Origin: Phycomyces nitens
Lineage: Eukaryota > Mucoromycota > Mucoromycetes > Mucorales > Phycomycetaceae
NCBI GenBank assembly: GCA_022702545.1
Contig: JAHRBC010000002.1
Location: forward strand, 248,001-312,000
Reading direction: 5' to 3'
Length of the DNA stretch: 64,000 nucleotides
Shown here: positions 1-64,000 of the stretch, piece after piece
Numbering within the stretch: position 1 is the first letter of the stretch
How the letters are laid out: every line of letters begins with the position of its first letter
Notes under the pieces: generated by a model
The model's input: the letters and a program-made list of their open reading frames with translations, nothing else
What the model was told of the DNA's origin: nothing
The model's database searches: none
Position numbers and translations under genes: made by a program

Positions 1-457
1 TTTCTACATGACAGCAATTGATAGAAATCAGTTCATTTTCTGGAGACTTGTGATTGAGATAAAAATCATGAAGAAAATAGTTAACATGTGTCAATAAAAA
101 AGCACAGACAATTGTCATTAGGTTTTTCTTCATACTATCCAGCAATAATTGATATGACTAGCTATTCAAAACTATCTTTTGATACTTGGTTCTAGTTATG
201 TTTGAATCAGGAGAGAAGAAATTGATACTGTTGTATCGTAAAATAGAATGATGTTTCTTTAATGATATTTGTTCTTAGAAACAAAACTTAGATGTTAATA
301 TAATTGTATAGTCTCAGTGATCCAATTAGTAGTTGGCAAAAGTAATGGTTTAATTGAACATCAATTGATTCAAGATTTTGTATGAATATCAGCAAACATG
401 TATCAATAAAAAGTATCATCTCTTTGATTTATATATTCTTCTTTTAAAACTGATATC
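1..457. other. AT-rich left edge, no gene seen
   Basis: No credible coding region, RNA gene or terminal repeat is visible. A short motif resembling 'acatgtatcaataaaaag' occurs twice (near 83-103 and 397-415). It may be 5' non-coding sequence of the Crypton that follows; Cryptons have no terminal inverted repeats, so the element start cannot be placed. Confidence 0.4.
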
Positions 458-2554
458 ATGTCTTCCCAGCCTTCTTCTTCTCGCCAAATTACTGACTGCA
501 TCAATAATGCTAGTTGTGAGGCCGCAGTTGTTACTCTTGCTTTATCCACAAGAGAGAGTGAACGTCTTATCAACACCAGAAAAGTCTATTTGAGTAAACA
601 GAGACTCTTTGAGGTATGTTATAAAAGCTTTGATATTCTTCTGTTATTAATTCTTAAAAAATATAGGACTTCTGTTTATCAAACAATTATGAGAATGGGT
701 GTGTTGTCACAGAGGCCAAGCTTCTCAGATTCTTGGATAAAGTTGTAGTCCCCCAAGGAAACCTCAAAAAAGGTCCAAATCCTGATGGAACAGTCCAGGA
801 GCTTAAAATAAAGACAATCCTGCAGTATATCAAGGCAGTAGTGGATCTTCATGCCTCTCAAGCATCAAGAAACTTGTCAAGTGAGCCAAGCGTACGTGGA
901 AAGGCATTGCAGGCATGGCTGAAATCCAGACAATATGGTGAAAGACAAAGACATTGCCAAAGCTACCAGGATTGTGCTCTCCATAGTGCTCAGGACGGTT
1001 ACTCCCCAGATGAATTGATCAAAGTATCAATGTACTATTTCAATGAAGGAAAAGAAAATTCCTTCAGGGACTGCATGGTGTTTCTCTTGCAACATATGAT
1101 ACTACTTCGTGAAGAAACCACTTTTGATATGGATCTAGCCAATCTTTTTCCTCTGGAGTTCAAGGACAAAGGTTTCTCTGAATGCCCTGTATTGGTCATG
1201 CGCATTGACCACGGAAAAACAACAAAGTTTGGAACAGTCTAATATGCAGGAACAATCAGACATTGTGACTATCAGGTGTGTGCTTTTGGTGCTTTGGCCA
1301 TGTACTTTTTCTACTACTGGTATATCATGAACGAGGAGTTTCCTAATTTCCGGACCAACAAGGATTAGTACGTTCTGAAGGTTGTCAAGAGTGTCCAGCG
1401 TAACAAGCAGATGACTTACAGTGCCCAGTTGAATACAACAAACAGGGTGTTCAAAGCCTGCAATATCAGTAGCAGTAAGAAAACCCATGCAGGTCGTGGT
1501 AGTGGTGCTTGCCATGCTGAGATTGATAGTGCAACAGAAGACCAATTGCGGAGGCATGGACACTGGAACATGCAAAGCATAGAGACCTGCTACTTGACTT
1601 CTCTTCCACGGAGATCAATCCAGATCATCAATGGCTTCCCAGAAGAGAAGGGACAATTCTGGATCCCTTGAGGAAATGTGTGCCCATCTGAAAGTCTACA
1701 GAAGAAGGTGTTCCCCCAGGTGGATGAGCTGCTTGTACAAGTTGCCGGAGGAATATTTTGTGAGAACTCAATCTCTGTGCAAGCGTTCTTGAAGCTTCTG
1801 AAGACGATGCACAAGATAGTCTTGCAAGATGCAGTGATGTTCCAGGCTGAGCATCGAGCAAATCTGGTTTTCAACAATGCCTTATTTTGCGACCCCAAGT
1901 TCCTTGCATTTGAGAGTTCAATGAATGCTGCGTGCCAGGCTGCTGTGGAACCAGTAGATATACAGCTTCAAAGGGCTATGCCCTTGGTTTTGCGCCAGCT
2001 TCAGAGCCTGAATGCAAAGATTGATAGCAACCAGGCTATTATGCAGAGTGGTTTTTTGCAACAGCATGTTTCCCAGCCTAGTGAATGCCACTATTGCCAG
2101 CTGGTGATTGAATTGAGCGAGCATATCAGACATCTACAAGAAGCTTGTTACTTCTTTGGTTCTGGGAATAGGCTTCAGTCTTACCAGCAGCCCCCACCCA
2201 CCTATGGCAACACGGAACCACAACCAGTCAATGCAGTATATTCCCTTAGTAGGGATATTCACTCAGTGCCAGACCTTTGGCAAGAATGGTTTGTTAGGCT
2301 GTGCCCTGGTGTTCCATCAGTTATGGAACTAAACCAAACAAAAGGGTCCTCTTGGCGAAGAGATGTGAAAGGTAATACCATAATATTTTATTTTGTTTTT
2401 CTTTACTAATACTTTATATAGAATGACAGTTCTACTCTTGCCGCCTGGTAATAATCAATCAAATCTTTGATGTCCAGAAGAAGACAGGCTCTACAATAGA
2501 GGAAGCTGTAAAACTTGTTGAGAAACAGTGAGTTGAAAAGGACTGGTCCCTAAG
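458..2554 (+). pseudogene. Crypton-like tyrosine recombinase (Ndc10-like core plus GCR1_C-like C-terminus), decayed and truncated
   Basis: Exon 1 is 458-613, intron 614-666 (gtatgt...tatag), then a long exon from 667. A further intron follows 'GATGTGAAAG' (about 2374-2421). The middle part reads like the Ndc10/Crypton recombinase core: a His-x-x-Arg motif (THAGRG, about 1485-1500) followed by a candidate catalytic Tyr in 'CYLTSLPR' (about 1588-1612). The C-terminal part (VPDLWQEW...SSWRRD, about 2255-2370, then YSCRLVIINQI) fits the GCR1 C-terminal DNA-binding domain fused to fungal Cryptons. In-frame stops lie at 1240, about 1366, about 1669, 2424 and 2529, so the gene is dead. The 3' end is cut off exactly where the LTR at 2555 begins. 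The family call rests on motif recognition, not a search. Confidence 0.7.
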
Positions 2555-2826
2555 TGTGGTATACACACCACAGTTGAGTGAAATACAGACTCCACAACCG
2601 ATCTCCAGTTACTACTTGCTAATGACCCTGGCAAGTTAACATCTCAGGAGCAGTTACACACCAGGCACACGTACACTTCATACTGCTACAGTGATAACCA
2701 ACCATTACACAACGGGGACTTTAATTACAAGGGAATTTGAAAAATAGTATATAAGCAATAATAATATTCTTTCTTCAATAAATAATATTCTCACAGTATT
2801 CTTATTTCCCTTAAAAGATACTAACA
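2555..2826 (+). repeat. Solo LTR of Ty3/gypsy family 1
   Basis: It starts TGTGGTATACACACCACA and ends TAACA. It matches the 5' LTR of the gypsy element at 39935-40214 along its length, including the TATA-like 'tagtatataagc' and the downstream 'ctcacagta'. The last two bases (CA) are also the first two of the CACTA terminus at 2825. No matching right-hand target duplication is present; the left flank is 'ctaag'. Both copies of this LTR follow 'taag'. Confidence 0.8.
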
Positions 2827-3066
2827 CTGGAAAAACCCTTCGATTTCACCTAGTATAAATGGTGCAGATGGGTACTAGAAACATAGAGCTTTTTTTCATC
2901 TCAGACATTATTTTTTTTAAAAATAAAAAGTATAATTTTGATGCATCCTATTGGTTCGGGCAAAGGATCAAAGAACAATAGCCTTTTTCTTGTCTATAAA
3001 ATGACAGCAAATAAAAATATGTAGCACTTGTTTCCTTTTTTATCTCACAATCAAATAATATAAACT

Positions 3067-6000
3067 ATGTCTTCTATTTCCGCACAAAACACTACTGCCT
3101 GTTACTGCAACAAATGCAACAATAACCAGCAAGGATTCACTATTGTATCCAAGTGCACTTACCAACGCCATAGTAAGAGAGCAAGAACTGAAGAAACTGG
3201 CGAATTTGAGAGCAGTATGTATACTAGTGTTAATTTTCATTTACTGCGCAATAATAACTTGTATTTTTCAATTGAACTCAGGCACACAAAGTGATATGAT
3301 GGATTTGGACGTTGAGGGTAAAATATATTTATTTGAAAACCAGTGCAGAGTAATAAACTAATCTAACCCATATTTGCAGCAATGCCGATTATTGAATCCG
3401 AATCCGTGGCAGTTGACAGTCAGCCCAGCTTACCTTTTGGGGATTATGACCAAATGGTTGATGCCGATCAACTTGACAATGAGGTCAATGGCGATGGTGC
3501 CGAAATCACCAACAACTCTGACAATGACAGTGATGATGAAGCCAATGTCGAGGAGATTGAGGTCGAGGAGTTTGATAGTGAAGGTCAGTATTGAATAGCT
3601 ATAATACAAAAGCAAGCAAAAATTGAGTGTTAATAATTTTCCTTTTTAAATAATAGACCCTTTTGCTACTCCTGGTATGCCCGAAAACCCAGTGCACAGA
3701 GCAATTACCATTTTCGTTGTTCTGTTTGCATCCCGTTATGTGGTCGATAAGGGTGCTGTTGTCTTGATTGAGTTCATCAACAAACTCTTGACGATTTACG
3801 GACAGGACTTCCAATTGCCCTCAAGCCTTTCTGGTCTCCAAAGCATGACGGGTTTCACTGCCTTGACCAAGAGTGTAAAGAGATTTGTTGTGTGCCAGGA
3901 TTGCCACACGGTGTATGAGGAAGCTGGGTCTGCTCCACTTTGGTGCGATTCTGCTAAGCTCGGTTCCCAATCTGTATGTGGTTGTCAATTGATGAAGCAA
4001 TCGTCATCTGGTGCTTTGGTTGCCAAGAGATCGTATGTCTATCAGTCCGTCAAGCAGGCATTGAGAGTCCTTTTCCTCCGCCCAGATTTTGAGACCAAGA
4101 TTTGTCACTGGAACCAGGAGCTAAAAGTTGTAGACACCATGTGCGATATTGACGATGGTGCAATGTGGAAGGGTCTCCAGGACATGGGTGGTGTTTCGTT
4201 CATTGCAGATCCACGTTCTTTGATGCTGACACTGAACATTGACTGGTTCCAGCCCTTTGATGGAATCAGCTATTCTTGTGGTGCCATCTATCTTGTAATC
4301 AATAATTTGCCTAGGGAGGAAAGGTTCAAGGCCGAAAATACTATTCTCGTCGGTCTGATGCCTGGACCCAAGGAGCCAAAGACAGATGAGATCAACAGTT
4401 ATCTCAAGCCGTTGGTTGATGAACTGGAGCAGTTGTTTGTTGGAATAAGGATCCCAACCTTTGAGTGCCCGTCTGGTGTCAATGTCCGTGGTGCATCGTT
4501 GATGGTGGCGTGCGATATCCCAGCTGCAAGGAAGAGGAGTGGGTTTACGGCACACAACAGCACCAATGCATGCTACAAGTGCAATCGTCAGTTCTCTCGT
4601 TTGGAGGGGTCAAACCAGGTGGATTTCCATGGATTTGACTATTCACAATGGTCTCTTCGGACATCAGTTGACAACAGACACCATGCAACACTTTGGAAAG
4701 ATGCCCAGACAATTTCCGAAAGGCATGGACTTGAAGTTGAGAATGGTATACGATGGTCAGAGCTTCACCGCCTCCAGTATCTTGATCTTGTCCGCGCAAC
4801 TGTGGTGGACCCCATGCACAACCTCTTCCTGGGAACCGCCAAGAGAATGGTTGAAAACTGGATCTCTGGTGGCGATTTGTCCAATGACGATCTTCTTGTG
4901 ATGCAGGAGATAGCAGACACCATGGAGCTGCCAAGTGATTACAGTTCACTAAAGACAAAGATTGCCAGGGGATTTCCATTCATGAAAGCAGACGAGTGGA
5001 AATCTTGGGTGCTGGTATATTCGCCTGTTGCATTGAAGCCCGTTCTCCTGCGTCAAAAGTTTAACAGTTGGATGAACTTTGTGGATGCCTGCCGCCTGAT
5101 TGTCAAGCCATCTGTGTCCTTCCAGGATGTTGACAATGCCCATCACCACCTTCAGCAATTCTGCCAAGAGTGCGAGTGCCTTTACCCTCCAAGTCTTCTC
5201 ACCTGCAACATGCACCTGCACCTCCATCTTCATAAGACCATCAATGATTTTGGACCGGTGTACGGCTATTGGCTCTTTGGGTTTGAGAGGTACAACGGAT
5301 TGCTAAAGAACGTGAGCACGAATGGAAAGAATGGGTTTGAGGCAACCTACATGCGGAAATTTGTCCAGGACGTATTCAAGAATGATTATGTCAATGCTGT
5401 TCTACAATCTCCAAGCCAAGACATCTTCACTCCTCTCTTTTCAAACCTCCTCTCTGCCTCCACCTCTGCCTCTATCCCTACCCCCACACCCACACCCACA
5501 CCCACACCAACACCAACACGACGCCCGTTCAGATTGCTGGATTTCATCGAAGCTTCAGAGAATTCTGAATTCCCAATCAAGGGTAACGAGCCTCTTCCCC
5601 CCTCTGCGTTTCCTCTGCTTCAAAAGTCTGCCACAAAAATGAGTGATATTGACTATCCTCAATTGTTGGCTTACTATGTGGATACGTATGACATTGACAC
5701 CCTCCAGCATTATCAACATGCCACTTCTTCTTCGTTGTTTGTTGACAATCAGATCGTGAAGCTGAAATCAATAAATCTCCTTGGCCAAGTTTATCGTGGA
5801 CACAATAGCTCTGGAAATGGTGGATCTCGTGTACAAGCTTTGTTTGGTAGCAGCACTGGTGAGAACCAGACCGCCTATACTGGGCAGATACAGTATATTT
5901 TTGTTCATCAGTTTACGCCGCCTCTCTCTGCCTCTGTCCGTTTAAATCGTCGTGGCTATCAAAGCCAGCATGTCTTTGCCTTTGTGCGATGGAATGGTGT

Positions 6001-6142
6001 CTGTTATGAACGATCACGCGAAGATGAAGGTGTTGACATCTGTTTGCCCAGTTTTTCTCCTGCTACCAATGGGTGCATCTTGCCAGTGCATCGCCTTCTT
6101 TTGGAAGTTGCGACTGCCACACACACAAGCCGAATGGTATAA
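3067..6142 (+). pseudogene. tnp2-type CACTA transposase of CI-1, C-terminal frameshift
   Basis: Four exons: 3067-3214, 3282-3317, 3380-3583 and 3657-6142. Exon 1 encodes a small Cys motif (CYCNKC); exon 3 is acidic (Asp/Glu/Asn-rich). The large exon carries a second Cys cluster (CQDC), the DWFQPF block, MPGPKEP, and DPMHNLFLG, all typical of the tnp2 transposase family. A Pro-Thr dipeptide run (about 5480-5520) separates the core from the C-terminal domain. The gene is nearly identical to the CI-2 copy but lacks one A near 6132, so it ends early after THTSRMV and loses about 15 residues (957 instead of 972 aa). The loss is small, so residual function cannot be excluded. Catalytic strand transfer of the element is the known role of the family. 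Confidence 0.85.
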
Positions 6143-6311
6143 AGAGGATGCTGGTCATTCCTTTGCCAAAGAAACTTTGCATGTAATAAAAAAATAAATA
6201 TCTTTTCTCTTTTATAAAGAACAAACAGAAATAGCATTGCCTTTATAAATGTCGTCAAAACGTAACGCGTGTCAAAAAAAAATAGATGGAGAGATAAAAA
6301 AAATTATTTTA

Positions 6312-7488
6312 TTAAAGCCCATGTCTAAGAGCCCACTGAGCAAGACTGGGATTTAAATTGGTCGGGACTGCCACGTCCACAGTTCTGCCATAAACCCTTG
6401 ACAGCAACTGGTGAGAGTTTGCTCCAAGTTGGAGACCAACGAATCTATCAACGACTTGGATAAATCAGTTGTACTATCAATTGCACATTAGTAATCTAAA
6501 GTCATCCAAAATATTATTTATAATCAGCTCAACAACTCACTTCATTGCTTCTCCAACTTGGGCGGATGGTCTTAACCACACGCCTTCTCCCAGTTTCGGT
6601 GACCTCGTCATCCGATTCTCCTCCGGACATTGCTTCCTTGGGGAGTGCATTGGCACAATCCCAGCCCATCTCTTGGTTGATGGCAACCATGTTGCTGCTG
6701 TATGCCTTTGTTCAGTGCTTGTGGTTCTAATAATAACCTTGTTATTATTTTTTGGAATAGATTTTTAATATATCAAGGATAACTTACTTCACCAGCACGT
6801 CTGGCTCTCTGTGAACGTGTGTTCGTGATCTCTTTTGCAGCAGCAGAGATCTTCTCCTGTTTGCATCTGTTGATGAAGTTTTTGTGGAGCTTATCACGAA
6901 GATCCTTGGTTCTCATCCCATCACCAGCAAACTTGTGCTCCAGGACGACAAGAAGCCTGTTCACTAACTCCTTGTTTGGAGTCACATTAAAGTGAACATC
7001 TGTGTTCCACCTGGGCTTGTTGGTGTTGGCCAAGATCTCTGCTGGAGTATTTGCATGGAAATTTGGCTCCCACAAGAACTCACGGATCTTTCTCTGATAT
7101 AGTAAACAAGTTAATGAATTGATAATATAGTATAAGGTATAATGCTTACATTGACCTCCACTGATGTTTTATGGCTGGGTCCGGCCAAACCAATGGCCTC
7201 CACAACCGCAACATTGCTGGGTTCACTGGTGGCAGTGGCAGGAACCTCTTCTCCAAAATTGTCAATGGCCTTAATGGCTTCACGGGTTCCAGCAATGATG
7301 ACACCAAGTCTGGCATCCATCATTACCAGTTTGGTGTTGGAGGTCACCAACTCGCCTTCTACATTGGTGACCTTATCTTCCACTCTGGTCATGTTGTCTT
7401 GAATTCCAGAGAGCATCTCGACAATTTGCTCCATGTTGGCAGGAGCAGGAGTGGGACGAGGAGCAATCAATCTTCTTTGGTTAACTAT
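6312..7488 (-). pseudogene. CACTA accessory gene of CI-1, start codon lost
   Basis: It has the same four-exon structure as the CI-2 accessory gene (48480-49668), convergent with the transposase gene. The annotated ATG of CI-2 corresponds here to ATA (7486-7488), and the next in-frame ATG (near 7434) would drop about 18 residues. The protein has an N-terminal Pro/Ala segment, then a helical heptad-like stretch ('MEQIVEMLSG... MTRVEDKV'), then a conserved central block with W/N/L positions ('NKELVNRLLVVL'), and a C-terminal block after 'RPSWRSDE'. I do not recognise the family. Its constant place beside the transposase suggests a second mobility protein, such as a DNA-binding TnpA analogue; this is inference. 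Confidence 0.65.
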
Positions 7489-7601
7489 TTTCTAGAATAT
7501 GGTAAAGTATATTTCGATTATAATTATTAGTTTTTGTTCAATTGAAATAAAAATAAATATAATATACATACAAAAACTGTTTTGTTGGGTGGGTGAGTAA
7601 G

Positions 7602-7627
7602 TGTGTGTGTGTGTGTGTGTGTGTGTA
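7602..7627. repeat. (GT)n microsatellite
   Basis: A pure GT run just upstream of the accessory gene start. The otherwise nearly identical CI-2 copy (about 49783-49811) has a longer run, so the locus is length-variable between copies. Confidence 0.9.
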
Positions 7628-7927
7628 AAGGTAAGAGAGGTTGAATATCAAAAAGGCCCTTATATATAGGCATTTTGAATGACTATAAAGATGTTCCTCT
7701 ATTGTCTTGAAGCACTGAGATGCAAATCGGCCTTGATATTGTTTTTGGGCTCAATCCATCATGCTTTCCGCAGCATGCTTCAAAGGTGAAAAAAAATTTC
7801 AGACTCTCTTCTTTTTTTTTGGTTCCCTTTATTTTTCCTTTTCCTTGCTTTTTTGATATTGGCGCCTTTCTCTGGTAAGACATTTTTTATACCTCTTTAT
7901 ACACACAAATTAACCTCTTTTTCATAG

Positions 7928-8664
7928 ATGTGCGCTCCCATTGCAACTCATCCTTTCCACAATGGCCATCTAGACAAATACTCACTGGCCGCATTCACTG
8001 GTACCATCATCTTGATAAAAATTATTTTCACTTTCTCTCTTAGATTGGCCAAACAACTTATATAAGGATGCCATCGGCACCAGGTAAAAAAATTTCTTTC
8101 AATCATACTTGTTCCCTCTCTGACTCTATTCCATTGTAGACTGCCCTTTCTATTCACGCCATCGGCCTCCTCTATCATTCGCAATTGTAATCATAAAGGT
8201 AATATTCTTTATAAATCTCTTTTTGCTTATCTAAAATATTATTCAGACTATTTATTAATAATTATTATTATGTGTTTTATAGACTCACTTGGGCTTCCTT
8301 TGCACACCATGCCCCCTACTTTGATAACCCATTTGGCTCCTGGTATGTAAATTAAATATATCATCACTCTGTTCACCCATATTAATTTTTATTCCCTTTT
8401 TTATAGTAAAACCCACCACACAGCCCATCCAGCCTTACAATTCAAGTCCCCTTTGCGCACTCTTGCCCATCTCTTGCAATGTAAGTATCTTTTGACACAC
8501 AAAAATTTTCTCTTTGTACCCCATATCATTAACACTTCTTTTATCTTTTACAGAACACTCCCGCAGCCCAAAAAATCACTGGATATTCATATTTTTGCAG
8601 GTATTTTTTATGTAGAAAAATATTCCATCCAAATAGCAGCAGGCAACTGGGTAGAAACGGCTAG
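7928..8664 (+). CDS. Third CACTA gene ('gene 3'), six-exon 138-aa protein of unknown function
   Basis: Exons: 7928-8000, 8044-8083, 8140-8198, 8283-8342, 8407-8480 and 8554-8664. All five introns are GT-AG and 43-84 nt long. The exons add to 414 nt of coding sequence plus TAG: 138 codons in one open frame although no exon exceeds 111 nt and several carry stops in other frames. The protein is rich in Pro, Ser, Thr and Asn, begins MCAPIATHPF and contains NSSPLCALLPISCNN. The CIII-1 element has a matching C-terminus (NSAPLCPFLSIPYNN) with the splice in the same place, which argues for selection at protein level. It sits divergent from the accessory gene. No domain, signal peptide or membrane helix is evident and I assign no function. 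The exon chain is my manual assembly; expression is untested. Confidence 0.65.
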
Positions 8665-9147
8665 GCCATAGGAATAGGCGTAATAGTAGACCCTAAACCT
8701 AGAAACATTCTATTCTTTCTAATAAAAATAAAAACGTAAAACATTACCAATCAATTATAAATGGGAAATCAAATAATGGGTGATATATTATTGGTCAAGA
8801 AGAATAAAGAAGATTAAATACTACACTATGAGGATGAAAAAAGTGTAGTAAAGATGTAAAATACTACAGTGTTATTCTCTCAAAATAGATTCTTTCAAAA
8901 CAGAACCGCACATTTAAATGCTTAATCCCCCCATAATCTAATTAGATATACCCGCCAAAAGTGCTACTGGACCTCAGCTGCAGCACCTCTTTCAATAATT
9001 ATGCTAGCAATTATCACGACATACTGCTAGCAGCTAAGACTAGGTTGTTCTCAAGTGGAATTATATGTAGAGTTTATCATAATTCAGGTAATTACACTAT
9101 TGTTTACTTATCTTTCCGCACTGGTAATCAAGCCCGTTTTTCCAGTG

Positions 9148-9639
9148 AAGACAAAATGAGATATGAAAATGTGCGAAGACAATGTAAATATGAAGTATGA
9201 AGATATGGATAACAGTAATATGATAAAGTGAGCAGTGTGAGAGAAGGGACAGAGATATGAAGGGGTATGAATAAAATGAAGTGCCGATGTGTGAGAGGGT
9301 GTAAAGAGGTAGATAACATGAAGAGAAAGATAAGTGCGCACAGACAGCAATGTGGGGAGAAGGGAAGGGAAGATAGATGACAAAAATAGTGTACAATGGA
9401 TAAATATGGAAATGGATAGGAGGGGTTTGAAATGAGAGTGAGGGTGACAAATATGGAAAATCAAAGAAGTGCGGAGAAAAGGGAGATATGAGAAATAAGG
9501 TGACTTGCAAATGGAGAAAGGTGACGTTGCCAAGTTGATCAGGATGCTACGTCACGCTTTCTAGCAGGGAAGGCCTTGGAAAAGTCACGTGAAATGGAGA
9601 GAAGTGGGCGAAGCTGGAAACCCTACAACACCCGTGTTA
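9148..9639 (-). repeat. LTR of tRNA-associated family, truncated by CI-1
   Basis: It is nearly identical to the right-hand part of the LTR at 31343-32597 and ends ACAACACCCGTGTTA. The other half of the LTR is missing where CI-1 begins. It contains a single copy of the 21-bp unit that is repeated four times in the 32.4-kb copy. A 10-nt spacer separates it from the tRNA-Thr fragment at 9650. Confidence 0.8.
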
Positions 9640-9649
9640 AGGAGAGGAA

Positions 9650-9664
9650 GCCTTCTTGGCTCAG
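9650..9664 (+). repeat. tRNA-Thr 5' fragment = 15-bp target duplication (left copy) of LINE-2
   Basis: GCCTTCTTGGCTCAG, identical to nucleotides 1-15 of the intact tRNA-Thr at 36904. The same 15 bp recurs at 15852-15866 and 32609-32623, each time directly at a LINE 3' end. Confidence 0.9.
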
Positions 9665-10479
9665 ATTAAAGATTATTTTTTATTATAGGGATATAATGCT
9701 GGCGATCTATAGATCATATAGCATCCCAGGTGCAAAAGAGAGGAACAAAAAAGTCTAAGGAAATCACAAAGACAAAAAAAGTAGAGGGGGAGAAGGGAAA
9801 CAAATCATACTAAGCTAAAAGCCTGAACCTGCTCTCCACTTTGCAGCTGTGTAAAAAGGTGTAACAGTGAAAGGGAGGAGACAGATTTACAGAACAAGAA
9901 ACATTTCAGAAAGAGTGGAAAGAAAGAAAAGAAATCTAGCTAAACTAATGCCAAGAAAGGCCATGATCAGTCTCATGGGCATACACTGCAAAAACTGTGG
10001 GGTAAAACCATGTATATAACCAGAAATAAATAGGGGAAAAGTTTAGGTTTTCAGGGGAGAACAGAATACTACAAGTATGGGAGTAAGCAAGGTTTCTCCT
10101 GGGCTCAAAGTTGAATCTCATACAGGTGCAAAGTTGAAAACTTTTGGGAGAGTAGGGTTCATTAGCTTTTTCTGCATATAGATTTTTGGTGTTTACCAGA
10201 TTTTTGTGCTTAAAACTATGTTTTTAGTGTAATAGATTATGTGTTTATAAATTGAAAAGACGATTACACACAGCAAATAAAGTTGGGGAGAAGCTGGCTT
10301 TCTCCATGGTATCAAGGATATCCTCAAGCAATTAACCAATCATCGAATACTATTACTGTGCAATCAAGCATAGAATGATCCCCCCCATTGTTTTATACCC
10401 CGTACTTATTAGGTTTATGGTTTATATTTGTGTTTATTGGAAAGAATAGAATGGCTCTGTACACAAGCTCTAATACTAT

Positions 10480-11951
10480 TACTGTTTATCCTTGCCGCTT
10501 CTACCGGCCTACTTGATACTACTTGGATCGGGTGCTTCACTACTGAACAATACCTGAAAATAGGGACCGACGGCGATTTGGGTGGTTGCGGCAGTATTCT
10601 AATACAATAAAAGTTATATTAGTGACATATATTCAAGAGTGCGGGTGTTGTTCAAGATGCGAGGTATATTATACTTACATTGTAAGGGATGGATAAGAAC
10701 GGACAAAGTGGGGCTGAGTTGTGCAGCATGGCATGGCATGACATGGCATCTTGTATGATTAGATTGACTAGAGATGGGGTAAAGTAAATTACTATGGGTG
10801 AATTGAGTGATAGAATAATCGATTTACATACCAGAAACAGAGTTGACAATTAAGTAGAGGATGTTACGTGATGACCAACAATAGATTCTTATTAAGAGTA
10901 TAGAACAATATTAGTAAATAGCCAGAATAATATTATAGAAAGAGATAAAGACCAAGAAAAGGCATTACCATTATGATAACCAGTCGTAGATGATGAAGGG
11001 GCCAGATGGGGTGGACAGTGATGGCGGCGGTCTATAGTAGAATAAGAAACGTTAAAGGATAAAATAGTTTGACACGAAAATATTTTTTACCAAGCCACCA
11101 ATGACAATACCATATAATAGACCATTTGAGTAGAGGAGGTCTATAAGTTAAAAAGAGAGAATCAGAATAGTGTTATGGAAAGCATAAATACTAAGAGACA
11201 GTATTACTATTATGATAACAGTTGTAGATGATGGAGGAGCCAGATGGGGTGATTGATGGTGGCGGTCTATAGTAGAATAAGAAACGTTAAAGGAGAAAAT
11301 TATTTGACATGATTTTTTACCATGCCACTGATGACCATACCATATAATAGACGTGTGAGCGGAATATATCTATAAAATAAAAAGAGAGAATAAGAATAAT
11401 ATTATAGAAAAGTATAGACCAAGAAACGGCATTATCATTATGATAACCAGTTGTAGATGATGGAAGAGATGGACAGGGTGTGATGGGGGTGACCCAAGTA
11501 GAATAAACAACGTTGGACAAAAAAAAGGTTTGACACCAAAAGGTTCTTTTTTACCATGACACTGATGACAATACCCATATAATAGACCGTGTGAGTGGCG
11601 GAGGGCTATAAGAGAAAAAGAGAGGATCAGAATAATATTATAAAAAATATAAAGACTAAGAAAAGATATTACCATTATGATTCCAATCGTACATGAAGGA
11701 AGAGGTAGATGGGGTGAATGGTGGTGTGATCTACAATAAAATAAGCAACGTTAGAATAGAAAATTGTTTGACACGAAAAGATTTTTTAGCCCAATATTGA
11801 TGATAGAACCATATAATAAGCTGTGTGAGTTGAGGAGGTCTATAAAATAAAAAAGAGAGTCAGGATAATTTGCGAGATGCTAAAGGCACATTCAACTGAC
11901 CACAGATTGTTTGGATGAGCAATGCAAGCAGGATGTATTGAATGAGCGCAT
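10480..11951 (-). pseudogene. Gene 3 of CIII-2 with tandem exon/intron modules
   Basis: The minus strand begins with an ATG at 11951-11949 matching the CIII-1 start. It continues through about six modules of about 234 bp, each with two intron-like segments, and ends with the conserved last exons (NSAPLCPFLSIPYN near 10690). The same broken splice signals seen in CIII-1 are present (missing GT donor near 11800, missing AG acceptor near 11490), so the defects predate the two copies. An array-wide reading frame is not maintained. Confidence 0.6.
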
Positions 11952-12062
11952 GTTTATAAAGAAGCCGCCAATTTTTTAGTGTAAAGATGTGTAAAAAAGA
12001 AAGAAAAAATGGGCCCGGATATAGGAAACGAGGGAAAGGAAAAAGAGCAAAAAAGAAAAGAA

Positions 12063-14261
12063 CGACTTAGACTTTGCTGCTATATTGTAATAAATAATAT
12101 TGTATTAACTATAATGTGTATTCAAAACATATATTAGAGTCAACTTACTTTATTATTCTCTATTATTTATTTATGAGCCTGATTATTGATTGTAAAGCCT
12201 TTTCCAAGACTTGGTGCACAGCATTCTATAATATTTATATTGATTCTGTGACAGACCATTATATTATTTTATGGCCATATGATAGTGTTCTTGTCAATTA
12301 AATAGTGTTTGATAATATAAGACCATGCTTTTAGTTGATGCCGCAATTCATAGTCAAAGCATGGTTTGAGAAAAATATTAACATAAACAAAGGTTATTCT
12401 CTATGGGTTCTCTTGTGCCGTATTTTTTGATCTTATTGATAAAGTGTATTATGTAAATGAAGTTTACTCTTTTCTTTGAGACCACCACTTGTATCAATTA
12501 CTAACTTACCAAGCTAATCAAGGTATTTGTCCAATTGATCCCTTTTTATACCAAATATCTATTTATAATAAATGAAAAATATATACAAACCAAACACTTT
12601 AACAAACTATTGACTTTTGAATATTCCTTTGGGTTGATCAATCTTCATTTGACTGCAAACGTTTTTGGTGAAAATATTAATAAAATAGCTTGCTGTCTGA
12701 TACTTGCCAAGCATGGATAATAACCATATCCTTTAGATTGTGAACAAAGGAATGGCCCTTGTATCTTAATATAACTTTTGCGTTGCCAGATAAAATAAAA
12801 ACACAAGTTAAATCATAGTATAGTATTTTATTGTTGTTACAATCAATTATTACCTTTTCCATAAGATACACTTTGAGAATCTGCGCAACTTACTTTCCCA
12901 ACAAGTTTATAGCAAGGCTATATCTCGGTCTCTTTTAAACTATTCAAAATTACCTGATATACCTTTTTTCATATAATAAATCGCCGAGGCCCATTACAAA
13001 GCTGCTCCACTCAATTCATAGAGAGAATTATAAGTAAACTGGATAAGCTCATTAGATACTCTGAAATCCGCAACTATATCAATATAATAATTAAGATCTA
13101 TCCTAATATTAACCTTTTGCAACCACATATATATACTAAAGCTCATTTTTGTGATATTTTCAATGGGAGAAGTGGTGACTAACTGTGTAAGCTTTTCAGT
13201 CAATTTGTCTATTTAAATAGTAATGTTATACACGGCATAATAATAGTATAAATGAAGTTCTGTTTAGTTATTACCTGTGGCATACTGATTTGAATGCTAT
13301 GGAGGTTGATGTTTCCACTGTCATTGTTAATGTCCATCATTAGATGGATTCAACTTTGCATTCTTCATTTATATACCCAAATGGCGATATTAGCACCAAC
13401 AATCACCACCCAACACCCCCCTTGTCCTTGTAGAAAATAAATATAGTATTAGTAAAAACACAAAATAAGAATCACTTGCTATTTGTACATGCTTACCTAG
13501 CAATCACAATATAACTAATGAAAACCAGCTCATTAGTATTATTCATCTCTACTTTTAGTATAGAGATTAAGACTTTAGTCAATATTTTGTTACTTTAGAA
13601 AAAACTCATGAAGGAGCTTGACATTACAAACGATGACTTGTATGTAGCAGAAATAAAGTAGCAGCCCGCACTTTGTACAATGGGCTATATACTACAACTG
13701 ATATTTGCAGTTGTTAATGTAGATGACGTCCAACATCAACGACTCAATCAATACCTACCAGACGGAAATAATTCTATTTTATTGCACTGTACTACATATT
13801 CAAAAATAATTGACGCGTCACCATGAGTAGCCTCTTTATTTTATAATTCTTTCTTTATAATGCTCTCTCTATACTTCTTTATATTATTATACGGACACCA
13901 AATAAAATAAAATGGCTAATAATGTCAAAAACAAAAAATTGGTTTCAAAAAAACAGTAGTTATGCTACCGTTTTGTTCACACAGCCAAAAAATTATTTTT
14001 CTCAAGAATGCGCAATATCTTTAATACCAAATAAAATGCTCATTTCAATAAACAAGGTTGCCTAAAAATTTACGGGCCCTTTCTATGGTACTACAACTAC
14101 CTCATTATCAGATGAAAAGAGATTCCATGTGACTTTTATGAATTGGCATCAATGACATTACCTTTCAACCACAATCTGCAGAGAGAAAGCACTCTAAAAT
14201 CATAAAAAATGGCAGTTATGTTACCATTTCGGTAGCTGTTCCCACTCCTTTTGCCATAGTG
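12063..14261 (+). mobile_element. CIV-0: old, 5'-truncated copy of the ACGGTAG-type CACTA family
   Basis: The right end (…ccatttcggtagctgttcccactccttttgccatAGTG region, ending 14261) is a diverged version of the CIV terminus. Segments such as 12095-12130 and 13700-14260 align with CIV-1 (26550 region and 27580-28130). The left end is missing; the break at about 12062 also removed the transposase and accessory genes of CIII-2. Two short spliced-looking ORFs on the minus strand (about 12994-13203 with an upstream segment near 13285-13340) have no recognisable relatives. It is far more decayed than CIV-1 or CIV-2. Confidence 0.65.
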
Positions 14262-14269
14262 TATAATCG

Positions 14270-14674
14270 GCAAAAGGATCGGCTTCCAAAAAACAGCAAG
14301 TTCTCCTGATCACCAAGTACATCTGAGGACCCAACTTTATGGAACAAGGTAGCCAAATATAGAATATAGTAGTTATTTAGTTTCTGTTGCTATGCCAATA
14401 AATAATCCTTACGTTCAAAATCAACATCTATCATATTGCATTGGGAGGAGATTTCTAGTAAAATATATTATGATACAATTCATAGAGTGTTTACAAAAGT
14501 AACTTGCCCCTTTCACAATCTTCAAGACGCTCTAATCTTGCTCTCTTTGCATAACGTTGAGCAGTCAGTTTCTGGACAAGACTGTAATCATTCTTGCTTG
14601 TACTGCATCTAGGGCAAAAGCACTTCTCATTGTAGACATCGGAAGTAGAAGACATGGTATTTGTGTATTGAAGT
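14270..14674 (-). pseudogene. Transposase 5' exons of CIII-2
   Basis: The minus strand encodes MSSTSDVYNEKCFCPRC…, the small Cys-motif exon also found at 18009 in CIII-1 (about 97% identical), followed by the GC-AG type intron and the start of the acidic exon. The rest of the transposase was lost at the junction with CIV-0. Confidence 0.8.
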
Positions 14675-14900
14675 TTAAACAAAAAGGAAACAAGTGTTAC
14701 ATATGCTTTATTTGCTATGGTTTTATAAGAGTGTAAAAATATTATCTCCTGTTCTTTATATTCGAGCCAATTAAATACAAGAAAATAATATTTTCAAGGT
14801 GATCACAAAAAAACATGTTGAGTTGCAAAATTGCTTCAGCTTTCTCCACGTTCTCAGTTAACTGTGCACAGTAGAACAGCCCTCCGTTTTCCCAGTGATA

Positions 14901-15851
14901 GTCTCCATCTGGGTTACAGAGGATGTCAATATGTCAGAGGATGGTAAGGAGGGCAGTCCAGTAGGAGGGGCGTGTGGTAGCAGTGGTAGGCAGGGAAGTG
15001 AGGGCATAGTCAATGGTGTTGATATCAGGAGTGGGAGGAGGAGGAAGAATGGCAAGGAGGTGAGAAGGAATGGCAGTGCAGGTTTGGAGATGGCGTCTTG
15101 AAGTATGGTCCTGTTGGCAAGTGCACTCTCTAGGCTTACCAGGAAGCCAGCCCATTCTCCAACGAACTAAACGGCCACGTTCAATGCGAGTTGCAGGCAG
15201 AAACAACACAGGATCCACTTCCAGAAGAGGGCGGCAGGCAAGGAGCAGGATTTGGCTTGTGGACCCCCTGAATTGGTCAAACTTTTGTTGTCTAAAAGAC
15301 TCAAAGTGGCGTGACAAGGCATTGGCAGAATGAACATTCAGATCAAGTGGGATGCTGAGAAGCAGTGGGTTCTGACAAAGGGAGGCGAGAGATGAGGATT
15401 GGGGATGGTGAAGATGAAGGAGAGACAATAAACAGCCAGAAGGAAGGTAATGAGCACGGATACAGAACTTGGTGATGAGGATATCAGCACGGAATCGCAT
15501 GGAGGGTAGGTTACATATGTGTTTGAGGACAGCTGTTGAGGAAGTAGCATGCCCACCAACTATCATGTGCAAGCATTTGTCCTGGATCTTTTCAAGCTGG
15601 GTAAGATCCTTTTGTAATAGACGTGAGATAGCAAGGCCATACTCAAATTTGGGGCGAACAAAAGTGCGATAGAGTCTTGAGCTCAAAAGGAGGGAAAAGC
15701 CAGATCTGCAGGCCCCAACAGCATTGAGGGTAGCCATGGTAGCCAACATTCCAGAACGGCGATGTGTGACAATAGAGGGGCCAAAAATACCCTTATTACA
15801 AAAGGGCATACCAAGGTAGATGAACTCATCTACTGCAGGGAGTAACTCACC
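14901..15851 (-). pseudogene. LINE-2 reverse transcriptase, C-terminal part
   Basis: An open frame from 15851 down to a TGA at 14934, homologous to the thumb and C-terminal region of the LINE-1 RT (RSGMLATMATLNAVGACRSG, RLVRWRMGWLPG). It retains a Cys/His cluster (CTCQQDHTSRRHLQTC), the zinc-knuckle-like tail usual for LINE ORF2 proteins. The TGA stands where LINE-1 has Trp, a G-to-A change. The catalytic FADD region is absent because the copy is 5'-truncated, which is usual for target-primed reverse transcription. Confidence 0.8.
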
Positions 15852-15866
15852 GCCTTCTTGGCTCAG
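15852..15866 (+). repeat. tRNA-Thr 5' fragment between LINE-2 and LINE-1
   Basis: GCCTTCTTGGCTCAG. It serves as the right duplication of LINE-2 and the left duplication of LINE-1. Its left neighbour is the truncated 5' end of LINE-2 and its right neighbour is the LINE-1 3' end (gttaaagatt). Confidence 0.9.
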
Positions 15867-16151
15867 GTTAAAGATTATTTTTTTATTACGAGATATATTG
15901 CTGGCAATCTATAGATCATGTAGCATCTCAAGTACGAAAGGTGAAGGAAAAAAAGTCTTAGGGACAAAAGACAAAAAAAGAGAGGAAAAGTGGGGAGCTA
16001 ACAGTACTGGGATGAAAGCTGGACCCAACTCTCCTCTTTGCAGCTGCATAATATTTGTAACAGTGGAAGGGAGAAGGAAGGAGAACAGACAGACAACTTT
16101 TCCTGCGCAAAAAGAACTAGAAAAGGATAAAAATAAAATAAAAATAAAAGG

Positions 16152-17763
16152 CTAAGTGGCATGCCACAAAGCACCATGGTCCCTCTTGTGAGTGTACTCT
16201 CCATCAGGGTTGCACAGCTTGTCTATGTGCCAAAGGATCGTGAGGAGTGGAATCCAAAAGGGTGGGCGAGGGTGGGCGGCGGACGAGGGAAGGGAAGAGA
16301 TGGCTGCATCAATGGGATGGCCAAGGAGTGAGGAAGGAGGAGGTAGTGCGGAGAAGAGGGAAGAGGGAATGGAGGGGCACTCGGCCAAGTGACGACGGGA
16401 GGTGTGGTCAGTACCACAAGGACATTCCTTGGGTCTGCCAGGCAACCAACCCATACGCCATCGGACGAGGCGGCTGCGCTCTACACGAGAGGCAGGGAGG
16501 AAGAGGATGGGGTCAACCCCAAGGTCAGGGCGACATGCTCTGATAAGCACTTGGTCAGTCTCGTTGCAGAAATATCCAAAATGGATCTGACGGACTGACT
16601 CAAAGTGCTTTTTCAAGAGGGAGGGCGAGGAGGTGCGGAGGGTGGGGGGAAGGTTGGAGAAGAGGGCATTGGAGCGGAGGCGGTTGAGGGAGGAGTGCTG
16701 GGGATGGTGGAGGAGAAGGAGCGAGAGGAGACAGCCAGAAGGCAAGGAACGTGCATGAAGGCAAAACTTTGTGACAAGAACGTCAACACGGAACCGGATA
16801 CTGGGTAAGTTGCACAAGTGTTTGAGGACGATTGTAGATGACATGGCGTGACCACCCACAATCATTCTCAAACACTTGTCTTGCAGTTTCTCCAGGTTCT
16901 TGTAATCACGCCCAATGAGGGCAGCAATGGCGAGTCCGTACTCGAACTTTGGTCGAATGAACGACTTGTACAGCCGAGAACTCAGCAGCAGGGAAAAGCC
17001 AGAACGACATGCACCAATGGCATTCAGCGTTGCCATTGTGGCAAGAGTGCCAGGTTTTCGGTGCGAGACCAGGGATGAGGAGGAGATCCCCTTGGAACGG
17101 AATGGGACACCAAGGTAGATGAACTCTTCGACGAAGGGGAGTTGTTCGCCATAGAGGGAGAGGGAAGTGGGGTTGAGGGCACGGGTGGGAGGACATATGA
17201 CGGCGCACTTGGAGGGACTCCAACGGTATCCAAGAGCAAAGGAGTGTTCAGCAGCGAGGTCAAGCATGCGTTGCACATCGACTTTACTGCCAAGAATGGC
17301 TACGTCGTCAGCGAAGAGGAGAGAGTTGATGGGGGTGGGGGAACGAATATGCCCAAAGCCATCCACACCTGAAGGAGCAAGAAGGGACTGGTAGGCATCC
17401 AACGAGGAGGGAGAGGGCGATGGGATGAAAGTGGCGGAGGATGGAGTGGCAACTGTGCGAAGGAGTGGTGGCAGGGAGTTGATGTAAATGGAATAAAGAT
17501 GGGGGCTGAGGACAGAACCTTGCAGCACACCCATTGACGGAACGAAAGGAGAGGAGACGAAATTGCCCAAAAGGACAGAGATAGACACATCGTCAAACAT
17601 GTTGACGAGTAAGGCCAAAAGAGCGGGAGGGGTTTGACGTTGGGCAAGAGCATGCCATATGACCCGTCGGTCAATGGTATTATAGGCAGCCTTGATGTCA
17701 AGGAAGGCAACGACGGGGTAGTGGTGGTGACAGGCATAGTGGGCTTTCATGAGATCATGGAGG
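16152..17763 (-). pseudogene. LINE-1 ORF2, reverse transcriptase palm to C-terminal tail
   Basis: An uninterrupted 532-codon frame that starts just inside the CIII-1 junction. It carries RT motifs in order: FLDIKAAYNTIDR (first catalytic Asp), GVLQGSVLSP, and LLFADDVAIL (the FADD box). It ends with a CPCGTDHTSRRHLAEC zinc-knuckle-like motif and a stop at 16152. Its N-terminal continuation lies beyond the CACTA insert at 28525-30245. This is the cleanest part of the LINE. RT would copy the LINE RNA onto nicked target DNA in the nucleus. Confidence 0.9.
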
Positions 17764-18008
17764 CATCACTGGGAAAACGGTGGGCTATTCTACTGTGCAC
17801 AGTTAACTGAGAACGTGGAGAAAGCTGAAGCAAATTTGCAACTCAACACGTTTTTTTGTGATCACCTTGAAAATATTGTTTTATTGTATTTAATTGGCTC
17901 GGATATAAAGAACAGGAGATAATATTTTTATACTCTTATAAAACCGTAGCAAATAAAGCATATGTAACACTTGTTTCCTTTTTGTTTAAACTTCAATACA
18001 CAAATACC

Positions 18009-21000
18009 ATGTCTTCTACTTCCGATGTCTACAATGAGAAGTGCTTTTGCCCTAGATGCAGTACAAGCAAGAATGGTTACAGTCTTGTCCAGAAACTGAC
18101 TGCTCAACGTCATGCAAAGAGAGCAAGATTAGAGCGTCTTGAAAATTGCGAAAGGGGCAAGTTACTTTTGTAAACACTCTATGAATTGTATCATAATATA
18201 TTTTACTAGAAATCTCCTCTCAACGCAATATGATAGATGTTGATTTTGAACGTAAGGATTATTTATTGGCATAGCAATAGAAACTAAATAACTACTATAT
18301 TCTATATCTGGCTACCTTGTTCCATAAAGTTGGGTCCTCAGATGTACTTGGTGATCAGGAGAACTCGCCGTTTTTGGAAGCCGATCCTTTTGCTGATCAT
18401 GGCGAAATTGGTGCTGACAATGAGGCTAATGCCGATGCCGATGCTGATGCCGATGCCGATGAGAATGAGATGGACGGTGGTGATGATGACGACGAGGGCG
18501 ATTTGGAAGAGATCGAAGTTGAGGAGTTGGATGGTGAAGGTCAGTGTTAAATAGAGAAAAAGCCTAAAAAATTGGGTGTTAATATTTTCCATTTTAAAAT
18601 AGATCCTTTTGCCTCCCCCCAAATGCCTGAAAACCCAGTGCACAGGTTCATTGCCATTTCTGTTGTCCTGTTTGCATCCCATTATGTGGTTGACAAGGGC
18701 GCCGTTGTCTTGATCGAGTTTGTCAACAAGCTCTTGACAATCTATGATCAAGATTTCCAACTGCCCACAAGCCTGCTTGGTCTGCAGCGCATGACAGGAT
18801 TTTCAGCCATGTCCCAAGGAATAAGGAAATCTGTTGTGTGCCAGGATTGTCACAAGGTGTACGAGGAAGCTGGGTCTGTTCCCCTTCGGTGCGATTTCCA
18901 GAAGCCAGGAGCACGTTCCTCTTGCGATTCCCAGTTGATGAAGGTGTCATCATCAGGTGCTTTGGTAGCCAGACGCCAATACAACTACCATTCTGTCAAG
19001 CAGGAGTTGAGAGTGTTTTTCCTCTGCCCAGATTTCGAAGCAAGAATCCGCCATTGGAACAAGGAGCTGAAGGTTGAAGACACGATGTGCAATGTGTATG
19101 ATGGCGCCATGTGGAAGGAGCTCAAGGACTCGAATGGTGTTTCTTTCGTCCAAGACCCACGTTCTCTCATGCTGACATTGAACGTTGACTGGTTCCAGCT
19201 GTTCGATGGGGTGACCTATTCCTGTGGTGCGATCTACTTGGCCGTCAACAATCTTCCTAGGGCTGAGCGATTCAAGGCAGAGAACATCATTCTTGTTGGA
19301 CTTATGCCTGGGCCCAAGGAACCAAAATCTGACGAGATCAACCACTATCTCAAGCCATTGGTGGACGATTTGGAAGAGCTGTACATTGGTGTGAAGATGC
19401 GAACTGCCGAGTGTTCATCAGGTGTTACCGTCCGTGCTGCATTGTTTATGGTGGCGTGCAACATTCCAGCTGCCAGAAAGACGAGTGGGTTTACTTCCCA
19501 CAACAGCACCCATGCATGCTTCAAGTGTAGTCGTGGTTTCTCTCGTTTGGACGGAACAAACAGCGTTGACTTTTGTGGCTTCGACTCTGCACAGTGGTCC
19601 CTTTGCAGTGGTGTCAAAAATCGGTTGCATGCTGAGGTGTGGAAGAGTGCCAGTACGCCCTCAGAAAGGCATCAGCTGGAAATCGAAAATGGCGTTTGAT
19701 GGTCCCAGTTGCATCGCCTTGGATACTTTGACGTTGTTCGCTGCACGATCATTGATCCCATGCACAATCTCTTCTTGGGTACGGCCAAGCGAATGGTCGA
19801 GAGGTGGATTGATGATGGCCTGATCACAGACCGTGATCTTGCTGCCATGCAAAAGACTGCCGAGTCTATGGTTCTGCCGGCCAATTATGCTGTCCTCAAA
19901 GGCAAGATCGGAAAAGGCTTTTCCTACATGAAAGCAGACAAGTGGAAGTCCTGGGTCCTCGTATACTCTCCAGTCCTGTTGAAAGGTGTGCTCCCTCCTG
20001 ACAACTTCAACAACTGGATCAGCTTCGTTGATGCCTGCCGCCTTTTGGTCAAGCCAGCAATCTCGTTTTCCAAGGCAACCAATGCCCACAATTTCCTGGA
20101 AACGTTTGGTCGAAGATGTCAGTCCCTATATCCTGCGAATCTTCTCACTTGTAACATGCACCTACACCTTCATCTTCATACCATTATTCGTGATTTTGGA
20201 CCAGTGTACGGTTATTGGCTGTTTTCATTTGAGAGATACAATGGATTGTTAAAAAACATCAAGACCAACAGACGAGACGGCTTTGAGTCCACCTACATGA
20301 AGAACTTTATTAATGATGCATACAAGGGCGATTATGTATCTTCTGTTCTTCAATGTCCCAGTCAAACCCCCTTCCGCCCCTTTATGTCCAAGCTTACCTC
20401 CTCCTCCTATGCCCCATCCTATGCCCCATCCCATGCCTCCTCCTATGCCTCCTCCTATGCCCCCTCCTATGCCATGTCTCAAGGCCCTTTCCGGTTGAGA
20501 GCATTTATGCAGGCCTCTATGAATCCACTCTCTATCAAAGGCAACGAACCTCTCCCTCCTTCTGCGTTGCCACTCTCTATGAAACCGTATGAATCAATGA
20601 ATGACCTTGAATATCCCTATCTCATGGAACACTATAAGCTCGTATATGCAAAGCCAGATTTAGTGGATTACCGACATGCCTCATCTTCGCCATATTTTGT
20701 TGACAACCAAATATGCAAGATCGCGTCTATCAATCTCCTTGGCCAGTCATACAAAGGCAAGAAGAGTACTGTCGGTCATGGTTCTTATGTTCAAGCTCTG
20801 TTCTCTGGAAATGACGACAAAAATCCGACTGCATGCACAGGCGAGATTCAATATATGTTTGTCCATTCCCAGTCTATGCCCCCTATGTCTCATGGCCGAC
20901 TAAATCGTCATCACAATAAGCAACATGTTTTCGCGTACGTTCGCTGGTTTGTCTTTGATTCCGAGCGTACAAGAGAACATGAAAGTGTTGACATTTGTAG

Positions 21001-21142
21001 GCCACAATTTTCTCCAGCCAACTACCACAGTATTGTGCCTGTACATCGCATTCTGTTAGAAGTAGCACTGGCTGAACATATGACCCAAAATAATGTAAAG
21101 AAGATACTGGTTATCCCTTTACCTAAAAAAATATATGCTTAA
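18009..21142 (+). pseudogene. tnp2-type transposase of CIII-1, one in-frame TGA
   Basis: Exon 1 starts at 18009 (MSSTSDVYNEKCFCPRC) and ends before 'gcaagt', which gives a GC-AG intron also present in CIII-2. A short exon follows near 18200-18252. Exon 3 is 18342-18539 (very acidic, Asp-Ala repeats) and exon 4 starts at 18603. Core motifs: CQDC, DWFQLFDG, LMPGPKEPK, DPMHNLFLG. A TGA at 19697-19699 replaces the Arg of ENGVRWSELHR in related copies; downstream the frame is open to the TAA at 21142 (IPLPKKIYA). The variable linker here is a SYAPS-like repeat (about 20400-20480) instead of the Pro-Thr repeat of CI. Apart from the single nonsense codon it looks complete, about 960 aa. Confidence 0.88.
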
Positions 21143-21288
21143 GTTTTAATAAAATATGTCTTTACTCATTTTTAAACAAGATTGCATACCAGAATAAAAT
21201 AAACAAGTATAGGATTTGAATGAGTCTTTAGGATTGAGTGCATGAGAGGAGCAAAGATGAGGTTTTTTTTATTTTTTTTTAAATTTTT

Positions 21289-22499
21289 TTAATTTCTAAT
21301 GGCCCATTCAGGCGGGGGAGGGACCATTCCCTCCGGGACTGCTACTTTGTTGACGCAGCCAAACTTTCGACGAAGCATCTGACAATGTCTTGTTCCCAAG
21401 CCAGCAAGCACATAGTCATCGACGAGTTCAAGGAAATGATTGAACTAAAATATTCATTAGTATTCTATAAAAATAATAAACAATATTCTTTGTGAATTTG
21501 TTTACTTCGTTGCTTCGCCAGCTTGGGCGCGCAGTGAGGATGCGACGCCCGAACGAAGCATTGCTCCCCTCATCGTCAGACTCACCCTCAGACATTGCTG
21601 CCTTTTGGATGAGATTGCTGCAGTCCTGGTCCATTTCTTGGTCAATCGCCGCCTTGTTATTGGAGTATGCCTCCCGGCAGCGAGTGAGATGCTGATGAAA
21701 TATATGATTGTCAATTGAGTTAATAGGAATCCTTTTCATAATAAAAATAATAACTCACGTCCGCCTGACGGCCATTTCTTCTTGAGCGAGCATTTGCTTC
21801 TGCTCGCTTCTCAAAAGACTTCTTCTCCTGAGTCCGCCTTCCATTGAAGTTGGTGTATATATACCGGCAGAGGTCAGGGTACCTCAACCCAGACTCGAGA
21901 AACCTTGGCTGGAGATAGGCCATTATCTCAAGTACCAACTCTTTGTTGGGACTCTCGTTAAAGGCCACGTCCGTTCTCCAGCTAGGCTTTCGGTTGTTAG
22001 CCTCAACCAAGTCTGGGTTGTTGGACCTGAAGTTTTGGGTCTTCAGGTAGCGTCTGATGAAGCCCTAATATATTTTTAGAAGGTATTAGACTAGCAATAT
22101 ATTTCAATAGTATATACTCACATACGCGCGGTTGGTTTCCTGCATTTGAGGAGCTTCAAACGCAGCAAGTGCAACCACAGTGGGGAAGAGAGGAGCAGCA
22201 GCAACGGGAGCAGCAACAATGAGGGCAGCAACAATGGGGGCAGCAGCAATGGAAGCAGCAGCAACGGGGGCAGAAGAAGTTGCCCCAGGGACATTTCCAA
22301 AACCATCCAAGATGGCAATGGTACTGGCACCATCTTGGATGATAACACCAAGCCTGGTGTCCATAGTGGCTAGCCTGGTGCCAACAGAACGCACCTCTCC
22401 AGTCACATTGGACAAACCAGCCTCCACACTGGTCAATCTGTCCATCAATTCCCTGAACTCGTCGGTTGTTCGAGGAGCAATTGCACGTCTGTTTGCCAT
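21289..22499 (-). CDS. CACTA accessory protein of CIII-1, 341 aa
   Basis: Four exons on the minus strand: 22499-22122, 22064-21759, 21691-21506 and 21444-21289, totalling 1026 nt in one frame with GT-AG introns. Exon 2 is exactly 306 nt, as in the CI-2 and CII genes; exon 3 is 186 nt as in CI-2. The N-terminus begins MANRRAIAPRTT, followed by a coil-like segment and an Ala-rich stretch. The centre contains NESPNKELVLEIMAYLQPRF; the end reads VAVPEGMVPPPPEWAIRN. The gene faces the transposase tail to tail. I do not recognise a known domain. A structural or DNA-binding role in transposition is inferred only from conservation and position. No disruption is visible. Confidence 0.75.
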
Positions 22500-22916
22500 A
22501 ATCTACAAAATATCAAATAATAATTTTCAATTGTTAATTGTCTTTATTTCATGGGATCTCATATAAAATATGTAATGTCTTATACATACAATTGATATTT
22601 GTTTTATTGAAAGGTTTTGGGAAGCAGAAGGGTGTGTTGTGTGTGAACAGGCCTTTGAGAATATAAAATACAGAGTATTTATAAAAAAAGAGTTTGATGA
22701 GCGGATCCAAACACTTCTTGTACACACTAATGAATGGCTCCATTTGTTTTTAGATTCTATCCATTACACCTATTCTGTCTCTGTTTCAAATTATATATCC
22801 TTGTATTCTTTTCTTTTTGCTCTTTTTTCCTTTCCCTCGTTTCCTATATCCGGGCCCATTTTTTCTTTCTTTTTTACACCTCTTTACACTAAAAAATCGG
22901 CGGCTTCTTTATAAAC

Positions 22917-24821
22917 ATGCACTCATTCCAATACATCCTGCCTGCATTGCTCATCCAAACAATCTGTGGTCAGTTGAATGTGCCTTTAGCATCTCGCAAA
23001 TTATCCTGACTCTCTTTTTTTATTTTATAGACCTCCTCAACTCACACAGCTTTATTATATGGTTCAATCATCAATATTGGGCTAAAAAAATCTTTTTGTG
23101 TCAAACGATTTTCTATTCTAACGTTGCTTATTTTATTGTAGACCACACCACCAATCACCCCATCTACTTCTTCCTTCATGTACGATTGTAATCATAATGG
23201 TAATATCTTTTTTGGTCTTTATATTTTTTATAATATTATTCTGATCCTCTCTTTTTATCTTATAGCCTTCCGCCACTCACACAGTCTATTATATTGGTAT
23301 CGTCATCAGTGTCATGGTAAAAAAGAATCTTTTGGTGTCAAACTTTTTTTTTCTCTAACGTTGTTTATTCTACTTGGGTCACCCCCATCACACCCTGTCC
23401 GTCTCTTCCATCATCTACAACTGGTTATCATAATGGTAATGCCATTTCTTGGTCTATACTTTTCTATAATATTATTGTTATTCTCTCTTTTTATTTTATA
23501 GACATATTCCGTTCACACGCCTATTATATGGTATGGTCATCAGTGGCATGGTAAAAAATCGTGTCAAATAATTTTCCCCTTTAATGTTTCTTATTCTACT
23601 ATAGACCACCGCCATCAATCACCCCATCTGGCTCCCCCATCATCCTCAACTGTTATCATAACAGTAATACTGTCTCTTAGTCTTTCTACTTTCCATAACA
23701 CTATTCTGATTCTCTCTTTTTATATTATAGATCTCCTCTACTCAAACGGTCTATTATATGGTATCGTCATTGATGGCTTGGTAAAAAATATTTTTGTGTC
23801 AAACTATTTTATCCTCTAACGTTTCTTATTCTACTATAGACCACCACCATCAATCACCCCATCTGGCTCCCCCATCATCCTCAACTGTTATCATAACAGT
23901 AATACTATCTCTTAGTCTTTCTACTTTCCATAACACTATTCTGATTCTCTCTTTTTATCTTATAGACCTCCTCTACTCAAATGGTCTATTATATGGTATC
24001 GTCATTGGTGGCTTGGTAAAAAATATTTTCGTGTCAAACTATTTTATCCTCTAACGTTTCTTATTCTACTATAGACCGCCGCCATCAATCACCCCATCTG
24101 GCTTCCCCATCATCCTCAACTGTTATCATAATGGTAATGCTGTCTCTTAGTCTTTATACTTTCCATAACACTATTCTGATTCTCTCTTTTTATCTTATAG
24201 ACCTCCTCTACTCAAACGGTCTATTATATGGTATTGTCATTGGTGGCTTGGTAAAAACTCTTCGTGTCAAACTATTTTCTCCTTTAACATTTCTTATTCT
24301 ACTATAGACCGCCACCATCACTGTCCACCCCATCTGGCCCCTTCATCATCTACGACTGGTTATCATAATGGTAATGCCTTTTCTTGGTCTTTATCTCTTT
24401 CCATAATATTATTCTGGCTATTTACTAATATTGTTCTATACTCTTAATAAGAATCTATTGTTGGTCATCACGTAACATCCCTCTACTTAATTGTCAACTC
24501 TGTTTCTGGTATGTAAATCGATTATTCTATTACCCAATTCACCCATACTAATTTACTTTACCCCATCTCTAGTCAATCTAATCATACAAGATGCCATGCC
24601 ATGCCGCACAACTCAGCCCCACTTTGTCCGTTCTTATCCATCCCTTACAATGTAAGTATAAAATACCTCACATCTTGAACAACACCCGCACTCTTGAATA
24701 TATGTCACTAATATAACTTTTATTGTATTAGAATACTGCTGCAACCACCCAAATCGCCGTTGGTCCCTATTTTCAGGTATTGTTCAGTAGTGAAGCACCC
24801 GATCCAAGTAGTATCAAGTAG
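22917..24821 (+). pseudogene. Gene 3 of CIII-1, expanded by tandem exon-pair duplication
   Basis: It starts with ATG at 22917. Exon 1 is 22917-22968, exon 2 23031-23080, exon 3 23142-23199, then alternating about 50-nt and about 59-nt exons bounded by intron-like GT…TATAG segments. The last exons are 24573-24651 and 24732-24821 (stop TAG). The first three exons and the last two give peptides matching CI-1 gene 3 (TPSTSSFMYDCNHN versus TPSASSIIRNCNHK; NSAPLCPFLSIPYNN versus NSSPLCALLPISCNN). Within the array, unit sizes of 109 exon nt break the frame, one donor (near 23081) lacks GT and one acceptor (near 23378) lacks AG. It is therefore either decayed or spliced selectively. Confidence 0.6.
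23031..24370 (+). repeat. Tandem array of about six exon/intron modules, period about 234 bp
   Basis: Successive copies of the 'ACCxCCxCCATCA…' block start at 23142, about 23379, 23605, 23840, 24075 and 24308. Each unit contains two short exon-like blocks, each followed by a GT-rich donor and preceded by a T-rich tract ending TATAG or CTATAG. The units are most similar at 23605-24307. An inverted related array lies at about 10980-12000. Confidence 0.9.
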
Positions 24822-24955
24822 GCCGGTAGAAGCGGCAAGGATAAACAGTAATAGTATTAGAGCTTGTGTACAGAGCCATTCTATTCTTTCCAATAAACAC
24901 AAATATAAACCATAAACCTAATAAGGACAGGGTATAAAACAATGGGGGGGATCAT

Positions 24956-27900
24956 CACTACGGCAGAAAAAACGGTAGCTAACTACCGTTTTGGTAGCAT
25001 TACTACCGTTTTTTCCCACCAAAAAAAACGGTAGTAAAGACTCTGTATAAGGCGATTTCGGTAGCTGTTACTGTTTTTTTAGTGCGAAAAAAAAGGGTAG
25101 TTATGAGGCAGGAATAGGCACAGCTACCATTTTTTTATCCAACCAAAATCGTTTGTTTATATACTATAGCCTCTCTTTTATATTACTTTATATACTAGCA
25201 CCCATTCTTTTTTTACTGCCATTTATTTGAAATAATGGTTTATTTTTTATTATAATTTCGATTTATTTCAAATAATATTAAAATATATATAATAATAATA
25301 TAGAAACACCAAAAGCAAATACTATTTAATATTATAAAACGTATATGGTACAAACCTTTTACTCAATCTATACACGATGCCAACAACATGTTGTTATGAC
25401 TTGGATGGCCTTTGGTCTTCATCAATTGCTATAAAGATATTGTGGTCAGAGAATGAAGCGATCAAATAAACCGAGCATATTGTTTTGGATAGCATACCAG
25501 TATATATTGTGCTTGTTAATCGGTATACCAAGCATCTCTTGAATTAATGCCACTATATGAAACGTACAGATGTAAATACTAGATGCAGTAGAAGGAGAAT
25601 AGAGAATGCGCAATATGATTAATTAAAGAGTGTAAACATATTATAATATTCTTACCATAGAAAATATATTGCTGTAAAGTCAGCTCATAAGATTTAAAAC
25701 TAATTCGAATATAATGGTAATTGGCAGAATGAGTACATCATTAAGAAAACAATATGCATATTCTACAGAGATTCCCAGGTGGGGAGGTGGGGAACGACAA
25801 ACTTTAGTGTAATATAGCTGTAAAAAATTTTCACCTTTTTTTAGTGTCTGAAAAATTATGAGATGAGTGTTTCATTCCTTGATTAAAGATAGCAGAGCTG
25901 AAGATGTGGTATACAAGATTCCAATCGGATGTTTATGTCATTGACAACCTTACATAAGGGAGGGTCATTTAGTTTTACTTCAAAAAAGTAGAGCAAAGAA
26001 AAGAAAAGAAATATAAACTAACCTCGGCGTAATACAGCTATAAAAAAATTTCATTTTTTTTGGTGCTTGAAAAAGGGCGAGATGTGTGTTTCATTCCTAG
26101 ATTAAAAACAACAGAGCTGAAGATGTGGTATACAAGATGTCAATCGGGCATTTATTAAGGTGGCAATCTTACGTGATGGAGAGTTATTCGATTTTATTTC
26201 AAAGGAGAGGACCAAAGCAAAGATAAAACAGCTAAAGGAAAAGAGGAAAAGAAAAAGTGCACTAAAACATATACTAAAAATATGAGAGAACCAATAAGAG
26301 CAGCCTAAAGAATATTAAAGACTTAGTCTGTTTCTCTTAGATGAAGGCTCATTGCTCATTCCTAGTGGTGTAAACCTATATCAAACAGTAGAAATATTAT
26401 ATTAATATTAAATTGAGAATAGATGAGCAACAAAAAAGCTCTAACTTATAGTACATCTGTCATGATTGGGGATTCAGCCTCGTCATCCATTTGAAATATC
26501 TCATCTTCCAAAAGAAAAGAACTGCTTGCTCTTTCCTGCTATAACATAATAAAAATATTGTATTAATTATAATGTATATTCAAATGTTTGTTAATTAATA
26601 AACTTGCCTGGCTGTTCTCTGCTATTTTTCTCTTACAAGTCTGGTTTGCACTCTTAAAGGTGTCTTGAAGAAGATTCTTGGCACACCACATTCTTTTGCA
26701 CTTGTAAATGTGGAGTGCTATTGTCCTAGCCGTGCCTCACTGGCCACAATCATTGATGACAGGTACGTTGATTTTGTCATCATTGACCAAGAAGTGTCTT
26801 TGCTGCTGTTGCTATTATTAGCCAAATAATCTCTTACCTACCCATGGAAAAAGTAATTAGAGTATACTCCAAGCTTATCACGTCAAACTTGAAGGGCGGT
26901 AGAAATGCCAGTTTGCTTGTTGAGCGCTTTGCTGTTCATAGCTTTGTCAGTTCAGCAAACAGCTCTCAGAATTATCCTAGTACAAGTCAGCCGTCCACAT
27001 ATAATGAAGCAAGTTTCTTAGATCTTCCAGATGGTGTAAGTGCTGCCCAGCTATGGGAGCCATTCAACTGACATGCCAGCTTGAATGATGATGACTTGGA
27101 AGGTGTCAGCAGCCCTGTTGTCAAGAATACTTTGGCAAAGTACTATGTGCGAAACAGTGGTATGAACAGTATTGAACTTGATGACCCAACGATTGTTGTT
27201 GCTTCTTGTCTTTGGAAAAATTCAACCGTACATTCTTCATGTATGTACCAAAGAATAAAAAACGAGACCAGACGTGGCAATCATCATGTGATGTTTACCT
27301 GTCCGTACAGAAAGTGAGTATTGGTATTATTCAAAATACAAAATAGAGATCACTCGCATTTTTTATATTTTTATCTAGCCGTCGCAATATAACTATTCAA
27401 AGCTGGTTTGTTAGCACCGTGGAATTTTATTTTGAGCATAAAGAGGTTGATGGCACACCGCACTTTCTGGCATTCGTTGAAGTGATGAAAGAGCATGGTA
27501 CAGCAGCCCATGACTCATCTGTGCCAATTGTAATATGGCGGTCACACAGCTCAACTGGACAAACAACCCAGCCAAAATATGCTGTTAATGTGGATGACAT
27601 TCAGCATCAAGTTGGGCTCATCCAGTACCCTCCGAGTAGTAATCAGTTCTTTATCATTGCACCATATTACGTGTTTAATGACAATCTGCGTGTGACCATG
27701 GGGAACCTTGCCACTTTATAAAAATTTTCTTTTTCTTTTTTCTTTCCTTATAAATATCAATACCAAATAAAATAAAATAAAATGGCTAATAATGTCAAAA
27801 ACAAAAAAATTGTTTCAAAAAACGGTAGCATAACTACCGTTTTGTTCACACAGGCGAAAAATTATTTTTCTCAAAAATGCGCAACATCTTTAACACCAAA

Positions 27901-28130
27901 TAAAATGCTCATTTCAATAAACAAGGTTGCCTAAAAACTTACGAGCCCTTTCTATGGTACTACAACTACCTCATTGCCTGATGAAAAGACATTCCATGCA
28001 ACTTTTATGATTCGGAATCGATGACATTACCTTTCAACCACAATCTGCGGAGATAAAGTGCTCAAAAATCATAAAAAACGGTAGTTATGCTACCGTTTTC
28101 GGCACAGCTACCGGTCCTTCCGCCGTAGTG
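24956..28130 (+). mobile_element. CIV-1: short CACTA element with ACGGTAG subterminal repeats
   Basis: Both ends carry CACTACGGC/GCCGTAGTG termini, with CAT duplications at 24953-24955 and 28131-28133. The related CIII-2 element has the unfilled site at 10375-10377 (ATG on that strand), proving both boundaries. Subterminal regions carry many copies of ACGGTAG in both orientations, often as palindromes (aacggtagctaactaccgtt), the usual layout of transposase binding sites in CACTA elements. The left 1.7 kb is non-coding and holds a diverged direct duplication (about 25797-26030 and 26031-26240). The right half holds a transposase remnant. Confidence 0.95.
26844..27721 (+). pseudogene. Transposase C-terminal remnant of CIV-1
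   Basis: Three coding blocks: 26844-27071, 27081-27317 and, after an intron (gtgagt…atctag), 27375-27721. The second and third join in frame. They read like the C-terminal region of fungal tnp2/KDZ-type transposases (ASCLWKNSTVHSSCMYQR; WFVSTVEFYFEH; VDDIQHQVGLIQYP). No catalytic core is present. A TGA at 27069-27071 separates the first block. Identical layout in CIV-2 and CIV-3 shows that the deletion derivative itself has been mobilised, presumably by a transposase supplied in trans. Confidence 0.65.
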
Positions 28131-28524
28131 CATTCTATTCTTGATTGCACAGTAATAGTATTCGATGATTGGTTAATTGCTTGAGGATATCCTTGATACC
28201 ATGGAGAAAGCCAGCTTCTCCCCAACTTTATTTGCTGTGTGTAATCGTCTTTTCAATTTATAAACACATAATCTATTACACTAAAAACATAGTTTTAAGC
28301 ACAAAAATCTGGTAAACACCAAAAATCTATATGCAGAAAAAGCTAACGAACCCTACTCTCCCAAAAGTTTTCAACTTTGCACCTGTATGAGATTCGACTT
28401 TGAGCCCAGGAGAAACCTTGCTTACTCCCATACTTGTAGTATTCTGTTCTCCCCTGAAAACCTAAACTTTTCCCCTATTTATTTCTGGTTATATACATGG
28501 TTTTACCCCACAGTTTTTGCAGTG

Positions 28525-30245
28525 CATAGGGCTTGATCGAGGGCACCATGACAAGGACGGAAACCACCTTGGGAGACGTCAAGGGGAGGGGAATGGGAGT
28601 GAAGGATCGGGGCAATACACATCTCGAAGAGCTTTCTAACGACTGAGGTGAGGGAGATTGGTCAATAGTTGGCTGCTTCGGATGGATTCCCTTTTTTGAA
28701 GATGGGGAAGACTTGGGCTTGACGCCAGAGGGAAGGAACGTATGACCACTGCCAGCAGATGGTGAAGAGGAGGGAGAGGAGGGGGGCAACAAAACGATGG
28801 ACGGGTTTAAGCATTTCTGCGCGAATGTGGTCTGGGCCAGGGGCTTTTTGGGTAGGGAGCCAACGCATGTATTCTTCAACCATCGACGAATCGAATGGTG
28901 AGTCAACAGAGGCGAATGGGGTGAGAGAGAGGGTGTCAGGAGGAGGGGGAGGACGGGAGACGGGAAGGATGTGACCACTGTAGACAGAGGACAGGTGTGC
29001 GCGCATTGTCTCAGCAGCTGTGGAGGGACCATTGTCATGTTGGAAAGTGTGTTGGGGCTGGCGGCGACGCTTCAACTGTTTGATTTTGGAGGTAGCTTTG
29101 CCAAAGTTTCTCTCCATAGCCTCACAGAAGGCGTGCCAGGAAGCGCGTTTGGCGGTCTGAACAGCTTGGCGGAACTCCAGATGTGCTCGTTGGTGCCGGC
29201 TCCACCAATTGATCTTGTCTATGCCACAAGCTCGATGCCATTGCTTGTAGCAACCATCACAATGGTCGGCTGCCTCTTGAAGGGCAGGTGTCCAGAACTT
29301 CTTCCACTTGGAGGGACGGGGAGGGCGGTTACCTATTGAGCTACTAAGAGAGTCATAAATGAGTGAGTTGAAATCGTTAGTGAGGGCATCAATAGGGGGA
29401 GGAGAGGACGGCGGATTTTCTACAATTTCTTGCAGAGTGGAACGGAGGGGGGCGGAATTGGTGATGAGGGTGGAGGCATATAAGTCTAAACACTCTGGTT
29501 CCTTGAGACGGGATAGGTTCCAGAGGCGTCGAATGGGAGGGGGGGGGGGGGGGGGGGTTGGAGGGCATAGGTAAAGGAAAGGGAGAGGAGGTGGTGGTCA
29601 GAGCCCAAGGAGAGTTTGGTGGCAATGTGGAGGGAGGGGTTGGTGAGGTTGGTGTTGGTGATGAAGAGGTCAATGATGCTGCTGATTTCAACATCACGGC
29701 GGAAGGAAATGTAGGTGGGGGTGCATGGAGAGAGGGAGCCGTTAAGGACAGTAAGGGAGCGTTCTTCTAGCCACTCACAGAGGGCTAGGCCGCGGAAATT
29801 GGTGGCATAATCACCAGTGAGAGAACCCAGTCTGGCGTTGAGGTCGCCACATATAATGGTGTCATCAGTTAAAGGAATGGCTGAGAGGACGGAAAGGGCA
29901 TCGGCAGTGGGCATGTTTGGTGGCAGGTATAGGCAAACCAGTCAAAGGGTGCCAATCTTGACTGCGAGGGTATAATTGTTGGGCATAGGGATTTGGGTGA
30001 CGGGATAAGGGCAGGAGGGGGAGATTAACAATGAAACTCCCATCGACCCACGGTAGTTCCCAGCAACAGGGGATCAGTACAAATGAATTTGGGACCATGA
30101 TGTGGGTATACGCGCAGGTGATAGGAGCCATGTTTCTGTGATGAAGAGCATATGTAGGGACTGACAGTGGTTGAGCACGTTGTTAATAGCACGGGGTTGA
30201 AGACCGTTTGCATTCCATAGTTCAAATGAGATCTCACTCATTCTT
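28525..30245 (-). pseudogene. LINE-1 ORF2, endonuclease and N-terminal RT part
   Basis: The minus strand starts with an ATG overlapping the ORF1 stop (ATGA, about 30242). It encodes an endonuclease/exonuclease/phosphatase domain: LWNANGL, ITETWL, ICGDLNARLG, IDLF and GSDHH in order. A 19-base poly-C tract (29557-29539) shifts the frame, then KAPGPDHI and FPIFKKGNPSEAANY of the RT follow. In-frame TGA codons stand at 30076-30074, 29944-29942 and 28664-28662, each where Arg is expected. The RT continues after the CIII-1 insert at 17766. In this family the endonuclease nicks the target for priming; here it is presumably the determinant of tRNA-Thr specificity. Confidence 0.85.
29539..29557. repeat. 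19-bp poly-G (poly-C in LINE sense) tract
   Basis: A pure G run inside ORF2 of LINE-1 at a Pro-rich linker. It changes the reading frame between the endonuclease and RT parts. It could be a real slippage expansion or an assembly/sequencing length error. Confidence 0.85.
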
Positions 30246-31260
30246 CCATATGGTCGCTGGGAGCAAGGCTACGTTTTCTTTTGAAGGCTGATTCAGCATC
30301 ACCCTCCAAAGCTGTACGAGTGGGCACTTCGTCGTTACAGATCCAGCCTGCTTCAACAAAGTAATGGGCCACAGGTATGGCAACATGGGGGCGCAGGAAC
30401 TTAAGGGCTTGGATGCACCTATCGTGCTGGATTTCCATGGCCTTGTCAGCACGGTCGTCAATTGACATATCCCTAAACTTAGGGTCAGCCAAGTGCTGGG
30501 GGTCCAAAGGATTGAAATCCAAGATGAGTTCGACACCAGCTTTTTCAAGCTGTGTCTTGAAGTCAGAGGCGAACTGGAGGTGGACAAGGATACCCACAAC
30601 GCCGCGAGCAGGGAAGTTGATGTCCAGAAGACGAGCTGTGTCAACGCCAAGGGTTCTGAGGGAACTGCGCACTTCCCTATGGGTGAGGCGGCGGGAACGT
30701 GGGATATAAACGTATTCATATCCGTTGGGGCCAGAGGGGGCAGTGAATACTCGCTGGGAGGTGGCAACTTGATGAGGAGAGGGACTCTTGCGGGTGGGGG
30801 GAGGGCGGTGGACGCTGGCCTTTACAGCCCAGGTGGAGGCTTCTAACCCTGGTTCCTGGGAACTGGGTGTGGGGACAGGGGCGGAGAGTGAAACAACAGG
30901 GGCTGGATCCTGGGGGGAAGAGTTTTGTTTGCCCAAAACTTTGGCAAGCTGCAACTTGGTCTCAGCAAGTTCTTCTGTCAACCGGACGTTTTTGGCCGCA
31001 ACGGCTTCCCAGTGGGCACTGGCAGCAGTGAGGGCATCGACCTTCTTGGCAAGATCAGCAAGGTATGCCATGAGATCACTTGGCATTCCCTGCATAAGAG
31101 ATGGGGGCAATGATGTTGACATTGGTAATCTCAACGGAAAAAAGTTGTTCGATCGTTCTGAGACTTGGTCAGTGGGTGCTATGACAGGTAAGCGTGTTGA
31201 GGATGGTGTTATGGCTGTTGGATGCAACGTCTTAGATGATGGATGCTTGGGGATATTCAA
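30238..31260 (-). CDS. LINE-1 ORF1 protein, 340 aa
   Basis: An intact frame from 31260 to the TGA at 30238. Residues about 60-120 contain a heptad pattern of Leu/Ala/Val (YLADLAKKVDALTAA, AKNVRLTEELAETKLQLAKVL), a likely coiled coil. A Ser/Pro-rich linker follows, then a basic-aromatic region (YVYIPRSRRLTHREVRSSL) and an alpha/beta-looking C-terminal part ending DHMEE. LINE ORF1 proteins bind the element RNA as multimers; this one has no CCHC zinc knuckle that I can see. Its stop codon overlaps the ORF2 start (ATGA). Confidence 0.8.
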   Translation of the reverse strand: MNIPKHPSSKTLHPTAITPSSTRLPVIAPTDQVSERSNNFFPLRLPMSTSLPPSLMQGMPSDLMAYLADLAKKVDALTAASAHWEAVAAKNVRLTEELAETKLQLAKVLGKQNSSPQDPAPVVSLSAPVPTPSSQEPGLEASTWAVKASVHRPPPTRKSPSPHQVATSQRVFTAPSGPNGYEYVYIPRSRRLTHREVRSSLRTLGVDTARLLDINFPARGVVGILVHLQFASDFKTQLEKAGVELILDFNPLDPQHLADPKFRDMSIDDRADKAMEIQHDRCIQALKFLRPHVAIPVAHYFVEAGWICNDEVPTRTALEGDAESAFKRKRSLAPSDHMEE

Positions 31261-31342
31261 TGTTGCTATTGGTAGATAGGTATCAGCAAAAAAATTACTA
31301 AAAAAGGAAATTTTTTGGGGAAAAATATCCTATAAGCGAAAG

Positions 31343-32597
31343 TGACGCGTGTTGAGTTTGTTGTGATGTGAAAACGAGTCAGAAAATATAATAAATTAAA
31401 TACCACTCATTGACAATAATGATGGTGCGATAGAGATAGACAATAACGGGGGTAGAAACCGAAATTGGACAGCAAGAAACAGACAAGAGAAAGAAAAGGT
31501 GAAAATATGGATAGAGATATATAACTTCGCTCGGGACAGTTGAATATATTCTTGACAGCAATGGAAACAGGGAGGAAGAGATATAATAGGAGAGGGGAAC
31601 TAGATAATTTCACTCAGGACAATTACTAAAGTTGACAGCAAGGTACTGGGAAGATACAGATTTGGATGGAAAAGGGAATTGGATGAAAAGAAAAATCAAT
31701 CTTGGCACAGGTATGACTAGGAATTTCTATACAAGACAATTCACTAGTTCAGGGACGGAAATTAAGAGAGAGGTAACTGATAATGTTTATTGATTGAAAT
31801 TTTGGTCTCTTATATAGACTTTGTAAAATGTTACTTAGTGATAAATGGTGAATTGATTAATAATAAAATATAGGAATTGGGTGTGTGAATGAAAAATAGA
31901 ACAGTATATGAGATAATGGATAAGGATAATAATGACTTTGGGGGGAGAGGTATGAGATGATAAGACAAAATAAGATATGATAGTATGAGAAAATGGGATA
32001 TACAGTGAAGGTGATAATATAAAAATGGAGGACAAATATGATAAGACAAAATGAGATATGAAAATGTGCGAAGACAATGTAAATATGAAGTATGAAGATA
32101 TGGATAACAGTAATATGATAAAGTGAGCAGTGTGAGAGAAGGGACAGAGATATGAAGGGGTATGAATAAAATGAAGTGCCGATGTGTGAGAGGGTGTAAA
32201 GAGGTAGATAACATGAAGAGAAAGATAAGTGCGCACAGACAGCAATGTGGGGAGAAGGGAAGGGAAGATAGATGACAAAAATAGTGTACAATGGATAAAT
32301 ATGGAAATGGATAGGAGGGGTTTGAAATGAGAGTGAGGGTGACAAATATGGAAAATCAAAGAAGTGCGGAGAAAAGAGAGATATGAGAAATAAGGTGACT
32401 TGCAAATGGAGAAAGGTGACTTGCAAATGGAGAAAGATGACTTGCAAATGGAGAAAGGTGACTTGCAAATGGAGAAAGGTGACGTTGCCAAGTTGATCAG
32501 GATGCTACATCACGCTTTCTAGCAGGGAAGGCCTTGGAAAAGTCACGTGAAATGGAGAGAAGTGGGCGAAGCTGGAAACCCTACAACACCCGTGTCA
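31343..32597 (-). repeat. Solo LTR of tRNA-associated family, 1.25 kb
   Basis: On the minus strand it runs TGACACGGGTGTTG…CAACACGCGTCA, with TG…CA ends and short inverted repeats. Both flanks carry AAAG (31339-31342 and 32598-32601), a likely 4-bp duplication. A TATA-like tctatataagag (minus strand, near 31812) marks the promoter. The long minus-strand frames across it are low-complexity and not genes. It sits 11 bp before the tRNA-Thr fragment at 32609, with its promoter pointing away from the tRNA. A related copy is at 57754-58765. Confidence 0.8.
32394..32478. repeat. 21-bp tandem repeat, four copies
   Basis: The unit is GGTGACTTGCAAATGGAGAAA, with one copy starting GATGAC. The homologous place in the 9.5-kb LTR has one unit. 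Confidence 0.9.
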
Positions 32598-32608
32598 AAA
32601 GAGTATAT

Positions 32609-32623
32609 GCCTTCTTGGCTCAG
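32609..32623 (+). repeat. tRNA-Thr 5' fragment between LINE-1 and LINE-4
   Basis: GCCTTCTTGGCTCAG, directly followed by the LINE-4 3' end (attaaagatt). It is the right duplication of LINE-1 and the left duplication of LINE-4. Confidence 0.9.
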
Positions 32624-32809
32624 ATTAAAGATTATGTTTTATTATAGGGATATAATGCTGGCGATCTATAGATCATATAGCATCCCAGGTGCAAAAGAGT
32701 GGAACAAAAAAGTCTTAGGAAATCACAAAGACAAAAAAAGTAGAGGGGGAGAAGGGAAACAAATCATACTAAGCTAAAAGCCTGAACCTGCTCTCCACTT
32801 TGCAGCTGT

Positions 32810-35800
32810 CACTACGGCGGAAAAAACGGTAGCTAACTACCGTTTTGGTAGCATTACTACCGTTTTTTCCCACCAAAAAAAACGGTAGTAAAGACTCTGT
32901 ATAAGGCGATTTCGGTAGCTGTTACCGTTTTTTTAGTGCGAAAAAAAAGGGTAGTTATGAGGCAGGAATAGGCACAGCTACCGTTTTTTTATCCAACCAA
33001 AATCGTTTCTTTATATACTATAGCCTCTCTTTTATATTACTTTATATACTAGCACCCATTCTTTTTTTACTGCCATTTATTTGAAATAATGGTTTATTTT
33101 TTATTATAATTTCGATTTATTTCAAATAATATTAAAATATATATAATAATAATATAGAAACACCAAAAGCAAATACTATTTAATATTATAAAACGTATAT
33201 GGTACAAACCTTTTACTCAATCTATACACGATGCCAACAACATGTTGTTATGACTTGGATGGCCTTTGGTCTTCATCGATTGCTATAAAAATATTGTGGT
33301 CAGAGAATGAAGCAATCAAATAAACCGAATATATTGTTTTGGGTAGCATACCAGTATATATTGTGCTTGTTAATCAGCGTGCCGAGCATCTTGTTGTGAA
33401 TCACTGTCATGACTTGGAAGGCCTTTGGTCTTCATCAATTGCTATAAAGATATTGTGGTCAGAGAATGAAGCGATCAAATAAACCAAGCATATTGTTTTG
33501 GATAGCATACCAGTATATATTGTGCTTGTTAATCGGTATACCAAGCATCTCTTGAATTAATGCCACTATATGAAACGTACAGATGTAAATACTAGATGCA
33601 GTAGAAGGAGAATAGAGAATGCGCAATATGATTAATTAAAGAGTGTAAACATATTATAATATTCTTACCATAGAAAATATATTGCTGTAAAGTCAGCTCA
33701 TAAGATTTAAAACTAATTCGAATATAATGGTAGTTGGCAGAATGAGTACATCATTAAGAAAACAATATGCATATTCTACAGAGATTCCCAGGTGGGGAGG
33801 TGGGGAACGACAAACTTTAGTGTAATATAGCTGTAAAAAATTTTCACCTTTTTTTAGTGTCTGAAAAATTATGAGATGAGTGTTTCATTCCTTGATTAAA
33901 GATAGCAGAGCTGAAGATGTGGTATACAAGATTCCAATCGGATGTTTATGTAATTGACAACCTTACATAAGGGAGGGTCATTTAGTTTTATTTCAAAAAA
34001 GTAGAGCAAAGAAAAGAAAAGAAATATAAACTAACCTCGGCGTAATACAGCTATAAAAAAATTTCATTTTTTTTGGTGCTTGAAAAAGGGCGAGATGTGT
34101 GTTTCATTCCTAGATTAAAAACAACAGAGCTGAAGATGTGGTATACAAGATGCCAATCGGGCATTTATTAAGGTGGCAATCTTACGTGATGGAGAGTTAT
34201 TCGATTTTATTTCAAAGGAGAGGACCAAAGCAAAGATAAAACAGCTAAAGGAAAAGAGGAAAAGAAAAAGTGTGCTAAAACATATACTAAAAATATGAGA
34301 GAACCAATAAGAGCAGCCTAAAGAATATTAAAGACTTAGTCTGTTTCTCTTAGATGAAGGCTCATTGCTCATTCCTAGTGGTGTAAACCTATATCAAACA
34401 GTAGAAATATTATATTAATATTAAATTGAGAATAGATGAGCAACAAAAAGCTCTAACTTATAGTACATCTGTCATGATTGGGGATTCAGCCTCGTCATCC
34501 GTTTGAAATACCTCATCTTCCGAAAGAAAAGAACTGCTTGCTCTTTCCTGCTATAACATAATAAAAATATTGTATTAATTATAATGTATATTCAAATGTT
34601 TGTTAATTAATAAACTTGCCTGGCTGTTCTCTGCTATTTTTCTCTTACAAGTCTGGTTTGCACTCTTAAAGGTGTCTTGAAGAAGATTCTTGGCACACCA
34701 CATTCTTTTGCACTTGTAAATATGGAGTGCTATTGTCCTAGCCGTGCCTCACTGGCCACAATCATTGATGACAGGTACGTTGATTTTGTCATCATTGACC
34801 AAGAAGTGTCTTTGCTGCTGTTGCTATTATTAGTCAAATAATCTCTTACCTACCCATGGAAAAAGTAATTAGAGTATACTCCAAGCTTATCACGTCAAAC
34901 TTGAAGGGCGGTAGAAATGCCAGTTTGCTTGTTGAGCGCTTTGCTGTTCATAGCTTTGTCAGTTCAGCAAACAGCTCTCAGAATTATCCTAGTACAAGTC
35001 AGCCATCCACATATAATGAAGCAAGTTTCTTAGATCTTCCAGATGGTGTAAGTGCTGCCCAGCTATGGGAGCCATTCAACTGACATGCCAGTTTGAATGA
35101 TGATGACTTGGAAGGTGTCAGCAGCCCTGTTGTCAAGAATACTTTGGCAAAGTACTATGTGCGAAACAGTGGTATGGACAGTATTGAACTTGATGACCCG
35201 ACGATTGTTGTTGCTTCTCGTCTTTGGAAAAATTCAACCGTACATTCTTCATGTATGTACCGAAGAATAAAAAACGAGACCAGACGTGGCAATCATCATG
35301 TGATGTTTACCTGTCCGTACAGAAAGTGAGTATTGGTATTATTCAAAATACAAAATAGAGATCACTCGCATTTTTTATATTTTTATCTAGCCGTCGCAAT
35401 ATAACTATTCAAAGCTGGTTTGTTAGCACCGTGGAATTTTATTTTGAGCATAAAGAGGTTGATGGCACACCGCACTTTCTGGCATTCGTTGAAGTGATGA
35501 AAGAGCATGGTACAGCAGCCCATGACTCATCTGTGCCAATTGTAATACGGCGGTCACACAGCTCAACTGGACAAACAACCCAGCCAAAATATGCTGTTAA
35601 TGTGGATGACATTCAGCATCAAGTTGGGCTCATCCAGTACCCTCCGAGTAGTAATCAGTTCTTTATCATTGCATCATATTATGTGTTTAATGACAATCTG
35701 CATGTGACCAGGGGTAATCTTGCCACTTTATAAAAATTTTCTTTTTCTTTTTCTTTCTTTATAAATATCAATACCAAATAAAATAAAATAAAATGGCTAA

Positions 35801-36142
35801 TAATGTCAAAAACAAAAAAATTGTTTCAAAAAAACGGTAGCATAACTACCGTTTTGTTCACACAGGCGAAAAATTATTTTTCTCAAAAATGCGCAACATC
35901 TTTAACACCAAATAAAATGCTCATTTCAATAAACAAGGTTGCCTAAAAACTTACGAGCCCTTTCTATGGTACTACAACTACCTCATTGCCTGATGAAAAG
36001 ACATTCCATGCAACTTTTATGAATCGGCATCGATGACATTACCTTTCAACCACAATCTGCGGAGATAAAGTGCTCAAAAATCATAAAAAACGGTAGTTAT
36101 GCTACCGTTTTCGGCACAGCTACCGGTCCTTCCACCGTAGTG
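32810..36142 (+). mobile_element. CIV-2: CACTA element nearly identical to CIV-1
   Basis: Ends CACTACGGCGG…CCACCGTAGTG with TGT duplications (32807-32809, 36143-36145). The empty site is preserved in LINE-2 at 9848-9850. It is 158 bp longer than CIV-1 because of a tandem duplication around 33243-33560 ('ggcctttggtcttcatc…' repeated). Very few differences from CIV-1 indicate recent movement of both. Confidence 0.95.
34856..35733 (+). pseudogene. Transposase C-terminal remnant of CIV-2
   Basis: Same three blocks and intron as in CIV-1 (34856-35083, 35093-35329, 35387-35733), with a few substitutions (for example SRLWKNS for SCLWKNS, the probable ancestral state). No catalytic core, so it is non-autonomous. 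Confidence 0.65.
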
Positions 36143-36230
36143 TGTGTAAAAAGGTGTAACAGTGAAAGGGAGGAGACAGAATTGCAGAACAAGAAACATT
36201 TCAGAAGGAGAGAAAGGAAAGAAAAGAAAG

Positions 36231-36893
36231 TGACGTGTGATGTGTTTGTATGGTTGTGTATGGTAACCGAACGGGCGACAAATAAAATATATAAAAGAAA
36301 CAATGAAAGAACCAGTAAAAGACTAACAAAACTCAACAGAAATATCCCCAAAATGACCGGGCAAAATATAACTGCTCTTCAGAGATCGAGAGCTTAAACT
36401 CAAAAGAATAAAATAACCGTAAAATTGATCGTAAAACTGACTGATAATATTTATTCATTAGAAAAGAATGTCTTTTATAGACAAAGAAAATAACTAAAAG
36501 AATAACCGAAAAATGAAATAATAAAATAATAAAATGATGCCATCAAGGCCAAAGGAAAAATATAATAAAAAAAAATACTATAACATAGTAAAGAAAGGGG
36601 TAAGACAAAGAAGTAGGGGAAATAAACTAAAGAAGTACAGAATGGTGCAATCCTGCAAGAAAGTGAGAAAGGATTCACAAAGGAAATATAAAAGGAAATA
36701 ATAAAATGTGATAAAATAAAAATAAAGAAAAATTGAAAAGAAGGAGAAATAAAGAAACTCGGGGATCGGCCATCCTTACTCGGCTCGGACTTCTTCTTCG
36801 GACTGGTCCGGCCTCCGATCCCTCCTAGGCCTGTTCCGGGCCCTTGGTCCGGCTTCATGGTCGAAACCGAACTTGCCCACAACACACGTGTCA
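36231..36893 (-). repeat. Solo LTR of a second tRNA-upstream family member, 663 bp
   Basis: On the minus strand it runs TGACACGTGTGTTGTGGG…CACACGTCA. AAAG occurs on both sides (36227-36230, 36894-36897). A TATA-like gtctataaaag lies on the minus strand near 36475. It is 10 bp upstream of the intact tRNA-Thr and points away from it. It shares the terminal motif, but little internal sequence, with the 31343 copy. Confidence 0.75.
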
Positions 36894-36903
36894 AAAGGAA
36901 AAC

Positions 36904-36975
36904 GCCTTCTTGGCTCAGTTGGCAGAGCGTCTGCCTAGTAAGCAGAAGGTCGCCAGTTCAATTCTGGCAGAAGGC
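36904..36975 (+). tRNA. tRNA-Thr (anticodon AGT)
   Basis: A complete 72-nt cloverleaf: acceptor GCCTTCT/AGAAGGC (7 perfect pairs), D arm GCTC…GAGC, anticodon arm TCTGC-CTAGTAA-GCAGA, variable AGGTC, T arm GCCAG-TTCAATT-CTGGC. The anticodon AGT (A34 normally edited to inosine) reads Thr codons. No intron. It is the only intact copy of the sequence whose first 15 nt recur at three LINE ends, and it carries LTRs 10 bp upstream and 25 bp downstream. Confidence 0.96.
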
Positions 36976-37000
36976 ATTACTTATTCACAACTTTTTATTG

Positions 37001-37442
37001 TGTTGGACATTATTTTGATGAATCTGTTGTGCTTAATTTTGGTGAGACAAGTGTCGTTTTGGATCTGGTGTCAAGTCTCAACTGGGTGTATCTTGCTAAT
37101 GCTTGACTTAGATAAGTTTTGCAATAGATCACCACCAACTAGGACGTTTAGGATAAATAGGAATATAGAGAATTGAATGCTTTTTATTGTTACAAATCAT
37201 TGTAGTATTTATACAGATTTTATAAGTGAAACTATCTAAACTAATTACTCTTTACTCAAGACACATTGGTTATCTCTTTATGAGAGGCGATGAGAATATG
37301 TCTTGGTTTTACAAAAAGGGGAACCAATCGGTATAACATTGAGGACATATGTTAAAAGCATTACCGATTGGGTACCTGATTATCTGGGTTATTATTCGCT
37401 ATGTCAACTCTGACACTGGGTTGTTCTTCCAATGCTATAACA
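37001..37442 (-). repeat. Probable solo LTR downstream of tRNA-Thr
   Basis: On the minus strand it runs TGTTATAGCATTGG…ATGTCCAACA, with a TATA-like ctgtataaatac. The last 26 bases match 57600-57625, next to tRNA-Ala, with one difference. No target duplication is evident (tattg versus cagcc), so the outer boundary is uncertain. Confidence 0.5.
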
Positions 37443-37453
37443 CAGCCAATATT

Positions 37454-39934
37454 CACTACAGCGGAAGGACCGGTAGCTGTGCCAAAAACGGTAGCATAAC
37501 TACCGTTTTTTATGATTTTAGAGCACTTTATCTCCGCAGATTGTGGTTGAAAGGTAATGTCATTGATCCCGATTCATAAAAGTTGCATGAAATGTCTTTT
37601 CATCTGGCAATGAGGTAGTTGTAGTACCATATAAAGGGCTCGTAAGTTTTTAGGCAACATTGTTTATTGAAATGAGCATTTTATTTGGTGTTAAAGATGT
37701 TGCGCATTTTTGAGAAAAATAATTTTTCGCCTGTGTGAACAAAACGGTAGTTATGCTACCGTTTTTTTGAAACAATTTTTTTGTTTTTGACATTATTAGC
37801 CATTTTATTTTATTTTATTTGGTATTGATATTTATAATGAAAGAAAAAAGAAAAAGAAAATTTTTATAAAGTGGCAAGGTTCCCCATGGTCACATGCAGA
37901 TTGTCATTAAACACGTAATATGGTGCAATGATAAAGAACTGATTACTACTCAGAGGGTACTGGATGAGCCCAACTTGATGCTGAATGTCATCCACATTAA
38001 CAGCATATTTTGGCTGGGTTGTTTGTCCAGTTGAGCTGTGTGACCGCCGTATTACGATTGGCACAGATGAGTCATAGGCTGCTGTACCATGCTCTTTCAT
38101 CACTTCAACGAATGCCAGAAAGTGCAGTGTGCCATCAACCTCTTTATGCTCAAAATAAAATTCCACGGTGCCAACAAACCAGCTTTGAATAGTTATATTG
38201 CGACGGCTAGATAAAAATATAAAAAATGCGAGTGATCTCTATTTTGTATTTTGAATAATACCAATACTCACTTTCTGTACGGACAGGTAAACATCACATG
38301 ATGATTGCCACGTCTGGTCTTGTTTTTTATTCTTCGGTACATACATGAAGAATGTACGGTTGAATTTTTCTAAAGACGAGAAGCAATAACAATCGTCGGG
38401 TCATCAAGTTCAATACTGTTCATACCACTGTTTTGCACATAGTACTTTGCCCAAGTATTCTTGACAACAGGGCTGCTGACACCTTCCAAGTCATCATCAT
38501 TCAAGCTGGCATGTCAGTTGAATGGCTCCCATAGCTGGGCAGCACTTACACCATCTGGAAGATCTAAGAAACTTGCTTCATTATATGTGGATGGCTGACT
38601 TGTACTAGGATAATTCTGAGAGCTGTTTGCTGAACTGACAAAGCTATGAACAGCAAAGCGCTCAACAAGCAAACTGGCATTTCTACCGCCCTTCAAGTTT
38701 GACGTGATAAGCTTGGAGTATACTCTAATTACTTTTTACATGGGTAGGTAAGAGATTATTTGACTAATAATAGCAACAGCAGCAAAGACACTTCTTGGTC
38801 AATGATGACAAAATCAACGTACCTGTCATCAATGATTGTGGCCAGTGAGGCACGGCTAGGACAATAGCACTCCACATTTACAAGTGCAAAAGAATGTGGT
38901 GTGCCAAGAATCTTCTTCAAGACACCTTTAAGAGTGCAAACCAGACTTGTAAGAGAAAAATAGCAGAGAACAGCCAGGCAAGTTTATTAATTAACAAACA
39001 TTTGAATATACATTATAATTAATACAATATTTTTATTATGTTATAGCAGGAAAGAGCAAGCAGTTCTTTTCTTTCGGAAGATGAGGTATTTCAAATGGAT
39101 GACGAGGCTGAATCCCCAATCATGACAGATGTACTATAAGTTAGAGCTTTTTTGTTGCTCATCTATTCTCAATTTAATATTAATATAATATTTCTACTGT
39201 TTGATATAGGTTTACACCACTAGGAATGAGCAATGAGCCTTCATCTAAGAGAAACAGACTAAGTCTTTAATATTCTTTAGGCTGCTCTTATTGGTTCTCT
39301 CATATTTTTAGTATATGTTTTAGTGCACTTTTTCTTTTCCTCTTTTCCTTTAGCTGTTTTATCTTTGCTTTGGTCCTCTCCTTTGAAATAAAATCGAATA
39401 ACTCTCCATCACGTAAGATTGCCACCTTAATAAATACCCGATTGACATCTTGTATACCACATCTTCAGCTCTGTTGTTTTTAATCTAGGAATGAAACACA
39501 CATCTCGCCCTTTTTCAAGCACCAAAAAAAATGAAATTTTTTTATAGCTGTATTACGCCGAGGTTAGTTTATATTTCTTTTCTTTTCTTTGCTCTACTTT
39601 TTTGAAGTAAAACTAAATGACCCTCCCTTATGTAAGGTTGTCAATGACATAAACATCCGATTGGAATCTTGTATACCACATCTTCAGCTCTGCTATCTTT
39701 AATCAAGGAATGAAACACTCATCTCATAATTTTTCAGACACTAAAAAAAGGTGAAAATTTTTTACAGCTATATTACACTAAAGTTTGTCGTTCCCCACCT
39801 CCCCACCTGGGAATCTCTGTAGAATATATATATTGTTTTCTTAATGATGTACTCATTCTGCCAACTACCATTATATTCGAATTAGTTTTAAATCTTATGA
39901 GCTGACTTTACAGCAATATATTTTCTATGGTAAG
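37454..39934 (-). mobile_element. CIV-3: inverted CACTA copy cut by a gypsy LTR
   Basis: The end at 37454 reads CACTACAGCGGAAGGACCGG. The transposase remnant lies on the minus strand (38696-37864), followed by the same non-coding half as CIV-1. Homology stops at 'ctatggtaag' (39934), where the gypsy LTR begins; the other terminus is missing from the window. It carries more differences than CIV-1 and CIV-2 (for example a lost ATG in the first block). Confidence 0.9.
37864..38696 (-). pseudogene. Transposase C-terminal remnant of CIV-3
   Basis: Same blocks as in CIV-1 on the minus strand. The first ATG is changed (TACATG context lost near 38740) and a frame change disrupts the middle block near 38370-38385 (tctaaagacgagaagc versus the intact copies). 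Confidence 0.6.
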
Positions 39935-40219
39935 TGTGGTATACACACCACAGCTGAGTAAAATACAAACTCCACAACCGATATCTGGTTCCTCTTTGCT
40001 AATGACCATGGCAAGATAACATCCCAGGAGCAGTTACACACCAGGCACACGTACACTTCACACTACTACAGTGATAACTGACCATTACACAATAGAGATT
40101 ATTAGAACAAGGGAACTAGAATAATAACTATATAAACCACCATAATATTCTTTCTTCAAGAAAACAACACTCTCACAGTATCTATAAGTTCCCCAAAAAC
40201 CCTTAATTACCACATTTTT

Positions 40220-40227
40220 TACTGTGA
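40220..40227 (+). promoter_or_regulatory. Putative self-priming primer-binding site of gypsy 1
   Basis: TACTGTGA directly after the LTR is complementary to TCACAGTA inside the LTR (40173-40180), about 40 nt after the TATA-like box. There is no TGG-type tRNA primer site. Gypsy 2 has the same layout with a compensating base change. Confidence 0.5.
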
Positions 40228-40255
40228 ACCATATTTTATTTTATCTTTAAAAAAA

Positions 40256-41976
40256 ATGAACAACCATATCGCCACCGCTTCGTTTGTCAGCTCGGAAGAG
40301 AGCATCCAGAATGAGACAGGCACAACCATCGAGGTGATTGCTGAGAACCAAGAGATGGGAGAGGTCACCGCCACTCAGGAGACGGAAACCCTGGACATCA
40401 TGGCCATTGGCACCGCCTTGGACGCAAGAAGAAAGCGAGCCTCAGCTCATTTGATGAGAACGTTGAGCAACCCGGTTGCTACAGCAGAAGAGATCAAGGA
40501 GGCCCAAGAGGAGGTCGATCGCACCAAATTGCGCTGGATCTCCTACCTGTCGGCTCAGGAATCCTTGGCAGACACTTTGGCCGAAACCATCATCAGAAGG
40601 TTAACCGAGAAGAAAAGAGCCAAGGACTACATGGACAAGATGGATTCCTTTGTGCCTCCAAACCTGCCCATCTTCCAATTGCAGGGCAGCCGACTCAGGG
40701 AAGCCAACAAGAAGGTACACAAGTCGATCCACTCTTTCCTCAATGAGTTTGAGGTACAGATGAGGGTCCACAACCTCCCAGCAGACAAGCACTGGGAACA
40801 ACTTTTCTGGTTGACCTGCGATGACATGCAGCGTTTGTGGTTCCAGAAAACCAAGGCAGACAAGGGACTCACTTGGTTGCAGGCCCGCACCCGTATGGAA
40901 CAAGAGTACAGAAACCTATACTACATCTGGATGAAGCGCCATGAACTGCGTGGTCTCTCGCAGCGTACAGGAGAGCCTGTAAGAATGTACGCCCAACGCT
41001 ACCAAGAAGCAACCTTTGCGGCCGGCCTGGAGAATGGAGAAGAACTGGTCTGGCTTTTTGTCTCGTCCCTCACCAAGACCATCCGAGAGAAAGCTTGGCA
41101 AACACTAACCCATAACTATGGGTTAGAGAAGCCCCAGGACATCAATCAGGTTGTTCCCCTGATCATTGCCACCAGCGGAGAAGAGTCCGATATTGACGGG
41201 CTGGACAAGTACCTGGGAGCAGGTGCCAAAAGGCGCCAAGAAGACCGCCAAGAAGAACAGGACACCTACAAGAAAGGCAAAGTAGCCAGTCGTGCAGGCA
41301 GAGGCACCAGCACAGGTAGCTGCCTGGTGCATCCAAAGGGCAGACATTCACTTCATGAATGTCAAGTAATCCGCAACTTGAACACCAAGGACACCAAGGA
41401 CACCAAGTCCTTTCCCAGTACAAGTGCGCCAAGAACACCCGTCCTGTGCTGTTACTGCCACAAGGTCCCATATGTCCCAGGGCACAAGTGTCCCGAGTTT
41501 CAGATGGCAAAGAACAAGACTCAGGTCTTTGCCAATCGCAGTTCCCGAGTTGCGTGGGTAGAAGAACCTGCCAATGACAGAATTGACGTGGATCTCAGCC
41601 ATCTGAACTTGCAAGCACAAGGTAAACACCTTTCACATACAAAAAACAATCATAAAGATAATGAAAATAAACCGCCTTCCTATAACGATGGCTCACTATA
41701 CGTTCCTATACTTGTACAGAATGAACGGACATGGGCGCTGGTAGACTCGGGGGCAAATGCTTCCTTTATCTCACCCCAACTAGCTCAATCCCTTCGTCTT
41801 AACACAAATAAAAAGGTCTTACACCAACAAAAAATATACTTAGCCTCACAAGGCAATGTAGCGGAGCACTTAGGATCAGTAGATAATGTTGTACTATCAT
41901 ACAAAAATAAGACATTGCAACATAGCTTTATTATCATGAATTTAGCCTTAGACACCCAGATAAGCATTGGCACAGA
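40256..41976 (+). pseudogene. Gypsy 1 Gag-protease, 3'-truncated
   Basis: An open frame of about 573 codons. The Gag-like region (QEQLFWLTCDDMQRLWFQK-type helix region, about residues 150-280) is followed by charged Arg/Gln-rich sequence and a Cys/His cluster (CCYCHKVPYVPGHKC). The aspartic protease follows with WALVDSGANASFISP (DSGA active site). The frame then runs 14 codons into the CACTA terminus and stops at 42019. Domain order is that of Ty3/gypsy Gag-Pol. No internal stop, so loss of function is due to the truncation. Confidence 0.85.
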
Positions 41977-42429
41977 CACTGCAAAAATACCCCCGATTCC
42001 CATATGTGATAGTTTGTAAAATTCTGAGTGAAATAAAAAACAAATTCTAGAATTAAATTGAAATGTTATCTTGCATATATAAAAAACAACACATATAAGA
42101 TAATGAAGTAATTCGGTGGATATAAAGCTCTGCTTTTGGACGTGTAGGCTTGTTAAACTCAAGAGTGTACAGAACTATAACTGAAAGTGTTATCTTATTT
42201 CTTTTTAGTCAAACATTACATGAATTATTTTTTCAATATCAATAAAAAAATCTATTTTTTAATAGATCAAGATGCAAACTTTTCGACTATTTTCTGCAAA
42301 CTATTCACCTATGTTCTAAAGGACGTATATTTATTGGTTGTTTAATCTGTTTGACACTTTAAACACTTTCAATTGGGGGTTTATTTTATACTTCTTTATA
42401 AATAAGTCATGGAAAATAGTTTACGAATA

Positions 42430-43165
42430 GATTTTTATTGATAAAATATTTTTCTCATAATATACAGCCTAGTAATTTGGTCTAGATTCATGGCTATAGC
42501 TATATTGATACTAATTTGTTTTTACCTTTTGAAACACGGGTAGAAAGCATAACTGATTCATTGACTATCATCTTGAATAACTGGAAAAGTAGTTGCTCAA
42601 ACAGAGTAGACAACTAAGACTTTGAGACCGAATTTTCAGGTATACCAAACAGTATCTCAAGATAGATAATGATATAGCAATCAAAAAATATGTACGCGTA
42701 ATAGAAAAAGATATCTATATTTTTCTGTTAGAAAAGCAATAGGAATGACTGATTACTTACCAAGACAAACTGGTTTGTTGGATATTCCATGTCTTTGTTA
42801 AAACGCGGCAATTTTCTTTGATAAAAAGGCTGATAGTAAAGACAGAATATATTAGTATTAATAGTGATAAAATATTCAAACATACCAAGTACATTCCGTC
42901 CATTTGACTTCATCATTGTCATCTTTGGCCATTGCGATTGAAAGGAGTTGTTTTGAATCTACAAGATGAAGATTATTGATTAGCAACAGCAATAAAAAAT
43001 AGTGCGCCCATTTACATTTTTCTTGTGCAAGCTTGAATAAAAGTGACTATAGGACACCTTTTAGATAATTGAAAAGATGTTAAAGATTATCTTTAATTGC
43101 GTGAAAAATTTTCAAGTACTTACCAGAGAGTATAAAGGAAGCAAAAAGTAAAAAGAGAGAGAAAA
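42430..43165 (-). other. Intron-dense locus of CII at the gene 3 position
   Basis: The minus strand shows short blocks bounded by splice signals: 'ctctctg|gtaagtact' near 43130, an exon about 42958-42886 followed by gtatgt, an exon about 42829-42762 (ending GTCTTG|gtaagt), and another near 42595-42540 followed by gtaaaa. Spliced in order, the first two blocks give a short open peptide starting MAKDDNDEVKW. I see no clear protein similarity to CI-1 gene 3. Position (beyond and divergent from the accessory gene) and exon style are the same. Confidence 0.4.
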
Positions 43166-43476
43166 AGGGAAAATTGGGAAAAAAGAATCCATATGCATTT
43201 TTAGATTATAGTAAGCCCTAATAAATTATGAGAACAAAGGGATTATGAAAACTGTGTACCCAAGACTCTTTTTTTTTACTGTACTCCAGATATATTTTTT
43301 AAAGATATAAATACAGTCTTTTATATATATATATAATACTATTGTTCTTATTTGACACTATACCTTATACTGCAAATTATAATGTATGTTTATGTATTCA
43401 AAGAAATATATGTTAATATATATGGATTTATTTATGCTTATTATTTTATTTTATTTTAAAAAAAAATATTTAGAAA

Positions 43477-44708
43477 ATGTCTTCAAACCAGAGAAACTCA
43501 GGACGCAAAGCCAGAGCAAACCAAACTGCTCCCATTCACCGTGTTGCTGCTGGCCGTATTAGCCAGCGTGAAATCCTTCCAAGGGCCCCCAGTAGCAGTG
43601 AGGAAAGTAGTCAAGGACAGACAGAAATGGCCACTGTCCTTGAAGACTTGAGGTTTCTCAAGTCCAGAATGGGAATGGTCTATGACATCGCTGGCAAGAC
43701 CAACCAGACCATGAGTACATTCATGGAAGCCCATGCCAGTGGTGTCCAGAGCCAGCTCCCTCTTGGCCAAGCTGGTCCCGTTGGAATGGCTCCTTCTGTT
43801 GGCCCCTCCAGCTCACTTGGTACTAGTGATATGAGTGCGATTGTCTTGGTATGAATATTATTATTATTTTGTTAAAAAATATTTTCTAATAAATTATATC
43901 TAGGAATTCATTAATGAGAAGATGTGGAAGAAGAACCTCACGTCTAACGATCCTGCTCTGATTGCCGAGAATGAAGGCAAACAGAAATGGAATAAGGACA
44001 AGAAGATTAATCACCCAGACAATGTCAGGGTCATCAACTACTTGAGAGACTACATTCTCTCGCAGCCTCATGCTGCTGGTTTTTGGCCTGGCATGGTAGT
44101 GCAAAAAATTAAAAACAATTACAAGTACTATCATCTCACTTCAAACATGAGTGAAGAGCAAGCTTCTGCCAAGAAGAGAAAGGTTTGGGCTAATACCAGG
44201 CTCGTCGAGGTTAGTATAAAGACGATTTGATATTTTTAATTTAATCTGAAAATTTTTATAGATCCACTTGCGCAGGGTGGAGGCCTACAAACGTCACTGG
44301 AGGGCAATTGATGAGGAGATGGGCCATAAGCCTGAAAACCCTGATGAGATGGCCTATCTCCATGTCCTCCAGAAGTATGTGATGTCTGATGGTGAATCAG
44401 ACATGGAAGACGTTGCGCCTGGTATTAGCATGCGTGTTCTCTGTGTTGCTCGTCCCAGTTGGAGAAGTGATGAGGTAATTAATATTTTGTAGAGTGATGT
44501 GCTGATTGATGAGAAAAGACTGATAAGTTTAATATAGTTGAACCGGCTTCTGGAGGTTATTGACCGTCTTGCAAGAGAGGATAACCTGAGACGGTCATCA
44601 ACAAAGACAAAGACAAGAATGCCCAGACAGCAAAAAACGATCAAGGAGATTCCTGCCCCAAGTCACCTGACTTTGAATTTGCCTGCCTGGGTATTCAAAA
44701 ATGAATAA
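43477..44708 (+). CDS. CACTA accessory protein of CII, 353 aa
   Basis: Exons 43477-43848, 43904-44209, 44262-44474 and 44538-44708 add to 1062 nt in one frame with GT-AG introns. Exon 2 is again 306 nt. The N-terminus is basic and Ser/Gln-rich, followed by a coil-like stretch (MATVLEDLRFLKSRMG). The centre contains HPDNVRVINYLRDYIL, then VARPSWRSDE, and the C-terminus LTLNLPAWVFKNE. It is homologous to the accessory genes of CI and CIII by structure and by the RPSWRS block. It is convergent with the CII transposase, whose stop is only about 95 bp away. Function unknown. Confidence 0.75.
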
Positions 44709-45232
44709 ATCTTTGTTTTTGTCTTTTTTACTTTTTAAACACATGATTCGCAAAACAAACTATGAAGTTATGATTAAGAACAAGAGAGATAAGATAAATA
44801 TATTTAGGCGGAAACCTTTCTAGGCAAAGGGACAACTAGTTTTTTGTTAATGTTACTACTAGATTTATAATCCACAATTGCAACAGGCAGGAGAATCCGA
44901 TGGACAGGAAGAACACTTTGAAAGTCAAGAGCCAAAAATTCATCCTTGTGAACCTCAATTCCTTCAACCTCTCTGGTGGTGTCTGATGTGCACTGGAAAA
45001 ATCCCTCGATTTCACCTAGTATAAATGGTGCGGATGGGTACTAGAAACATAGAGCTTTTTTTCATCTCAGACATTATTTTTTTTAAAAATAAAAAGTATA
45101 ATTTTGATGCATCCTATTGGTTCGGGCAAAGGATCAAAGAACAATAGCCTTTTTCTTGTCTATAAAATGACAGCAAATAAAAATATGTAGCACTTGTTTC
45201 CTTTTTTATCTCACAATCAAATAATATAAACT

Positions 45233-48200
45233 ATGTCTTCTATTTCCGCACAAAACACTACTGCCTGTTACTGCAACAAATGCAACAATAACCAGCAAGG
45301 ATTCACTATTGTATCCAAGTGCACTTACCAACGCCATAGTAAGAGAGCAAGAACTGAAGAAACTGGCGAATTTGAGAGCAGTATGTATACTAGTGTTAAT
45401 TTTCATTTACTGTGCAATAATAACTTGTATTTTTCAATTGAACTCAGGCACACAAAGTGATATGATGGATTTGGACGTTGAGGGTAAAATATATTTATTT
45501 GAAAACCAGTGCAGAGTAATAAACTAATCTAACCCATATTTGCAGCAATGCCGATTATTGAATCCGAATCCGTGGCAGTTGACAGTCAGCCCAGCTTACC
45601 TTTTGGGGATTATGACCAAATGGTTGATGCCGATCAACTTGACAATGAGGTCAATGGCGATGGTGCCGAAATCACCAACAACTCTGACAATGACAGTGAT
45701 GATGAAGCCAATGTCGAGGAGATTGAGGTCGAGGAGTTTGATAGTGAAGGTCAGTATTGAATAGCTATAATACAAAAGCAAGCAAAAATTGAGTGTTAAT
45801 AATTTTCCTTTTTAAATAATAGACCCTTTTGCTACTCCTGGTATGCCCGAAAACCCAGTGCACAGAGCAATTACCATTTTTGTTGTTCTGTTTGCATCCC
45901 GTTATGTGGTCGATAAGGGTGCTGTTGTCTTGATTGAGTTCATCAACAAACTCTTGACGATTTACGGACAGGACTTCCAATTGCCCTCAAGCCTTTCTGG
46001 TCTCCAAAGCATGACGGGTTTCACTGCCTTGACCAAGAGTGTAAAGAGATTTGTTGTGTGCCAGGATTGCCACACGGTGTATGAGGAAGCTGGGTCTGCT
46101 CCACTTTGGTGCGATTCTGCTAAGCTCGGTTCCCAATCTGTATGTGGTTGTCAATTGATGAAGCAATCGTCATCTGGTGCTTTGGTTGCCAAGAGATCGT
46201 ATGTCTATCAGTCCGTCAAGCAGGCATTGAGAGTCCTTTTCCTCCGCCCAGATTTTGAGACCAAGATTTGTCACTGGAACCAGGAGCTAAAAGTTGTAGA
46301 CACCATGTGCGATATTGACGATGGTGCAATGTGGAAGGGTCTCCAGGACATGGGTGGTGTTTCGTTCATTGCAGATCCACGTTCTTTGATGCTGACACTG
46401 AACATTGACTGGTTCCAGCCCTTTGATGGAATCAGCTATTCTTGTGGTGCCATCTATCTTGTAATCAATAATTTGCCTAGGGAGGAAAGGTTCAAGGCCG
46501 AAAATACTATTCTCGTCGGTCTGATGCCTGGACCCAAGGAGCCAAAGACAGATGAGATCAACAGTTATCTCAAGCCGTTGGTCAATGAACTGGAGCAGTT
46601 GTTTGTTGGAATAAGGATCCCAACCTACGAGTGCCCGTCTGGTGTCAATGTCCGTGCTGCATTGTTGATGGTGGCGTGCGATATCCCAGCTGCAAGGAAG
46701 ACGAGTGGGTTTATGGCACACAACAGCACCAATGCATGCTACAAGTGCAATCGTCAGTTCTCTCGTTTGGAGGGGTCAAAACAGGTGGATTTCCGTGGAT
46801 TTGACTATTCACAATGGTCTCTTCGGACATCAGTTGACAACAGACACCATGCAACACTTTGGAAAGATGCCCAGACGATTTCCGAAAGGCATGGACTTGA
46901 AGTTGAGAATGGTGTACGATGGTCAGAGCTTCACCGCCTCCAGTATCTTGATCTTGTCCGCGCAACTGTGGTGGACCCCATGCACAACCTCTTCCTGGGA
47001 ACCGCCAAGAGAATGGTTGAAAACTGGATCTCTGGTGGTGATTTGTCCAATGACGATCTTCTTGTGATGCAGGAGATAGCAGACACCATGGAGCTGCCAA
47101 GTGATTACAGTTCACTAAAGACAAAGATTGCCAGGGGATTTCCATTCATGAAAGCAGACGAGTGGAAATCTTGGGTGCTGGTATATTTGCCTGTTGCATT
47201 GAAGCCCGTTCTCCTGCGTCAAAAGTTTAACAGTTGGATGAACTTTGTGGATGCCTGCCGCCTGATTGTCAAGCCATCTGTGTCCTTCCAGGATGTTGAC
47301 AATGCCCATCACCACCTTCAGCAATTCTGCCAAGAGTGCGAGCGCCTTTACCCTCCAAGTCTTCTCACCTGCAACATGCACCTGCACCTCCATCTTCATA
47401 AGACCATCAATGATTTTGGACCGGTGTACGGCTATTGGCTCTTTGGGTTTGAGAGGTACAACGGATTGCTAAAGAACGTGAGCACGAATGGAAAGAATGG
47501 GTTTGAGGCAACCTACATGCGGAAATTTGTCCAGGACGTATTCAAGAATGATTATGTCAATGCTGTTCTACAATCTCCAAGCCAAGACATCTTCACTCCT
47601 CTCTTTTCAAACCTCCTCTCTGCCTCCACCTCTGCCTCTATCCCTACCCCCACACCCACACCCACACCCACACCAACACCAACACGACGCCCGTTCAGAT
47701 TGCTGGATTTCATCGAAGCTTCAGAGAATTCTGAATTCCCAATCAAGGGTAACGAGCCTCTTCCCCCCTCTGCGTTTCCTCTGCTTCAAAAGTCTGCCAC
47801 AAAAATGAGTGATATTGACTATCCTCAATTGTTGGCTTACTATGTGGATACGTATGACATTGACACCCTCCAGCATTATCAACATGCCACTTCTTCTTCG
47901 TTGTTTGTTGACAATCAGATCGTGAAGCTGAAATCGATAAATCTCCTTGGCCAAGTTTATCGTGGACACAATAGCTCTGGAAATGGTGGATCTCGTGTAC
48001 AAGCTTTGTTTGGTAGCAGCACTGGTGAGAACCAGACCGCCTATACTGGGCAGATACAGTATATTTTTGTTCATCAGTTTACGCCGCCTCTCTCTGCCTC
48101 TGTCCGTTTAAATCGTCGTGGCTATCAAAGCCAGCATGTCTTTGCCTTTGTGCGATGGAATGGTGTCTGTTATGAACGATCACGCGAAGATGAAGGTGTT

Positions 48201-48353
48201 GACATCTGTTTGCCCAGTTTTTCTCCTGCTACCAATGAGTGCATCTTGCCAGTGCATCGCCTTCTTTTGGAAGTTGCGACTGCCACACACACAAGCCGAA
48301 ATGGTATAAAGAGGATGCTGGTCATTCCTTTGCCAAAGAAACTTTGCATGTAA
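45233..48353 (+). CDS. tnp2-type CACTA transposase of CI-2, intact, 972 aa
   Basis: Exons 45233-45380, 45448-45483, 45546-45749 and 45823-48353 give 2919 nt in one frame including the stop. N-terminus: CYCNKC motif and a basic stretch (HSKRARTEE), a likely small DNA-binding or nuclear-targeting module. Then come an acidic exon, a second Cys cluster (CQDC…CDS), LNIDWFQPFDG, LMPGPKEPK, a further Cys pair (CYKC), DPMHNLFLGTAKRM, GYWLFGFERYN, a (PT)n linker and a C-terminal domain ending LVIPLPKKLCM. These blocks match the tnp2/CACTA transposase family, which cuts the element at CACTG ends and makes 3-bp duplications, as seen here. No defect is visible. Confidence 0.9.
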
Positions 48354-48479
48354 TAAAAAAAATAAATATCTTTTCTCTTTTATAAAGAACAAACAGAAAT
48401 AGCATTGCCTTTATAAATGTCGTCAAAACGTAACGCGTGTCAAAAAAAAATAGATGGAGAGATAAAAAAAATTATTTTA

Positions 48480-49668
48480 TTAAAGCCCATGTCTAAGAGC
48501 CCACTGAGCAAGACTGGGATTTAAATTGGTCGGGACTGCCACGTCCACAGTTCTGCCATAAACCCTTGACAGCAACTGGTGAGAGTTTGCTCCAAGTTGG
48601 AGACCAACGAATCTATCAATGACTTGGATAAATCGGTTGTACTATCAATTGCACATTAGTAATCTAAAGTCATCCAAAATATTATTTATAATCAGCTCAA
48701 CAACTCACTTCATCGCTTCTCCAACTTGGGCGGACGGTCCGAATCACACGTCTTCTTCCAGTTTCGGAGACTTCGTCATCCAATTCTCCTCCAGACATTG
48801 CTTCCTTGGGGAGTGCATTGGCACAATCCCGGCCCATCTCTTGGTTGATGGCAACCATGTTGCTGCCGTATGCCTTTGTTCGGCGCTTGTGGTTCTAATA
48901 ATAACCTTGTTATTATTTTTTGGAATAGATTTTTAATATATCAAGGATAACTTACTTCACCAGCACGTCTGGCTCTCCGTGAACGTGTGTTTGTGATCTC
49001 TTTTGCAGCAGCAGAGATCTTCTCCTGTTTGCATCTGTTGATGAAGTTTTTGTGGAGCTTATCACGAAGATCCTTGGTTCTCATCCCATCACCAGCAAAC
49101 TTGCGCTCCAGGACGACAAGAAGCCTGTTCACTAACTCCTTGTTTGGAGTCACATTAAAGTGAACATCCGTGTTCCACCTGGGCTTGTTAGTGTTGGCCA
49201 AGATCTCTGCTGGAGTATTTGCATGGAAATTTGGCTCCCACAAGAACTCACGGATCTTTCTCTGATATAGTAAACAAGTTAATGAATTGATAATATAGTA
49301 TAAGGTATAATACTTACATTGACCTCCACTGATGTTTTATGGCTGGGTCCGGCCAAACCAATGGCCTCCACAACCGCAACATTGCTGGGTTCACTGGTGG
49401 CAGTGGCAGGAACCTCTTCTCCAAAATTGTCAATGGCCTTAATGGCTTCACGGGTTCCAGCAATGATGACACCAAGTCTGGCATCCATCGTTACCAGTTT
49501 GGTGTTGGAGGTCACCAACTTGCCTTCTACATTGGTGACCTTATCTTCCACTCTGGTCATGTTGTCTTGAATTCCAGAGAGCATCTCGACAATTTGCTCC
49601 ATGTTGGCAGGAGTGAGAGCAGGAGCAGGAGTGGGACGAGGAGCAATCGATCTTCTTTGGTTAACCAT
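48480..49668 (-). CDS. CACTA accessory protein of CI-2, intact, 334 aa
   Basis: Minus-strand exons 49668-49318, 49261-48956, 48894-48709 and 48641-48480 give 1005 nt in one frame; introns are GT-AG. Starts MVNQRRSIAPRPTPAP; a coil-like N-terminal half (MTRVEDKVTNVEGKL); the 306-nt exon 2 with VTPNKELVNRLLVVLERKF; exon 3 ending RPSWRSDE; C-terminus VDVAVPTNLNPSLAQWALRH. The stop lies about 127 bp from the transposase stop, tail to tail. The family is unknown to me. The high conservation of exon sizes among three diverged elements suggests a needed role in mobility. Confidence 0.8.
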
Positions 49669-49778
49669 TTTCTAGAATATGGTAAAGTATATTTCGATTA
49701 TAATTATTAGTTTTTGTTCAATTGAAATAAAAATAAATATAATATACATACAAAAACTGTTTTGTTGGGTGGGTGAGT

Positions 49779-49813
<35 letters not shown>

Positions 49814-50109
49814 GGTAAGAGAGGTTGAATATCAAAAAGGCCGTTATATATAGGCATTTTGAATGACTATAAAGATGTTCCTCTATTGTCTTGAAGCACT
49901 GAGATGCAAATCGGCCTTGATATTGTTTTTGGGCTCAATCCATCATGCTTTCCGCAGCATGCTTCAAAGGTGAAAAAAAATTTCAGACTCTCTCCTTTTT
50001 TTTGGTTCCCTTTATTTTTCCTTTTCCTTGCTTTTTGATATTGGCGCCTTTCTCTGGTAAGACATTTTTTATACCTCTTTATACACACAAATTAACCTCT
50101 TTTTCATAG

Positions 50110-50844
50110 ATGTGCGCTCCCATTGCAACTCATCCTTTCCACAATGGCCATCTAGACAAATACTCACTGGCCGCATTCACTGGTACCATCATCTTGATAA
50201 AAATTATTTTCACTTTCTCTTTTAGATTGGCCAAACAACTTATATAGGGATGCCATCGGCACCAGGTAAAATTTTTTCTTTCAATCATACTTGTTCCCTC
50301 TCTGACTCTATTCCATTGTAGACTGCCCTTTCTATTCATGCCATCGGCCTCCTCCATCATTCGCAATTGTAATCATAAAGGTAATATTCTTTATAAATCT
50401 CTTTTTGCTTATCCAAAATATTATTCAGATTATTTATTAATTATTATTATTATGTGTTTTATAGACTCACTTGGGCTTCCTTTACACACCATACCCCTAC
50501 TTTGATAACCCATTTGGCTCCTGGTATGTAAATTAAATATATCATCACTCTGTTCACCCATATTAATTTTTATTCCCTTTTTTATAGTAAAACCTGCCAC
50601 ACAGCCCATCCAGCCTTAAAATTCAAGTCCCCTTTGCGCACTCTTGCCCATCTCTTGCAATGTAAGTATCTTTTGACACACAAAAATTTTCTCTTTGTAC
50701 CCCACATCATTAACACTTCTTTATCTTTTACAGAACACTCCTGCAGCCCAAAAAATTGCTGGATATTCATATTTTTGCAGGTATTTTTTATGTAGAAAAA
50801 TATTCCATCCAAATAGCAGCAAGCAACCGGGTAGAAACGGCTAG
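50110..50844 (+). pseudogene. Gene 3 of CI-2, 1-nt deletion in exon 4
   Basis: Same six-exon structure as the CI-1 copy (7928-8664) with conserved splice sites. Exon 4 is 59 instead of 60 nt (ataccccta versus atgcccccta near 50490-50500), which brings TGA into frame shortly after. The remaining exons are nearly identical to CI-1. Confidence 0.6.
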
Positions 50845-53800
50845 GCATAGGAATAGGCGTAATAATAGACCCTAAACCTAGAAACATTCTATTCTTTCCA
50901 ATAAAAATAAAAGCGTAAACCATTACCAATCCAATATAAACGGGAAATCAAATAATGGGTGATATATTACTGGTGAAGAAGAATAAAGAGGCTTTCAAGT
51001 GTTTGATTTGATTGGTCTTGGGTAGTAACCACTAGTAGATACATCGAGTTTCTACAACTCGCAACATAAAGATATGTGACGTATCTGAACATTTCAACGA
51101 CCACGTTGAGACGACCAAAATAGAACCGTTCTTTTAAATACTTTTTTTCATCGTTCCAAATCAGATCTATATACCGAAAGTGCTAACAGACCTCACCTGC
51201 GGCACATTTTTACATGTTTCTACTACTGCAAACCACGACACCGAGGTACCTGTGAAGCTAGCATGCCTCCTAGTTGAAAAAATATTTAAACTAGGTGAAA
51301 CCCACCCCTTTTCAGTACCATAATGCCGGATTTCTGGTACTACAAACAGCCCCTCTTTTGCAGTGGTGGTCTTGAACCAGTTTACAAAAGCAAAGGTGTG
51401 TTGACTGTTGTAGGCATTTCCACGATGCGAAGAAGAAACAGCAGGACTAAATGTGTGAACAAATAGATACTGAATCTCTCCAACATACGCGTACACTGCC
51501 TCTGTCTTTTCTTCAACAAACAATGCCTGGATGTATGACCCATGCCAACTTCTACCACTCCTTCCTTTGAATGTCTGGCCAAGGATACTGATGGACTTGA
51601 GCATTTCGATCCAGTCATTGACAAAAGCAGAGGAAGTCATGTTGTCATTGCAGCTTTTGATATTTTTGTCATCGTGAATGACCTGGTAGTATTCTACTAG
51701 ACAATCATATTCAAGTCTAGGCATCATGCTCATTGGTTTCTTTTTCAATGGCAGAGTTGAGGGCGGCAAAGGCTCATTACCATGGATTGTCATCAGTGGG
51801 TTCTCTGCTAATTCAAGGAAGTCAGGCAATTAGAAGGCAGATATGTCAAAGTACGGAATTGGGGTGGTGGCAATGTGTGGACTGATAGTCAACTTGCTAA
51901 ATACATCTGAGAAATATTGTCCACTTGGTGTGCTTAGGAAACCGCGAACAAAATCTCCCTTTCTTGTGTCCTCAACAAAGCTTCTCATATATGTGGCCTC
52001 AAATCCACTTTTCCTGTTGGTATTGATATTCTTGAGGATACTGTTGTACCTCTCGAAACCGAAAAGCCAGTAGCTGTAAACTGGCCCAAAGTCCAGGATG
52101 GTTTCACGAAGATGAAGATGTAAATGCATGTTGGGAGAGAGGAGGTCAGGCTCATACAGTTGCTCACAACCTTTACCAAACTGCTCTAGATTGTTATGTG
52201 CGTCTTCAATATCGTCCTCAGAGATACTTGGCTTTGTCAGACAACGGCAAGCATTGACAAAAAACATCCAGTTTTTGAACATTGGCAGTGGCAGCACGTT
52301 CTTCAACACCACGGGAGAGTACACCAAGCACCATGACTTCCACTCGTCAGCCTTCATGAATGGGAACCCCTTCCCAATCTTTGTCTTTAGTGCCGTATAG
52401 TCAGCTGGCAACTCCATTTTCTCCACCATCTTCTGCATGGCAACGAGTTTCCTACTGTCAATTAGACCATCTGCAACCCATCTCTCCATCATTCTCTTGG
52501 CAGTGCCTAAGAAAAGATTGTGCATTGGATCAATAATCGTGCAGCGGACAACGTCAAAGTACTGGAGACAATGCAGTTCGGACCAGCGAACACCACTGGC
52601 AACTTCAAGGCGCTGCCTCTCAGCTTGAGTGGCTGCATTTCTCCAGACCTCAGCATCCTTACGATTATCATCTCTAGTGCGAAGGAGCCACTTTGAAGAA
52701 TCAAATCCAGAATAATTAACAGAGCTCGTTCCAGCTAACTGAGAGAATTGACAATTGCATTTATGACAGGCATTGGTACTGGTATGGGATGTGAATCCAC
52801 ATACTTTTCTTGCAGTGGGGATGTCACAAGCAACAACAAAGAGAGCAGCACGGATTCTCACACCAGATGGACATTGGTACGTCTTGATCTTGATACCAAT
52901 GTACAGATCTTCCAATTCATCAACAAGAGGTCTGAGATAGTTATTGATTTCAGACGTCTTTGCTTCTTTTGGCCCTGGCATTAATCCAATGAGGATGACA
53001 TTCTCCTTTTTAAACCTGACATCGCGAGGAAGATTGTTTACTGCCAAATAAATGGCACCACACAAATATGAGACACCATCAAATGGCTGAAACCAGTCAA
53101 TATTCAGTGTTAACATTAGAGAGTGGCTGTCATCAACAAAGAGGTTGCCATTGATATCTTTAACACTGTTCCACATCGCACCATCATACACATCAAACAT
53201 TGTCTTTTCCACTTTGGGACTACGATTCCAAGAGTTGATTTGGGTTTCAAAATCGGGCCGAGAAAAGAGAGTCTGCAGAGAGTGTTTGATTGACTGGTAC
53301 ACATATGACTTCTTTGGGATTGTGGACGAACTGGACTTGAACAAGCTATGGCCACACAAGGCGCTGTTTCCAAACTTGTCAAAGGTACAGAAAACAGGTG
53401 CATCATTGTTCTCATAAATACTGTGACATTCACCACATGCAACATATTTTTTGATTCCCTTTGTCAAGGTGTTCATTCCTGCCATGCTTTTGAGACCAGA
53501 GACACTTGATGGGACTCGGAAAGAATCGCCAAAAAAATCCAAGATCTTGTTTATGATTGCAATCAAGATAATTGCGCCTTCATTGACAATGTAAAAGGAA
53601 ATGAACAGGGCAAGAGCCTTGACCACAAAGCCATGAATGAAACTCAATTCTGAGTTGAATTCTGAAAAATATCAACACAAAACACCTCATTAATATACAA
53701 TCTATATAGATGGGTAGATTAGCATCTCAGGTACTACACAAACCTTCATTATCAAGCATCTCATCTTCACTTTCGTTATCCGAGTCAGAGTCAGAGTCAC

Positions 53801-53880
53801 CAAACGAGCTGCATTCATCCTCTGCACCAAAAATGGCGTCAGATTCAGAAAGAGGTAGGTTTCTAATGGGTTCTTGTACC

Positions 53881-54168
53881 TGTCAGGAACTGATCTAGAC
53901 AAAGGCAAGAACAGAGAAAACAGGCAGAGAGTTTGAAGATAGATTCCTTTAATAAAGATGTTGTTCGCTTGATCCTTCTATGATCAAGCTCTAGAGGTAT
54001 TTATATGAATATTTCTAGCTAATGTCTAATAAGATAATTATAATGATTGGTTCTATGAAGTGTCTTTACAAGGAAGTCAAGGGAAGAATACTATTGGTCT
54101 TAGAGGTGCGATGTCCAGATCTTGTTATGATAGGTCAATAAATCTTGACCAATAAGATGTTCCTTACA
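53881..54168. repeat. Solo LTR with perfect 5-bp duplication
   Basis: TGTCAGGAACTGATCT…GATGTTCCTTACA, 288 bp, with inverted ends (TGT.AGGAAC / GTTCCT.ACA). GTACC lies on both sides (53876-53880 and 54169-54173). It sits in the acidic exon of the CII transposase. No other member of this LTR family is in the window. Confidence 0.9.
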
Positions 54169-54374
54169 GTACCCCCTCATGTCCTTCAATATCATTTTCC
54201 AAGTCTGCCCAAGTATAACAACATTGGTTTAATAAAGAAATAATAAAATTTTAAAAAATCCTTACCACCAGACTCAAAATCCATGGCCTCTACATTGTCT
54301 ACGGCCTCAAAGTATTGCTCTTCATCATCAACAATTTCCATTGCTATTTAATTCAAAAACATATTTATTATTAA

Positions 54375-56919
54375 CAAGTTGAAATTACGCCGGCCCAAAG
54401 GGGCCTGGTTGGCCCAAAGGGGCCAATAATTAATATGATTTTTTGAAGGGGTTGACAATGCTTTTTTTTTATCTCTTTGTTTTGGTTACACTCTTCAGAA
54501 TAAGGGGTAATATGTTACGTTTATTTCAAATTATTTTCATTAGTTAGGATCAGTTGAAAATTTCTTTTGAAATAAACACCTTTCACTTCTAAAACACCAA
54601 AAAATATGCCTCTCGCCAACTCCAATCTCGCTGTTAATGTACTTGTGTCAGTTCATAAGCACTTTATCAATAACCAGGAAGTCAAAGATCTTTTGTGCAA
54701 CAAGTATGACTGGAATACCCCACTTCTAAGCTTCAAAGGAAATACAATTACCTGTTCATCAGTCAATGGTGCAGTACTTTATGATATCGTACTAGATGAA
54801 GTACCTGGTATCACTTTGACACTCAAGCAAGGTTGCTTGAAATACCTGGGTCCGATTGAAACCAGCTCTCCTACCAGAGATGGACCTTCAGAGGATCCTG
54901 CTGCTCTTGTAGCAACAGAGGAGGATTCAGAGGATGAAATCCAAGAAGAGGAAGAGACGGAAGATGAGGATGGCGAAGATCTTTTAGAAGGATGGACCCC
55001 TGGAGAAGTGGCTATTGATAGCAGACTCTGTGATGATAGCTATCAACAACAGAATGCAAGACTGAGCTTGGCTAACCCAGGATCTGCCTTGCCTTTGGAT
55101 TATTTTCTGTTTTTCTTACCATTGAACTACTTTCATCAGATAATCGCCAACATCAACACCAATGCCAGGGATTTGACCAACAACCTGTGGTCAGATCTCA
55201 CATTCAATGAGTACTTGATGTGGATTGCGCTCTTGACTGTGATGACAGTACTCAAGCACTCTGACCGTAAAGCGTACTGGAAACAAGGGTCAAGTCATTT
55301 CATGATGAACATTGACTTTTCTCAGTACATGTCATACAAATGATTCAATGATATTATGTGAATGCATGTGTTCGAGGTTTACTCTGTAGAGAAGCAAAAA
55401 GTTGATCCTTTGTATCAAATCCGGTCTGCAATTGAAGCCTTTAATGATCATATGGCTACTTGTGTAACACCAGGCAAGTATTTGGTTGTTGACGAATCAA
55501 TGAACCAGTGGTTGGGTGCAGGCATGCCAAACTTGAAGAATGTTCCTTGCAAGCCACACCCAATTGGTCAAGAATTCAAGACGTTGGCTGACCACCACAC
55601 CTACTGCATTCTGCGCATGGATACGGTCAGTGACCCAAAGGTGAAGGAGTTTGACGATGAACCAGGCATGAAAAAATTGACTGCCACAATGAAGCGTTTG
55701 GTGAAGCCTTGGTTCGGAAGTGGTCGCACCGTGATTGCTGACTCCTGGTTCGGATCACCAGCAATGACTACGATGCTGAGCGATCTTGGCCTCTACTCCA
55801 TCATGCAGGTGGCCAAACGTCGCTACTGGCCCCGCGGAATGCCCACCACGGATATTGTGGAGACAGTTGGTGAAGAGCGTGGTAGCCACTATACCATGAG
55901 AAAAGTCTCGAGTAGCAGTAAGCTCTTTGTGTGTGCCTATCAAGATCAAAAAGTGAAAGCTTTTGTATCTTCGTGCAGCACCACAAGACTTACCAGCAAA
56001 AGAACTTTTCTGGGTTCTGGGGGCAGTCTTGTTGCCATCAAGTGACCAGAAGTAGTAGATGAGTATGAGACTCATAAAAGTGAGTAAAAGATTGATTCAA
56101 AAAAATATATACTGCCATATTAATGAGTTTATTATTATAGGTGCTGTAGATGCAGCCAATAATTTAAGAGACAATATGATATCTTACCACGATATCATCT
56201 CTACTGAAAGGTGGGAAATGCGCTTCCTTGGGTTCTTTCTGGGAATTTGTGAAGCAAATGTGTTCAGCTCGTTTCGCGTATTTGGCAATGGTGGGAGCAC
56301 AAGCCATAGCACCTTCAAGGATACTTTGGCTTGGACTTTGTTGAAGCACTGCAAAGAGTTGGTTCATGGCACAGAACCTAACTTGGATGATCAAAGAGTG
56401 CTCAGGTTGGATACCAGCCATCTTTATGTGTCAATGAGAGGAATGAATGGCAAAAAAAGAATGAGGTTGGGTTGTAAAAACTGCCAAATTTTGGGTGCTT
56501 GTCGTACAAGAGTAGAGAAATCTTGTAGCTGTGACCCAACTACACCAATGTGTAAAACATGCTACAATGATCATTTACGTACAACCTGGGTTATCCAAAC
56601 CCACCTTAATAATTCTTTGTAACCTAAAGCATATAAATATACTATTGCAAATAAAAATAATTGAAATTCTTATATGTAGAATAGTTGATCAAAGAGACAG
56701 CCCAAAGGGGCCGCCAAATTTTTTACAAAACTACCTTTACTAAATAATAGACTAATGCCCCACTTTTTGATTTTTAAGAAAAATACAAAAACCACAAATA
56801 AAAAGAAGGTTTTCTTGTTCAAACGCACCAAAAAAAAATATTTAATACATATATTTTTTCGAGAGAAAAACATTAAAGCAAATCGGCCCAAATGGGCCGA
56901 TTCGGGTAATCTCTACTTG
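54375..56919 (+). mobile_element. piggyBac element, TTAA-flanked
   Basis: TTAA at 54371-54374 and 56920-56923. Ends CAAGTTGAAATTACGCC and (reverse complement) CAAGTAGAGATTACCCG form imperfect inverted repeats. GGCCCAAAGGGGCC-type palindromes lie inside both ends (54392-54415, 56700-56712, 56884-56899). It is inserted in the first intron of the CII transposase gene. Confidence 0.95.
54606..56622 (+). pseudogene. piggyBac transposase, three in-frame TGA codons
   Basis: Block 1 (54606-55343): an acidic N-terminal region then LPLDYFLFFLPLNYFHQII and LTFNEYLMWIALL of the DDE_Tnp_1_7 domain. Block 2 (from 55344): VVDESMNQW (first catalytic Asp) and VIADSWFGS (second Asp). Block 3, after an intron (about 56087-56140, gtgagt…ttatag): VDAANNLRDNM (third Asp) and a C-terminal Cys-rich domain (CKNCQILGAC…CSCDPTTPMCKTC). 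TGA codons at 55341, 55359 and 56043 stand where Arg is usual in relatives. Otherwise all domains are present; the family's role is cut-and-paste at TTAA without footprint. Confidence 0.88.
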
Positions 56920-57364
56920 TTAATTAAATAATTTACAAATCCAAATATAAAATATATCTTACATCTACCACTGAAAAAATTGTTTTTGGCATCTTCTTTA
57001 AGCATATGATGCTTAAATGTTTGAGCTGTGAGAAAATCAAATTCTCCCTCTTTGTTCTTGCAAATAGAACATCTGCATTCTTTTGTTCTGGTAGATTTAC
57101 AGATAGGAGCCATTGTTTAATAAATAATTTAAAATGTTTTGGTTTAACAGTAAAGAAGATATATTCAGGTATAGTTTATTTGATATGATTTGAGTTTAAT
57201 ATTTATTTTTCATGCTACACTATTCTCTACAACCAATAAAATCTATCAAAAATATGGTTTTTTCTCTTAACTCACAAAAAAGGGCCTGAGCTAAAAATTG
57301 ACCTTTATATCCCATACCAACTGTATCAACTACACATATGGGAATCGGGGGTATTTTTGCAGTG

Positions 57365-57625
57365 GATGAATAATCATTTAGAAAACTATATAAGATATCC
57401 CAATTCAAAACAATAAAAATTATCTTTTTATTGTTATGACTTTGGTTATCTTATATAGTTTTCTAACTAATACTGCACATTATCTGCAGTAGCTATTATA
57501 TGATATTTTAATAAAAGAAGAGACATTGTACTGCGGTTAATGCTCAGGAAGATGTTACTGTGCGTAAAGAAGTACTGCGGTTAATCATCTTTAGATTTTA
57601 CAGATTCATCAAAATAATATCCAAC
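57365..57625. other. Non-coding segment with hairpin and an LTR-like end near tRNA-Ala
   Basis: It contains nested perfect inverted repeats (20 bp: 57378-57397 with 57447-57466; 11 bp: 57409-57419 with 57425-57435) and a repeated 'gtactgcggttaat' (57531, 57571). The last 26 bases (57600-57625, ACAGATTCATCAAAATAAT…CCAACA) match the end of the LTR at 37001. Confidence 0.5.
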
Positions 57626-57671
57626 AAGATCAGGAACAACACAGGCATGACAAATATAAACTTTCCAAAAT

Positions 57672-57742
57672 GGAGACGCCGGGGTTCGAACCCGGGGCCT
57701 TTCGCATGCAAAGCGAATATGATACCACTACATCACATCCCC
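57672..57742 (-). tRNA. tRNA-Ala (anticodon TGC)
   Basis: The minus strand reads GGGGATG…CGTCTCC, 71 nt. Anticodon arm TTCGC-TTTGCAT-GCGAA, T arm CCGGG-TTCGAAC-CCCGG; the acceptor pairs with two G-U. Anticodon TGC is Ala. An LTR starts 11 bp upstream and another LTR-like end lies 46 bp downstream. Confidence 0.93.
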
Positions 57743-57753
57743 ATTGATGGTGA

Positions 57754-58765
57754 TGACACGGGTGTTGTAGTTTTTCCAGCTTTGCCCACTTTCGCAAGCA
57801 ACGTCATCCTTTTCCAGACTGCCTTGCCAGAAAGAGTGACGTCGTGTCCAGTCAATATGGCGACGTCACTCATATCGCATCGCAAGTCACTTTTTACCCA
57901 TATACCTCTTTACACTTCCATCTTTATCTCCCATTATCTGCATTTCAATTATCATTCTTGTGTCCACCTTTTGTCATCTATCTCATTTTCTCTTTCCCCA
58001 TGTTCCTGTCTGTGCGCATTTATCCTTATCTTCACTCTACATTTTTCTCACATATCTATATTTTCTTTATCATTATTGTCACCCATTTTTACATTATCAT
58101 CCTTACTGCACATCTTGTTTTCTCATATTTTCATATCTCTGTCTTGTCTTATCATTTTACATTTTACACAATCTCTCATTATCCGTATCCATTATCTCAT
58201 ATTACTGTTCTATTTTTCGTTCTCACACCCATTTTCTATAATCCATTATTAATCAATTCATAATTATCTACAAAGTAATATTTTACGAAGTCTATATAAG
58301 AGACTAAAAATTCAATCAATAAAATTATCAGTTATCTCTCTCTTATTTTCCGTCCCTGAATTAGTGAATTGTCTTGTATAGAAATTCCTAAACATACTTC
58401 GTGCCAAGATTGATTTTTCTTTTCATCCAATTCCCTTTTCCGTCCAAATCTGTATCTTCCCAGTACCTTGCTGTCAACTTTAATAATTGTCCTGAGTGAA
58501 ATTATCTAGTTCCCCTCTCCTATTATATCTCTTCCTCCCTGTTTCCATTGCTGTCAAGAATATATCTAACTGTCCCGAGCGAAGTTCATATATCTCTGTC
58601 TATTTCTTCATTTTCTCTTCTTTTGTCCTCTTGTTGTCTTTGAATTGCGGTTCTACCCCCGTTATATTCATTCTTTATCGCACCCTCGTTATTGTCAATG
58701 TGAGGTATTCAATTTACTATATTTTTCTGACTCGTTTTCACTCACAACAAACTCAACACGCGTCA
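57754..58765 (+). repeat. Solo LTR upstream of tRNA-Ala
   Basis: TGACACGGGTGTTG…CTCAACACGCGTCA, 1012 bp. Strongly similar to the minus-strand LTR at 31343-32597 over its promoter-distal half (TATA-like tctatataagag near 58293; 'ctgagtgaaattatctagttccc'), weaker over U3. It points away from the tRNA, like the other copies. ATGGT occurs near both ends; the duplication is not exact. Confidence 0.75.
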
Positions 58766-59220
58766 TGGTTTGACACGGTGTGTTGTGGTGTTGTCGGCCT
58801 CAGTTGCAACCTGATTTTTGGGCCGTTTTGGGTAGCCAAGGTCACTGACGGTGCAGGTAGTCGTGACGTGGTCCTCAATTTATTTCATTTGCCGATGGCG
58901 GGCGAAGACCTTTGCACCTTTTCCCTTTGACATTTTTTTTTCTTGTCTCTCAATTTTTCTAATTTTTCCTTAACAAAACCTTTTCCCCTTTCTTTCGATT
59001 TCCACTCACACTAAAATTTAGTGTTGTGTTTTGTTGTACACTTCTTTAACAATTTTGGTAAAGAATCTCTCATTAGTCAAGTCTACAAATCTCCCAACAA
59101 TTTTCTCATTTATTTAGTTTTATTATTATTTTTATTTTTATTGATTCTATTCTATCCAATCTTCTGTCAACTCTTCCATATGTTATTTTATGATTTCATA
59201 CAACATCTTTCTATTATTTT
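58766..59220 (+). repeat. Possible further tRNA-family LTR fragment
   Basis: Five bp after the previous LTR, TGACACGGTGTGTTGTGG begins, matching the terminal motif of the LTR at 36893 (minus). No 3' terminus is found before gypsy 2, so it may be truncated. No gene is visible. Confidence 0.35.
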
Positions 59221-59605
59221 TGTTGTATCCAACATAATCATAGATTGAAACATTAACACAAATTACCAATATTGAAACATATTGAATAACCGACCTACTG
59301 GAAGGGCACTAAAGAGTGTACCTTTCCAAATACATTATTCATACGTAAAGACACACTAACAACTAGTACTAACACACTGGTTAATAGTACTAAGTAAAAT
59401 AACAAGTCATATCTAATAGTTGGTAGAGAGAACAGACATTACATGATATCATCATATCATCACTAGCACTCATCTCAATGTCTATATAAACGCACAATAC
59501 GAATAGCAATAGTCTTCATCTCATTCACAAATTCTTTCTCTCTTAATAAACAAAGTCTCACCGTACTCTTGTCCGTGCTTTGTTTTCCTCTGATTTAACA
59601 TTTTT

Positions 59606-59613
59606 TACGGTGA
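59606..59613 (+). promoter_or_regulatory. Putative self-priming primer-binding site of gypsy 2
   Basis: TACGGTGA just after the LTR is complementary to TCACCGTA in the LTR (59558-59565). Relative to gypsy 1 both sides differ by one base in a compensating way. Confidence 0.55.
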
Positions 59614-59651
59614 ACTCTTTTTAAAACCAACTACAAAACCCAATTTCCGTC

Positions 59652-62600
59652 ATGTCTGTCCAGCAAGCAAACAACTCTCCTATTTTGGCCGCCTTGAGTG
59701 ACCTCAGCATGTCTGAAGCCTCTGCTCCCAGCCAGCCCGTCAAGTCCTTGGCCGCCATCTCGCGTCTCCGTGAGAGACTCTCTGCCTGTACTGTTGCCCT
59801 GGCCGATGCCATTGAGCAAGATCAGCCTGATGAGGCCAAAGCTCACCTCCGCCAGAGCATTACGTCAATGGAGGGCGATCTAACCCTTTTGCTCTCCGCT
59901 CACGCCCACCTGGTCCGTCCTGAACCTGTCTTTGCCGCACAGACAGCCCACCAATCTCGCGTTGTCCCTCGTGAGCTTCCTGTCTTCCAGTGGCAGGGAA
60001 ACGAGTGGGATAGCACCCAGAAGACTTATTCCTCTATTGAGGAATGCCTCAACAAGTTTGAGGATGTTTTGCTGTCCTACAGCCTCAACCTCAACGAGGA
60101 CTGGCACCGTCTTCTCCCCATGGTTCTCTCAAGAGAACAACGTTCCTGGTTCGACGACTACCTCCGTAGTTCTCCCGATCTCCCCTGGTCCTTTGCTCGT
60201 GGTGCCTTTGTGAAGGCATATGGTATCAACGACGTGGAGCGTCGCGTCCAGCTCACACAGGAGCTCATGATGATGAAGATGTCCCCCAAGGAATCCGTCA
60301 ATCAGTATACCGACAGATTCCAGCGGGTGCGCAGGGAAGCCCAGATCAATGATGATCTCCTCATGTCTGTGGCATACACTGGTTCCCTGCTCCCCGAGCT
60401 CTCCAGACAGGTGTCCCTACTACAAGTCAACATGCCTCTGGAGAAAAGAGACACGATCGACCAAGCTGCTTCCCTTGCCAGGTCCATCTACAGCAAGGTA
60501 ATCACCAGCCGCCCTTCTGGTTCTCTTGCTTCGTCCGTGACCTCTTCTTCGGCCACATCTGTCTCTGCCTCTGCTTCTCCTGCTCGTTCCCCCTCTGGTC
60601 CCACTTCTGCTTCTGTTGGCCGTTCCGCCGGTTCCTCTCGTGTGTCTTCACACAGTCATGACCGCTTTGCCGTCAAGCGCTGTACCTTGCATGGCAAGGG
60701 AAACCATGACTCAGAAGATTGCCGAGTTCTCAAGAACGTCCTGGCCACCAAGGGTGGTAATCGTGTGGAGAAGCACGCCACCAACACCAACAAGTACGTT
60801 GGGTCCTCTCCGTGTCGCTGGTGTGGTGAAGTCTGGTCACCAAGACACCGCTGCTCTTCTGTCTCCGGCTCTTCCAGTTCTACGTTGGGCTCTGCTCGGG
60901 GCTCTGCTCCCCACTTCGCCGTCCGTTCTGCCCACGCCGTCATGGAAGACCCTCTCGTTCCCTTGGATGCCAGCTCATCCGAGGATGACCAGTCCATGGA
61001 AATGGACTTGGAACAGTGCTCTCCTTGTAAGTACACGAGCACTAACGTAGATATCTCTCAACGGTCTACTCACTCTTATCTTGTTCCCATCTCCTTAGAA
61101 GGCGAGCAACTGTGGGCATTGGTGGACACCGGGGCTACTATCAGTTCGGTGAACACCAAAATCTGTAGCAAATTTGGTTGGGCCATACTTCCCCGCAAGG
61201 GAAAGATCGTGTTGGCAACCAAGGACGTTACAACCCATAGACTAGGAGTTACAAATAAAATAAATGTTTCATATAATGATAAAAAGATAGCACACTCGTT
61301 TGAAGTTATGGATCTCGCTGAGAATATAGATGTTAGTATTGGTACAGACTTGATGCCTAGCCTTGGCATTCATTTGTTAGGACTGGCAACTAGTTGGTAT
61401 GGATCTAACGCGCCTCAGGCCCCTACTCCCATAATTGAAAAAGAAGAACCCAATAATTCACCAGCTGGAACACCTGCTGAACATAATACTTTCATGAAGG
61501 CTCTTTTACCCTTTATTAAATCAAACGAAGCTATCCCCATTTCCTCATTCTGTACAGTTAAAGAGTCTATCGTACGTCTACCTACTCCTCCAGGTCAGGT
61601 AGTCTATCGGCGTCAATATCCCATCGCTCTGCAACTTGTACCACTGATGGCCAAACACATCAAATAATGGCTAACTGACGGCACAATCCAGCGTGCACCC
61701 GTCAACACTAAGTGGAATAGCCCACTTACCTTCGCACCCAAGAAAGATGAGTTTGGCAACCCAACAGGAAAGAGACCTTGCCTGGATCCCAGAGCAATCA
61801 ACACTCTGCTGCCAGATGACAGGTTCCCTCTGCCACTCATTTCCGAGCTCTTCCACAAGCTACGAGGTGCCACCATATTCACCACTCTCGACCTCAAGAG
61901 TGCATTCCATCGCTTTAAGATTCATGAGGATGATCGACACAAGACCACATTCACATTCGAAGGCAATCAGTATATGTTTCGTGGATGTCCATTCGGCCTC
62001 AAGCCTTTATCATCCAAGTTTCAACGTGTTGTGAATCTCATTTACCATGACACTCCATATGTTACTGCCTTTGTGGATGATATCGTAGTCTTTTCCACTA
62101 ACATGACCGACCATGTTAAACATGTCCAAACCGCCGTTCAAAAGCTTACAGACGTCAACCTCATTCTTAATCCACAGAAATGTCACTTCAGCGCAAACTT
62201 CTGTATCTTTACTGGGTTTCACTGTGAGTACAAGAGGTGTTGATCTCGACGCTCGCAAAGTTCATAATGCCAACATCTGGCCTCAACCCAAGTCTGGCAA
62301 AGACATTCAAAGATTCCTCGGTCTCGTCAATTACTTTCGCGAGCATATTCCAAACTTGTCGCAACTGTCATCTCCACTCGATAAACTGCGCAATGCTGAC
62401 TCATTACAAGGGTTATGGACTGAGGAACAAACACAAGCTTTTTCCAAGCTCAAACACGCACTTACCCACGCACCAGTTATAAGCCACCCGGACACCAATC
62501 AGCCTTTCCTGGTTGCCACGGACGCCTCTAACACTGGAATAGGCGCAGTGCTCTATCAGATCATCAACAACCAATATCGTTACATTGGCTTCATGGCTCG

Positions 62601-64000
62601 CTCTCTCTCCAAGTCTGAACGTAACTATCCCGTTACCAAACGTGAACTCCTGGGTATTGTCTACGCCCTGACCAAATTCCACAAGTTTCTGTGGGGTAAC
62701 AAATTCACGTTGTACACGGACCACAAGGCACTCACCTACCTTCACACACAAGAGATCGCCAATCCTATGATGATTAACTGGCTTGACGTGCTCTGCGACT
62801 ATAACTACGACATAGTTCACAGACCTGGCATTGCAAATATTTTACCAGATGCTCTATCACGCCTTTTCACCTCGGAAAAACCGCTGGGGGAGGATAAAAC
62901 CATAGAACCCTCTATGAAGCATCCGGCAAAAGCAGTACAGAAACCATCACATGCCCTTCAACGAATGCACAACACAAGCGAAATGATTACACCACCAATC
63001 AAAGACAGACAGCATATCCTCAATCAAGCACATCTACTCGGCCACTTTGGTACAGATGCTATAGTCAATGCTATACACAGTGATGGACTCCACTGGACTA
63101 ACCTCAAGCAAGACGCCACAGCAACGGTAAAGAACTGCTTGAACTGTCAACGATTCAATGTCACAAAACACGGTTATCATCTGCTGAAACCTATTACTGC
63201 CAGTCAACCAGGTGAACACTGGGCCATTGATCTTGCTGGTCCATACACCACCTCACACAACGGCAACCATTATATCCTAGTAATGGTTGACATCTTCTCC
63301 GATTCTGTATACTCCGCGCAATTCCCGACAAGACATCCTTAACAATTGCAAGACAACTTGTTCAGATCTTCTGTGACTATGGATTACCTAAGATCCTACA
63401 GTCAGACAACGGTACCGAGTTTGTCAATGAACTCGTCAAGACATTCACCCAGGCAGCAGGAATCGATCATCGCCTAGTGACCCCATATCATCCGAGAGCA
63501 AATGGTGTGGCTGAGAAATGGGTACACACGGCAAAGGAAGTCATAAACAAGAGAACACAAGGAGCAAAGCAAGACTGGGATTTATACATCCCAAGTACGC
63601 AACTGGCCATAAACAGCAAACATGCTAAACTACATGGCACATGTCCCTTCACCCTCATGTTTGCCAGACAACCGACCGATTTCTCTGACTACCGAAAAAC
63701 GGAAAGTACACACACTTCTCCAAACTGTCTAAAAGAAAGAAAGGACCGCATCGAACAAATGGAGACTGTCGTATTCCCTGCTATCCGAGAACGTATCAAG
63801 GCCACACAAGCAGCAGACAAGGGAAGACACGATAAGGGCCATAATATCATAATGGAGTTTCCCAATGACAGCAACGTGATGATCAAGAATATCCTCAAAA
63901 AATCCAAGACCGATCCAAGATATGAGGGACCATTCACAGTCAAGGGCAGAACAAAAGGAGGCAGCTACATCTTGCAAGACGAAACGGGCGCACTTTTATC
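59652..64000 (+). pseudogene. Gypsy 2 Gag-Pol polyprotein with one stop and two frameshifts
   Basis: Frame 1 (59652-61667): Gag, then Cys/His motifs (CTLHGKGNHDSEDC and CRWCGEVWSPRHRC), then protease WALVDTGATISSV. A TAA at 61665-61667 interrupts the start of RT; the same frame continues with FAPKKD, TLDLKSAFHRF and the FVDDIVVFS catalytic box. A frameshift near 62205 leads to LGFTVS, RNase H (VATDASNTGIGAVLYQ), and integrase with an HHCC zinc motif (HLLGHFG…CLNCQRF) and IDLAGP. A second frameshift near 63325 leads to QSDNGTEF and NGVAEKW, completing the DDE set. The frame stays open to the window edge. Order PR-RT-RH-IN is that of Ty3/gypsy. It is inactive as read. Confidence 0.9.

Follow-up and report, generated by a model that had tools for sequence, protein, structure and literature searches.

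The window analysed here is a 64,000-nt stretch (positions 248,001–312,000 of the contig labelled C4 in our locus names) of the 49-Mb genome of Phycomyces nitens (48,981,352 bases, 11 contigs). Forty Fungal_trans matches, against none in 14 prokaryote control genomes, agree with its fungal origin. It contains a whole tRNA-Thr(AGT) gene preceded by a series of LINEs and the elements nested within them (Table 1). The first 15 nt of this gene, GCCTTCTTGGCTCAG, occur exactly at 9650, 15852, 32609 and 36904, always on the forward strand; shuffled sequences, allowing ≤ 2 mismatches, predict 0.11 matches. The original prediction had taken this 15-mer for the start of tRNA-Thr(AGT), with an intact gene at 36904, and both ARAGORN and Rfam (RF00005) agree. 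Immediately after the first three 15-mers begin the 3′ ends of three LINEs, termed B, C and D (at 9665, 15867 and 32624), all of which lie on the minus strand and are antisense to the tRNA. LINE B sits, as proposed, between exact copies of the 15-mer (9650 and 15852). The related claim that three LINE copies end at the 15-mer held for these 3′ ends but not for the opposite sides, as LTR ends lie to the left of 9650, 32609 and 36904, and a LINE body touches the 15-mer directly on its left at 15852 only.

Table 1. Features of the tRNA-Thr(AGT) locus (positions are those of the window)
Feature	Position	Strand	Basis
LTR end left of first 15-mer	9450..9639		Matches LTR ends elsewhere in the genome
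tRNA-Thr nt 1–15, target-duplication copy left of LINE B	9650..9664	+	Exact match
LINE B, 5′-truncated	9665..15851	-	LINE at ~9665–9980 and ~14900–15851, other inserted DNA between
tRNA-Thr nt 1–15, between LINEs B and C	15852..15866	+	Exact match
LINE C, full length	15867..32608	-	Pieces 15867–17766, ~28525–31342, 5′ tip 32598–32608
LINE C reverse transcriptase, C-terminal part of ORF2	16152..17765	-	RVT_1, E 9.8e-13
CACTA-like DNA transposon and further nested repeats, inside LINE C ORF2	17767..28524		LINE match broken here
LINE C endonuclease domain, Exo_endo_phos_2, APE-like	29486..29941	-	Pfam, E 8.1e-13
LINE C ORF1	30238..31329	-	Open frame; 70 % identity to L115 ORF1 over 237 residues
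Solo LTR in LINE C 5′ tip, 11 bp from 15-mer	31343..32597		TGACGCG...GTGTCA, AAAG both sides
tRNA-Thr nt 1–15, between LINEs C and D	32609..32623	+	Exact match
LINE D, 5′-truncated	32624..36903	-	LINE at 32624–32809, 36143–36230 and the 10 bases that precede 36904
CACTA-type element nested in LINE D	32810..36142		Ends CACTACGGCGGAA...TTCCACCGTAGTG, TGT both sides
Solo LTR within LINE D, ending 10 bp before tRNA	36231..36893		TGACGTG...GTGTCA, AAAG both sides
tRNA-Thr(AGT), whole gene, rebuilt target	36904..36976	+	ARAGORN and Rfam RF00005, 70.4 bits

LINE B was recognized by a LINE protein match at 14865–15851 and DNA matches at 9666–9884 and 14899–15851. LINE C, which contains both RVT_1 and Exo_endo_phos_2, matches positions 4–254, 454–2825 and 2823–4732 of the LINE at locus L115 and is interrupted by one LTR and one CACTA-like element; its ORF1 matched no Pfam family. 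The CACTA-like element has ends CACTG...CAGTG with CAT on both sides and transposase-like frames at 18551–21142, and is 69 % identical in DNA to a copy at 3650–6142 that matches Transposase_21. LINE D differs from LINE B at 3 of 186 and 6 of 87 positions in its two compared pieces. The LTRs start with TGAC[A/G][C/T]GTG, end with GTGTCA and, at the four where it could be read, have a flanking repeat of ~4 bp (AAAG for both solo LTRs of Table 1, CAAT at L070 and AGAA at L071). They lie ~10 bp ahead of tRNA genes of different kinds, and at L070, L071, L072 and L074 a whole LTR is found between another LTR end and the tRNA, 693–842 bp away. The window also holds an LTR at a tRNA-Ala gene. The segment 9450–9650 was considered as a LINE 5′ end and ruled out, being an LTR end, which at 9639 reads GTGTTA compared with the GTGTCA of the two solo LTRs.

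The Phycomyces LINEs combine an APE-type endonuclease with a reverse transcriptase, the endonuclease/exonuclease/phosphatase domain being N-terminal to the reverse transcriptase in ORF2, as in APE-type LINEs. In Pfam searches, the L115 frame gave Exo_endo_phos_2 (5.6e-14) followed by the weak start of RVT_1 (0.021), and the 881-aa frame of L130 gave RVT_1 (3.7e-24), with matches of its reverse transcriptase to R2 and L1 ORF2p chains in the PDB. They have no LTRs of their own, share a fixed 3′ end and include 5′-truncated copies (B, D, L011 and L012), as expected of non-LTR retrotransposons. Elements of the NeSL clade carry a restriction-like endonuclease C-terminal to the reverse transcriptase; in the L130 frame RVT_1 was the sole Pfam match, with neither a restriction-like endonuclease nor an RNase H domain after it. 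A full-length LINE measures ~4.7 kb and has the 5′ tip GCGAAAGAGCCGT, which, wherever the joint is free of an LTR, adjoins the tRNA either without a gap or with a few additional bases in between. A small hairpin recurs in the predicted RNA fold of the 3′ end, with z-scores of -1.2, 0.0 and -1.1 in the three copies of the window and 0.9 in L115, on which we base no claim.

LINE 3′ junctions across the genome

To follow the 3′ ends genome-wide, 62 LINE junctions were assembled from three collections (37, including three in the window, plus 14 and 11), the first two drawn from the best 40 of 62 and the best 40 of 54 candidates, such that the genome total may be larger. At 48 of the 62, the LINE adjoins nt 1–15 of a tRNA gene sampled in this genome with ≤ 2 mismatches, and at 39 the match is exact; by the same threshold, 4 of 20,000 random 15-mers from the window matched a tRNA head. 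Insertion after tRNA nt 15, as originally predicted, is therefore borne out well beyond the window. The exact heads belong to tRNA-Ile(AAT), Thr(AGT), Thr(TGT), Ser(AGA), Ser(TGA), Ser(GCT), Leu(CAA), Leu(TAG) and Val(AAC). Counted by tRNA numbering, the cut separates nucleotides 15 and 16 inside the A box, and AG precedes 60 of the 62 junctions.

The prediction had counted LINE copies ending at unrelated sequence as evidence against it, and such copies do exist alongside the majority at tRNA heads. Of the 14 remaining junctions, 11 are in unrelated DNA (L088, L092, L095, L148, L149 and L151–L156), each right after an AG that could have been carried by the LINE RNA rather than marking the nick. 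L083 and L090 have TAGCTCAG without a matching sampled tRNA, and L159 was scored as a miss though GGTTTCTTGGTGTAA, a shifted Val head, is present. Conversely, L122 entered the 48 through a match to a Pro tRNA with 2 mismatches, but its site is probably in the LINE's own 3′ UTR. A pattern scan with one exact LINE 3′ end listed 37 places, and the same 37 with AG in front; all belong to the 62 junctions, and comprise 32 with a tRNA head (≤ 2 mismatches), one with an A box but no sampled tRNA (L083) and four in unrelated DNA.

Outside the 62 are six hits without a 3′ terminus (three from the first collection, L150 from the second and two from the third) and eight loci. Of these eight, L123–L126 belong to a family with a reverse transcriptase 34–38 % identical; only L124 and L126 extend to a 3′ end, which in each case comes after TCAG with no tRNA head. 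The other four, L119, L127, L128 and L129, offered no usable junction. Furthermore, a LINE-like tip is seen upstream of tRNA genes for Gly, Arg, Ala, Lys and Trp, in which nt 15 is A; no LINE match adjoins it in the sequence examined, and the AG rule does not account for these tips.

The LINEs thus target a class of tRNA genes, which they enter in the A box, and not tRNA-Thr alone as had been supposed: Thr, Ile, Ser, Leu and Val genes are all used, and the 3′-end subfamilies divide by A-box type. CTCAG (Thr, Ile) precedes the ends ATTAAAG... and GTTAAAG...TTATTAC, CCGAG or CGGAG (Ser, Leu) precedes GTTAAAG...TTATTG, and GTGTAG (Val) precedes GTAAAAGTG.... The reverse transcriptase of the Val-type LINEs is 46–48 % identical, in copies covering most of the query.

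For tRNA-Thr(AGT) itself, the genome holds 14 exact 15-mers, ten within whole genes and four solo. The ten genes, of which the window holds one, share the same 73-nt sequence but have nine different 3′ flanks, so that most represent separate loci. Insertions, which the prediction proposed to look for at all of these genes, were seen at half of them: a LINE lies upstream of five (L005, which is that of the window, L006, L008 via its neighbour L007, L011 and L012), an LTR without a LINE within 1.5 kb of three (L009, L010 and L014), and neither was seen upstream of the other two (L001 and L013). An Rfam survey of tRNA genes scored the best 63 of 2276 candidates, a set that includes some of mitochondrial appearance and misses the tRNA-Thr(AGT) positions, and as such we give no genome-wide share of tRNA genes.

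Rebuilt tRNA genes and a proposed route of insertion

Predicted 5′ ends were sought as regions ~4.7 kb from a LINE 3′ end. A whole tRNA gene, with nt 1–15 equal to the duplication at the 3′ end, is present at 13 of 19 such ends (11 of 17 regions plus L055 and L115), whilst the stretch examined contained no tRNA at the other six (L131, L135, L138, L140, L146 and L147). Where it could be judged by eye, the duplication is 15–16 bp, or up to 19 bp in the Leu stack if GTCC is counted. As whole tRNA genes of the same kind stand at these 5′ ends and tRNA heads at the 3′ junctions, a 15-bp target duplication rebuilds the gene, leaving a full tRNA downstream of the insertion as the original prediction held. 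The repeated use of a surviving site, which it also proposed, is supported by stacks of several LINEs at tRNA loci.

Taken together, we consider it very likely that these are site-specific, APE-type LINEs that cut in the A box and whose 15-bp duplication restores the tRNA gene, such that the site can be re-used. In the mechanism we propose, the endonuclease would nick the sense strand of the tRNA gene within the A box, just after A14-G15, and the 3′ end of the LINE RNA would be reverse transcribed from that nick, presumably by target-primed reverse transcription. A cut in the second strand would come at the gene's first base, 15 bp from the nick, and repair would yield the duplication of 15–16 bp, with nt 1–15 remaining at the LINE 3′ end and the whole gene adjoining its 5′ end. 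Being restored, the tRNA gene would presumably remain functional and open to new hits, which would build up head-to-tail stacks, with each subfamily favouring its own A-box type (CTCAG, CCGAG/CGGAG or GTGTAG).

How the site is chosen allows a second view, in which proteins of Pol III genes (TFIIIC or TFIIIB) steer the LINE, as for Ty3 and TRE5, and the position of the complex sets the site. The fact that several tRNA types are struck at one coordinate is consistent with such tethering, as is the presence of LTR elements of the same genome at tRNA starts. Nevertheless, all 11 off-target junctions follow AG and the subfamilies divide by A-box sequence, which points instead towards a reading of the DNA sequence, and we regard tethering as possible but rather unlikely to set the site. 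The two are compatible and not mutually exclusive.

Two junctions bear on what the LINE RNA contains. At L142, nt 1–13 of tRNA-Leu(TAG), as found at L143, separate the LINE tip from a tRNA-Ser gene, and at L105, 12 nt of an LTR start lie between the LINE tip and the tRNA; in both, the full 15 nt of the target itself come after the extra piece. As these foreign scraps indicate that LINE RNA can include donor flank, the two cases suggest that it is able to start in the tRNA or LTR flanking the donor. A more speculative extension, to which we give little credence at present, is that the rebuilt tRNA also serves as a start site, the LINE RNA beginning antisense inside it and this leader annealing to a like target at the last joining. 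If so, the gene next to a LINE would bind its lineage to one isoacceptor class, and a jump into a tRNA of another kind would leave behind a small foreign scrap, as at L142.

It is very improbable, in contrast, that the 15 bases themselves are supplied through cDNA by the 5′ end of the LINE RNA, as an antisense donor tRNA start, rather than by target duplication. The donor flank held at L142 and L105 would fit this, but there the target's complete 15 nt still follow the scraps, and an informal look at the 13 rebuilt genes revealed no chimeric tRNA. Moreover, the truncated copies B, D, L011 and L012 are without the RNA 5′ end and yet have a complete tRNA start, from which it follows that the 15 bases derive from the target. 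Lastly, segmental duplication or assembly error as the origin of the LINE/15-mer/tRNA units, which the inverted L009 and L010 with their common tRNA 3′ flank might recall, can be set aside with near certainty given the nine 3′ flanks of the tRNA-Thr genes and the differing isoacceptors, truncation points and subfamilies.

Order of copies within the stacks

The stack had also been predicted to be ordered by age, and this we could follow in part by setting each LINE 3′ end against a single reference copy of its family. In six groups elsewhere in the genome, the copy more distant from the tRNA is less similar to the main subfamily: C7 4.09–4.11 Mb (100, 99.6 and 92.6 %), C4 7.58–7.60 Mb (100 and 96.7 %), C4 8.00–8.01 Mb (100, 100 and 95.0 %), C1 3.90–3.91 Mb (100 and 95.9 %), C4 4.96 Mb (100 and 92.8 %) and C10 0.70–0.73 Mb (95.5 and 91.0 %), with the C7 and C10 copies each treated as one stack, as assumed from their order and direction. 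These fit an age order, although lower identity may signify another subfamily rather than greater age. One further group is tied (C5 4.02–4.03 Mb) and one is mixed (C1 3.97–3.98 Mb; 99.6, 97.0 and 99.3 %), the outermost copy of the latter, of which 138 bp remain, having 1 difference in 138 from the main subfamily and the middle copy 8 in 270.

The window's own stack does not fit. Its outer LINE B shows no difference over 270 bp from L167 and L169 (nor, in another comparison, from L168), whilst the inner LINE D has 9 differences in 273 from B and 1 in 273 from L174, the middle copy at the mixed C1 locus. Either the solo 15-mers were themselves hit again or subfamilies overlapped in time.

Relation to known elements

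LINEs specific for tRNA genes are known among the relatives of NeSL, namely NeSL-1_TV (tRNA-Pro), LIN15_SM (tRNA-Arg) and LIN25_SM (tRNA-Glu) (PMC4640811), and the Phycomyces LINEs resemble these in being non-LTR retrotransposons with such a preference. As far as the available text of that source goes, however, each NeSL-related family uses one tRNA type, whereas the Phycomyces LINEs use several and have an APE-like endonuclease. The dictyostelid LINEs TRE5, TRE3, NLTR-A and NLTR-B are likewise tied to tRNA genes, and TRE5 has an APE domain; according to the accessible portions of PMC5006619 and PMC5911963, TRE5 inserts ~50 bp upstream and TRE3 ~100 bp downstream of the tRNA, in contrast to nt 15/16 inside the gene in Phycomyces. 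NLTR-A is reported 2–6 bp ahead of the mature tRNA, where its junction would resemble the Phycomyces 5′ junction in position alone, and both NLTR-A and NLTR-B have an RNase H domain, which was not found in the Phycomyces LINE; the same portions describe no 15-nt tRNA duplication for dictyostelid LINEs.

Among other classes, Dada DNA transposons insert inside tRNA genes, several families at nt 8–13 of the A box, but in the sections available they use a DDE transposase and make a duplication of 6–7 bp (PMC3706591, PMC8869645); with a duplication of that length the gene would presumably not be restored, in contrast to the 15 bp here. The zebrafish LINE Dewa is linked to tRNA loci, but, in the part of PMC3706591 available, to a tRNA-Leu spacer and not the gene. 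Ty3-like LTR elements (Ty3, Tj1 and Tyl3; PMC5911963, in part) resemble the Phycomyces LTRs ~10 bp upstream of tRNA genes, and are a separate class from the LINE. The available part of PMC10886601 held no result that bears on the question, and in open-access PMC, the scope of our search (Repbase, Kojima and Fujiwara 2004 and subscription literature lying outside it), no LINE within a tRNA A box with a restoring duplication was found described.

LINEs of tRNA genes are therefore already known, but those found in print, as far as the sources were available, are NeSL relatives or insert beside the gene, and an APE LINE by which many tRNA genes are restored appears to be a variant not described before. 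With it come an APE endonuclease whose A-box target is defined and amenable to in vitro testing, subfamilies whose target preference differs with the A-box sequence, and insertion stacks at known loci whose order is open to study. A site-specific LINE as a rule disrupts the gene copy into which it inserts, and relies on gene redundancy. As the duplication here is the missing part of the gene, one tRNA gene can host several insertions without loss, a parallel to the phages that restore bacterial tRNA genes on insertion.

Ty3-like LTRs upstream of tRNA genes

Both in the window and at four further loci from the same genome (L070, L071, L072 and L074), Ty3-like LTRs were found ∼10 bp upstream of tRNA genes, and at two places in the window it is LINE sequence that hosts the LTR. 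One site is common to two parasites, the LINE and the Ty3-like LTR element. Elsewhere, two inverted tRNA-Thr genes, L009 (C5:5388283) and L010 (C5:5395502), lie 7 kb apart; these have a common 3′ flank and differ in their upstream LTRs.

LTRs, coding frames and repeat arrays located in the window
Feature	Position	Context
Ty3-like LTR	31343-32597	
Ty3-like LTR	36231-36893	
Ty3-like LTR	57754-58765	
Gag/protease and RNase H/integrase frames	59625-63342	Beyond tRNA-Ala LTR
Tandem-like array, ∼235-bp units	10923-11869	In DNA nested in LINE B
Tandem-like array, ∼235-bp units	23000-24416	In DNA nested in LINE C

Repeated DNA and other tRNAs

Two 6-kb copies within the window, 2825-8810 and 44991-50989, share 98 % identity, the former containing a Transposase_21 frame. 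On contig C2 (G000), mitochondrial-looking tRNAs recur between 16 and 160 kb with a period of ∼66.9 kb, in inverted orientation too, as if a mitochondrial genome had been assembled as a concatemer. Additionally, tRNAs of equal score (65.1 bits) were observed at most ∼40 kb from the ends of C1, C4, C5, C6, C7, C8, C9, C10 and C11, with others of this score internal to C1 and C5; those near contig ends are possibly subtelomeric.

LINE tips and joints

A LINE-like tip, AGAG(T/C)AT, was observed between the LTR and the tRNA gene at L046, L047, L055, L071 and L074. The genes concerned (Gly, Arg, Trp, Ala and Lys) all carry A at nt 15, and no adjoining LINE match was detected in the stretch examined; these tips perhaps belong to another LINE subfamily. 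At L122 (C6:2386280-2386950), the 3′ end of a Val-subfamily LINE follows GGTGTAG, a motif that appears to lie within the 3′ UTR of another LINE, making this a possible insertion at an A-box-like site outside any tRNA. Finally, at L142 and L105, short scraps, one from a donor tRNA-Leu and the other from an LTR, separate the LINE tip from its target tRNA-Ser, resembling 5′ transductions.
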